Origin: Ectocarpus siliculosus
Taxonomy: Eukaryota > Sar > Phaeophyceae > Ectocarpales > Ectocarpaceae
Reading direction: 5' to 3'
DNA: 64,000 nucleotides
Assembly: GCA_000310025.1 (NCBI GenBank)
Contig: FN649751.1
Location: 5,624,150 to 5,688,149 of the forward strand
Position 1 is the first letter of the stretch; every line of letters begins with the position of its first letter. The position numbers were made by a program, and so were the translations under genes. Below the pieces are notes generated by a model. That model was not told where the DNA came from, ran no database searches, and saw only the letters and a program-made list of their open reading frames with translations. Shown piece by piece: positions 1 to 64,000 of the stretch.

Positions 1-293
1 CACGAAATCTTAATCGGTACAAGGGGGGGGGGGGGGGGCGACGCCGAATGTATGAATCGGCGAGGGGGTCGGGGCTATTGCGAAACATTGACTGACGAAG
101 TAAGGGAAATCTGCGTTTTGTGAGGTGCGGCAGAAGTACACCGTTGGCCAATCAGAAAGCAGGAAGCGGGAGAGCGTGTTGCTTTCTGGTTTCAGTCACC
201 TCTTCGCTGTGTTTACCGGGTGCGAGGGAGGGCACGTGTGTGGTGGCTAAGGGTACTTTCTGCCGTGACGTTTCTTGTAGCTATTAATAGCGG

Positions 294-340
294 TGGCTCC
301 GATATAATAGGGTGGTGTGACAAAGGCCCTTGTATCGGAG
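294..340. repeat. short inverted repeat
   Basis: The ten bases GGCTCCGATA at 294-303 are matched by their exact reverse complement TATCGGAGCC at 331-340, giving a possible hairpin with a 27-base loop. A third copy of TATCGGAGC lies near 466. No gene or known element is attached to it. Confidence 0.5.
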
Positions 341-3002
341 CCTTTTACACCGGGATAAGAGGGTACCAAACTAGAAGTACTTTTATTGCGGGTCGAGTCC
401 GTGACAACCAAGTTCGACCCTCTTACCCTCTTGCATCGAAGCTCCCTCTTATAAGGTACTCTCCTATATCGGAGCTACGACTGTATTGGCGTCTGGTGCA
501 ACAAGCTCTTGCGGTGCGGTGTCAGGGGAAGAGGGCGTTCTGTCGCACGTGCGGGAGAGGGGCATCTCACATCGAAAACTCTCATCAACAGGGCCCGCAA
601 GCAGCGGCAGCAGTAGCAGAGCAGTAGCAACAGCAGTAGCAACAGCGGTAGCTGCAGTGGCGACAAAAAGGGTCGATTGATGTCACGCCAATGTAACACC
701 TTGCGATCGGGATCTGACACGTCCTTTGAACAAAAATGAGGACGGAACCCGGTGGATTTTCTTCGGGCTGCTGTATTCTCTCTCTCTCGCTCGCAACCTT
801 GCGTCCGGTCGACGAAAGCCCGGACAGACAGACGAACTTGTCTGACTCATCGACCGAAGGATAGTCTAACAACCCGGAGGTCGTGCAACTTTCCAGTCCC
901 CGACGGGCGGTACAGAATGCGCCACCACTTAAGAACCTCTTCCTTTGGTCGAGGCTCGTTTCTTATCTTGTTTACATTGGGGTGTTTTTACCTCCACGGC
1001 GACTATATGGGTTTTAGTGCAGGATTCTTGACTGAGCGCCTGCTCTTATGGCCAAGTTCGTAGACTTGGGGGATGTTTTTAGACTCAAGTTCTTACTGCT
1101 AAGTTCTCACGTGGTGGCGCGTTCTGTGGTGAGAACTCACCAAAAACAAAAATCACTCACCTATTTCTCGCCAAGTTTCGTCCGAGTCCGTTTTCCATTT
1201 CACCACAACGAACGGATCCGACTTGCTCAACTTATCCATTTTTCTGTTTCGGGGGCGCAGGGCGGCGGCAGTGCAAAAACAGAGTTAGCTAGTTGTCACC
1301 GGCGCCGCCGGCGTGTGCGTGGTAGAGCCCCGGAAATAACGTCGCAGGGAAGAAAAGCGGGATATACTTAAATAGAGTCGAGGGGGGGTCATGAAAACGG
1401 AACACGACCAGGTGTGGGTGTTTGTTGGCGGATAAAAAAAGCATCCCCGGTCGTCACCTCCTACCTGGCGAGCAAGACGACCTCGCGGGACATGGGGCGG
1501 GACTTCCAACAACGTCACCTGAATGAGAACCAGCAGTGTTGCTGAGCCCCGGTAGGCATCATTGCATCCGCGCTGCCGATCATCTATTATCATGCAGCAG
1601 TCTATGCACACTTCATTCTTGGTAACAAGACATCTTCTGGGTCGGATACACATAAAAAAAAAATATCGTCCTTCGTCCATCTCCCGTGGGCACCTCCTCC
1701 CGCTCTCCCATACGAAACCGCGCAAGATAACAGTTGCATGTCTCAGGACCTTTCTAACCATATTTTGAGACAGAGCTGGGTCACACAGCAGTGGCTGCGT
1801 GGTTCAGGTGGGTAACCTCGTGAACCTTTCTGGCTCTCTATGCATACAACAGCAGTAGGATCGGGTCTTGCAATCGAGTGTCTATAATGCTCAAATCCCG
1901 CAATCTGTAGAAGTGAAGAGCGCCAGTTCGTCAGTTCACACAGCACCGCAAAGCGCCGAGGAAGAATTACTTGTAGGACTTGATTTCCCGCCTATACGTA
2001 TCAATCGTTCCCGAATTGGTACAACGGGTAAAGGACGTCGCCAACAACGGGTGAACTGCTGTGCTATCACGAAGAAGTATGTACATAGCGTAAGAGTCTT
2101 TGCCAGGCCAGCGGGTGAGCTGACCTGGAAGAGAAGAGGAAGGAGCCTGTGGAAGAAGAAAACAATGTACGGTTAGCCCGGGCGTGTTCGCACTAATTCC
2201 GGCGTCCAAATTAATTACTTGCGTCTACATACATCCCTTTAAGGGCGCGGGGGGGATCGCAGTACCTCCTCTGAAAAATCCAGGAAACGCCTGCATATCT
2301 CGGTTTTCCAAAGTCTAACTCCAGTACGAAACTACCATCGTAAATTAACCGCCCGCAGCGGTCGCTTGTGTACAATGTTAGTAGCTGAGGTTGTACCCCT
2401 TGCGATACACTACAGACTAGCGGTCCGCGATTTTCCAAACGATCCTTCTATCATCGAGTTCGGTGAGCTACAAGCTAGATTTTTGAAGCTGCTGTGCGGT
2501 CCAATTTTGAAACGCTTCAAGCACCTTTGCCTAAAGGCTGGACATGCATATACATGACCCTAGGCATTCAAATCGACAATGGCGACCAGCTGGATATGTG
2601 AGGGAAGAGCTGCGCTGAAGTTCGCGGCCCTATACACTCACATAGGCGGTGATTCGTGTTCACCGTGTGCTTGACCACACGAGAGCACCAACCCCCGGCG
2701 ATTTTTATCGGAATATGTTTGAGTTAGTTGCTCTTCGGGTTGTTGCCACACCAGAAACCGAACCAGTACCAGTGGGCATACCCGTTGCACTTCGGAGCTT
2801 TACAGCGTGGCAGCGTCGTCAAAGTGGATTTGATATTCAATGTGTTTGATTGTGAGTTGCTCGGCCATGCCATCAGCATGCCACGATCGGAACCTCCAAC
2901 AGTCTCCGTGGATTCCACGTCATGCGATGCCCGTTCAATATAACAGCAGCTGCTTGCAATAACATGAACAGTACGGTACCCCGTGAGTCAACGTGAAAAT
3001 AT

Positions 3003-3075
3003 AAAACACGGCAGCAGCGAACTTGTTGTGTCATACTGTATTAAGGAAAAAAAAAAAAACACGGCAGCAGCGAAC
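3003..3075 (+). mobile_element. tiny 5'-truncated poly-A retroposon with target-site duplication
   Basis: The direct repeat ACACGGCAGCAGCGAAC occurs at 3006-3022 and again at 3059-3075. Between the copies lie about 25 bases of unique sequence followed by a run of about 13 A. A perfect direct repeat of 17 or more bases around a segment ending in poly-A is the classic mark of target-primed reverse transcription by LINE machinery. The insert is too short to classify the parent element. The alternative is a chance local duplication beside a poly-A tract. Confidence 0.5.
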
Positions 3076-3750
3076 CACCAACAAGCTGTTACTTAGAAGT
3101 ACGTACTCTAATATAATAGTATTCACGCTCTCGTTGGAGTATCTTATGCATACAACCCGCTGAACAATCCAACCATCTAAGGACTGCTGACGGGTTTTTG
3201 GTTGTTGAACACATCATCGTGCGAAAAGCAAGGGTCCCGATCTGGTCCCGACCTCTCATCATCACATGCGTCGTAAGCCCTACCTTCATGTCTCTACAAC
3301 ACCAAGAGAGGTCTCTTGATCGCAGCGAGTCGATGCAGATGCGGCGAAATCATGATGTATATCGATGGAGCACGCTTTGGGCTACGGCGGTTGTCATACA
3401 CTGCTGTCAAGGCATTGCTGCTACAGATAACCGTTCACCAGCAGCAGCATGCATACAACAGGCGGGGACCATGGGCTCGACGTTGCCTGTTCTGTTGCAT
3501 GTGTGTGTCGGGGGCAAGAACGAACGAACAATTAAATCCCTCAAAGGTGCGCCCACCGAAGTCGATCCCTCTGTGCGCACGCGGTCGGTTCACGTCACGA
3601 TAACGAGGACTCGGACGGTCTCCTTCGTTCCGGCCCTATCCCAGAGGTCCCAGGAACCACGAGGCGTTACCGTACTTGCATACAAAGCGGAACGGCATCT
3701 ACAACGACGAAGGGCATGGCGCAGACACCCGTGTTTGTTTCAGTCAGCTC

Positions 3751-3919
3751 TCACTTGAGGTCCTTGCACCAAACGTTCGCGGTAACCCGGCTCCCCAGGC
3801 CCTGCCGAGTAGCGAAAGCAGCTGTCGCTGCCTCGGCGTCCTCGTCCCTGTAGTTGTTGTTGGGATCTCCGAGGTTTGTCGCATTGCGATCATTCTCGGA
3901 AGAGCTTCCGCAACCCATG
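3751..3919 (-). CDS. small ORF or first exon of a putative N-myristoylated protein
   Basis: The ATG at 3919 opens a 55-residue frame beginning MGCGSSSENDRN and ending CKDLK. Gly2, Cys3 and Ser5/Ser6 fit the N-myristoylation plus palmitoylation consensus of membrane-anchored signalling proteins. The rest is polar and acidic with no domain I recognise. The sequence at the stop, CTCAAGTGAGAGC, also reads as a splice donor (CTCAA|GTGAGA), so this may be a first exon with the remainder further left. I could not find the next exon. It is divergent from the ankyrin gene starting near 4489, so the two would share a 570-bp upstream region. Codon composition looks coding-like, but the call rests mainly on the N-terminal motif. 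Confidence 0.35.
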
Positions 3920-4488
3920 CTTAACCCAAACCGCCTTCTGTCCGCCGGGCACTTGACTGTGCTGACAAGGGATAGGTAGCCCCTAGAAGATGACCTCCCG
4001 CCGGCACCCGGGAGGATACACGACCCCCTTGTCTGCTGACAACCTCTCAGTTGTTCCGCCGCGCAGCTGCTGTTGTGCAACGACCCGAGCGTTGATCCTG
4101 CCCTTGGTTCTGTGCGCCCTGATTTCGATTCCAACACCGCACCAACCTCTATTACGAGCGGACTAGTCTCTTCGTCGCACACTGGATGATAAATGAAGCA
4201 GAGAGTTGCAGCGTGCTGCAGGGGATGGGTCGGCAAGGGAAAGAGTCAGCCGCCTGTAGGACCGTTCACTGGAAAATAAAGGCGGTGTGGCCGGCTTCTT
4301 CTTGTGGTACTTCTAGGAAGAGGGAAAAAAATGTGGATGATGAAGAAGAGAAAGCTCCGTGGGGACATGGGGCGTGAGCAGGGTACCCTATGCAGTGAAA
4401 CGGCAGCTGAACCATATTGTTCCACATCGGATGCACGCAAAGATTCCTCGAGCGTAGGACAACACACGAGAGACACCACATGCGAATT

Positions 4489-7400
4489 ATGGCTGTCCCG
4501 GGCACTCAGGGTAAAAGCCTGCACCTCGCTTGCATGGACGGAGACGCTGCGGCAGTGCAGGTAACGTGCGAATCGAAATGGTGGTCACGTTGCTGCTGAG
4601 AAGGTCGATATGCTGCTGCTGTGATCTCCGATCTCCGACCTCACATGACTGAACATGCATGTATCTATGTGACCACATTATGACCACAATTTCTACGCGT
4701 CTGCAGTGTAGGCTAGACACGGCAAGCACGCGGATACTTCAGCACTACGCTGTTGACGGTGCAAATAAACGCTATTATGTAACTGCCGCAAGGAAAGAAG
4801 TTCGCAGTTGATCACCACGCCATTTTGTTGCATAGGATTTGCGCATGCACGTGGGCGAGAAAATGGCAACGGTCAACAACCACAACGGCATTTTGGAACT
4901 TCGCGGATCATTTGATAGCAGCACACGCTGTACCTCTTGCGCTGACTTGTAGAACAGAGGTACAAGTGTCCTACACACAGCACCATATGTTAGTAGAGCC
5001 TTATGTGCATGTTATAGTGTACCATATTATTTTGGATCGAAAATGGTATCTGACCACACACCGTATCGCTCAACGGATCTACAGAGAGCAGACTACCTGT
5101 CTGTATGTAGACTGCGGTACAGCAGTAGCGGCTGTTTTGAAAATTTCTCAGTTGACGGCAGCGATTTTGCTTGCCACCACCGTCTGTGTAAAACTCCTGC
5201 CCTCCAGCGATGGCTGGATGCCGGCAATTTCGTTGATAAACGAGACAGCTCCGGACGGACCGGCCTCCATCAAGCAGCCAAATGCGGACAGAGCGAGGTA
5301 CTACACCACCGTCCGTTGTACATGTAATAAGGGGAAAAGTTGACTCTGTGGTGGTTGTCATGGACGGGTAAAACGGCGCCTTACTTCTAGTATAGTATTG
5401 TTAGTAACACGCCCGGGTAACACGCCCGGGAACCCTGTGGAGCTGTTTACAGTACAGCAGAGCACAATCGATGGCTTATTTTAGAGACGTACACTTTCAA
5501 CGCCGCCACATTTATTTCATCACGATGATCCGACTGATGACGATGAGACCATTACGTCCTCTGATCAGGCAGGGTGCTTGACCGCCTTGAATGGTCGCGC
5601 CATCGACAATCGAGTTCTCTCGGTGAACGCAGCTAGTCAGTACAGGTCGTGTTGCTCGAGTTCGCTCCTATTCGATCGATATCTTGTCCACGTTCGATTT
5701 GAATGTGCGTGTCACTACACTATACAGTACGGGCCCGGAGATAAAAAACGTCAAACTTGGGTCGAGGCTCAGCCCCTTATTTTGGGTCGAAGGACCAGCC
5801 GAACTCGTCCATTTCATTAAAAAGGCATTTCTTAGTCCTTTGGACTCTCGCATCCTGCTGATTCTCTTATTTCTTATTTTCTTATTTCTGGCGAAGACAC
5901 CAAACAATCATGCAGCAGCGGGTAATGCAGCTCGCGGAGGCGCGGAGTAGCTAGCGCGGAGGTAGAGGGGAGCGCGACAATATAACTTACGAACAAAAAC
6001 CCTGTTGTTCAGCTAGGTGCGGGGTGGGTGGGAGCACCGAGGGAGTAGCAGTGGGACGTTTCTTATGGGACACGCTCCCCCAGTAACCCTTGTATCGCAC
6101 GATAATGTTTTTTATTGGGACGTTTCTTATGTTGTGGCCGAGAGTGAGCTGTGTTTCTTAGCCCTTTTTTCTTGTTTTTTGTCTAAAGCTGAGCCTTATT
6201 TTCTTAACATACTTTTTCTCAATTGCGGGCCCGTACTGTTGTGTGTTGACGAAGGTTGCGAGTCTTCTACTGGGCGCTCACGCGGAGGTGGACTCACTAG
6301 ACAAGCAACAGAGGACACCCCTCCATTTGTGCAGCGAAACTGGTCACCTGGCCGTAGTGAAGGTACGAGATCAAAAGAAGCCTCCCTGGCCGGCCGTGCG
6401 TTCTTTCTCATTTGTGTCTTACCGGTTGGCGTGCTTGTTGCGGCGCTGACCCACGATGGACCCTCTTCAAGAACCAGTTGAAGAAAAGTGAGCATATGCG
6501 CGCGACTGTACCGAAGGTCGGCGGCTTCGAGATCCCACTGCTCTGCTACATCAGACTACACCCTGTTGTAAACTTCACCTCTGGTTCCTCTAAGAGACCG
6601 TTACGGTCTGTCTGATGCCGTTCACTCCGAAGCTCCGAACCACGCACTTTTATTACCCGAACGCCCGAGGCACGAGGAATCAGACCATCGGCCGTCCTGC
6701 ACTACTTTAGAGGCCCTCAACACGTTTCAGCTTGATTGGTGCCTAAGTTGTTTCACACAACTATTTGATTGGTTGTGTGCGAACCTTCATCTCGTCTGCC
6801 GTGCTGTCTACACCACCTTAAAAAAATATCGAGGATCTCCTAGAGGACCAGCACGGTTGCCCGAGGCAAGCTGCGATGCCAACACGCCTAAAAAACATAC
6901 ACGTGTTCGAATCCCGACGGTGGGGCACATCCGTACTACAGGCAGCGTTCCTTTGGCCAACGACGAACAGGTGCTGCTGGGCTTCAAGGCCAATATCAAC
7001 GCAGTCGACTTCAACGGCGATACACCATTGAGCAAGGCGGCAAGGGCAGGAATGGTCGATGTTATCGACGCCCTCCTCGCGGCAGGCGCCGAGATCGAAA
7101 TTCGTGATGTTGGAAACAACATTGCCGGTGACGTCTTCAACAAAAAGGCAAGCAATCGCTTTCCGTTGCGCTCCAAGCTTGTTGAGGTTTTAGTTGGCAA
7201 GACGCCGCCTACAGAGGTAACCCTTTGCTGAATGATATTTTTGACCTCTCAGGGAAAGGTAAAATACTCATGCACCGGACTCACGACGTTTTGGGTCGCT
7301 GTCTCAACCAACGTACCAGAGTCCCACGCAGGCGTGGCTGCGATTGCTCGTCGACAAAACGGTGATGAAACGGGTGCCGAATACTCGAACGCCTATCAGA

Positions 7401-7662
7401 GCTGTGTGGGAGGCAGCGAGCGCGACTTAAGTTCATGCCACCGGTTCATCGCGCATCAATTTTTGAAAACAACCGAGTAAGCGGTTGGCATTTACGCTCA
7501 TGTGCCCGCCTGTGGTGGTTGCAGGTGCCCTTGGAGACTCGTGATAAGGTTATCGCTATGCGCAACAGCCGACAGCAGGAGATTGCAGTCGCCAAACAAA
7601 GAGAGGAGGCCGTGCGACTAGCAGAGCGAGCCAAGACAGGTCAGCCCCGTAATCGGGCGTAG
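4489..7662 (+). CDS. ankyrin-repeat protein, five exons
   Basis: Joined exons: 4489-4560, 5208-5297, 6255-6362, 6971-7216 and 7525-7662 (stop TAG 7660-7662), about 217 residues. Every junction has GT-AG and every exon starts and ends in phase 0. Exon 1 reads GKSLHLACMDGDAAAVQ; exon 2 has GRTGLHQAAKCGQSE; exon 3 AEVDSLDKQQRTPLHLCSE; exon 4 NINAVDFNGDTPLSKAARAG followed by DALLAAGAEI. These are successive ankyrin helix-turn-helix repeats with the TPLH/TPLS core. The C-terminus (REEAVRLAERAK) is charged and helical. Ankyrin arrays bind protein partners; no catalytic domain is attached, so the specific role is unknown. The start is uncertain: in-frame ATGs lie at 4480 and 4489, and an upstream exon could exist. 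The intron before exon 4 (6363-6970) holds only a tRNA-like fragment. Confidence 0.85.
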
Positions 7663-9842
7663 CTACAAGTTGCAGACCGCCTTGACTGGCCGAGTCGCTG
7701 TGAGTTTGGTTAGTATTGTGTAGTGCCCTGAGTTTGGACGGGGACGCAAAGTTGGCATAGGCATGCGCGATTAAGTCAAGAGGAGGAAGTGTATAAACTC
7801 CTATGGCATATTCGCGCCAACTGTATCACTCTCTTGATGCCCGTACAAGGCAGCAAGCAAATGGGTTGGAGCTGTTTCGTTTGTCCATCTTCTGCGAAGT
7901 CTCTAATTCACACCTCAATCTTCCTCCGACACCATGCTTTCATCGTTTCCTTTCCACATTTACCAACTACATATCGCAGGTCCGCGAGAGAAGGGGAGTA
8001 GGGACGGGGGTTGGGCGTGTTGCTGCATATCCTGACTACGTGTGGCCTGCACTACATATTTCCCGTGGAAGTACCAACTGCTCCCTACGACAGCAGTACC
8101 CTTCCTGGGTACGGGAGCTGCCATGGCGGTTCCTTGTGTGGTGCGGGTTGGTGGGGGGCACGTACGTGATGTGTGGCGGTTTCAACCTGTTAAAAATAAT
8201 TGATGAGTATACTTTAGTAGTAGTAGTACGGTGTTTGCGAACATCTGATTCTGGTCTTGTCTTGGTCTTTTTTATCCCCCCGAGCGCCGAAGTCCGATGG
8301 ATCTTTAGGAATCTGGTCTTTTGCTTTCGCGAATTGCCCCCAAAGACCCGAGAAAAGCTCCGATTTTATCTTGCTCAGTTTTGTCTTTGAAAGAACAATT
8401 TTTTATTGGCCTAGTCTACACACCCCGAGATACTCCCGACGTCCTCCCGACAGACGCCGCACCATCCCGTGGAGCTGCCGAAACACACGCAACTCGGCCG
8501 TCATCGATAGGCGACACCATGGTGAACCAACTACATACAGCAGTACCGCCAGCCAGACAGTCAGACAGAGTCACTGCACCGCAGACCCGATGCGCATTGC
8601 ATGCTGCCGACATGGTGCAACTTTTGCGTTATCTTAGATGTATTTGCGTGAACCGAAGCATGCCGCTCTACATGCATGCTCATAAGTGACACATCAAGCC
8701 GGCGTGAGGAGGGTGAGGCGGTGAGGCGGGCGGCATAGATCTCAGAAGTGTGGCACAGGTGGAGGCGGAGGTGATGGAGTTAGGGATGCTTCAAGCGGCG
8801 TGGGAGCGTGAGGAGCTGCAGCGCGTGGGTCCTGTGGACCGTGCTGCTGTGATTCGTTTGACGGGGAACGATCGACTCCGTCGACGACTGACTGCGATGT
8901 GTACCACAACTTGTTCGCGTGCTGAAGGGGTACACACATGCATGCCTCAGCTGTTTGCGGCGCTACGCTTCCCATGCGCTCCCGGCAACTGAACTGGGCC
9001 AACCGCCTGTTCATGAGCGAGTACGTTGCTCCATCAGTATTCTCCATGACTACTTAGTTAGACAGCTGGGGGTGAGCGTGCAGTTAAAGCAGAGTCGTGT
9101 AGTAGCCTTGTTGGGGTGGAGGCGGAAGGTCGGAAATAAATATGTTTGGTGTTCCGAGTCGGCTCAACCATCCGTCCGCCGCCGCCGGCAAAGGGGCTCC
9201 GTCGTATTGAACGCAACTTCTTGGAAATTTCCGCGTGCTCAAGACCGAAAAAATCACACTCGAGTCTTCGCAAGCAGTTTTGAAACATAATTCTGGTCTT
9301 GGTTTTGGACTTGTTTCCGACTTCAAAGACCAAGACCTTAGACGAATCCGCAAACACCCTCGTAGCTGATGACCTGGCGTATGTGTTTGATGTGAAACCG
9401 ACGTGTCTCTTTCAAAACATTGCCTAGGAAAGTGCAACAAACTGCAACGAGACGTGCCCCAACTAAAAACATATCCTGGACACCGTAGGTTCCTTGGAGT
9501 GGTTCCGCTTTTACGAGCAAGGTGAACTCTGGGTGATGAGAGCCGATTGGATAGCAAAACAGATGTTCCACGACGCAGTTCAAGCAACCGATATTTTGGC
9601 ATTTAAAAACCAAGGCATCAACATGCCACAAAAGTTGCGTTCTCTATTGGTTCCATCTCAAGGTACATTCTTAGTTCCCTTGCACTCCCAACAACCACCA
9701 ACAGCTCATTCCGTCGCCAATGAAATTACGACATGTCTCACGTAGATTCGGAACACACCGGGAACACAATACCAGGTACAAGATCTTTCAAAGGGTTATA
9801 TTTACACACGCACTTCGACTAGAATATACATGATTTCGCCGC
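7663..9842. other. intergenic region, no gene recognised
   Basis: This lies between the convergent 3' ends of the ankyrin gene and the minus-strand glycosylase. Frames at 8750-8992 (+), 9338-9631 (-) and 9494-9745 (+) are open but have no identifiable domain and no clear splice partners. The overlapping open frames at 9338-9745 could be a remnant of a transposable element. Nothing else is visible. Confidence 0.4.
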
Positions 9843-12005
9843 TCAGAACTCGAGTTGCTTTCCACTGGAGGTACTAGCACTTCCGTGAAGCCCAACCTCC
9901 TCAAGGGCAGGGACAGAGCGCTCGGCTGCTGAGAACGGTTCCCCCGCTTGCTGCGTGCCGCGCATCCACTCCACCCACCAGTTCAGCGCGTGGTCGTCGG
10001 GTTGTACTTCGCGCCACTTTCGTTCGATGAATATCTTGTGGGCGTCTGCGGCGTACTTCCCGACCCAGTACAGTTCCTTGACGTTTGTCCACGCCTTGGA
10101 GAGGTACTCCTCTGAGGGGCATGCACACGACACCAGCAAATGGTCGGAGGCGGATCGCTCACGAGGAGATAAAAAGTGCCATCTCGCTCCATGAGTCCTC
10201 GGTAGACGTCACGGACGGAGATCGCAAGACGTATGCTCTATCAATACCAGCGCGCACGTCATTGTGGCGTGACTGCGGAGCCGCTTTGTTTGAGCGTGCC
10301 GTCTTCTAAACCTTAGTCGCAGAAACACACGCCGGGGTACCATGGTTGTCCAAACTCGAAGATGCGCCCCGAGGCGATGGCCCGCGTACCTCCCCGTCTT
10401 GTAATGTTCGCCAGCCATTGTCCCGACATGTTTTGTTGTCAAGGATATTGCCTCCAAGGAACCAACCGACTTGAAAATGAAGTCGGCTTTCACCGAAACA
10501 ATTTTGTTTCGACGCGCCCCTTGGGAAGAATAAGTTTCAACATCTTTTTCCCGCCTTGTGCCAATCAGCTTAGTAACAGTACCCCATCATCGTACGCCAC
10601 AGGCTGCCGTTTCTCTCCCACTTATGCTTAACAGCTTACCATCACGCTATGGAACACCGGCGACCTGTGTGCTTGGGGCCGACAAGAAGGACAAAGGCCG
10701 CTGGCTGCGGAGGTGTTGAAATGTTCGCCCAACTGCCCAAGGGATTAGATTCCTGGGGCAGCTAGCTGGGGGAACGCTTCAACACCTCGGCCACCAAGCG
10801 ACCTTTGACCTTCGCGTCGATGCCGCACAAGGCCGCACGAAGGCCAAAGGTCGCTGGGCTGCAGAGGTGTTGAAGCGTTTCCCGGCGATCCCTTGGGCAG
10901 CTAGGTGGGGGAACACTTCAACACCTCGGCAGTCAAGCAACCTTTGGCCTTCGTGTCGACGCCGCACAAGTCGACACGAAGGTCAAAGGTCGCTGGCTAC
11001 CGGGGTGTTGAAGTGTTTCGCCACTAATCCCTTGGGCGGCTGGTGAAACACTTCGGCACCTCGGCAACCAATCGACCTTTGACGTTCGTGTCGATCCCGC
11101 ACAAGGTGAGCAACATGTGTGTTAGATCGCAGATTGGTATATTAGGAGAAGCTAATTGGTAAAGAGGTTCCCGGGGGTAACCACGTGATGTTCGGCAGGG
11201 CGACGATTCAACGCATCTTAGGATGGTAGTCCGCAGCTTTTGGTTGTGTTTGCAAGGGGGACATTGACCCCGACGACGTGCTTCCTGGAAACAGTCCAAG
11301 GACATTTACCGCGAGAGAGGCGTCCGCCCCTTCAAAAATGATTTGCTTGTTGTAAAGGTCAAACGGCGGGAATGTGTGAGGGCATTGCGCAACGAAGGAA
11401 CGCCACACATAACGCAAAAGATCCCAGAAAGCACATGGCGGGACAGACACCAGGTAACGCCCTGTGTAGCCAAGAAGCCACGTCTCACGTGAAAAGCGGA
11501 TTATTGCAATGGGTCTTCTTTCCTGAAGCCCAAGAGGGGCCACCACTCGAGTCATCTCGTCCACGCTAGCTGCCGCAGCTACGTCGGCCGTTGGAAACTT
11601 TTCCAGAAATCGCACCAGCACCGGGTCCATCTTGCACAGAGTCGACGGAGCCGGAGGGCAGGAAGAGGAGTCAGTTCCACAAAACACGTTGGGATCCCAC
11701 CTACAAAACTGCGTGCATGCCGACATCCTATCGAACCTGAATCGGCTTGATTTTGCGGTGCAAAACCACATGTCCCAACTCCAACTAAAATTTAGAAATT
11801 CAACTCACGCAGCGCGAAACGACAACCACGTTGACCAATCCCAATCCCGCAGCAGAGCAGTCAGTGATGTCGTCTAACATCGTACCTGCGACCTGGTGGT
11901 CTGGTTCAGCATAATGCATCCAATCAACAGTTTCCAGGGGTCATCGGCCAGGAGTTCTTCGATCAATCCGAACGGGGATGGAGGAAACGTCCCAGGTCGT
12001 GGCTT
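9843..12005 (-). CDS. MBD4-like: MBD4-like HhH-GPD DNA glycosylase (catalytic part; 5' end unresolved)
   Basis: Minus-strand exons: about 12005-11886 (PSPFGLIEELLADDPWKLL, then MLNQTT), 11630-11489 (MDPVLVRFLEKFPTADV, then VAPLGLQ and IIRFS), and 10111-9843 (EYLSKAWTNVKEL, YWVGKYAADAHKIF, then QPDDHALNWW, stop at 9843-9845). The junction phases agree (0, then 1). The order matches the catalytic domain of MBD4: PWKLLI helix, FLEKYP, PLGL, helix-hairpin-helix (L.xVGKYAADA) and the catalytic Asp in the P-[ED]-DH-x-L motif. In the family this enzyme removes thymine or uracil from G:T and G:U mismatches, feeding base-excision repair in the nucleus. No methyl-CpG-binding domain is visible. The tail after the HhH-GPD domain is about 35 residues, longer than I would expect. 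The first exon boundary at 12005 is the least certain, and upstream exons must exist. Confidence 0.85.
10690..11105. repeat. tandem hairpin repeat in a glycosylase intron
   Basis: Three diverged units of about 140-150 bp start near 10692, 10842 and 10984, each opening with AAAGGYCGCTGG followed by a GAGGTGTTGAA-like block. Within each unit the first half recurs in reverse complement (GAGGTGTTGAAGCGTTTC against GGAACACTTCAACACCTC, and CGACCTTTG...CTTCG against CGAAGG..AAAGGTCG). Each unit can therefore fold into a long hairpin and the array into a cruciform-like chain. It lies inside the intron 10112-11488. It shows no coding potential. A foldback (MITE-like) element amplified in tandem is one reading. 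Confidence 0.75.
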
Positions 12006-12629
12006 CTTCAGTAAATAAGCGGACCCGTTCGGGTGGTGCCTGATTGTTGCACAGGCCGCAGGTAGTGGCTGGGGCGAAGTTGTTGGCGTTCGCCTTTTTC
12101 TTCGTAGCGAGGGAGGCGACGTTGGGTAGCCGCTGACGCCATGTCCCAAGCCCAAGGCTTCCAGCACCGGCTGGACGCAAGGAAACACGCTCCCCTGTGG
12201 TGCCGAGAAAACGTCGAGTTCGGCATATGAATGAGCGGCAGGTGGTAGGAAGAGAGAAGGAGAAGATTGAAGCGTTGAGCCACCCAAGCGCTAGAGCAAA
12301 GGATCGAAGAGTTAGTTGAGCCTCCCGTATCGAGTCTAAGGTCATACATCACTGAACTCGACACGAATTGGCTCCATCGTGGAACATGTGCATGCGATCC
12401 AGGGTCATGTAGCAAAGGCGTACGTAACGTTTGAGAGAAAATTCCACGCCTTACAAAGGATTAGGACTTGCAGAGATACCCACATCTGGAGCAACGTATC
12501 TGATACGCCACGAGTCTTCGGCAGCCTGACCTCCGTCCATTTGGACACACCATCCAGTCAGCACCCCTGTCGATGCCCCCACTCTTGCCACGGCTAACCG
12601 AAGAGCGTGCCACTTTCTTACGGGCTCGT

Positions 12630-12980
12630 AAGCTCGGAAGTAACACCGCTTCTTGCACACGTGGCGCACGCCTGTGTGTTCAAAGTGTTCGCAGCTTTTC
12701 AGAGCGACAAAGGCTTTCTCCGTGAAAGCCGAGCCCCAATCGAAGCTGCTGGCGCTGCCGGCACAAGAATCCGGGGTTGACTTGAAGTACTCGCTTCTTC
12801 GCTCTCCCTTCAAGCCCTTCAACGCTTTCGGGAGCTGGTCAGCACTTGCTTTAGAGGTAGCCTTGCTTTCAGTATCAAAATGTCGACTTGACACTCTTGG
12901 GCAGGGCGCCCTCTTTCTTCGAGTAGCCACTGCTGCAAGCACGGCGGTGGTACCTGTCTCCTTTGCAAGGTCCTCCTTCA
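12630..12980 (-). CDS. candidate N-terminal exon of the glycosylase gene
   Basis: A minus-strand frame starts at ATG 12978-12980 (MKEDLAKETGTTAVLAAV) and continues through a basic, low-complexity stretch (RRKRAP) to RRSEYFKSTPDSC. Such disordered basic N-terminal regions with a S.YF motif precede the catalytic domain in MBD4-type proteins, and the frame lies just upstream of the recognised catalytic exons. No splice donor in correct phase could be fixed, so the link is inferred from position and composition only. It could also be a spurious frame. Confidence 0.3.
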
Positions 12981-14310
12981 TAACATGCTCTTCTGTGTGT
13001 GTGAGTCGTGCGTACGATAGCAAAAGCAGCCTGAGCAGGAGTGACAATGCATGTAATGAGGTGATCAAGGGGCTTGACGAGAACTGAACTGGGAGAAGGG
13101 GTCGAGGCAGACCTGGCGTCCTGTATAAATCGGGGGGATGTGTAGTCCAACAAGAGGAGGGCAGCAAGCTACGATATCATGCCTGTGTGCTTCGTGCACG
13201 CGTGCATATCATGAGCGATAGCTGATTCCTGATAACGCAGCGACGAAAACGTATGCCGCAAATTATAACGAACAACCAATAACTTACACACGTTTTGTGC
13301 CATCAACAGGAAATGATAAACAAACAAAGCTTCCGTTTGCACGTTTGCACAGGGGGTTCTCACGTGTGCATATTGCTCAAGCTGCTCCCCCGCTCTCTCA
13401 ATATATTGGGTAAATCGGTTCCGTCGTTGCTTCTTGTACAGATCATGGGCGACCACGGAAAAGCTAGAATGCAAACCCACGAATTCTCTCGGTCACCTTC
13501 CATGCAGATACATGAGTGTACAGGTCTAGAGAAAGAGCCTGTGGGTCTGATTCGAACACTACAACAACGACTCCAGGTCATCTTGGTATTACTGATGTAC
13601 AGCAGTACTGCTGACCAACAGCATACAGCAGTATTACAACAAAAACCGAGAGAACCAACTTCGACCCTCACCAGACAGACAGAAAGGCACACAGGGAAAA
13701 TCATAAAAGAGACACAAAGAAACACAACCATACCAGACAGAGAGAGAGAGAGAGAGAGGCGAGAGAGAGCGGGTGGGGGCGGCAAGGAAAGCTGCGTCGT
13801 GAGACTAAATATGGTATGTGTCTTGGGTAAACGTGTAACATGTTGCGGGAAAAGGCATCTGGTTGCGTAGCACGTAGACTTACATGTACGGCGCAGTCCA
13901 GACCGGTGTTGGTTCCCATCCAAGAAAGTTCTTGTTCTCTTTGACGTAGGATTGCCGCCGTATTGTCGGTATGTATACGTTGCGGTGAGATGTTGTGTGG
14001 TGTGCTGCGCGGGCAGGCGCTATTGCGGAGATTTCTCAGCATCTCCCCACTCCCCACGGAGCCCCGAGTGCGGCGTAACTCCAACCTGCAGTTGAGCCCT
14101 GGCACGAGTGCTGGTCAGCCCTGCTGTGCTGGCTTGCGCTTGCTCCCCAAGTGTAGGAGACGATCCCTGTAGGGGGATAGGCGTTTTAGCCTGTCGTTCC
14201 ATTCAGTAACCCTTTAGTCTTCTCAGCGTCAAGCTACACGCAAAACCCGGACAGCAAAGTCTACATAACAGAAGAACAGAACGAGCGTTGAACTTTGCCT
14301 CCAGCTGGAG
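12981..14310. other. divergent upstream region
   Basis: No gene recognised. It separates the minus-strand glycosylase 5' end from the plus-strand HECT ligase start and probably holds both promoters. It carries two TACAGCAGTA-type motifs (about 13600 and 13626) and a (GA)n tract at 13737-13758. Open frames here are short or derive from the GA tract. Confidence 0.4.
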
Positions 14311-17300
14311 ATGGACCAACGCCTTGCCGAGGAGGATTCTGTGTGGGACGACGACGTGGCTGAGGAAGGAACAGTAATAGTAGGAATTGGAGACGAAGCA
14401 ACGCCAGCTGACCATGATACGGTGAGTTGTGTTTGGTTCGTGTGAGGTTGCCTGCGGAGATTCCAAGTGCTCGAGCGGCCAGCTCACGTTCGACGGCAAG
14501 CATGCATACGAGGCAATGCTAGATACCGCTGCGTGTAGCCCAGCTCGTAGGAACCGTGACAAGGCGGGGGTGCACACGTGCACACCTTCTGTTGTGGCAC
14601 CATCGTGTTGAGAACGGGCAACAGAGCAGGTACGTACCTTACATGATAACGCAAATCCATTTTCTGTGCATATCGTGATAACTAGAGCATCCACCATAGT
14701 CTACAGCAGTGTCGACACATGCATCCGATCTGGGACGGTTGGGAATATATCCTGACCCAGGCAAGACCATTACGGTTCTACAGCAGAGCAATGCAACCCA
14801 TAAGGCGCAGCTGCCACTGTAAGGACCTCAGCATACCCCTCGTGAGTCCCGTTTCGGTGGGCAGTTCCCGTTCATGTGATGTAACCTTCTTCCCATGAAA
14901 GCGAACTGTTTTCGCCTCGAGTAGGATACAAGAGGATGCAGAGCCGAAGAATCGTGTAAAGGTGAACAAACAACAACAGCAATACAGCACGCACCGATGC
15001 AATTGGAACGGAGTGGGGAGCGATGATCACTTGCTTCGGGATGTACACAGTAGGTGTCAACGACGGTCGAAAAGCCGACCCCCCCCCTCCCTTGCCAGGT
15101 GTCATGCGAACGAGGAGGTCAACGTTCCGCTATCGAGGTATTTTGCAATGAGCTTTTCGGAGTGGATTCTGCTTTCGATTTCGCCACTCCGCACGGAGCA
15201 CGAGAAGGGAGCATGGCTGTCAGTCGCCAGAGAGGTGCCAAGAATCCAACGCTCATGCCGGGTTTTGCAGGGTTCACAAGTGTCTACCCGCGTCTCCGGC
15301 AGGCGTTGGTACAAGGATGGCGACGGGCCGCCACCACAGGAGAACGGGTGGAGAGTGCGTGTCAGGAGAAGCAAGGTGACGCGAGCTCTCGTCAGGCCGA
15401 CAGCGGCCAGATGAGCGATGATCCTCCGCAAGCTGTTGGGAATCCCGTCCCACCGACCCCCTCCGAGGTTCTTACGGCGAGCTCTGTTCGAATGATGCTG
15501 AGTATGGCCTCGGCATTGAGGACGACCAATCCGGAAGCGCTACAGGTCATATGCAGCACGCTGTTTGATTTGCTGCTGGAGACACCGCCGCTCGTGCTAG
15601 CACCGCTCCGTCAATCGCCGTCGTCCGTCGAGGCAACCACCTTCCGGAAGGTCGGCGAATTTTGTGCGGAGCTACTTGGGTCAGCAAATCACGCGGAACA
15701 CCAACCGGCGCTTCGGCTGTACTTAGCTCTGGCTGTCAGCAAAGGCGAGGTCAGCGGCTTGCTGGAAGTCGTGAACTGTTTCTTGGACCGGGCACGTCTT
15801 GACGCGAAGGATGGTGGGACACCAGCACTGTTGCATTTTCCTGGTGGTGCACCGCCTTCGTCTACCGTTGCTGCTAATGACACTGCGAAGCCTGAGCGAG
15901 GCCAGTGCAGAGACCGAGACGCGGGGGTTTCGGCTGTGCTTGAGAGACTAGCGAACCAACGTGTACATGTTGACCCGCCGTTCCCCAGTTCCCGTGACGA
16001 TGGGCCGTTTGGGTGGAAAGAGGTGCTACGGAACCTGGTGGACGACTCTGAACGTGCTCTGAAGGGTAGTGCATCACGGTACTGCATTCCTCCTCTGCGC
16101 GAGACTGCGGTATTTGTGCTTGCACATCTCGATCGACTGGGTGCCCACTACTACTTGGGCTGTAAGGGCGAACGGGCACAAGCAGGGGAGGTGGGGTCCC
16201 CCATCCCATCTCTTCAGAAGCGAGGCTTGGACGTCCCCTTCTGCTTCGACCTGGCCCCGGAAACGTTCAGACATCTGGTTGATCTCGTGGAGAGATCTTC
16301 AGGGTCTATTGAAAAGGCTGTCCATGGAGAGGACGACGACAGGGAGGAAAATACCATAGCAGTGTCAGACGGATATCTGGAATTGTACGTGTTGTCTGCA
16401 TCCCTCCGCCTTCTGAACGTCAACATTGGAACTCTCCTCGGCAGTGGATTAGGAGTCGAGGAATTCGGGGGCGAGGGTTTGCGAAGATCTCTCCTTCGGT
16501 GCTTGCTAGGTCTTGTCAGGCATTGCAAACCCCGTTGGACTCGGGCCGACTTCTCGTCCAGACCGAAAAGCATACCCCATACTGCCGGCCAGGTAGGGCG
16601 AGGAAAAGTGGCCGAGGAAGCTCTGCGACTCTTGGTGGACGGAATGGATCTGTTTTACCCGTCACAGGGACTCCAGGCCAGCTTGCTCTCTTCGTATCTG
16701 CGTGCGTTTGGGACCAGTAGCGAGTCTCATTCGACGGCATCGCATGCGCTGGTGCTAGAGCTGCTGTGTCGTACGTCTGCTCCAGAATGGCTCCGAAGCT
16801 TTCTACCTGAGCGGAGGCATCCAACACCACCCTCTGGAACGTCAGCGTGCGGAGAACTCTTGTTGGGACCCGGGCTCGAGTCTTGCGAGGAATCCCCGCG
16901 CAGTCATGAAACCCTCGACAGCTTTGCCAAGGTCCTTCTGGAGTCGTCAAGCGCGCACGCCGTCAAAGAAGTGCGGCATGCGGCCGGGATGATGTCTGTG
17001 GGATGCGACTCTGCACCCGGAGCGGAGAGGGTGTTGATGAGCGACAAGTTGAGAGAATCTTCGAAGGAAGTGGGGCAGGCTGTCCTGCGAGCTTTGGACG
17101 CTGTGCTGAATCTACGGTGCGTCGACGCGTTCCAAGCGACCAAGGAAGGGCGTGTGGAAGACGTCGACTCAACCGCGGACATCCGAAAGTTCTTGTTGCT
17201 GGTGCTACAGGCATCCAGCAACGTCCTTGCCGCCGCCATCGAGGCGCGGTGTTGCGCGACGGCAGCCGATGTGTTCGAGAGGGTGGTTGAAGCGGTTTGC

Positions 17301-20300
17301 AATGGGTTGGTGGGGACCCTGCTACCATCTTGTCTTGCGTCCGCTCTTGCTCTTCCAGTTGATGCCACGGATCTCCTTCGCGAGCCACTGCAACAGCATC
17401 TCGTGCAGTTGACCCGCAAGTTGAGACTCTTGACAATTGCAGGGTGTGCTCCACATGGTTCGGCGCAGAGGTCTCCAAGCGTGCGGTTGAAAGACGAAAT
17501 TAGAACATTGCAAGCGGACTTTGGGGTGGAAGCTTTGGGGCAGGAGTCACTAGGCAGCGAGAGCGGCGTGGGAGCTACGACCGAGCATCGACCCACGAAG
17601 GCAAGCCTAGCTTCTCAAGGGAGGGAAAAAGGGAACGGGGTGATGTGGGGCTGCATTTTGAGCCCTGTTCGGCGGGGGGTGGCGTATTCGTAATATTGTT
17701 TGAATTCGGCGTTCTTGGTCAGATTGTCGAACTACAGGTAGGTGCGCTTGCTCTCTGTTGTCGCAGCAGTTGAACCGTTCTCATTAGTGCCGAGAGGGAA
17801 AACAGTATCGGTATTTTTACTGTATCCCAAAGCACCACCGTGCGGTTGATTGTGCTCACGTTCAGGTTTTCCGTGCTAATAACGAAAGGATAGTACTCGA
17901 TGTCTACGGACGCGTAATAACATAGTAAACGGCGAATCACTCAAGCATCGCACTCTACTCCCCGCGGTATCGAATTCTTTAAACAGGAAGGAAACAAACA
18001 CCCCGAGGCTAGACCAATCGGCAGCAACAAACTTTCGGCGAACTCGCGCATACTGGCACGCGTCGAGCGTTTGTGTTCGGCCCTTGGGGCAAGCTTAGTA
18101 CGCCGGATGGTGATGGGCGAACCGCGTACGGCCCAGGAGGAGGCCAATGCGCAATGGTTGGTTCATCCGCTTCTCCTCCATGCGGAGGTGATTTCTGGGC
18201 GTCGCGAAAGGCTTGGTGACCAACAGGATCATTCCCTGTCGGTGTGCGATACGACCGTGACAACGCGCCCGCAACCTCGAGCGCGTGAAGAAATCTCGAA
18301 GGTGGGTGTGCTCCCGAGAAAACTGAGTCAAGGGGACGGATGGGTTGGTATGTCATTCAACCCGTCCGCCTTTGTGCACCAGCTATCAATGAACCCCTCG
18401 AGTCGGGAGTCCCGTGCGCTGTCAAGGGCAATGAGACGCGTGGTGTTGCAAGACAGAGGCGGTGACCCAGCAACTAACGACGTCGTGTGGAGTGTGGCTC
18501 TAGCAGCTGTGTACCATGCCGGCCTCGCAGGGGAACTGGCGGAGGTAGCTCTCGCAGAGATCAATTGGGCGGAAGGCAACTTCACCGCCGAAAATGTGGC
18601 TGACAGTGGGGCTCCAATGAACCCTTCCCCGGCGCTTGTGCGGGCATGGCGGTCCGCCCAAACCACGCGGGCCCGATTGACGAGGGTCACCCGTGCGCTC
18701 GTTCTGCAAAGGGCGCGTTTCCTTCTTTTCCTTGAGCCATGGGTCTCCATGAGACGCGTGAAGCGACAATTCGGAAGCCCCCGCGACGTCAGCGTTGCCC
18801 GTGCTCTGAAGGGAAGCGAACTGGTGCTTGAATGTTTGTTGAGCCCAGTAGAAACAGCAAGCGCTCGAGATAGCGGCGGCGGCGTCAATGGTGCTGAGGA
18901 TAGATGTGCCGCGCATTACGTAGATGCGCGAGAAGCAGACCTAAGCGGTCTGCTGCACATCATCGACGCGCGGAGCAAACGAGCGACGACAAGAGCTAGG
19001 GGTTTTGAGCTGGCCGCGCAGCTGCTTGATGGAACGAGTTCCGACCGGGCGACCGCTGATGTTTTAAGAGCCGTGGCAGATGGATTGCTGCGAGCCGGGA
19101 GTCAACGGCTGGAGCACATCAACCCCGAGGGCAAGGGCACAAGTCAAGCAGTTGACAATTGTGCCACGGAGAGGTTGAACGAGGAGCACGACACGACTGG
19201 GCTTCTGTTGCCTCCAGGGCAATTTGCGGGAAAGGATTTTGGACAGGCAGAACCAAACGCTAGCAGGTTGCATTTCGTGCCTGGGACCGAGTGCTGTGAT
19301 CCCAAGTGCAAATTGGCGCTCGTGGAATCCGTCGCAGGTTTCCTTAGCCGGTGCTCTATTGTTTTGGGGCAGGAGAGAATCGGAGATCGGGGTTCAGCGG
19401 GGAACCGCCTTACGCGTCCTTACGTGCTCGTGCACGCCCTTCGCGCGGTGTCCATGGACTACGAGTTCCATGACCATGACCTTATTCAGCGTAGCCAGCT
19501 GCTTCCGCCCATCGCAAGTCTCGTAGACGATACCGATCGTTCTGTCGCTGCTGAGGCTTCAAGGGCATTGCAGGCCGTCTACCGCTGTGCTGTACCAGCT
19601 GAAGGAGGCATGAGTGACGCGACGTGGGAGCGTGTGGGGGACGGTGCCGACTGTACTTCACAGCGGGCAACGAGAGACGGGTCCGGTACCCCTTTACAAG
19701 TTTCGTTCTTCGGAACCGTCCGCAGCATGCTTGAGAGAACAGCCGAAGCGATTGGAACGAAAGCTCCAGGAACATTGAATCACAAGGTCGTCGAGGACGA
19801 GGAGACTCCCACCGCTGGCACGCCGGCCCCTCATATCGAGAGCATGGGTGGTGGCGCCGGTTGTGCTTTGAGCGGAGAGAGAATGCTCTCGGGGGAGATG
19901 GAGGCGAGAGCGGCTCAGGTTCTGGCTCTAGCTCATGCCTGCTGCCGAGTGGAGTGTGGTAGGCGAGAGCTTGCGAATGTGGTCGCTGTTCGCGCGCTGC
20001 TGAGATTGGTTCTACTGGCGAAACCTGAGATGCGTGGTTGGGCATTGCGGGTTTGCCAGGTGACGTTGCCGTGGGTAGCGCCGCGCTTGGTACATGATGA
20101 GTTCAGGTAAGCCTCTGCCATGACCAATCTGTAGGGTACGGCGCTCAGGTGCGGGCGGGAGATTTGTATGGATCCGAAGCCGAGAGTGTGTTGCGTGGGT
20201 GTCGCCCGCGCTTTTTCTTCAAGCTTTTGCAGACCAGGTTTTTTTTTTTCTCCTTGGCTCCAGTGGCTGGTGCTGTTCCTGGGAGATCGAGATGATGACG

Positions 20301-23300
20301 GATATGAGCCTCCTTCGTGCTATCGCGGGTAGCAAAGTTTCTCTTGAAGGTGGAAGAGATAGGAGAGATATCGCCATTTTTTCAGATGTCAATACATGTT
20401 GATTGGAACTACCTTGTGAAGGCACTGCATTAGTCAGTGAAAGGTGCCCAACCTGTTACTATGTGCGTGCGCAATCCGCCGTCCAAGATCTCTCACACGA
20501 GCCTCAGCTGTTATTCACAGTCATCCCCCCCACCCTATGGTGCCCTCTTGCCTTCAAGTTATTGTTTCAAGTCTGGTCTAACCCGCAGCTGCTGCAAAAA
20601 CTGGGTGTGATAGGCCAGCCGCCCACAGAAGTCCTTGCGCTTGGTCCTCTACTTTTTCCCACCGACAGGTCTATCGTTCGTGAGCGCCAGCCTTCCTTTG
20701 AAGGGTCGTTCGTCGAATGTGCTCTTTTCCTCGTAGGCCAGATTGCCGGAGTCTGGACAACGCTTGAAGGCGGTGCGTCTGAAATCCATAGCGACCCCCC
20801 TGCATCGCCTCCAACGGCAGACAAAGGATGTGTGCTGGACATGCTCCTGGCACCCGCCGGATTTCGAGCGTGGCGGGAACGGGTTCCCGCGAGAGATGCG
20901 TTCAGGTTTGTTGGTCGGAAAAAGACTGGAGAACATCTCGATGCTGCCAATGTTTTTACGATCCAATGAAGCTTCCGGGTCTAGGAGGTTCGAAGGCATA
21001 TGGGCGGGCAATATTGAATAGGAGATCGACGCAGGATACGCTAGTCACCGGCTGCGTGCGTGTGCACACGCAAAGGAAGACGTGTTCAAGGACTGTTTTC
21101 CTACATATGCGTATTTTTCCATCTCGAGAAACCGTGTTGAATCTGCTCGCAAATGGGCACCACCATCCTGACGAGGCGTACGCTTACCCACTGCACAACA
21201 ACCTTGCTTGGGGTGTGAGTGTGGGTTCGGGATAGGGTTTAGGGATGGGTTAGGCCTAGCGAGGCCTAGCGCCGTGGTGTAGCTTGAGGGCTGGAAACCT
21301 GCTAGTGGCTTTGGTTTCGGGTCTGCCTCCAACCATAACTCAAAAACTGTTGAACTGGCGAGTGCAAAAAGGTCGCCAGCTTTGGTGTATGTACGCGCAT
21401 CCCCACGATCAAATGGGTCGGAAGCAGCATAACCTCAAGGTACCCATTCTTGTACCCTTCTCTCTTATGTGCACACACCCCGCGCACAGTTTGTCTTCCG
21501 AGCTGGTGTCTCTTGTGCATGAGCTGGCCGCGGGGGCAGATACAAAGGGAGGTGAGAGCGCGGGGAAGAGGCCGTCGGACTATTTACCGGCGTGGCAAGA
21601 GGAAGTCGCCACGTTTGTCTGTCGGTGCCTGCAGCGGGCGGGTCCCATCGTGGAATCGCTTCAAAAACACAAAATGCTGGAGGAGACGAGACTCTGGGCG
21701 GAGGCGGCAAGAGCTCGTGGGCAACTTGGTGTCAACCGTGAAGGTTCCACCAGCGCTGCTGTGATCGAAGGGGGGGATGAGGCGGAGCCAGCGCCGCCAT
21801 CTGCTGACGACGTCGACCGTCTCGTGGCGGTACTCTGCCTGCTCGGCGGCCAGTTTGAGGGCTTGTACCCGGGGGGCAGGGTACTCTGTCGCTTGCCCCC
21901 TGGAGAGAGCTCTTCCGAGGTCCCCGGCGGGTGGGAAGACAGGCCAACAGTAGAGGCGACCGTGTTACGGCTCCCGTTCTCTGGAACGAAGTCGCCTGGT
22001 GGCAACAGCAAGCCCGTTGGAGACCTACCTGCGGATGAGACGACATCCGCGGACGGTGGTAGTGGTGATGGGGCCGGGAGCAGCGGGGTCGAGAGCGCAG
22101 AAGGGCAGCGGCATATGGCGAGTCGAGTGTTCTCGGCGCGATTGTTGCCGCGCCCGGCAGGTTGCACTCGGCCGCTGGACGTCTACGAGGGACTCGCCGA
22201 TGAGGGGTTTTCCAGGGACGCGGAGGCGTCGACAGCCGTCGCGAGGCCGGTGCACGAACAGCGACGGCTGGAGCGGCAGGAGCGACTGATGCAGGAGCAT
22301 CGAGCCCTTTCGCTGCGTATGCAGGGTGGAAGGTTCGGCAGAGTTTCCCGTCCACATGGTCAAGGCAGGATAAACGTAGGGGGGGAGCAACCTCTGCCCA
22401 TCGTGGGGCAATCACTGCTCTTGTCAAGGAGAGGAAGGGGGGAGGAAGGCATGGCGACGACGGACAACCCTGCCGGCGGTGGTAGCGTCTCTGCGTCGGC
22501 TTCTCACAGGAGGCAGCAGCCAGTCAGCGCCTGCGAGGAGTTGGTTACCGTGGGCTTTTCGCGAGATGACCGAGGAGTCGCACCCGCTCCCCGCGCGTTT
22601 ACTGTTCCTGCCGATAGCGTGACCCTGGTGCACAAAGGGGTGCCAGGAGCGCTCGTGAGGACGCTGACCTCGTACGCTCTGGAGTTCCTCCCTGGGCTGA
22701 AGGCTATGCTGGAAGCTGAAACGACGTTTCGGGGTGCGTGTACACTGCGGAGCGTGCCACCGTTCGTATGTGAAGGCACGGGTTTCAAGGAGAGCCGGTT
22801 GCTAGACAAATGCTTGAAAAAACCCGATCACGAGATCATCACTGGCCGTTACTAGGATGGCCATCGACTTCTGTTTTAGGCATACATCCATCTGTCTCTG
22901 CAACCCCCCCGGCAGCGTTTTCTCGGGTTTTGAATTAGCTGTCAAGCGTTATTGTGGTCACCCTCCAATACAATTCTTATGCTGGCTTGCGCAGGGCCGA
23001 CGTATGCACCATTGCAGAGCGCCTCGAGCCGTGCGTGTACCGTCGAGTCCGCGCACCCGTACCAACCAGGCGAGGACCACATGTGGCCTATCTCCGTAGC
23101 AGGCGCGGAGACCGTCGAGGTGGGTGGGTCCACGGTGCAGCCAGCCACGAACGACAGGGCTGACGATGTGGTGGACAGGATTGGAGATGCACTCTTAGAT
23201 AGTACGACCCTTTTCGGAACGAGCGGCGGTCGGGTACAACTGGTTAGATGGGGTGTCATGTTTTCGCGGTGGGGTGTCATGGTTTCGCCAACAATTTTTC

Positions 23301-26019
23301 CATTTGCCATGCATTGACCCGATCGATTATCAGTTTTCCGTATATCCCTACGCTTCGGATCCAAGAATCTCTCCTCGGCCCCGTCTTCGCTGTGCTCCAA
23401 CCCGCCTCGGTCGTCAGCTATCTTTTGACCCGATGTCGCGCGTCGCCCGCCCGGAGGACCACATCGCTCTCAGCTGGCGGACGCCGTCCGGAGGCAGCGG
23501 CCACCGTCGAGTCTGCCCGTGCTCCCCAGCAAACCACAGCAGTGGCCGCGGGGGTCCCAGACCCTGCGAGGACGACGACGGGGGAAGCCAAGCCTGGCCG
23601 GGGGTCGGAGTGGAACCTCCTCTGTTGGTGATGGCGGGAGAATTGACTGTGCGGTTCGTAACTGACATCGCCCTTGACCCCACTTCGGCTGAAGCGGGAG
23701 CTGCCTCTGGAGGGGGGGACGATGAGACGTCGGGGGCACGACCGACGGCGACGCGGGCATGGGGTTTTCGTCTGACAGCCGTAAGCCCAAAGGTGCGGTT
23801 TTCGCAATCCCTGCAGTGATCAGACTGCACGTGAAGCCTGCCTCGTCCGTCGTTGCGGCATAGAAGGAATGGTCGAGAAGGGCGATGTTTCCAACGCCTC
23901 TTTCGACATCATATCGTTTAATTGACCCCCCTTAATCGTACAACACCAATCTCGTATATTTCTCCTAGGTGTCGCCGAAAACGCCGCGGCCTCAACCACC
24001 ATCGAAAGCGCGGGCAACCTTGTGCGACCTTCGCGCCCGTGCGTCCTTGGGTTTGGCGTCGCTCCTGGAGCACGGTGAAATGTCCGCAAGACTCGCCCCT
24101 GTGTTGCCGGTCTTGGTGAAGGCTGCCCTTGGAGCTGCCTCAGAGGTGAGAGGGTTGTTGTGGTGCTGTCGTGTGCCCTCTGCTACCCTTGTGTGCGGAG
24201 GACACAGCCGCCGCCAGTCACCAAAGAAAGGATCCTCCCCTCGGTTTTGGCTGGAACATCATGCAGAACGGCTTGTTTTCTTCCAGTTGATGGTTTAGTC
24301 TCTACCCTTCCCCTACCCCGGCGCCTCGCTGCATTGCTTGCGCTGCTCACACCGCAGCAACACACCCTTGCTCTTAACTTTACGATACCCGTTGCGTGCC
24401 ATGGGGGATCAAGGTGGCGATCGGTGGCGATATTCCCGGCGCCGGGACTCCACAGCCGTGGCTGGAACGTCGACTGGCTCGTGCTTATGACCTCCTTCAC
24501 AGGCAGGCGAGTCACATCTCGTCAAAGTCGACACCTTCTCGCTGTGCACACACACGCCTTCTTTTTCGCACACATACCCATCAAGGAGTGCCTTGCGCGG
24601 ACTGCAGTTGTACGAAAACGGGGTTGTACTCGCACACTTTCCTAAAGCTGAACTAGGAGGTTAAATTTCTTTTTTTGTCTTTTTTCGGACGACTGCTGCA
24701 TCGCTGGCCGTATGCTGCAGACACCCGGGGCATGCGAAAGAGTAGAAGACCGAGCGAATGGTAATCACAGAGTGCATGGCATGCAACCAGGCGCGTGTGC
24801 CGCATTGACAAGGGTATGCACTTTCTACATGTAAGGGATAGAACTACGATGTTACGTCCCTTTTTTCATTTTTGCTGGTGGGTGGTAGTTGGATGACCGC
24901 GATGCCCGTCTCCTATTTTGCTGCCGCTCAATACCACCGTCCCCGTGTTATCCCAGCGCGGACCTCCATCGAGGTTACCGGAAGCCGATTTCGTCCAGTT
25001 TCCCTACAGCATCGGCGCCACCCCTCCGCCGCAAAGGGATACCTTGGGCGAAAGCTCCACTGCTGTGGCCACTAGCGCCGATCGCCTCGTCACTTCGCCG
25101 TCTACGGATTCCTGTTCGTCGGGATCGACCGCTCCAGAAGCCGGATATGTGGGGGGGGCACTACCTCTCGAACAATTCAGCAGCACCGCAGTCGGATTGT
25201 GCTCGGACTATCCATGGCCCAGGTGGGACAAAGAATCGAGGTGCATGCACTTGAAGCACTTTCGGCGTGCCGAGCATATTCTTCTCTGGTTCGCACACTC
25301 CTTTGTTGTCCATCTTACAACCCTGTTAGCCCTCACAACATACGAATCATTTCTTGTCCGTCTTGCAACCCTGTTATTTATTCCTCCTGAAATATAATGG
25401 GGCCGTGTTTTGTTGATGGTAGTGTTGATTTCGGGTGCTATTGTCTTCCCCGATGAAGATGCTCAACATCTCCCTCGATGCCGTTAGTGCTATATTTGTC
25501 TATTGTGCCAGTGTTTGATTGCTGCTGCTGTACATATGTGCGTGGTGATCCTGGTGGCAGGCGCTACGTCGTGTGCATTGGCGGCGTCGCAGCTTTCGAC
25601 AAGCCGAAACTGGCCAACGGTGACGGGTCGAGTTCGCGGCAGTTGGCACGGCTGAGGCACGGAGCAACTGTGGCAGTGGTGGCGCAGCAACGAGATTGGC
25701 TGAAGGTATGATCTCGCGTTGAAAAAATCGCGCGCATTTCGACAGGCGTCCAACAACCAGAGATTGTTTTGATGTAGTCAGCGAGTTACGAAGCTACACG
25801 GGGCTTGTCATCGCCAGAAACAAAGTCTGGTTGCTTGATTAGGTGTGTATGTGGAAAGTTGTCTGCTGTTGGTGTGCTGGGAAAACGAAAAACGGCCTCT
25901 GGATGCCTCGACACCAGGACGAATGTTGGTGACATTACAATACGACGGCTTACATATTTAAGTGGCTTCAACACGCGTATGTCCCACCATCGCCTTTCTC
26001 CCTCGCTACTCACCCCGAC

Positions 26020-26083
<64 letters not shown>

Positions 26084-28064
26084 TCTCTCTCTTTCTCTCC
26101 CAGGTGATCTACGATTCCAAGGCAGTCTTCACGCCCACGACCGACGACCAACTTCGCCACTCAACATCACTCGCGGACTTCTGGGTCCGGCAGCGGCAGG
26201 ACGGCACGTTTTTCCTCATGCCGGAGGCATTGGCGGGCAAGGAGCTGGACATGGAAATGGTCCCCGATTGCCCCGATCTTGGCAGCAAGGAAGGCGGTGA
26301 AATTGTTTCCATGCTCCTTGGGGACGAGTACGACGATGAAGAGGATGCACGTTTCGCGCCACTGGAGGGGGAGATCGACCGCACGGACGCCGAGCGGAAA
26401 GCGGCGCGCTCTACGGAGGGGGTGAGTGGTAAACTTCCAACCATGTTACGCCAACGGTTTCGTTCGTTTGTGTTTCGGTTTGATTCCGTCGTCGACGTTC
26501 GTGTTTCGAAGGTGCCCAACTATTCGTTGGGTCTTGGGTCGTTCGCGTACTGTTGTAGGTTAGAGGTGGGCGGTTCGTTCCCTGGTTATGGACAACATGC
26601 TTAGCTTCGCCAGTACTTGCATGTTTGTAGGCGCCAGGCAACAAGCGCCGTCGGCGACGATTATGAAGTGTGTGCTCGGTCTGTAACACTTGTGTGTCAC
26701 TCATTCTGCGATATCGTATGTGAAGACGCCCTCAATGCAGCGAAACCAGAACGGCGATAACACGGAAACCCCCCAGTCCACTCGACGTCTGCATACAATA
26801 GCCACCTTCCCGTCTATGCTCTGTTCCTCCGTTAGCATCGTGCACAAGGTCGACCGTACTTACGAGGTTCCGAGTGCGTCTAGTAGTGTTTCTTTGCATG
26901 CATTCCCTGAATTCGTCGTGCACCCCCGACCTGTTTGGCGATTTCGTCAGTGGGATGCCGCGACAACTCACTCCCCCGGGGATGTGGGCGGAGGAAAAGC
27001 GATCGCAGATGACGACGATCAGCGGGACGTCGAAGGCCAGACCGGCGGTGCTCTGTGGGCCTCAACGGTAGACACGTGAGAGGCCTGCTTTGGTTTTGCG
27101 TCATGAACCGGACAACTTGTATCGGTTTCAGTCATTGCAAGTAATTCCAACGATCCGGTCCTCCGTTCCTACGAGGTTTTCGAGTCTAAATTTTAAGAAA
27201 GGTTAGGCGTTGCCTGAGAGCGAGTAGACCACAGGTTGTGTGTAGCTTAGCTGATTGGTTGCACGAAAAATGTGTCCGGTAGAGCGTTCCCGTTTGGTTC
27301 GCACATTATATGCGATTTCAACAACAGCCCACGTCTCGCAGATGTTGTCGGGACCGTGGAACGTGACGTGTTGGTGTACTCAGTACTAGATACGGATCTA
27401 CGGAGATCCAGGTTACCCCAATAGTCTAGGTACATCCTGCTCTCTTGCGAACCCTCAACGACCAAACCGACTGGGTCAGCAATACCGTGCTGCTGCTTGC
27501 CCGAACGCCTCCGTAAGTCTCCCGGCTTCGTCGACCCGCCCGTCGACCGATTCCCAAACGCCCTGCTCTTCGTCTCCCCGTCCGACCACAGCCTCTGTGC
27601 CGCGACCGCGACGTACGGAGTATCCGCTCTTCTGGCGGTGGCGGCGCGCTGGCAAGCTGGGGCCGGGAAGCCGTCTTACTTGGATCTCTTCGGCTCCGCG
27701 CGGAGCTTGTGGGAGTTCCTTCGGCTGACGAGCGTCATCGAAAAGGTGAACCTATGGTCTGTCGACGCGTGTGGCGCTGTGCGGCAAGGGTTTGCTACTC
27801 CGCCGGGGGATGGGTGTCCGCACCCGCCGACGTGGCTTTGGCGCGGAAACGAAAATGGGTGTCTCTTTTCTCTGCCGTCGTCACCATGCAAAGGGGTTAA
27901 GCGTTCTGAAGCCATCCGCGTTATCCGAATCCGATGCGAGATGGAGTACCCCCTTTTGAACGGAATCTCCCCGCTCTCTAAATGGTATTACTCGCCTGTG
28001 TGGTTGAATGAAGACTGAACGTGGCTCAGTCTCAAGCGCATGAAGCCCACACGCATTTTGGTCA

Positions 28065-28111
<47 letters not shown>

Positions 28112-31100
28112 CGCTGCGATAGGGCGATCTACAGTCAGCAGCCTTTTCAACGCTAAAGCAACACGTGGGCGAGCGCGTTGCGAGCGAAGGGGGAGGGGCA
28201 TTCGGCGGACGCCTTACGGGGCATGCGCTCGGTGCTCTGCGGAACCTCGCGGCACAGCCTAGAATCAAGGCCGTGGCACGTGTCTTCGAAACGCCCCACC
28301 CATATCAAAACAATATGGTGAGTGGGCACGCTTGAGAACGCGGTTTGTGTTGGCCACCACACCGTCGAAGACTAAATTATGGCTGCTGGGACGCGGTAAA
28401 ATTAGGGTTCTGAATCAATAGCGTTTTGACGCACAATTGACATGCCGACCGAAAAAATGTCAGGTACGTGCTGCTATGTACAGCAGTAGTCGGCGGCGAT
28501 GCGGGGAGAACGATTTCCACCAGCAGCACTGACGGCGGTGTCCCTTGTTTATTTTTCGTTTGGAGTTGTGAACCGGAGTCCTTTCCTCGCGTTCGGCGGA
28601 CGACCAAGTATTTTGTCGCTGTGCATTCGCGCTAACCTATGCAAGGATACCTGCGCGTTTCTGGACGCTTGGCTTCGTCCATGCCCCGGCATCCTTCCTC
28701 TCACGCAGAATGTGGAGTGGGACGTGTACCTGCCCGAAGCGAAGAGGATCAAGGTCGTCTTCGATCCTCGCTCTCGTACGGAAACCAGCTGCGACTGGGT
28801 GGACATCATCCTGCAGGACCCTGACGGCGCCGCTGTCCCTTCAATATTAAGTCGAGGGCTGCACCACCGCTTTCATGGGCAGGGCGGCCGCGAAAACTTC
28901 CCCGGTTTCGGCGGCCGCCTACCGCTGTGGCTTGAAGGGAACCGCTTCGTCGCTCGCTTCCAAAGCGACCCCACCGCCACTGATTGGGGGGTCCGCTTTA
29001 CTGCCTACGGGATACTCGACTGCGATGGGAGGGACAGCAGTGGTTGTAACGGCAATGGTACGGTAGTGGATGGGTTGAACGTTGATGATGCTTCGTGTGG
29101 CCCCACAAACGGGGCGGCGCAGGGCGTGGCCACACCGGCACCAACGGGCGTTGTGACCGGTACTACTACTGTGGCCGTTCCCACCTTAGTGGCAAAAGGA
29201 CGAGCAGGGGCCCGTGAGGTCGAGTTATGCTGCTGGGTTCTCGACTCGCTAAGTCGCGAGGGACATGCGATGCCCGAGGTGGCATCGCGCCTGTGCGACA
29301 ACAGCGCGTTGGAGGCGTTTGAGGCATGCCTGAAGACCTTTTCTCAGGAGCGGCGACTAAGCATCCTACGGTTCATCACCGGCATCGTTGCGAGAGTTGG
29401 ACCAACGGCGGGAGCGGAGGTGACGGCAGCGGGTTCCTCGGCCGTGGCTGACTCTCCGAACTCACGAGCATCGGCACACCCGTCGTACGCGGACACCTGT
29501 CGCCTGCTCCAGGCCGTCCTCTCGCTTGCCGAGACTCAACGAGCCATCGAAGATGGATGTTCGGTGGCATCACCGTACTTGCAAGGGCTTGTGGAGTGCA
29601 CCGTGGTTCTGCGCAATTTTCTGGTCGATTTCGCAGACTGGCCCAAGAGTCCAGGGCCTGAGAAAGACAGACTCGGCACACCTCCTCGGGCAGACCATGC
29701 TGCTGAGCGGGATGCCAAAGAGGCGGAGAGGCACTGTGATCTTTCACCGGGAGCCGAAACTGCTAACGCTTCACCTGCTGCTACTCGGGAGTCACCAAAG
29801 ACTTTGGAAAGGAAACTTTTGGGTGGTGGTGGTGCAGGGGCGGAGGCCGTTGAGGACGTGGCTTCAATCTGGTCAGCGCTGCGTGATTTTTCCCGGGGTA
29901 CGGCTCCAGGGCGTCTGCTGGTGAAGGATTTCCTGCCGATGTTGACCGAGGCCTGCTCGGTGATAGTCCAGAGCGCCCACCCCTTCGACCGGCTGGCGCA
30001 ACGCCGCGTCGTCTTGGTTCCAGGCGCGGTAGGGGTACAGGTGCGGTTCGACCACCGCACGGAAATGCGGCAGGACGACCGGATCGTCATCCGAGATCCA
30101 GCGCGTCGCCAGCCAGTGGCAGGAAGGTCGGTGGTTGCGACAACGCTCAGCCAACATGCCGACTCGGGCTGCTGGTCGGGGATCGGAAAAGACGCGCCGA
30201 TGGTCGAGAGTTGCAACCTGCTGCGCGATGGGGGTGAGTTGGGCTTCTCGGGACTGTCGGGTGGACGATCGGACGATCTCCCTCTCGTGTCGGTCGGCGA
30301 TCACGTCGTTCGCGGCCCTGACTGGGCGTTCGGGGATGAGGATTGCTCCGGAAGACAGCAGCAAGGGTCGTCGAGAATAGGGACAGATCCTTCCGCACAG
30401 GCCTCTGCTTCTTCTCGCTGCTCCCGGCCTCGAATTGGCGTCGTCGTTGCGCTAGAAAAATGGGGAGAACGCGACGCCGCTGGGGTTCGAGTGCGATGGG
30501 CAACGGAATACGTGGACACCGCCGCCGCCGCCGCCGCCGGAGCGAAGAGGGACCAAGGAAGAGAAGGGTTTGAAGCCCTCTACTGCGTGCAAAATCCGGC
30601 TCACGTGTGCGTCGTTGAGCGCGGGGGAGATGACCGGGCGCGGAGACCAATCGTCAGGGCAGGTTCCTCTGTTGAGGTAGAGGTCGTGCCGGGTGCGAGC
30701 GGCAAGGGTGATGAAACCACGCCCCCCACCTCTGGAAGTCCGAGCGACGCCCACTTGTTCCGCTTCGACGGAGAGTCAACCCACGTCGACCTGCCCAGCT
30801 ACCGAGGCATGCGCCTCGAGGGCGACTTCACGCTCGAAGTGTGGGCGTGGCTTGACCTCGGGTGCGCGCATGACGGGAAAACAAAGTGCGTTGTTTCGAG
30901 GGTGCTTCATCAGCCATACCACCAGGGCAGGCCCGCTGCCAAGGCGCGCCGGTCTCCTTCGGGAGAACACGCAAGGCGGGCGCCTTCTAGCTTGGCTACG
31001 GCTGACGGAAGCGAGCAACCAGGTAGTCCCCCCCCGGTTCATGTAAGAGTCGGCGCAGACGAGTCATCGGAAGACTTGGCTTGGTCCTCGCCCGTTTCTC

Positions 31101-34100
31101 CTCACGAAGTCCAAAGCCGTGCGCGCTCTGCCACTGGACCCTCAATACCAGGCGGGGTTGTAGCTGCAGGAGCCGCGGCGCCACCGCGAGTCGATGGCGG
31201 CTTGTCGCCGATGGAAGGCACAAGACTTGTCTCCCCGCCCGCATCGTCGCCTGGCAACGCTCATGTTGGGGTGAAAGAAGTGGACCAGCACGGGGCCGAC
31301 GAAGTGGGTCGGGGAGGGGCGGGGTGGGAGCGGGTCCGCCTTGAGAAGGGGTTAACGTCGGCGAGCGGTGCCGTCAACGGCTTCGCAGACGGTGGGTTAC
31401 CGCAGCCCTTGCTGCCAAGCGGTGGAACTGGTGCAGGTGATAACGAGCGAGGGGACGAGGAGAAAACAGACAGATACGCGTGCGGAGAAGAGTCAATTTT
31501 TGTCGAAGGTGACGACGGGATCGAGGAGAGTGAGGACGACGAGAACGACTGCGAGGTAAGCGAAGATGGGCGAATTGGCCGAGCGACGGCTGCTGCTAGC
31601 AGGGTGTTTCGGGGATGGCGCTCTTTGGCGCGTAGCTCACGCTGGTGCTTTTGCACGAGTTTTGAGAACGTCGTGTGTACGAGCTGTTATACATGTAGGA
31701 ATTGCCGCACAACACCTGGACGGGCATCAAGCAATCGAGAAGAAACAGGAACAACGCTGCCCCCGCTCCCCGCCGCCCTTCCGGGTCTTTAGGTGCGCGA
31801 GGATAACGGCCGTGCCAACAGCTACGAGGCCGATGACAATGGGAAGTTAAGCCTAAGCTTCGAAGACGCTGTGCCGAGTGCCCCGCAGGATGTTGTCATC
31901 TCCAGCGTCACGGACAGCAGCATCAAAATGAGTTGGTCCCCCCCAACTCGTGTTGGCCGCCCAGCGCTCCACAGGTGTATTACCTGTCAAAGGCGGTGGA
32001 TGTCTTCGAGTGTATTTGTTCGCACATGTTGGATTTGTTCTGATTCTCGTTCGTTCTCGATGCTGGCTGTTGTTGAGGTTCCTCGCTTGGATGACAAGGA
32101 AGCTTGTGTGTTTTCTGCTATTGGTAGTACAGCTCTACCTGGATGGCTTTGACCTGTTCTCCCCTTGCCATGTGATGCCTTGGTACTTCTGGCAAGCTGT
32201 GCTTATATCCTACCCTGTTTTGAAAGTTTCCCCGACTTGATCTCGCCGGCTGCCTGTGATGGTTGGCTCTTGCCTGCTCGTACTGACACGACACAGCTAT
32301 ATCATCTGCCTTGATGATGTGGAGATTGCCTCTGTGGGTGCTGACACGCTGGAGTTCTCCAACACCAACCGTCCACCGGGGTCGTTGTGCACCTACAGGT
32401 GAACTGCTGTATGTGGTGTGTCGTTCATCCTCGAGTCAGTGTCATTCCCCTTTATTTCCCTCTTTGACAAGTCTGGGCGTATTTTCAACCCAACAGTCGC
32501 TTAGGCACCTCCAGTTAGTGCTGTGTGGCGTTCGTCGGCACCTCATATCCTGTTTTCCACACACCCCCCCTCCCGTTCCGCAGCGTGGCCGCTCGTGGGG
32601 CAGCGGGTACGAGCCCCTGCTGTGCACCGGTTGTAGCGGGCACAACCACAGAGGACGACACGAGAACGCAACTGGCGCTTTGGGTAGGGGGTCGGGGCGA
32701 GATAGAATTTTCCATGGAGAACGAGCGCGGGAAGGGTGTTCTCCTCGGAGCAGGACAGTTTCGGGAGGGCATGTGGACGCACATGGCCGTTTCCGTGGAA
32801 GGCCGTAGGGTAGGTTCTCTGCGCGCAAAGACCGTTCGCGGTGCGGCGCCCTCAGCACTTGACTGAAACGCGGAAACGACATACACATTCCGTTTACGGT
32901 TTTTCAGCTGTTTTAACCCGTGGCGTTTGGTTTCTTGTGCAGAACTCAACAACGTCGCTTTACGGTACGAAGCAAGGGACGCCGTTTCTTCACAGTTTTC
33001 TTTGTTCTCCGGCGGGATACTGTGCTTTAGGTGTCGTGGGCTTGCTGGTGGAATCACGTGGCTCCTCCGATATTGGAGGCTTCCATCCCGCACCCCCTTT
33101 TCTTGCCGTGTGGAAGCCCTTTTATCGTGCTGGCATCACCCCCCACTTTTCTCCTTCCCCCGGTTTCCCCTCCGTCCTAGGTTTCGATGTTTGTCGACGG
33201 CGAGCGTCGAGCATCCGGCACGTTTGTGGGCCACCGGCTCTTCTCCGGCTCTCCATCTCTCTCTGCCTACGACCACCAACACCAACACCAGCATCGTCGG
33301 CCGAGCGCAGAACCTCTACGCCTGGGAAGCAGAGGCGCGCAAGACTTCTGGCGTGGCCGCCTTTGCGGGATGAGGGTGTGGGGCGCAGCGTCACAAGCCT
33401 TGGACATAAGACGGAGATTTTCCTCCCTTCCCTCGGCGAGCTTTGTCCGTCCTGCACCGCCGTCTTCCTTTGGCGTCGAAGTTCCTGGCACCCAAAAAAC
33501 GATTTGCAGGCTCCGGTTGCACGCTCCCTTGCCGGACCCGTCGGATGGTGAGGTATACCTTACGCCGCCAGGGGCTCCTGTGCGTGATCGGGAAAGGAAA
33601 GCCTACTACGAGGTCCGTTACTTGCAGGGTGTGTGTCGATCCAAGGGAGAGGCCCCTGTTCGTACTCTAGGCGGATGTGGTACGTACTAGTTTTCAGCGT
33701 TTGTGTATGGGAAAATGCTTCTGCGTGGACCAGCTGTTTCTAGGCAGAGTTGCTGTGTTGGCTGCACCCGAAACCTGTGCGGGAAGTAAACCATGTGTGG
33801 TTGACCTACCGCCCGTCTCGTACTCTGCGTACATTGGTTGATGTGTCTTTGCAGCCCGACAGCTACTTGTTTCTGCAGCGCATATATCGTACGAGGATCA
33901 CCCTGCCTTGAACCGGGGAGGTTCACATATCTCCTGTTCTTCACAGCTCGGGCGGCAGCACCTTTTTACCGGCCGCTCCCTTCCTGTCGACCCGCCCCTC
34001 CCGCTTTAGGTGGTCCTACGATCCGGCGGGTGCATGCAGATTGGCTGGGCGCTCCCCTCTTCCTGCCCTTCCTCTCACATCCTAGCGGTGGGCGCCGACG

Positions 34101-37100
34101 ACAAGAGCTGGGCTGTTGATGGCAAACGGTCCGCCAAGTGGCACGGCAACGTCTTGCCGGCTCCTTCTCCCGCCTACGCGCATGGTGTGCCGCACGGGGC
34201 GGACTGGGAGTGGGCAGCAGGGGACACGATTGGCTGTGCTGTCGATCTCGACGAGGGGGTAATGTCGTTCAGGTGAGAGCGCGGGAGTACTCTCTCTCCA
34301 GGGAGACGAAGCTGTCGGTGGTGGTGCAAAGGTGCTCAGCGGGCGCTTGAGTCCGGGGGGGCACTACTCTGAGAACATGCCTAGCTCTGGGAACTTTGTC
34401 AGCTCCAACCTTTTTGAACGATTACGTAGACGAACGACAGCGGCAGTGTAGTCTCTATGGAAATCGTGATGCAAAGTTCTGCTTATTTTTTCTGATGAAT
34501 AGTGGACTGCAATTCCAAGAAATTGTTTCAATAATCTTCAATGATACGGTCTCTCTGCATATTGTCATCTCCCCTCCTTCCCACTGACCCGTCAAAACCA
34601 ACCGGTGGTCGAATCTTCCCTCAGCCACAACGGACGAAACCTGGGAGAGGCATTCAACCGCGCAACCACAGGCCGTGGTGTCGGTCGATACCGAGTCATC
34701 GCACCCCGCGGCGTCGAGTGCCGACTTGGTGTCGACGAACAGTCTCCAGTGGTTGAAACTTACCCCGCAGGAACCGTGCTGCAAGTCTCCCGACTCGAAC
34801 GATTATCAAGAGGGGGACGCTTGCGCTTGCGCACAGCCGCGGGTTGGGTTGCCGAGAGGGATGTTGATGATCCGGACGACTTCCACTTGGAGCGTCTAGA
34901 GCGAGATACGAGCGACTCTGCCGACTACGGTACCGGTCCCGAGCGCTGCGTATTTGTGGACGTGCTAAGAAGTGCTTCTGAGTCGGCGGCGCCTGGGAGA
35001 GGCAGAGAGGGCTGCCTCCGGCCCGTCACGCCTCTCCACGAGTGCAAGGACATTGCCGTCGGAGAGGGTTGGTCCGACGTGGTTGCTACCCCGGAGGGTT
35101 CGGCAGATGGATGCTTGGTGACCGCCGCACATACCCAAGACGCGACGCCAGGCAAGGGCCAGCCGCCACCAACGCGGAGCTTGCTCACGAGAGGCGTGAA
35201 CGTCGGGACCGCGGACGTGGCGACCTTCTTCATCGAACTCTTCGTGCCGGCTTGCGAGCCCGCCGCCACCGACGCTTTTGACGGAGGAAGATGGGCATGG
35301 GGTGTGGTCTTGGCTGACTTCAACGCCTATCTCACGACCCAGTGCAGGGCGACCAGCACCACGCGGGATGGCGGCGGCGGCGGCGGCGGCGGCAGCTCTG
35401 GCGACGAAACGGTTGCACCGGGGCATGAGGTCGCTTTAGATGGTGACAAGGACCGCCGCCAGAGCACTGCTGGAGGGTCGCTGCACGTCGTTGTCGACGG
35501 CCCGGGCGGCGTCTTCCACGCCATACCCGTGTGCTCGGCGTTCCGGGGGCGGTGGATGAACATGAGGATAGTGGCCCACAGGTCGGGAGAGTCCTTGCTC
35601 GTTTGCACTCCAGGTGCCGAACAGCCCCACGACCACCAGCAAGCCACCGATAGCGATGCCACCAGCGCGATACCCCGGGATCACGAAGACGCGTCGGTTT
35701 CGACGTCGACCAAGGCAGGGGCTGGACACCAGCAGCATAGACTCAGGTGCGGATTTTCAAACCCTCGGTTTTTTCGAGGAGAACGCTTGGGGAGTATCGG
35801 TCTCTACAGCGAGCGGAGCCAGGGCGACGGCGTTGGTGGCTATCCCTTCCTGGCGAGACATGCCGCTATTCTCTTGGGTTCGTTGGAACATCAGCCCCCG
35901 CCGGCGTTGCAACGCCTCAGGGATCTGGAACGCCTCGTGTCGGCGGCACACCGTCGACGGATGGAGGAGCCCACGGCTCGTCCGTCGCTCGTCTTGGCAC
36001 GGCAGCGGCTGCGCCAGATTTGGTCGGGAGAGGTCCCGCCGCCCGTACCTCATTCTACCACCGCAGGCATCACCACCGAGGTTGGAGCTTCCGCTGCCAC
36101 CGCGAATGGATTTCCGCCGCAAGGGAGGACAACCACTCACTCGACGCTGATAGTGCGGCACCCTTTGCTCTCCCCGGGGCGAGTTGCTCTCGGCACCACG
36201 GTTTCTCTCTCCCGGAACTGTACTGGAACCACCACACCACGCCCCACCCACGGAAATGATGGCGATGTCGGGCCGGCGCAAAGGCGGTCTGTCACGGCGT
36301 GGGAGCACCCTGGGCTGCAAACGCCCGCGAGGTTCGAGCCGGTGCCGCTGCCGGCTGGGTTGTCAACGCGGACGGTGGCTGGCGGACGAGGGTTGTGGGC
36401 GTGGGCCCCCGTGCCGCGGTCGGAGGCGTTCTTGGCGATGGGCTTGGTGTTTACGGCGGAACCGGAGCCGCCGTCGTTGACGGACGTGCGCTGCGCGCGG
36501 AAGGAGCTTGTGGTCAACGCCCAGCCACACAAATGCAAGGTGAGATGGACTTTTTTTGTATTGTTCCGTGTATATATCATGTGGCAAAGTGGCGTTTTGG
36601 CAACACTTGATTGCTCTGAATACGTGTTCGCGATGTTGGTGGATGATGTTAACATCAGGTTCGATGGCTACGAGTCGCGTTTGGGCAACGTTCAACAGGC
36701 TGGAGGTAACCTTGCGAGGCGCGCACCGATCATCTACCGTTGAAAATAAGTCGTGCTCGGTTTCGAACGACCCAAGACAAATTTCCCTCTCCCGCCGTTC
36801 CTACCCGCTACCGTCGCTACTCAGGCCGTGACGCTGCAGCGAACGACGGAGCAACCAGGCGAACAACGCGGTGTCGAAGACACTGACCAATGCTGCGAGG
36901 AAATCATCATCGTGGAGGAAATGGGGGTGTGCGTCCCCAAGAACGGGTCGGCATGGGGCCTGTCCCCGCGTGTTGTTCTCGGAGACACGGGCACCAATCT
37001 CGGCCGGCGCCAGCCCCGGTGGGACGGCCTCATGCCCTCGATCAGCGGGACGGCAGGACAAGGAATGGTGGTAAATATCGGGCATCTACCCTTCCGCTAC

Positions 37101-40100
37101 CCGATGAACGGCTATGCTCCCGTGTCGCAGGTGGCTCACGCCGACGCACGTTTCGTGCTGCAAGTCTACGACGACGCAAATAGAATGTGGCAGGACGTTC
37201 GGCCTAGGTAAGCAAGACCCGACAGTCATTTTTTTTTATTGCTGTGAAAAATCGTGATGAGGTCATCACGTAGTGATAGGCGCGTACAGGGATGTTAGTT
37301 TTCAGGAGTAAGATTATTTATTTTTGACCACCCGAATGAATTTAGGATTCAACGAGGGAAGTAATGATTTACGCCCCAATGCCTTCTCGGCTCGTTTGTC
37401 ACAACTCCCACCAATCCAACGCTGCGACTCGTTACTTGGTGGCTGCTCCCTGTGTGGCGTTTATCGGTTTTCAGCCACGGCTTGATGGACGGAAGAGCGC
37501 CACCGCGCGCGCCAGAGCTGATCGGCAGCTGGTCGCTTTGCGCTCGCACCAGTGCCACGGACACCGCAGACGGCAGATATCTCGCAAACGACGTCTTCGT
37601 CGAATTCGCAGCCCACACGCCGCCGCCATCCGCCCACAACAGCAGCGGTGGTGACGGCAAGTTGGTGAGGTTGCCGCCAGCCCGGGCCGGCGGCACTCTG
37701 GAGGCTGCGGCGCCTGGGGGGCCGCCGATGCCGAAAGAGGAGCAAGAGGTATGGGGTTTGAGCTTGACGGTTAGCCCGCTGTTCCCTTCGGAGTTTGCCG
37801 ACGCGCACCCTTGGATCGGACAGCGGTTTGAGACGTTCGCGGCTCTCGTGTGGGGAGAGCAAGGGCAAGCGCTTGCTTCGAACGCGGAGTTGGTCAGGTA
37901 AGGCTTGGTGGCGTTGTTCCGTGGTCGTATGATCACCATTTCTCGCAGACTCACGCCGCCGCCGCCGCGACAAGAATCGCAGAAACAAGTTTAGTCCAAC
38001 GCGTTCCAGTAATTACGTTGTTGCTGTAGGCGTGTCGAGCACGCTATTCTCGACTTATTGCGCTAAATATGTGCAAACCCTAGATTCAGAGCAGACTTGC
38101 CGCCGCATGCATATCCTGCGAGGTCAATCAACGCGGCCGCTGCAACACAAGTAAGGCCTCGAGATTCTTTGGCTCTACTTCGCCCACTCCCTCTCCCCCC
38201 GCCCCTGCTCACCGTGATGCCGGCTTTTAACTCAGGTATGTAAATGCCGTTGCATCACGGAAGGGGCTATCGAAGGAGGCGCTGCTCACCTGCGACTGGG
38301 CGGCGTTGCAGCCCCCCGGCACAGACCTCGCAGACTGGCCGCTGCTGCAGTCAATGGCGGCGTCGCGAACGGCGGCAACGGTGGCTACAGCCTATGTCGT
38401 TTCCCCAAGGCCTTCTTCCGGCGACGGAGGAGGAGGCGTGGAGGAGACGAAGCAAAGCGACCCGCCCGGAGGTGCCCGTCAAGGCGTCGTCGCCGCTATG
38501 GACGACAACGACGGGCGGTACGACGAGTGGGTAGTGGCGAAGGCCGTCGCCTCCGGCCCGGAGAGGAGGGGCGTGAGGGTAAGGAAAACGCCTGTCGAGT
38601 ACGGGAATGTGTTGTGGCGTCTCCCGTCCGGACAAGCGGCGCGACTTCTGCCGCCGCTGCCGCCGCCGCCGCCGGGAGGACGGGGGACAAGCGAGAGCTC
38701 GACGGGCGGGGCAGGGTGGAGACGTGTTCGCGGCGCGGGGGGTGACACGGGGTGGCTGCCCATTACCTCTATAGACGCCACGGGGTCCCCGGTACCGTCT
38801 CCGCTTGAACGCGTCTGGGCGCGTAGGTTCATCCTGGATTGGTTCTCTCCGGAGGCGGCGGGATGGCCAAGAGGCGAGGAAGGCGACAACGAGGGCGGGT
38901 TGGAAGCGCGTGCAGCAGCATCAAGCCTTGACGTTAAGGAAGGTGCGTTTTGGCTCCCGTTGAGGAGACGAGCCTCCGCGCCGGCGGCAGGCGGCGACGA
39001 CGGCGCCGCCGTGAGGAGTCATTCCCCGATTTCCGCCGCACGTCTCCTGGGGAACAGCGACGCCCTCTTGTTGAGCGCGGTCGATGCTGGGGGCGGCGAC
39101 GACAGAGGAACCTTGCTCGTCACAGGGAAGTGGACAGTTGGGTTGGTGACGGACATGCTCACCGTCACGACAAGGACAAGCGGTTGCACGAGGATAGAAG
39201 TTCCGCCTGTCGCACGGGACGGCAGCGCTAGCAGCGTCGGGGGAAAGGCGGAACAGACGGCAGACCCCTTGCCCGTGCTCGTCGATGGGCTCGTCTTCGG
39301 CTTCCGGGCGGTGGATGGCCTCCTCGTTGTAACCCGGGCGTTTCCGACGGCCACCGGGGAGGGAACGCTGCAATACGGGCAGCGCGTGGAGCAACAGGCC
39401 TTAGCGTGGCTGGGAGGGCTAGACGAGGGGGCGGAGGTTTCTTTCTCGATTGTCGACAGCGGCCAAGATGTCGTGTTCAGCTGCAGAGAGGTCGGCGCAC
39501 CCCGACGGACGGCCACGGTCCGAACGAAGTGTAGGGACACGTGGGGCCGTGGGCGGGTGGCCCTCGGATGTCGAAGTGTGAAGACAGAGTCCTCCACCAG
39601 CGGGTGGGTCCGCGTGACGAGCCAGGCACACGGCGCCACGGTACGTTCCGGCAGGAGCATCGACGCCGACGGGGTAGTGGGTCGAATCCCCTGCGGGACG
39701 GTGGTACCCTTCGACAGCGCGGTCTTGTACCACTCTCCCGGGGCTCCAGATCGCGTCGGCATCGAACCGGTGATTCGTTACCGGTGCTTGGCGACTGCAA
39801 CGACGCCGGCGGGCTGGATCAGCGAGCGGGGAAGGTAAGCGCAGCCACCATTTTCTTGGAAGACCCATATCCGCAGACCACTGCTTGTAGTATCACAGAG
39901 ACCTCAACAGTCATATTTTGTTCTCGCATTGATCACTCTCCCTCCCTGCTTTTCGTCTCCGTCCGTAGGTACGCCAATCACCCGTATCGCATCTGTGAGC
40001 AGATTCTCGCACGGCCGCAGCAAACCCCCGCGTCCATCTCGCACGTCTCGGTTGCAAGAGTTCAATCACCGGCATCCTTTGTTGGTGGGGACACTCTAGC

Positions 40101-43100
40101 GGGACGGAGCAGTTTTTTCCGGGACCAACCGCTGCCGCCGGTCCGGAAGGCAGGGAATGCCGGCAGCACGGCGGAGGAAACCCCTGGCGAGGAAGACCAG
40201 CAGCGCCGGGAGTCAGAGTGGCAGCAACGCCTCGGTGAGCTAGCGGTGCTACCGACCAGGTTCCACCTGCTCCAGCAACTAAACCGAGGCGTGTCGAAAG
40301 TGCTGAGGTATGTCGACCTCTCGCAGGGAGACCTGCCGTGGTCGGTGGCCAGGCTGCTCTCCCGCTGCCGCCACCTGGTTTTCTTTGCCCTCAGGCAGGA
40401 GGCGTGGCAGGCCGAGCTCGCGAGAACGTCGCGACCGCCGGCGGCGGCGGCGGTGGCGCACTCAAGCGGGGAGGCGACGCCGCCGTCCTTGGAACTCCGG
40501 CTCAGCCGCGGCCGAGCTGCTCGGCACGCGGGGTTGGGCACGCTCCGGGCCGACCAGAAGGGGCGGCAGACCTTGTTCTGCCAGGCCTTTTTCTCGTTGA
40601 GGAATACGGAAGAGTCGTTGTTCCGGCTACGGCCGGGAGAAGTGCTCTACAGTACGGTTTTCGTCGGAGAACATGCGCACGATGCGGGAGGTACGTCGTT
40701 GGTTAGTCGCAGCACGTGCTGTTTGCCTTGAGGTGATGGATCTTTTTTGGATTGTGGTGCGTATCTGCGTGAGCAGGTCTGCGTGTCTGCTTGGTTTACG
40801 CGTGTTTGTTCGCTTCGTGTGACGGCCTTGTTGTTCGCTTCCGGAGGCTACACGAAGGCCGCCGCGCATTCCTAGTTTTGTTCGAATACCCCACCCCGAC
40901 AACCGTCTCGATGTTCATCACGTTGCTGCAGCAGGCGCAAAGCCGTGTGTTTTATACCCCCGCTTGATGCTTCCCGCCCTCCCTCCAGAACAAAGTGTGA
41001 CGGTTGCCCGGGAGCGCCACTTCGCGACCTCGACAATAAAACCTATCCAAGCAGCATGCATCGCACACGCTCTCGAATGTGTTTCCCTCTGCCCCGGTCC
41101 TCTTGTCTCTCGTCTAGGCCCGTACCGCGAGTCCTTCGCGGAGTATTGCGCCGAGCTTCAGTCTGGTGCGCTGCCGTTGCTGATCAAGTGTCCCAACTCG
41201 GTGAACGACGTCGGCATCAACCGTGAGAAGTGGCTCCCGAACCCGGCCATCGGCAAGGTAGGCCCCAGCGCGGCGCTGCACGCCGAGATGCTGGGTTTCC
41301 TCGGCCGTTTGATGGGCGTCGCAATTCGCTCTCAGGAGCCGCTCGACCTGGACCTGCCTTCGATAGTCTGGAAGCAGCTCGTGCGCTCGCCGATCACCAG
41401 GTAAAACAAATCCGGCGCTGGTGCATGACGATGGCAGGCTCGGGCGATACCGATGGAAAACTTTTAGCCCTTGAGGAGAAAGGAGCACAACGGCTGGGAA
41501 AGTACGTTCCGACAATCAACGGCAAGCGCCGCCGTGACGCGGAGCCCCGTCAACACATAAAACCCGTCTACCAAGCCTCTGACACTGACTGATGCCCCTC
41601 TCGCCACGTGCGTGGCCTTCGCCCCTCGAACCTCTCCAACCGCACAGGGACGACCTAGAGGCGGTCGATTTCGCGCTGACTCAAAGCCTTAAGGCCGTCC
41701 GCAACATCCACCTGCGAGGAGTTGCAACAGACGAGGCTTTCAGAGACCTGGGGCTCGGCGGGTTCGAGGTCGCCACCGCGGACGGCGGGAGGGCGGGGCT
41801 GCCGACTCCCGGTGGGGCGGCGCGGGAGGTGACCCTGGACAACCGCCTGGAGTTCGCCGATATGGCGGAGGAGTTCAAGATGCGAGAGTATCGGGTGCCG
41901 GTAAGGACAGCGTCGTGTGTTGGTGGTGTTGATGGCTGCTGTTGTTGCTCTGTTACGGCTTCTCTTGTCGGTATGTAACATGCGGGGTCCCGCGTTTTGG
42001 CTTTATGCTTTTTCGCGTGTTCAATTGTCTTACCTGTTTCGAGGTGCACTATCTCGTACAATTGATGTTGTACTTGTACGTTGCTAGCGTGTGCCCGATG
42101 ATTCCTTTCACAGAGTTCTCGCCTCTCGTTTTCTTCTGCCTTGATGATTGTGCACGCACGTGAAGGTGGAGGCCATCCGTCGCGGCCTGGCTTCCGTGGT
42201 CCCCATCGAGCACCTCAGGCTGTTCTCGTGGGACGAGCTGGAGGTGTTCGTGTGCGGCCGCAAGGAGGTGGACGTGGACCTCCTGGAGGCCTGCACGGAG
42301 TACACCCTGTGCTGCCGGCAGGATTCTCACGTGTCGGCCTTCTGGGACGTGCTCCGGTCCTTCTCGCCGAGGGAGAAGTCGCTCTTCCTCAGGTACCGTT
42401 GTGCGCCGCAGTCGTCGTTGTCGTCGTCGTAGCGCTGTGCGAACGGGTATGCCGCAGAAACGTTCGCGCTCGCTCGGTTACCGGGGTGCCTTGTTTACTA
42501 AAGAGCGGAAACCGTGCCCGGTCCCGTTTTGGAGTCACCGCGTGGTGGCTGTATACCGTACCATCCGGTGCCGCTAAGTGCGAAAATGGTGGCATACGAT
42601 GCCGAGCGCTGCCTCAGAAGGGTTCCCATGTCGTCGCGATGGGTAGTTCAACTGGTTACGCCTGCTTCCAGAGGTTTCCTAGAGTCTCTACCACCAGCAA
42701 TGGCGTTGCACCGCATGAAGTACTATACGCCAAATAGTATCAAAAGGACGGGCCCAGTACGGCGCCGGCCGCCGGGTCACATCGACCATCGTGTGTTGGC
42801 GGGCAGTCAAAATAAGTCGCCTCTGCAAAAAAAAATTCTTTTTGCATCGCAGGTTCGCGTGGGGGCGATCGCGCCTACCGCTCAGCGCGGACCAGTTCCA
42901 CCAGGCCTTCAAGATCCAGGCCTTCGCCCGCACTCCCGCGGACGCCTACCTGCCCGTGGCGCACACATGCTTCTTCAGCTTGGAGTTGCCCCGTTACAGC
43001 AGCCGAGAGGTAGGATGAAGTGTGGATCACTTCGATACGCCTGGTTTGTCGTGTCTGTCGATGGTACGCAGGTAGTGAAGCTTTTTTTGTTCAGTTTTGT

Positions 43101-43939
43101 GATACGTCGATGTATTCAAGACTGTTTACGGCCTTGTTGAACGCGTGGTGCAGTGGGTTGCAATTGGGTTGGCGCAAGTTAACGTCCGGTGAACTGAAGG
43201 CGAATAAACGGTGGCGTGGGGTGAATACTGTAGAACGGTGAGATCGACCATTGAGGGTTGAAACCGGGAAAACATAGGGTGGAAGTAGGGTGGAATGTGG
43301 TCAAGATAGGGTCAAGATGATGCCAAACCAAAGAACGTTCGGGGTCCAAAGTCGCCGTCAACCCGATTGCAACCTCGATTCACCCGATTTCGACATGTAT
43401 TGACCCGGGTTAAAATTTTGTGTTGATCCAACCAGGCCAACATCGCTTAGTCCAACCACTGGCAATCCAGATGTAGCCCTCTGTCAGCGCAATTTTACCC
43501 TGATCTCAACCTCGGTTGTCTTGATTTCACCCTCTCGCAGTTGATGCATGTGTGTCAACCCCCCTCTCTTAAATTAATAANNNNNNNNNNNNNNNNNNNN
43601 NNNNNNNNNNNNNNNNNNNNNNNNNNNNNNNNNNNNNNNNNNNNNNNNNNNNNNNNNNNNNNNNNNNNNNNNNNNNNNNNGTTACGCCCCCCCCCCCCCC
43701 CCCCATACGGTCAAAGGATTTCGGCATGCAGGACTATGAGTACCCCCCCCCCCCCCCCATACGCTAATTTGTTGCTTGCCCATGTCACGACGCGGTCCGC
43801 TGCCCGCACCGGACGCCAATCTTGTCAGGTCTTAGAGACAAAGCTTAGGTACGCAATCTCCAACTGCCGCGCGATGGACGCGGACGATACGAGCGTCGGG
43901 CGAACGGCTGCTGGCCTAGGTTGGGGCGGGGATCCGTGA
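14311..43939 (+). CDS. HECTD4-like: giant HECT-type E3 ubiquitin ligase, about 32 exons
   Basis: The start is ATG 14311 (MDQRLAEEDSVW) and the stop is TGA 43937-43939. Exons I could fix with matching phases: 14311-14421, 14707-14841, 15099-~17600 (GC donor AAG|GCAAGC likely), ~17987-20106, one or two small exons around 20264-20905 (last end 20905), 21490-22733, 22995-23119, 23418-23780, 23969-24145, 24957-25222, 25561-25705, 26104-26421, 26951-27067, ~27518-27745, 28123-28317, 28709-31555, 31793-31974, 32297-32398, 32584-32809, 33181-33630, 34010-34272, 34625-36539, 36825-37207, 37475-37897, 38236-39834, 39969-40690, 41118-41400, 41648-41900, 42166-42392, 42853-43009 and 43829-43939. The sum is roughly 18.7 kb of coding sequence, about 6,200 residues. 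Domains in order are listed as separate entries. The enzyme takes ubiquitin from an E2 onto a catalytic Cys and passes it to substrates; the many beta-domains presumably bind substrates. The order (CUB-like, LamG, SPRY, C-terminal HECT) recalls metazoan HECTD4/HERC1-type giants; orthology is inferred. The last intron contains an N gap. Confidence 0.93.
15099..22733 (+). other. N-terminal helical (solenoid-like) region of the HECT ligase
   Basis: Three large exons encode about 2,000 residues rich in Leu/Ala helices, for example SVRMMLSMASALRTTNPEAL, TLFDLLLETPPLVLAPL and LLVDGMDLFYPSQGLQASLL. The spacing resembles armadillo/HEAT-type repeats, as is usual in giant HECT ligases; the repeats are too divergent to count by eye. 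Low-complexity Gly/Ser/Glu spacers interrupt them. Near 21800-21900 is a compact motif (VLCLLGGQFEGLYPGGRV) that may open a small beta-domain. The 3' limit of the first of these exons and the small exons around 20264-20588 are uncertain. Confidence 0.6.
22995..23780 (+). other. CUB-like beta repeat 1 of the HECT ligase
   Basis: The exons at 22995-23119 and 23418-23780 join to read VESAHPYQPGEDHMWPI, AGAETVELSFDPMSR and, after a long insert, WGFRLTA. The pattern S-x-HPY...hydrophobic strand...FDP.S..E/D...W.FR.TA recurs at 28285-29020 and partly at 29939-30105, so this is an internally repeated beta-sandwich module. Similar HPY/FDP modules occur in other large ubiquitin ligases and ZZ/EF-hand proteins; the name CUB-like is descriptive. 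Confidence 0.6.
26023..26103 (+). repeat. (CT)n microsatellite acting as polypyrimidine tract
   Basis: About 58 bases of uninterrupted CT (26023-26080) followed by CT-rich sequence end directly in CCCAG at the acceptor of the exon starting 26104. The acceptor is certain because the downstream frame (VIYDSKAVFTP) is phase 0 with the previous exon. Confidence 0.8.
28065..28122 (+). repeat. (CT)n microsatellite upstream of a HECT-ligase acceptor
   Basis: About 44 bases of CT with one TT interruption precede, by 14 bases, the acceptor GATAG at 28122. The exon starting 28123 (GDLQSAAFSTLKQHVGE) is coding. This is the second intron of the same gene whose polypyrimidine tract is a CT microsatellite. 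Confidence 0.75.
28285..29020 (+). other. CUB-like beta repeat 2 of the HECT ligase
   Basis: The exon end at 28317 reads ETPHPYQNNM; the next exon opens at 28709 with NVEWDVYLPEAKRIKVVFDP and RTETSCDWVDIILQDP, closing at DWGVRFTAYG near 29010. It matches repeat 1 position by position (HPY, FDP.S, D.I.L, WG.R.TA). The intron splits the module at the same place as in repeat 1, between HPY and FDP, though at a different residue. Confidence 0.7.
29939..30105 (+). other. degenerate CUB-like repeat 3 of the HECT ligase
   Basis: Within the 2.85-kb exon, MLTEACSVIVQSAHPFDRLA, VGVQVRFDHRTEMRQDDRI and VIRDP repeat the module with HPF for HPY and FDH for FDP. The closing WG.R.TA strand is not obvious. 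The exon then enters a Gly/Ala-rich stretch encoded by GCC repeats (about 30520-30540). Confidence 0.5.
30742..33410 (+). other. LamG/concanavalin-like domain interrupted by a fibronectin-III module
   Basis: The first half, near 30745-30860, reads LFRFDGESTHVDLPSYRGMR and DFTLEVWAWLDL. An acidic linker (ESEDDENDCE) ends the exon at 31555. Exons 31793-31974 and 32297-32398 encode a fibronectin-III fold: VPSAPQDVVISSVTDSSIKM, SWSPP, YIICLDDVEIASVGADTLEF and PPGSLCTY. Exons 32584-32809 and 33181 onward return to LamG: TQLALWVGGRGEIEFSMENE, GMWTHMAVSVEGRR, MFVDGERRASGTFVG and FWRGRLCGMRVWGAA. All junctions keep phase. The LamG strand order is complete only if the halves are put together, so the FN3 module sits inside the fold. 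Confidence 0.75.
33560..34690 (+). other. SPRY/B30.2 domain of the HECT ligase
   Basis: Three exons contribute: AYYEVRYLQ at the end of 33181-33630; CMQIGWA, AVGADDKSWAVDGKRSAKWH and GDTIGCAVDLDEGVMSF in 34010-34272; and SHNGRNLGEAF at the start of the exon beginning 34625. These are the standard SPRY signatures (YYEV, Q.GW, GDDK.SW..DG, GD.IG...D.......SF, NG..LG.AF). SPRY domains bind protein partners, here probably substrates. Confidence 0.88.
36270..36539 (+). other. VPS62/VPS13-VAB-like segment of the HECT ligase
   Basis: The end of the 1.9-kb exon reads RFEPVPLPAG, then WAWAPVPRSEAFLAMG, AEPEPPSLTDVRCARKELV. The pattern W.PVP..gy..lG.v....PPs...vRCvrk.lv is characteristic of VPS62/DUF946 and VPS13 VAB-type beta repeats. 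Its presence in a HECT ligase is unusual to me. The call rests on one motif. Confidence 0.5.
39969..43939 (+). other. HECT catalytic domain
   Basis: Six exons. N-lobe: GRQTLFCQAFFSL, VFVGEHAHDAGGPYRESFAE (split by intron 40691-41117), LIKCPNSVNDVGINREKWLP, FLGRLMGVAIRSQEPLDLDL. Hinge and C-lobe: VDFALTQSLKAVRNI, LVIPIEHL-like SVVPIEHLRLFSWDELEVFV, CGRKEVDVDLLEACTEY, FWDVLRSFSPREKSLFLRFA, WGRSRLP, then AYLPVAHTCFFSLELPRYSS with the catalytic Cys codon TGC at 42968-42970. The last exon at 43829 closes with VLETKLRYAISNCRAMDADD, the normal HECT tail, plus about 17 extra residues. The domain is intact: GPYRE, WGRSRLP and THTCF-type motifs are all present. Confidence 0.95.
43581..43680. other. 100-N assembly gap inside the last HECT-ligase intron
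   Basis: Exactly 100 N. It lies in the intron 43010-43828. On its right are two C-runs (43687-43704 and 43743-43758), each flanked by TAC on the left and ATACG on the right, so a repeated C-tract probably broke the assembly. Confidence 0.95.
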
Positions 43940-46900
43940 GGAATGAACGAGGCGCGTTTAGGGCCGGTCGTGTGAGCACTGTAGGTGATAGCAGTGTCGA
44001 GTCCGGAGGGGAGCGACCTGGGGAGATAAAAGGGTTGGGTTGCGGGAGGTGGCCGCCACTTCTTCAAAGTGGTCGGTCGGGAATGTAAGAAGACGTGGTG
44101 AGTGAATACGCAGTGCGAGGTTGTCCTGCTGTCTCTGAATGTGTTTGGGGGTGAAATTATCGAGACTACGATTTGTGTGTGTGCAGACAGAGGTGTGTTG
44201 GTGTATGTACTTGCATGTGTGTCCTAGAGGGGGTACACTCTTGAGGTTTTTCTTATACCGTCTTCTTCTGTTCCGGTGTGCCTTGTTTGGGTTTGGTCAC
44301 AAATGAGCGCCAATGCAAAGTTTGCGGTTGCGTGAAGCAAAGGATGCCGCCCTTGGTGTGCCTGGGTTGTCTGTGTGTATGTGTGTCTCGTCCTTGACGG
44401 TCTTTTTGTTCAAGATTGTTCCATGTTCCATACTGTAGACTTCCGCGCGGGAATGGGCGCGACGGGATTCATTCCTGATCGAACGTGAACAACACCAGCT
44501 GTCGGTGTCAACAGCGTGCAAGACCACCACCAAATATAAAACAGCGCGACATACATCCTTGTGTTGTCCGCTGCCCCTGTATGGAATTTTAACTATACAT
44601 ATGGTATGCAGCAGTGTTTATAAGGTTCTCTTCTCCGGAGGCGCTTCTTCTTGGGACGATGGAATTCGTGTTGAATCGTACACGCTTTGGATGACGGTGT
44701 AGTTTGTGCGTGATTTTTTGTCGGGGGCAACCGCAGGTTGTGAATCTAATAGCCGGAACGGAAGGTTGTGTGTTTTGGTACCAGGCTCTGTACCTCGTTT
44801 GTAAGGTCAGTTTTCGTTTTTCGTGCTTTTTCTCGGGGCCCAACTGTCCTTTGGAAGGGTCTGAGACACGCAAGAATCGATGTCGCCCGAGCGTGTCTAC
44901 CCACATGTACATCGAGCGGCGTACGTGCTGTACAATGGTGGCTCTTCTCATGATTTTGTAGGTGGCATTAGCTCTGTACGCACGGCAAGCGCTTTTGTGC
45001 ACGGGTGTTGCACACAAGAATATCCGTGTAGGGTACTTCGTTCTCGTGTTACAAGTAGATGTCTTCACTCCTAGTTTTGGTCGATTCGAGGAGGGTGGCA
45101 CCGATGGACGCATGGTACCATGGACGCTCTCAAGTGTCTCGTGTCTCTCTGTTGCTCGTTGTTCCCCGTTGGTTGGCACTCAAAAGCAGCGTGGATGCAC
45201 GATTCTTGAACTCGTGTGCTAAGCTTCCGAACGCTAAGATTAACGGGAGGGGCCCGCTGGCGTTGCGGGCAGGCACATGTGAAATGTATGTTTGTTTTTT
45301 GTCACCCTCCGAACGCCACGCTACTAAGCGCGCTTCTAGAACCTACTTACTTGTTGCACAGGCCAATAGCAGGCTAAATAACAGGAAAGGTACACTTCTT
45401 TTTTGTCGACCACTTGCCTTACCTCTCAAGGTATTTTGAGAACGTGTCAACAGGGTACAACGAGAGCGCCGTATTGTCTGGCCTACACGTTGGTTCGTAG
45501 ATTCCCCCGCCCTCCTCTGAAAAACAGGCACACCCACATGAACTTTTACATCTGACGCATTTTGCGGCTGCCAAAACTACTGTTTCGAGCGATTGAGTGA
45601 ATAGAGCCGTAGATAACGGGTGGCAAACCTGTCCCTCGAGATTGTGTGGCGAAACTTGTCAGGCGGTGCTCGCCTAAAGGCAAACGAATACGCCCTTCTG
45701 AACTTTCTAGTGACAAGAGTCGGGGGGGGGGGGGGGGGGGGAGGCGAAGGCTCACCCACGTCATCAGCCAATCAAGAAGACCTGCTTGGTGCGATTGATG
45801 CTTCGTCGTGGACGGGGAGCGGCTGGAATCCACACTACCGCCCCCATTGAAGCAGTGAGGATCGATCCGAAAGTCGAAGTTTAGTCAAGCGCACAGCAGA
45901 GTATCGGGGAATGTGGTGCGTCAAACACGAGTCCGCGTGTTGGCACAACAGCGGGGGAGACCACACGTACCAGAGAAAGGAGAACGCGGGAGGGGTCAGG
46001 TGAATGCTTGGATTAACGAGTTCAACACAGTCGATCCACTCAACCCCTCCGTTTCCGCACTTTCGCAGCCACGACAGACCTAATCACCACCCATGCCAAC
46101 CGAAACGACAAGTTAGCAGTGGTTCCCCTTCATGAAAGCGTTGAAGAATAGACCACCGCTTTTTTTCGGGGCGGACCAGAGGGTTCTTAGCGATGGTACA
46201 CATACCGCCCTGGCAAAACCTTCCGCACCCAGAAAAACCAAGGAGCGGTCAGATCCACGCACAACACGCTGACCGAGCGACTCGAAACACAAAACGTTAA
46301 GACGCACGTCTATTTTGTTGCATGCAGTGAAGATACGAAACCCTTGCCGTGCTGTGTGAGCCTCGTTCTACTCTATTTTCCTACCAACCAACCTACCTTC
46401 CTACCTACCTACCGCCGTTCCCTTGAGGAATCATGCGCTCGTGTCGTTGCGCATGCTCTGCTTCGGACGCATGCGTGGAGCAAAAACAGCAAACCACACA
46501 ACGATTTGCAATCACCAAGCCTTGTCACACGGTTCTTTACGTCTGCCCCAAGGCCTTCCGAGAGTAACTAACACACGAAGCAAGCACAAAATCTAACCGT
46601 TAGTTGCACTCAAGGGTGATGGGATGGGGGGGGGGGCGAAGACAGACAACTAAATTTGCGACGAAAGGCACTATGCTGTTTTTCCGCTACCTCCGAAAAC
46701 TCAACACAGCAAGGCAAGCAAGTGCACGCCTCCTTCCGTTTTTCGCCTTCCCCGTGCCGTAAGAATCGGGACGCCGCCTCTCGTGTGACTCTTAATGGTC
46801 CGGTAATAAAATCTTGAGAACAGGATGTTCGGCGTCCAAAGTAAGTCTCCGTGAGGCAAGCAACCTTCGTCCCATCCTGAACATTGGAGCCGAGGGAACT

Positions 46901-47300
46901 GCTTCAACTAGTCTATTAGACCGTGCCTGCCTGCTTGCGCGGTTCCCATATTCACTAATCTCGCGCCCGTCACAATCCGCCCGAAATCTATCATCGACCA
47001 TGTATAGTATGATGGTGTGTCGTCGTTGTCGTTGGCTCACATCATCACAGCAGGACGTAGGCCTACGGATCGGCAGTGGGACGACATGATCCCTCTCAAA
47101 ATCGCGAGCAAATAGACGGCCAACGCCACCCGGCTGCTGCTGCTGTAGGCATCCAATCAACTCATCATGCCGATTCTAGGCGACACACGGCTGGCACTAC
47201 CTGTGAAGGTACTATATGTGCCGGGCTCCCAGCTGTCGAAGCCCAATCCTCCCCCCGCCATCAAAGACCGGAAGGCGCCCGAAGGTGGTACGGAGGCATA
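43940..47300. other. region without recognised gene
   Basis: It lies between the convergent 3' ends of the HECT ligase and the plastid KOW-like gene and probably contains both 3' UTRs. Open frames are short and unstructured. A run of 20 G at 45722-45741 and a G-run near 46628 are present. I see no domain, RNA gene or transposon. Confidence 0.45.
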
Positions 47301-47901
47301 CTACGAAGACGGACGCATCTTCTTCGTGGTCTTGCTGTTGAACATGCCCTGCTGGTCCACAGTCTTGGCCACGTAATCAAGCGGCACGACCTTCAAAAAG
47401 TAATTCCAGTCGCGCAGGGGGTACAGTAGAGGGGGCGAACTTATGCACAGACGCTGACAAGCACGATATGATGCGATTGTCGGATTGAATCGCCTGACGG
47501 TGTGTATCGTGCAGCATACATTCTTGTTTCCGTGTAGATTTCAGAGGCAAAACACGTGGTAATGTACGTGTGTTGCGCGCAGCGTCTATGGTTTATGGGC
47601 TGAAAAACGGTCATATCACCCGGCGGTAGGCGGTAAAGGGATTCAGACAAACAAAAGACACGCTTCACGCTTCACGGGCTCCGCTTCTCTACCTGCCTGG
47701 TGTTGGAGAACAACGCAGGCAAGTTCCCCAGGAGCGATTAGGAACGGCGAAAAATCAAAAGAGTATTCATGTGGTTTACAATCAAGACCACCGGCCGTGT
47801 ACGGCTCATCATGTAATAGGTTCTCCGACAGTACAGCAATCGAAGGAAACCGAGGCGCATGATATGGCAAACAAGGAAGATGGCGGATTCTGCTATTATA
47901 C

Positions 47902-47941
<40 letters not shown>

Positions 47942-49355
47942 CTCTATCTCAACGAGCTCCGCAGCGCGTACCTTGATCTCGCGCATGCCGAGCGCAGAGC
48001 TCGTCTCCAGCTTGACGATCGCTTTCGTCGCCGACAAGCTCCCGCCTTCCACCCCGATCATGAACCCAGTCTTTCCCTTGTCCGGGCCCGCCACCAAGAG
48101 CACCTGGATTTACCCGAAGAGGGCGGGTGGGTTACGTGTTGACTGAACAGCCTCGAGCAACCTACCACGCATCCCTCTCCAGGCACGCATGGAGGCCGGG
48201 AAGGGATGTAATCAAATGTAGCACACGGCCTGATGACCAACGTGGCTTGAAGAACAGAAAAAAATAACTCCCTCCGGAAAACACCAACCACCTATGGGGA
48301 AGCAGCAGTACAGCTGTTTTCACCGGCCTGCATAAAACTCGAGCGCCCAAGAGAGCACCCCTGGGCCCAGAGCAACAAAGCGCACACAGCCGAAACGGCC
48401 AGGTCTCGCTCCGATTCAGCCCTGCCTTTGCATACGGTATTCGACGCGGGAGACGATGCCACCACGGTTACCGACGCGAGCCAAGCGCCTCGGGGAGCCC
48501 CTCCACTACAAGACAGTCCCGTGGAGAACACGAAATCCTTTCGCCGATACGTGTCACCTCTTCGTCCCTCTCTCTCTCCGCCGCCTTGTCCATCCCAGTT
48601 CTCCCTTCGACATGTTGTATTCGTATGTTTCTCTATCCTATCTCTCCCTCTACCTTCTCCTTCGCTGTCTCCCCCCCCGGCCGGCTCTCTGTCTGTCTTT
48701 CGTGTCTCTCCCTGTCTCTCTCTTACGTCTCTCTCTCTCTCTCTCTTGTCTCCCTCTCACATTGTCCTTGATCTTGGGAGGGTCCTTGCTAGGAGGCACA
48801 TACTTGAGGCTGCTGTTCGACACATCCGCGTAGAAGCCCTCCGTGGACGTAACCGAATCGTACCCATCGTACAGGTTACCGGCCTATTCAGCGCAAACAC
48901 GTCGGGGAAGGAAAGGAACCAAGAGACGAGCGAGCACCATCGGACATTCGACAACAACAAGGAGCAGCGCAGACGCAGCGGCAACAGCAAGCAAATGGAA
49001 GCTGCACTCCCTAGTCTGAAATCTACGAGCAAGGATATTTTTTTCATCGAACATTTACACAAAAATGCTGTTGGTGTGTGCTTGTAAGTTCCCCCTACCG
49101 TTTCACAACCCCAACGTTTCCTTGGTAGCCGCACACTTGGTAGTCTCTTATCTCGAGACGCTCCTCCGCGCGAGAGAACATCGTCCGGAGATCAGGGCCC
49201 GAACCGAGAGGAATGCGCAGAGAGAACAAAAAAAAATCGAAACTTCCTGCAACGGGGATACAGGTCTCCACCCAGTCACCTTCCGCCCCCTGCCGAGCCC
49301 AATTCTCGTAACGAAACCACACCGGTTTGGTGCAACCTCCACAGCCAAGTGGAGC

Positions 49356-49390
<35 letters not shown>

Positions 49391-52300
49391 ACCATCATTC
49401 TCGAGTAAACCTCACCCTTTGTTCCCGCTCACGCACATACCTTGAGATACCTGTCGTAGGCCACAGACATGGCCGCAAACGCTGACTGCGCCTCTCTGCT
49501 GTTCTGCTGCTCCGCCGCTCGCTTCAGGCGCTCAACCGCACCGTAGAATCGACCGACTTCGTACCTACGGGTACAGCAATCACGCCGACAGAGACAGACC
49601 AACAGCAGGTGGTTGGTTGGTTGATTCCGTCCGGATTGACTTGGTGCGGCTTGTCGAAAACAGGATATGGGGCAAAGGAAATTGATGTGTAACACATGGC
49701 ACGTGGAGGTGATGGTGGTGGTGTTTTCGCGTTTTTCAAGACGCCTTTTTTAGTTTCTCTCAGAGAAGAAAACACTCGCGCTTTCTTTCTAGTGCTCGAG
49801 AGAAGATGCACGCATTCATGTCGTCTCTGCTTGTCGCCCTGGTCACTGCTCAGTCGGTCACCTGAGCGCGACCCTCGATGTGGTGTCGACGGGATCGTCC
49901 GTCGGGAAGGCGGCATCCGTGTACTTCGTGAACACGGGCACCAGCGTGCGGAACGCGTTCGGGTAGGTCGTTACCAGGTCCCAGTCCTGCCGAACGAGTA
50001 GCAAAAAAAAAAAACAGAGCGCGCGCCACGGTAAAAAAAAAACTACAATACTCATGCTACAATCGAACAACAATCAAATCGCATGGGCGTTTCTCGATGA
50101 AATCGCGTCGAAAAATGACCAACGAGCCCCGAGAGCAGCGGGCTTGTTCGCGCACATTGGGGGACGAAAAACAACACCTCATGCTGATGCGCAAGCTGTG
50201 TACACGGACGGCGGACGGCGACCTTCGTTTGATCACCGCATTTTTCGGTGGTGGCCGCATTACCCAACCTTCGACCTCTACATAACACACCGTAGGTGCA
50301 AGAGGACCGCGCCGGGCGGCGCTAGCTAGGGGCGGACGAAGGAAAATTCGTGAACGGTCGACCGGCATCGCAACAGGGGGTTACCGCGGTGCTGCGCGTT
50401 CCTCGCGGCAAGATGCGCCGACGGTTACATCGTTTCTCTCGAACATACCGACCGGCCGCATGTATCGCCGCACGAAGCAATGACACAACGGGACAAAAGC
50501 TCGCAACTCAGGAGGCAGTGGAGCTCGCGCCTAACCCTACCCTCCCACCACATCGACGCTAGCGGGGCCTATCCCCTACTGCACGAAGAAGCTTTCGTCC
50601 TCAAAAGCCGCAACCGAGTAGCATAGGGAGGCCAGCAACACAACAAGCGCCGGGAGCGAAAGAGAGCGTCTGGGCATGTGCCCATCAATACACGGAGTGT
50701 CGGGATGCGCCAGCTCCCCAAGCGCAGGCGTCGCTGTCAGCTTGGTGTGGCTGCTGTGCTCTGGTCCGCCTGCCATGTGTGTCTCACGCTGTTCGAGATG
50801 TCGTCTTGCAGCTCGTCCAGCATCTTAGCCGCTCGTCGGAGCTTGTCGCCGAACCTCAAGCGCATCACCTCAACAGCCGATCCCGCCTGCGCTTTGGCGG
50901 GGGCCGCACCTGTCGCCCCTCCCATTGCTACGGCGGCCAGGCTCAACCCCGCTTGCTGCACACGAGGGAGGCAAGGCCATTGAAAATGTTAATGGCGTGC
51001 ATGTTTCTCAAGCACTACGTCCACCACGGACGCTTGAGGCTACGCCAAATATTGTGACACTAGGAAGCCTGTGTATCATCCATGAGTCAGAGATAATCCG
51101 TCTGGGGTGCTTGACTTCCTTCGGTTCTTATCACGTGACGGTTCAGCAATACTCCCCTATTGTCAAACAAGAAAAAATACTTCTTTATGATTTCGTACAA
51201 AGCCAGACGACACGAGAACAGACTCGGGGCAACTACAGACAACAGCAGAGACCGCAGAGATGCAAGCAGAGGAGAGATTGCGCAGCATCATGTCGTGTTT
51301 GGGGTTCTTGGGTACAAGATCCGATCTGGAGAGTATGCGTGGGGGGGGGGCTACTATTGGGGGTCCAAGTGCGGGGCTCCTCGAGAGCGAGAGAGAGCAC
51401 GCACACGTGTTCACTGACTGAACTTTGCTCTATACTTCTGTGTGCTGGAAGGAGCACGGTGTGATAATAAGTTTTTTTTCATCTACATCGGTCCTCGGTT
51501 AACATAGTCCCCAGACTCTACAAGTATTCAACGTGCTAGCTGCCTCCGCGCCTTTCCACGGAGGCGCTACCGCGACTTCTCACGGAAGCATGAATTAGAG
51601 TCGGGGGACCATGTTAACCCAGGCCCGATGAAGATGACATAAACTTTGATTATCACACCGCGCTCCTTCCTGCACACAGAACTATAGACATGACGAGAAA
51701 CGAGCCAACATAGTAGACACATGTGCGTGCTCTCTCTCGAGGGGCCCCGCACTTGGACCCCCAACAGCATACCCCCCCCACCCACACACACTGCTGTCCA
51801 GATCGGATCTCGTATCCAAGTACCCCAAACATGTCGTGGCGGCGGAAGGGTAGGCGCTGCAGGCAGCGTGTTAATACCAACGGGAGTGGGTCGTGTGCGG
51901 CGACATGGCTTGTCTTCGTTGCCGCCTGCCCCCCCCCTGCCTTGCTACCACCACTGATTTAATCGCAGCTGAAACAGCGAGATGGCTGTCAACTTACACG
52001 AACAGCCGCACGTACACATGCTGGTACCCGCGTCATATGGCGGGTAAGAAAACCTAAACGGGGGCAAGAGCCCCTGAGTACCCCCCCCCCGGGCGGCCCG
52101 GTTTCCTAACCCTAGCACCAAACCACGCCAGTCGTTAACTACCGGCAAGCAGGCTTCCTAAGCCGGGTGAGCACACCTTGAAGAAGTCCAGCCTAGACAC
52201 ACTGCCGCCACCGTCCATCACGACTGTTGTTCGGGTGCCCACGCTGCTTCCGCCGCCGCCATTGCTCCCTCGGCACGCCGTGCGTTGTGTCCGCGCTGAC

Positions 52301-52421
52301 GCGTCCGCTGTGGTGGTGGCGGTGCTCGCGCCATCTCGCACCGCTGCCGCTGCTCTTGCTCTTTGCAGAGGAGCGCCTTGGAACAGCGATGCTTGGAAGG
52401 CGGCGGTGCCCGATAGGCACC
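47301..52421 (-). CDS. plastid (thylakoid-lumen type) helical protein with C-terminal KOW-like domain
   Basis: Exons on the minus strand: 52421-52177 (needs a further 5' exon in phase 1, not found), 50955-50788, 49986-49862, 49564-49441, 48883-48761, 48103-47972 and 47390-47301 (stop 47303-47301). All phases agree. The 52421 exon has AAFQASLFQGAP, an A|F plastid-import motif, then an Ala/Arg/Thr-rich transit segment ending SVSRLDFFK. The next exon continues QAGLSLAAVAMGGATGAAPA then KAQA, a lumen signal with an AxA cleavage site; SR-L-DFFK resembles a Tat motif with Leu for the second Arg. The mature part is helical (KMLDELQDDI, YTDAAFP, YEVGRFYGAVERLKRAA, YDRYLK), then GYDSVTSTEGF, VLLVAGPDKGKTGFMIGVE (KOW-like) and a short tail. 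Four-helix lumen proteins of photosystem II are a possible comparison, but I do not recognise the family. Function unknown. Confidence 0.75.
47906..47939. repeat. (CT)n microsatellite in an intron
   Basis: About 34 bases of CT on the plus strand, about 35 bases inside the intron after the exon ending at 47972; on the coding strand it is (GA)n near the donor. Similar tracts lie at 49358-49386 (CT) and 57207-57268 (GA and CAGA), both within introns of minus-strand genes. Confidence 0.85.
51291..51838. mobile_element. foldback/MITE-like element with about 230-bp inverted arms
   Basis: The left arm, about 51291-51518, is the diverged reverse complement of the right arm, about 51598-51838. Shared blocks include AAGATCCGATCTGGA against TCCAGATCGGATCTCGT, GGGGGTCCAAGTGCGGGGC against GCCCCGCACTTGGACCCCC, GAAGGAGCACGGTGTGATAAT against ATTATCACACCGCGCTCCTTC, and GGTTAACAT against ATGTTAACC. 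The roughly 80-bp centre is itself partly palindromic. There is no transposase frame. It sits in the first visible intron of the KOW-like gene. Confidence 0.85.
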
Positions 52422-54189
52422 CTGAGGACCCATCACATAGTCGGAGTTTGTGGAAAGGGGAGAGCGCGCGCGCAGAGTACAAAGTTTAGCATGTCTACGT
52501 CACCTTGCGATTGGAAAGGGGATGGGTATGGACGGGGAATGGGGAGTCGACCAAAGCTGCATATATAGGTTCAACTTTCGGTAGTTGGCCGTGATGCATA
52601 CGTATGCCACCAGACTTCTTTGGTATAACCACAATAGGGTTGGAATAGGGCGGGGTCGATTTGTGCAATCCGGCCCCTGGCCCTGCTGTTGCTAGTGCAT
52701 GCAGGTGTGTTCATAGCTGAGTTTGCTTCCTGCACAATATACACGCGGTTTCGGACGCCATACACTCCTACATTTCATCTCTGTTTCCATCTCTATTATA
52801 GTCTATCCGTCGACAGGTAATTCCACCACAAGTTGGTCCTCGCATACGCATACCGCGCAGTGATATCTCTCCTGTGGGTAACAGGCTCAACAAAACAGTT
52901 TGTGCGCGCCATCTTGAAGCTTGGCTATCGGGCTACTGCAGTGCCTCGTGGTATACAGCAGTCAAGTACTGTAGAAAGTCGCAGGTAGAAGGGTACGGCA
53001 CCTTTAGGAAAGACTCTCTGTTGCTGGGTACCTGCTGCTACTGCACGATGTGGATCAATGCGTAACATCACCTACAGAAGAGAACGAAATACGAAGCCTT
53101 GTCTCGAGGCCGAACACATTTAGTACATCGCGCCCGGTTGGGCGTATTGCTCCTCACACGTGGGCCGTGAGCCTGCTGGCCGTGGCAACACACCCACCCA
53201 CAGCCACGTTGTAATGTACAGGTGACAGGGGTAAAACATGAAAGTTGCATGTGCTGGGTCGGAGTTTTTGCGTACGTCGCACCCTGTCTTGAACCGTCTC
53301 TTCCAACAACAATTATTGAAAGCTTCACAATGGCAGACAGGGTAAGGATACCGGATTCTTCTCTACTATGTGACACACTACTGCTCAAGGCTCTACTACA
53401 TGTCAGAGGCTACCTGCTGTAGGTTCACGACAAAGGCCAGCACATGCACATACTTTCCTCCAGCTGACAGGTAGATGGCAACAGGCGGGGATGTCAGCAT
53501 GTCAGCTCAGATTCCAAAGTTGGAGTTGGCCACATGAAGTACATCTGGAATCCGCCCTATTGTGAGAGTAACCCAGCAGCAAGACAATGCCTTCCTTGAC
53601 GTATAGGTCTGTAAAGGCTGTCACTGTCCTGAACAACTGCTGCTGCCGCATACCACAAGGTTCATGCGTGTCCGGAGAAGGAAGGGGAAACAAACACACT
53701 GCTGACATCCTGAGTCCTTTCACACCATGCGTAGAAGAGTATCACCCAAGTGCTCTCTACCACAACGCACCTGCACAAGCCAAGGTTACTGCTGATGCTG
53801 ATACCCTCATCGTTCTCCGGGGACAGCAGGAGCACACCCCACACCTCAACAGACCAAGAGGAGGAGTACATCATGGCATCCCATGTTGAACGAATTCCTG
53901 GGGGCATTCTTAGCCCCCCCCCCCCCCCCCCCCCCCCCGTTAATACTTTTTGAGGGTCAAAAACAAGCCCCCCCCCCGGGCCGGGGGAAAGGGTCCGGGG
54001 GGGGTATTTTTTTCCCTTTTTCCCCCCCGGGGGGGGCCTGCCCAAAAACCAAAGTTGGGCCCCTATTTTTGGGGGGGGCTCCCCCCAATTTTGAAAAAAA
54101 AGAAAAAGTGAAAAAAAGGGGGCGCCGCAGGGATGGGGACCCGAGGAAAAATTAAAAAAAAAACCCCCCCCCCCTGACCGAATTTTGAA

Positions 54190-54289
54190 NNNNNNNNNNN
54201 NNNNNNNNNNNNNNNNNNNNNNNNNNNNNNNNNNNNNNNNNNNNNNNNNNNNNNNNNNNNNNNNNNNNNNNNNNNNNNNNNNNNNNNNN
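54190..54289. other. 100-N gap with duplicated, degraded flanks
   Basis: Exactly 100 N. Sequence 53940-54189 to its left is a homopolymer-smeared version of 54420-54670 to its right; likewise 54290-54400 is a smeared version of 53815-53912. Both versions centre on the same long C-run (about 53913-53938 on the left and 54398-54416 on the right). The gap therefore appears to separate two readings of one locus. Confidence 0.85.
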
Positions 54290-56170
54290 ATGCGTTTCCG
54301 GGGGCAAGCCAGGTCCCCCCCCCCGCCCCACTCCCCCAGGGGGGGGCACGCTTCCTGCAGCCCCTTCTTTTAAGAATTCCGGGGGGTTTTTTTTCCCCCC
54401 CCCCCCCCCCCCCCCCGCTCGGAACTACTTGTTGAGGTTCAACAGCAAGCCGCCCCCCAGGCACGGTGGAATGTGTCCGGTGCGGGTATGTATGTCCGTT
54501 TTCACACACGTGGAGGGCCATGCACATAATCGAATGTTGGTCCACTATTTATGCGTGGGCATCCCCACAATTGTAGAGAAAAGGAGAATGTGATAAAATG
54601 TGGCAGCAGCAGGGATGGGTACCGTAGGACATATGACACAAGATACCACACCCCCTTGACCGATTTTCGATGCTCGATTAATTATGTACTCTATGACGAA
54701 AAGACGGTACATAAAATGAAACGATGCGTCCTCGGAAGGCTCTCGACGAGACTGTTCAAACCCCGCCGTTTTTGGCACTGTCACTGTCTCTGCTGTGGAG
54801 TCCAGCTACCAAAAAGAAAGAAAACGTCCGTTATAGTCTACAACTTGGTACGTGCATGTAGGCTATATCTCTGATGCAGGTGGAATTAAACATCACGTGC
54901 ACACCACAGCAGTCGCTTCATGTCCAAATTTGATCTACCCGTACATGTAAAAAGGCTGTGCCATGAAGCATGATGACGGTGTTGAGAAGATTTTGCGTTA
55001 TATCGCGAGAAAACCCATCAATATCGTCACGTTCTAGGGGAAAACATACATTGTATCCAACCTAGGGTGTCGATAGAGACAAAGATTCGTGAATTTTGTC
55101 AACCTTCCGTCGCCAAACAAGCGTTGTTTCGGACGCCGGGGGTTCACAAGGCGTGGGGGGGCGCCCACAGCGAACATCACGGCACCCGCCCTCGCAGCGA
55201 TTGACAACCCAGCCCGAGCTCTGTCACCTCCACCGTAATATCATAGACGCCGAAGGACAAGAAAATCTCAAAACAATGACGACACGGCCTGTAACACTCT
55301 TTATGTAATCGCGTTTCACAACAACAGCAGCGAGTGGATTGGGCGCGAAAATGGCAGCGACGCCACCTACAAAACAACACACCGCCGCTGTGGAAATCGC
55401 CCGAACCGAATCAACGAACAAGTATTCTCTGGCGCGACCCGCATGAAAGCGTACACACACACACCAAGAGGGTGTGAAAAACACGATCGATCCCACAGCA
55501 GTTTCCTCTGCATGCTGGCTGCACCAGGTGGCCTGCTCCGGTCTAACAACAACGTAAAAAATCAGCATCACATAATAATCTACAAGACACAGCCGAAACA
55601 TGCACAATGAATCATATCAGTCCACTCACACACCGACGAATAAAGTACCACTACAAGTACATGCCGTGTCTAGTGTAACGTTGCTTCTCTAGAGCCAGCT
55701 CGATCAGTGCCAAAGGTTCTACTTGCAACAACCGCCACATCTCAGAACCTCACATGCACGCCACGATACAGTAACAGTAGTGGGCTCAGCACAAAGCCTG
55801 CCCGAAACACGATGATAACATGCACTACACGCCTGCCCGTAGCTCCCTCCCCCACTCCCCCACCAGTTTCCTCTAACGCGACGGGCGGCACCTCCGTACA
55901 GAGGAGCATCCTGCATAGGCCAACCGTTTCCAAGCTCCCGCCATAAGCGGAAGGCTCGCACTCTCGCTCATCTCCCCTTGCTGGGGACGCCAACGGCAGT
56001 CACGCGTATACCGCCGGGCACTGAACCTTGTCGCAAGTTACTTGGTGTGTCGCACCCACACCCCGTCTTTTTCGACTGCATATCATCCGGTGTGCCCCCC
56101 ATCCCCTGGTGATGTGCTAGCCTGGTCCGGTGAAAACCCTACTACGCCCTGGTTTCGTAGGGACGCGAGA

Positions 56171-56212
56171 TTAATGGTCTAACGACTATAGCATGCACGG
56201 CTATGAATAACC
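56171..56212 (+). repeat. tRNA-like fragment, related to 63891-63940
   Basis: TTAATGGTCTAACGACTATA followed by GCATGCACGGCTATGAATAACC aligns with the segment at 63891-63940 (CAGTGGTCTAACAGCTAAGGC, ATGCAAGTCATGAGAGTACACC). The first half resembles a tRNA D-arm/A-box, and ATAGC-ATGCACG-GCTAT could be an anticodon stem-loop. No acceptor stem or T-arm is visible, so this is not a tRNA gene; a tRNA-derived SINE remnant is possible. Confidence 0.3.
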
Positions 56213-56284
56213 TCCCCCTCCCACAAGCTAGGAATTGAAACAGCACGGAGCCTCCCCAACCTAGCTACACGAAGGACATGCCGT

Positions 56285-57225
56285 TCACAGCTGCGGAGTC
56301 GAATCCGGACGCGTAGCCTTGGCCTCCACCAAGATGTGCCGAATCTCCTCGTGCACCAGCTTGTTGCTTCCGATTATGGCTCGAGTCGACAGCGAGTAGG
56401 GGCCGCCGAGGATGTCGGTCATCTCCCCGCCGGCTTCCTGGATGAGAAGCGCTCCCGCAGCGATATCCCACGAGTTCTGACGCGTTTTAAGCCCGGACAG
56501 CATATCAGGCGGGCCCCGGAAAATGAGGATTGGTCCAATGAGTGAGCGTGGAAAACGTCGGTACCGGGGGTAGCTGATACCAATTGATGTTGAGACTGGT
56601 CAATGGACTAACTGCTGGGTGTCTGAGGTGTTCGACAACGACAGCACATAAGGCCGGTGCCTCCCTTCCTGGTGCCGTCGACACATACATAACATACCGT
56701 AAGAGGCGGAGAGATGGCACCCCTCCCTGGATCGACTTTCAAAGCTCGATTGCTCCAAAAACAAGCTTGCGCCAACACCAAAATGGTCTTGAACATCTCG
56801 TCGAGGGCTTTTCGTAGACAGACGTATGGAGCTCTTTCCGTGTACCCACTTGGTTGTGGAGAAATCGAGTTTTGAAAGTCGATATAAGGGTGGTGCCATC
56901 TCTTCGCCTCTTACGGTATACGTCCGCGACTTGGTACCTACCGACGTCTTCGCCGAGAGCAGTGAGCGTCACTGGGGTTGCTTAGATATCAACGGCAAGA
57001 GCCACCCGCACTATTAGGCCGAGGAGAAAGCGTAGAACGCTGCACAAACAGTTAATAGACAGCGGCAGTCACCCCGCCACACAAATAAACTTTCATCTGT
57101 CTCGCCCCTTCCTCACCAGATCAGGCTCCCAGTAGCACGTCAACCGTCCGCAGGCCACCCAGGCAAGCATGATGGCTGCAAATGGCGGGCGGTGCAGCAT
57201 GTAGCCGAGACAGAGAGACAGACAC

Positions 57226-57266
<41 letters not shown>

Positions 57267-60035
57267 GACCCACACATCAGTTCGGGCGGCGCCAGCGTAG
57301 GTCTTAGAAGTGGGAGGAGGTAACGGAGAGGCTGCATGGAACAAAACCTCAGGTCTAGCTTCGAACCCTCTTTACCGCCCGTGTTCGATGGTCCAGCTCA
57401 AAGGTAGCAAACACTAATATCATCCTCGAACAACGTGTGCGCCCGAGAAACAAAGGAGCGGCGGAGCGAGCGAGATTCTTGTGAGGCTCCACGATCACTC
57501 TCCAGGCATCGAAACCTCTCTCAACTGCGGTTGGTGAATCAAATGCAACCAAGAATCGCCTCTGGACCGCAAACGCGCGTGCTCAAACCGCGGTCCGTCC
57601 TCCGAGACATGCATCTCCACCTCATGCCGGAGCAAACTACAGCAGACTCCAAATTTTGACACGCAATAACTAGGACTCGTTTCTACTAGTGTCGCGGGGG
57701 GTGCGCCTCTTTTCTTTGTACGATTCGCCCAATCAACACTTGAAGCGTGTCCACAAGAAGACCGACCAACCCCTAGCGTAGTTCTCCCCGATCATGAAAA
57801 CGCACACCAACAATGCAACCGCTCACGCCCTCCCCAGATACGATATGCGACGCATGCATGCAACAGAGAAAAAAACTATCACGCGTCGGCCTACAAAAAA
57901 TATATAGCTAGCTCACCGGCAGACCCCAACATTCGGGTTGTTCTGACATGAGGAGCAAGCGCCGCCATCCCTCGCACGCACGGCCCGAGAGCCAGCACCC
58001 CTGGGGGGGCCCCGCAGGCTACCGTCGCCTCCCCGATGGTCTCCTGGTCGCCGACCTTCATCTTCATGCCGTTCAAGAAAGCGCCGTTGCCGCTTGTAGC
58101 CGTGAACAGCTCGTCCCGGAACGGGTCATAGATGCAACCTGGGGGGGGGGGGGTCATGGTCAGAAACAATAAAAGTGTGCACGGTCGTCAGCGTCGCCAG
58201 TTGACTATTGATTCGTCAGTTTAGTATTGTGCCAGAAAAGATTCCGATTACAACTCGTTCTGCGTCAAAGTTGTCTTCTTCACACAAAAGCAGAGAAAGT
58301 TAGAGTCACCCTAGAAACGACAGCAGCACTCGCGTTTTTCTCACCGACAACCACCTTCCCGCGGTAAGCCACTCCGATCGACACAGCGCTGAGCGGGATC
58401 CCGTGAACGAAATTTGTCGTCCCGTCGATCGGATCCACGACCCACAGCCATTCCGCCGCCCCCCCCCCATCCAGGGCGTCGGAGAGCGCCACCGTCGAGG
58501 CCTCCGCCCCGGGCTCCACGTTCTCCTCTCCGAGCAACGCGTGGTCGGGAAACTGCTTGGACACGACCTTCTCGATGACCCGCTGGCACTGGCCGTCCAC
58601 CTCCGTGAGGAGGTCCTTGGGGTTGAACTTGGTCTTGAGGACGTCCGCCCCGACCTTGGCCTTCATGAGCGCGCCCGCCTCGCTTGCCGCGTGGACGGCG
58701 GCGGCGAGAACCTGGCGTTATAGTTTTGGAGCGGAGGAGCAGGGGTGTGCAGTTCGGGCTGCATAAAAGACTGTACACAGATTTGTTATAGTTTCTCAAG
58801 AATCTCAAGAAAAATCTTTGGGCTGTACCAGGTTTTGTAAATTTTTCTTTGTGATTTGTTGAGGTTCGCTGGGCTCTTCGGGTCAAAACGCGCCAGCCGT
58901 GTGAGCGTTTGGTCTTGGGAAACGTCACAACCAACAAATAACAGCTGGCAGCCAGCTGTAGGCTGGTTCTGCTGCCTGCCTTCGTTGTGTCATCTTGCAT
59001 CACCCCCCTCGATGACACCGCTACGATCTCATGAGCCCTCTCCAGCACGTATGGTACAGCAATGTAGATTTATCATTTTTTTTATGTTCTTTCTACGTCG
59101 GCAGGTCTTTCCCTAGTGGCAGGACGGTGGGGCGGGGCGTAGGCAGGCGCTCGAATTCCTTGCTAAAGGAGGCACCACAAGTGAATGGGTAACTTTTCCT
59201 CTCCATGTGTGTGTGTGAAACATTATCTCATCCGCACGGACGACGCAAAAAAAAACGCTCGTGTCGAAAGCGAATCCAACATTCATACGGGATCTTGCAA
59301 GGCTCTCTTCGTCTGGAGGAGGAGGAGGAGGAGGAGGAGGAGGAGGAGCAGGAAGAGGAGGAGGTAGGGGTGAGGTGGTTGTGGTGGCTATGATAGCGGG
59401 TGAGGAGGTCGGGGGGTGTAAGAAGCGTGATGTGTACATACCATGAACACATGAACCATGAACGCAGTGTAGCTTCTCAGCCTATGCTCCCATTCTGCAC
59501 CGAAACGGTGCAACTCTGCAGGTTTACTTGCTGCCGTTACAGACTATTGGACATTTCCCTGCTTCTACCCATTCTCATACTCAACCCACCCAATCTCTAT
59601 GTCACAGCCTTTTTTCTCGCCTTCAGCCACTCCGGCAGAGATAGGGTTGCACAGCAGTACACTTCCTCTCTCCTCCCCCCGAGTCGCTACTACTGCTGTC
59701 TTCGTAGAACCAGAACACGTGCAATCTACTGGCTGCTGTGAAGGTATTGGTACCGACATGAGGTCGACGGTAATGTGAATGTAGGTGTAGTGTAGCGAGA
59801 AGTGGAATGATAACCTCACCTCCGACAGTGTCTGCGAGTCCGGCACTACTCCTTCCGCAGCAGTGTCGGGTGCCCGCTGGGATGCAACACGCGACAGCAG
59901 CGCGTGGCGCGTAGGCTGCGACTTCGTCGGGTACCGCCGCATGGCGGAATGGTCGGATCTACTGCTGCTCAGGACAAAGGCTGTGCCGCCCGGCAAGCTC
60001 AGGAGTGCCACGGTGAAAGCGGTCGCACTCTTCAT
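56285..60035 (-). CDS. plastid-targeted inositol monophosphatase family protein, complete
   Basis: Exons on the minus strand: 60035-59820, 58711-58345, 58138-57917, 57175-57117 and 56476-56285 (stop 56287-56285). All junctions are GT-AG with matching phases; total 351 residues. The Mg-dependent phosphatase signature is complete: GEE metal site (LLGEENVEPG), WVVDPIDGTTNFVHG, and the C-terminal EPDLNSWDIAAGALL with the third metal-binding Asp, followed by EAGGEMTD. These enzymes hydrolyse inositol or sugar monophosphates; plastid forms may serve inositol, galactose-1-phosphate or histidinol-phosphate metabolism, which cannot be told apart here. The N-terminus, MKSATAFTVALLSLPGGTAF, is a signal peptide ending TA|F and is followed by a Ser/Arg-rich transit region (VLSSSRS...MRRYP). 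This bipartite pattern with Phe at +1 directs import through the four-membrane plastid of red-lineage algae. The acceptor of exon 3 is preceded by 13 C. Confidence 0.93.
56694..56919. mobile_element. inverted-repeat (MITE-like) element in an IMPase intron
   Basis: The arms at 56694-56766 and 56849-56919 are reverse complements with about 85 percent identity by eye: ATACCGTAAGAGGCGGAGAG against CTCTTCGCCTCTTACGGTAT, and ATCGACTTTCAAAGCTCGAT against ATCGAGTTTTGAAAGTCGAT. The centre of about 80 bp is unrelated. There is no coding capacity. It lies in the last intron of the IMPase gene. Confidence 0.75.
59315..59364 (+). repeat. (GGA)n microsatellite
   Basis: An imperfect GGA/GAGGAA repeat in the first intron of the IMPase gene. 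Open frames across it (poly-Glu or poly-Ser) are by-products of the repeat. Confidence 0.85.
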
Positions 60036-61830
60036 CCTTTCCTTGCTGCTGTGACGAGCACACAGCCTTTCCTACTGGAGCTGCGACCGACGTGTCCGTC
60101 TGCTGGTTAGAAGTAGCAAACGCAAACAGCGTTGTTGCTGCCGCGCTGGCGCGCTGGCTCCCGGGGGATCCGCGAAAGAGAGGGTATATGCCGCTTCGGA
60201 GATGTGTCCTAGCTGGGTACCTCTCCCACGCCACTCCTACTGCTGCTCCTGTTGCTACGCTGCTGCTGCTGCTTGGCTGTGCTGTGCTGCATATCGATAC
60301 GCTCTCAAGCTCGGAGGAGGTACATTCCCACCGGACAAACCGCACGTGAGTGGTCTTGTTTCATGCTCCGAGGAAATGCTCCCGTGAGAGACAAATTGTG
60401 CAGCATGTGTTCTTCCAAAACGGCGATTGTTCACGCGTCCGTTACTGCTACAGCAGTGTCCTCGTACTTCGTCCATACCTACCCTGTGTTTCTTTGGGGG
60501 GGTGTAGCACTTACATCCCGTTTTGCGAGAGTGTACAGCAGGAGTATAATTGCATATCGTCGGTGTGTGGGTTCAAGTGGGAGCCCGTGCTCTAGTTATC
60601 GTTTTCACCATCACATCCCTGTCTGTGGGAGTATCCCGGAAACCTTGCGTGTATACTGTATATGATATGCATACAACACTTTTCTACTCCGAATGATCCA
60701 TGTGTCCGCCCACATTCCACCGGTTCGCATTTCATTTCCTCTTGTATGCATATGCATACGGTAGAACAACACCGGTCGGCCCGGTGGCCTGGTAGATAAC
60801 CTCGTAAATCTGCTAAGTAGCAGCAGGTCGTCACTTGGATTCTCTCTCGTGTAGTGAAAAATAATTGCAATTTTTGCGGTGAGTCTTACAATACTCGGGT
60901 ACAAGTACTCTGGAGGGTACCAGGTACAGCAGTAGCAGGTTGTAGAATTCATGACAGAACGGCAGCGAACCCTTTCGATGAAAGATCAAGTTAGGCAAGC
61001 ACCGCAGGAGGAAAGGTGGGGCATCAAAACAATCTCATCCAATAGCTAAAGCTCTGCGGCCTTCTCCTGTGTGACCCCCCCGGCTGGTCATCCAATCATC
61101 TATCTACACGGAAGGTGTGTAGACTGGCGCCAGAATACTGTATTGTAGATACATCAAGGGACGAGTACACAGAGCAGTAGTCAGATACATCAAGGGACGA
61201 GTACACAGAGCAGTAGTCACGCTTCAAGCTCCTCTAGCAGAGGACCTTTACACCCAACGCTCTTGTGTTTTTTGCGCTACCTCTTGTCGGTGCTATTTGA
61301 CAGGGTTGCTTCTATCATTACCATTCTTGAGGAGTAGTAAAACGCGTGTACCAAAGAGATGCCGCCATGTCCTGTATCACGCGCGACGTTTTGAGTGCGT
61401 GCAATACACATCATCAATGTCGGCGTCCGCCGCCATCTTTCAGTCTTTCAGAATCCAAGAAAAGAGTCCCAACGAAGAGTTGTTAATCGTTTGCGGGATG
61501 CACCAAACTTTGAAAAGCCTTGACTGTTGATCGATTGCTCGCCGACTCGACTCCGCATGAAGCTAACTCCAAAAATTGGAGTTGCGTTGTAAGCAATACT
61601 TCTGAACAGCGATGTACCCCCGCCCTTTGTTTGTGCAGAGCGCCCTTGTACTCTGGTGTAACCCACACTAGACTGCGGCTGTGAACGGCGCCAGGTGTTT
61701 GAGAGACGGACACTTTAACTCTACTGCTGTCGTCCTACACCCGCTGCTGCTGCCTCTACTGATACTGGTCTACATCAACGCAGGGCGAGGCAAGGGCCCC
61801 ACGTCCTCCGGGTTTGCTCTCGAGGGTGGT
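60036..61830. other. divergent upstream region of IMPase and transhydrogenase genes
   Basis: No gene recognised. It probably contains two promoters. It contains several TACAGCAGT-type motifs (about 60451, 60535, 60925) and the tandem duplication at 61147-61218. Confidence 0.4.
61147..61218. repeat. perfect 36-bp tandem duplication
   Basis: Two identical 36-base units (61147-61182 and 61183-61218), each starting AGATACATCAAGGGACGAG and ending AGCAGTAGTC. Identity without any change suggests a recent duplication or a polymorphic minisatellite. Confidence 0.9.
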
Positions 61831-63508
61831 ATGCTAGGCAGAAGGCACTTGCGCCTGGGCGAGGCGCTCAGCCGAGGGCTGCAGCGCCACGCGCCCTCTT
61901 TGTGCGGGCGAGCGTCCAGCACCCAAGCAGCAGCCCTAGCGAAGTCCTCGGCCCACTACGACCTGGTCATCGTAGGGTCTGGGCCGGCGGCGCAGAAGTG
62001 CGCCATCGAGAGCGCCAAGTACGGCAAGAGCGTGTGCATCGTTGACAAGTCCAGCCAGCTGGGAGGGGTCTGCGTCCACACGGGGACCATCCCCAGCAAG
62101 ACGTTCAGGCGAGTCTCCCGCCGTCTCTCGCTCTTATCCCCCGCGCAAGGCTCGCGTAGTAGCAGAGCCGACTGCCCAAGAGCTCTGTGTCCAGTTAGCG
62201 TCCGCGGGAGAAAGCGAAGGGGGGTTTTGGTTGCACGAAAGGGTCGAATGTTGTTGAGAATTCTTGGACAGATGGCAGCGCACAAAGCAGTGCCCGTGTG
62301 CGCACCCGCGTGTGTTGGAGGGCTGGTATTGTTCCGGCAAGGGCACATCAGCGGATCCCGCTGTCACGTGCTGGGCTCTCTGGTGAAACCAGTGTTGCCG
62401 GGAGACTGCTGACACGGATCGTATGGAAGGGCGCCGGCCGCACCCTGCGCATTAGTGCCGGTTCATCGCACGCGCCGCCGTCACCGCCGCAGAAGTGACT
62501 GCTGTGGAACCCTCTTGGTCTCTGAAGAGCCGTCTTGTTGGTTTCTTCGCCTCATAGTCTAAGTCGACAAGCTTTGCCCTTCTTATGATGTCGCACTCCT
62601 TTTTCCAGGGAGGCCGTCCTGCATTTGACTGGGTGGAGGCATCAAGGGTTCTACGGCCGGTCTAGCCAGAGGGCAAGGGCGGCAGTGGCGATCCCTGACG
62701 TGCTGGCCAGGGTGCAAAAGGCGAGCCTATCCGATTTGGGGATTTACAGACATATCACTGCTCCGATGGTGCTTTTTTTTTACTGTTTTTTTAAATACTA
62801 AGCACCTCCCTACTGTTATTCTGCCTCAACACGGCCAACCTCCAATTAAGGAGTGCATTGCAAGGTCCGTTTGATCAGCCAACAGCAGTGATGTTTTCGC
62901 GGGTGTGATTATTTTTTGTACAGTGTAACCGGGGGCGTGTTCTAGGCAGACAACACAAGGGTCGGTTGAGTCCTGCTGCTGGCAGCGGATCGTTGCTCTC
63001 TTGCAGCCGGGACAAAAATAGCAAAACCGCTGGGGGTGCGTGTCTCCGTGTATTGTTACCCAGCTGATCACCGATCGCTGCTACACGTCATCCGAACGGT
63101 ATTATTGTATTTTTTGGTCCGGGGGGGGGGGAGTAGTGCGCGTTACGGCTGACCGACCAAAGCGAAAGAGCGTAGGTGAACGATAGATTACGATTTCTAG
63201 TAGTTACGAGTTGGACAGATGTGTGCAAAGTCCCTGATTTTGATGGGCGCACCCCCATCCCAATTCGACAGCGACAATCTCTAAATCTTGGACACACCCA
63301 TCCAGACCAGTGGAGTTTTTTTATTGGCTGAACACTTTGACGGTGGTGTCCAGGTTGAGGCGAAGGAGACCGAAGTGGTGCGGGACCAGCTGCAGCGGGA
63401 GGGCATCGAGCTCATCTCTGGGACGGCGAGGTTTTTGCCCGGGTCGGAGGGAGAGCCCCACCGTGTGATGGTCCTGCGGACCAGCGAGAAGACGGAGGCG
63501 AAGACAAG
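61831..63508 (+). CDS. sthA-like: soluble pyridine nucleotide transhydrogenase-like flavoprotein, 5' part
   Basis: Exons: 61831-62108, 62609-62720 and 63354-63508; the gene continues past the window. The start ATG at 61831 gives an Arg-rich, acid-poor leader ([20 protein letters not shown]) typical of mitochondrial import. It is followed by [20 protein letters not shown] (FAD-binding GxGxxx), [20 protein letters not shown] and PSKTFR. Exon 2 reads [16 protein letters not shown], and exon 3 [20 protein letters not shown] and ARFLPG. In SthA the redox motif CxxxxC of dihydrolipoamide dehydrogenase is degenerate; here it is [13 protein letters not shown], with one Cys and Thr/Gly after it, and the REAVL.LTG..Q..FYG block is SthA-specific as I know it. 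The enzyme exchanges hydride between NADPH and NAD. Both visible introns start with GC (CAG|GCGAGT and AAG|GCGAGC). Confidence 0.85.
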
Positions 63509-64000
63509 GTCAGCCTGGCGTGGCTGGCTGGCTCTCCAGTCGATGGAGTTTTTGTCAATCCTTTCGGCGAGCTTTTGGCACCAACGACCAGAGTGTGGTG
63601 GATATTGAGATAGACGACGCATGACCGAGTGCTAGAAAGGCCGCGGGATCGAGAGGGGTTGACGGCGACAATGTCGTCCCACCTCTCCATCAATATTCTC
63701 TTCCCCGGACGTAAGGCACACCCACGTTCGCTCTAGGCCTTTCCGCAGACACCAACTATCTGTCTCTCCTCTCACATATCTCCCCCTTGATGCCGGCGAT
63801 CGATGGTAAGAATACGTCGTTTTTGCCATGATTCTCGCGTGACTATCCTCGCCCCCCCCACCCTGACCAATCCTCCGTCCTCTCGAGGACGCGTGGTCAG
63901 TGGTCTAACAGCTAAGGCATGCAAGTCATGAGAGTACACCCCCCCCCGCCCCTGACCGCCCCGAACTTCAATGACATGCGTGCGACCCACGTTATGCAGC
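63509..64000. other. intronic end of window
   Basis: After the donor at 63509 no further exon of the transhydrogenase gene is recognisable. The segment 63891-63940 resembles the tRNA-like fragment at 56171. The intron probably runs past the window edge. Confidence 0.4.

Follow-up and report, generated by a model that had tools for sequence, protein, structure and literature searches.

The published classification of animal HECT proteins unites KIAA0614 (HECTD4), HECTD3 and the Large HERCs (PMC2837046). The human Large HERCs, HERC1 and HERC2, are close to 5,000 aa long and are named in a 2019 review as the largest HECT-containing proteins (PMC6692442); another source assigns SPRY and WD40 to HERC1, and MIB and DOC to HERC2 (PMC6457168, Table 1), and also lists HECTD4, whose HECT domain is placed at 3627-3996 (PMC9547173), with HECT alone. 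Within the limited literature searched, we found no publication pairing HECT with Vps62, none on Ectocarpus together with a HECT domain, and none on an oomycete or stramenopile HECT protein with SPRY. In the present study, we analysed a 64-kb stretch of the Ectocarpus siliculosus genome (64,000 nucleotides, hereafter the window), where, very probably, a single gene specifies a giant HECT-type E3 ubiquitin ligase that extends from a long N-terminal region to the HECT domain.

The coding gene occupies 14311..43939 on the plus strand, to which all coordinates below refer, and in our hand-curated model it runs in phase through all exons from ATG 14311 to TGA 43939. The model comprises 30 exons with a CDS of 18,360 nt and a product of 6,119 aa, the sole stop being the terminal one; the introns (n=29, median 352 nt) are GT-AG in 29 of 29 cases, by construction of the search. 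The first-pass annotation had already given this start, this stop, the open reading frames and the TGC codon at 42968-42970, all of which stand, and its counts (32 or so exons, approximately 6,200 residues) came close, if slightly high. Long open frames lie on the plus strand across 14-44 kb, interrupted by stretches without coding signal. The GC content of this region exceeds that of its flanks, and neither tRNA genes nor Rfam matches over threshold were found in the 64-kb window.

Hand curation made use of splice candidates together with domain continuity. Exons 24957-25222 and 25561-25705 were added, with an SH3-like motif completed from 26104 on; exon 6 was moved to 22995-23119, which made CUB-like module 1 complete; exon 32297-32398 was added, which did the same for the FN3-like piece; the join of 33612 to 34010 at the SPRY start and exon 42166-42392 in the HECT C-lobe were set by hand, and the last exon, 43829-43939, was likewise added. 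The weak spots of the model are donor 17640, exon 26849-27075, acceptor 42166 (AAG, score -1.8) and acceptor 43829 (score 0.1), for the last of which the homologous residue of a divergent relative on contig C127, described below, is preceded by a CAG acceptor. The 60 nt at 37071-37130, which might be an in-frame intron, were kept as exon. An initial gene model, built on a weak codon table, split the gene at 20969/21467 and mis-framed the HECT C-lobe, and was replaced by a better coding model.

At the C-terminal end, the HECT domain with its tail (40564..43936) matched Pfam HECT (PF00632) at E=8.9e-61, over the cut-off and across profile positions 35-304 of 306. The putative catalytic cysteine is aa 6070, whose motif HTCFF aligns with HTCF of pub2, E6AP and HUWE1 and with STCS of HECTD3. 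The domain is complete, catalytic cysteine included, and ligase activity is predicted; the intact HECT domain of the first-pass annotation, with its cysteine codon, is borne out. Ahead of it lies a pre-HECT block (40249..40566, aa 5630-5735) that has homology on C127, and because the same stretch is encoded there, 40308-40394 was read as exon and an intron at this place was rejected. A PDB sequence search with the pre-HECT region returned nothing useful.

The remainder of the protein was explored with a Pfam scan of ten protein pieces, exons 1, 4 and 12 being left out. The N-terminal region of exons 2-4 (15099..20905, aa 38-1669) contains three stretches matched in order on C127, one of which is also matched in a gene on contig C1; exons 2 and 3 had no Pfam match (exon 4 lay outside the scan), and exon 2 had no match in a PDB sequence search. 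Exon 5 (21490..22733, aa 1670-2084), again with no Pfam match, connects this part with the first of three CUB-like modules. A solenoid-like N-terminus, as proposed in the first-pass annotation, is a hypothetical reading; neither Pfam (exons 2, 3 and 5) nor PDB sequences (exon 2) gave a match to it. Module 1 (22995..23792; exons 22995-23119 and 23418-23792, aa 2097-2250) was recognized as a motif by eye and has a C127 match at E=0.004, with no Pfam CUB match reported. An SH3-like piece and a following acidic stretch (25561..26421) cross the join of 25705 to 26104, with Pfam SH3_3 at E=0.0084, below cut-off. CUB-like module 2 (28273..29017, aa 2731-2848), which crosses the join of 28317 to 28709, is the only one of the three with a Pfam CUB-type match (CUB_M02D8_5_3rd, E=9e-4; CUB, E=0.063; both below cut-off), and it matches C127 at E=6e-6. 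Against PDB sequences this module gave a weak neuropilin-2 match (E=0.022), its exon-15 part (111 residues) alone was predicted as a beta-rich fold at a weak pLDDT of 54.5, and in a genome search its hits beyond the window itself were C127 (E=0.056) and C13 (E=0.27) and no others. Module 3, of which the first half only was placed by eye (29954..30103), matches C127 best (E=0.011) where an earlier CUB-like module lies.

Further downstream, a MIB_HERC2-like domain (30278..30646, aa 3269-3391) matched PF06701 at E=1.6e-4, below cut-off, and C127 at E=0.0018. A Laminin G domain (30752..33423) comes in two halves, 30752-30898 and 32660-33423, about 340 residues apart; the second half matched Laminin_G_3 at E=1.4e-12, over cut-off, and the halves matched C127 at E=0.028 and 0.0012, respectively. 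Inside the interval lies an FN3-like domain (31868..32650; exons 31793-31974, 32297-32398 and 32584-32809), with Pfam fn3 at E=3.2e-4, below cut-off and over profile positions 1-38 of 84, its second half having been placed by eye from splice sites. The SPRY domain (33604..34673; exons 33181-33612, 34010-34272 and 34625-36539) matched PF00622 at E=1.5e-15, over cut-off, and has a match in the C1 gene at E=1e-5. There follow a Vps62-like stretch of about 50 residues (36405..36842; PF06101, E=1.6e-4, 20.6 bits against a cut-off of 22.1), a "RYVNA" block common to C127 (37782..38362, aa 4965-5045, E=5.7e-7) and a stretch of about 580 residues with SH3-like pieces (38363..40236; SH3_4, E=0.005, below cut-off), whose searched parts, aa 5046-5545, had no match detected in C127. 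A genome search with Vps62 gave one match, on C472, the weak stretch of the window itself being missing from the result. Of the architecture proposed in the first-pass annotation, SPRY, Laminin_G_3 and HECT are thus over Pfam cut-offs, whereas FN3, CUB and Vps62 are sub-threshold only, as is the additional MIB_HERC2 match. CUB1, the first SH3-like piece, CUB2, FN3, LamG, SPRY and HECT all become complete only across exon joins, evidence that is not fully independent because domain continuity guided part of the manual exon choice.

The relative on C127 bears directly on the unity of the gene. In the assembly searched (189.5 Mb, 492 contigs, with the window at 5,624,150-5,688,149 on contig C26), the HECT domain gave 15 matches, six in the window and nine elsewhere, the latter including C127 (71% identity, 301-351), C1 (45%, 100-367) and C2 (48%, 210-367); across 290 columns, the HECT domains of the window and C127 are 53% identical. 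With the whole protein as tblastn query against the 62.9 kb of C127 examined, 26 of 46 same-strand HSPs fell into one colinear chain of 887 bits spanning aa 416-6083, and the opposite strand gave nine HSPs with a best chain of 95 bits. For aa 1-2090 the chain scored 227 versus 119 on the other strand, and the reversed protein scored 85 and 87. Of 30 module queries, twelve gave C127 matches with E<0.05 that respect both strand and order and extend through about 48 kb, beginning in the N-terminal region and ending with HECT: aa 541-573, 1028-1075 and 1360-1420, CUB1, CUB2, aa 2910-2932, MIB, both LamG halves, the RYVNA block, pre-HECT and HECT. When N-terminal stretches were searched alone, they matched in order at E 0.0005, 0.003 and 0.006, and in a larger search set at E 0.0013, 0.0077 and 0.015; a profile of the window and C1 sequences over aa 361-590 found C127 at E=1.9e-6 over 39 positions, the next locus standing at 0.55.

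For seventeen of the 30 queries C127 gave nothing below E 0.05; these include aa 1-370, 600-884 and 1591-2084, and at this threshold the module queries detected no SPRY, FN3, Vps62-like or SH3-like piece there and nothing of aa 5046-5545. On C127 the first LamG half is matched up to 48541 and the second from near 49250, leaving a gap of about 0.7 kb in which no FN3 was detected. A gene-finder model of this contig (89 exons, 4,539 aa) was poor, and the comparison was therefore made with HSP chains and six-frame searches. In base composition, C127 resembles the other pieces examined (GC 0.539; tetranucleotide r of 0.93 with the window and 0.95 with C1), but the contig may be foreign in origin. 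The genome pieces examined have a GC of about 0.53-0.56.

A second locus, on contig C1, carries on one strand RCC1 repeats, a stretch homologous to aa 371-573 of the window protein, LamG, fn3, SPRY and HECT. Residues 301-900 matched the C1 frame in two colinear pieces at E about 1e-4 each, and the C1 piece alone matched the same C127 frame as the window stretch did (E=0.0068). The best whole-protein chain on C1 reached 359 bits versus 134 on the other strand; it contains no N-terminal piece, and several of its pieces are chance-like. With 40 shuffles per comparison as control, N-terminal chain scores beat the shuffles in three of four comparisons: C127 with aa 1-2090 (285.6 versus a shuffle maximum of 268.4), C127 with aa 1-1590 (narrowly, 239.0 versus 235.8) and C1 with aa 1-1590 (275.6 versus 241.6); for C1 with aa 1-2090, the score of 219.5 lay below the shuffle maximum of 270.6.

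As to family, the HECT domain found HECTD3 as its best PDB chain (9r85, an 864-residue chain; 149 bits over 30-367 of the 384-residue query), the next chain scoring 103, and the C1 HECT domain likewise had HECTD3 as best PDB match (142.7 bits versus 103.8). A tree of seven HECT domains split window, C127, C1 and HECTD3 from pub2, E6AP and HUWE1 at 100/99, with window and C127 paired at 89/93; several of the seven rows are partial, and HECTD3 alone stands for its supergroup there, as pub2, E6AP and HUWE1 do for the rest. On this basis we place the HECT domain in the supergroup of HECTD3, Large HERC and HECTD4, the grouping with HECTD3 being computed and the remainder taken from the published classification. 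The name HERC fails, because no RCC1 repeat was found: the ten window pieces had no RCC1 match with an E of 1 or less (Pfam; exons 1, 4 and 12 left out), and in a genome search, in which 135 candidates were scored, none of at least 51 matches fell in the window or on C127. By RCC1 content, then, the gene would not be classed as a HERC. Nor did APC10/DOC, the criterion for the HECTD3 subfamily, have a Pfam match in the ten window pieces (the same three exons left out).

These results also weigh on the idea that the gene is a true Large HERC, an orthologue of HERC1 which has lost its RCC1-like domains, an idea compatible with a single gene. In its favour, SPRY is followed by HECT, as listed for HERC1, and the C1 locus joins RCC1 repeats to the homologous N-terminal stretch, LamG, fn3, SPRY and HECT. 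Yet both the window and C127 are free of the RCC1 matches, and on C127 the relative shows matches to the CUB-like, MIB and LamG parts whereas SPRY was not detected, so that SPRY may be an addition rather than a retention. We therefore consider such an orthologue unlikely.

Somewhat less likely still are two adjacent genes, i.e., an N-terminal protein that starts at 14.3 kb and ends near 20.9 or 24.3 kb, followed by a separate CUB-LamG-SPRY-HECT ligase from about 21.5 or 25.2 kb. We approached the coding signal with a semi-Markov gene finder (3-periodic order-4 coding model, GT-AG introns only, splice matrices re-estimated from its own output). Its training set drew on the long ORFs of the window as well as on ORFs of other loci around HECT matches, with window flanks and some introns as the non-coding set; its output is for that reason no independent test of the one-gene claim. 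Without hints, it returned one gene, 14311-43018, at gene-start penalties of 5, 10 or 15 nats; at 2 nats it split at 41560/41592, and at 0 it split both there and at 24298/25214. At a penalty of 15 the gene scored 1,335 nats, whereas the reverse complement of this region reached 106 and the four flank strands 0, 0, 7 and 18; the reverse strand is the only fair control, because the flanks doubled as non-coding training set. Under no start penalty, a forced cut cost 34-42 nats at 21.7-22.5 kb and at 28.5 kb, only 4-5 nats at 20.5-21.3 kb, and nothing at 24.5-24.9 kb. Coding statistics alone leave a two-gene split at 20-28 kb unsettled.

The cheap and free cuts, the split made by the initial naive model, and the join region aa 1591-2084, which is without a convincing C127 match, are what two genes have to offer. 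Against them, the N-terminal stretches and HECT stand in a single order on C127, one N-terminal stretch is also found upstream of SPRY and HECT on C1, and CUB1 and the SH3-like piece (25561-26112) flank the cut near 24.5 kb while being mutually in phase. Separate genes would need to have kept both order and neighbourhood on both contigs at such divergence. Because the C127 relative is colinear from the N-terminal region to HECT, the split is improbable. The first-pass annotation had itself named two genes meeting at 20-28 kb as the case against it; coding scores alone do not decide that case, and the colinearity on C127 makes the split unlikely. Its own reading, a single giant HECT-ligase gene, is upheld by phase, by domains continuing across exon joins and by the colinear relative.

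The last intron (43010..43828) contains a 100-N gap at 43581-43680, adjoined by two C16 tracts, in keeping with the gap that the first-pass annotation had put before the last exon. The exon beyond it (43829-43939) matches the C127 tail exon with the same starting residue and phase; the latter starts after a CAG acceptor (VMKERLLFAAFNCSAID versus VLETKLRYAISNCRAMD), and the ends are similar as well (AAALGW versus AAGLGW). At the homologous place, the C127 last-intron donor is GC rather than GT, the nearest GT lying 15 bases on, also in phase 0. Because the two tail exons agree in residue and phase, acceptor 43829 and the intronic place of the gap are supported. A recently decayed or mis-assembled gene, in which the gap joins unrelated pieces, could be argued from the gap, its C16 tracts and the weak acceptor at 42166, but is very improbable in view of 18,360 curated nt with no in-frame stop, an intact HECT domain, and this in-phase match beyond the gap.

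How might a single ligase of this kind work? From HECT biochemistry, the N-lobe would receive ubiquitin from an E2, Cys6070 would accept it as a thioester, and the C-lobe would transfer it to a substrate lysine. The approximately 5,700 residues before HECT could serve as a scaffold, a long N-terminal region followed by recognition modules, among which the CUB-like, MIB_HERC2-like, LamG with FN3, SPRY, SH3-like and Vps62-like modules may select or position substrates and partners.

Judged by sequence comparison, the three loci suggest a core of N-terminal region, LamG, pre-HECT block and HECT, with SPRY, FN3, Vps62-like, SH3-like and RCC1 parts as candidate add-ons; module loss in C127 and later gain in the window gene are equally possible. 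We tentatively raise a further possibility, with rather more doubt than confidence, that the window, C127 and RCC1-bearing C1 loci all go back, by shuffling, to one ancient giant ligase built of an N-terminal scaffold, LamG and HECT, that the HERC1, HECTD4 and HECTD3 plans are pre-animal, and that the window mosaic links these plans. If true, the RCC1-SPRY-HECT plan called HERC1, published as emerging in Metazoa, predates animals. The age of the Large HERC, HECTD3 and HECTD4 plans becomes testable beyond animals. There is a practical warning, too: such genes may be split by automatic annotation.

Compared part by part, one close system is the C127 relative, which shares the colinear N-terminal stretches, CUB-like modules, MIB, LamG halves, RYVNA block, pre-HECT, HECT and tail exon, and differs in that SPRY, FN3, the Vps62-like and SH3-like pieces and aa 5046-5545 went undetected. 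HECTD3, on the same side of the tree, has an end similar to that of the window gene ("..KLRYA..NC.A.D.D"); it differs around the catalytic cysteine (TCSS versus TCFF), is far shorter, and is described as DOC plus HECT (PMC6457168), whereas no DOC match was obtained in the ten window pieces scanned. The Large HERCs are giants of about 5,000 aa from the same HECT supergroup (PMC2837046, PMC6692442), but they have an RCC1-like domain, of which none was found in the window gene, and the CUB-like, LamG, FN3-like, Vps62-like and SH3-like parts of that gene are absent from the HERC listing of PMC6457168. HECTD4/KIAA0614 is a further giant HECT ligase of this supergroup (PMC2837046). Outside animals, Trypanosoma cruzi has 16 putative HECT proteins, the largest of 4,423 aa, and SPRY, ARM and Laminin G3 appear in a domain list that lacks CUB, MIB_HERC2 and Vps62 and is given for the whole set, not per protein (PMC5976635). 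The description "very large and unusual" in the first-pass annotation accordingly holds for size and needs tempering otherwise, giant HECT proteins from a set with SPRY and Laminin G3 being already published there. In length the window protein exceeds human HERC1 and HERC2 (about 5,000 aa). Apicomplexans possess HECT proteins of still greater size, and beside these and the giants of T. cruzi and the Large HERCs, the size and module mix of the window gene therefore appear as the extreme of a known kind.

The giant HECT ubiquitin ligase gene of the window is accompanied in the same assembly by a divergent, colinear relative, recognized by sequence comparison on the minus strand of contig C127 (2906-51325); this relative extends over at least 48 kb versus 29.6 kb for the window gene. 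Sequence comparison also revealed a further close HECT domain on contig C2 (623567-624046), with an identity of 48% in one comparison and 50% over 149 residues in another; the surrounding sequence, in the pieces examined, consists mostly of N. As for Vps62, the sole match returned by the genome search lies on contig C472 (542676-542855; E=3.1e-5, over the Pfam cut-off).

Within the window itself, two identical copies of a C16-CATACG tract (43689-43763), 54 bases apart, adjoin the N gap of the last intron, and this pair is a possible cause of the assembly gap. A tandem array with a period of 139 bp (2.6 copies) occupies 10752-11106, and two plus-strand open frames carry an ankyrin repeat match (6572-7228; PF00023, E=5.3e-6) and a partial FAD/NAD(P)-binding match (61672-62409; Pyr_redox_2, E=4.5e-9), respectively.

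A second giant HECT locus was located on contig C1 (2251018-2268000) through domain and homology matches, all on one strand: seven RCC1 repeats, a stretch homologous to residues 371-573 of the window protein, Laminin_G_3, zf-Di19, UBA-like, SPRY and HECT, together with an fn3 match below the cut-off. Of the 30 stretches of the window protein used as queries, 3 matched this locus at E<0.05. Its combination of RCC1, SPRY and HECT is the plan of HERC1, the origin of which is placed in Metazoa by a 2019 review (PMC6692442).
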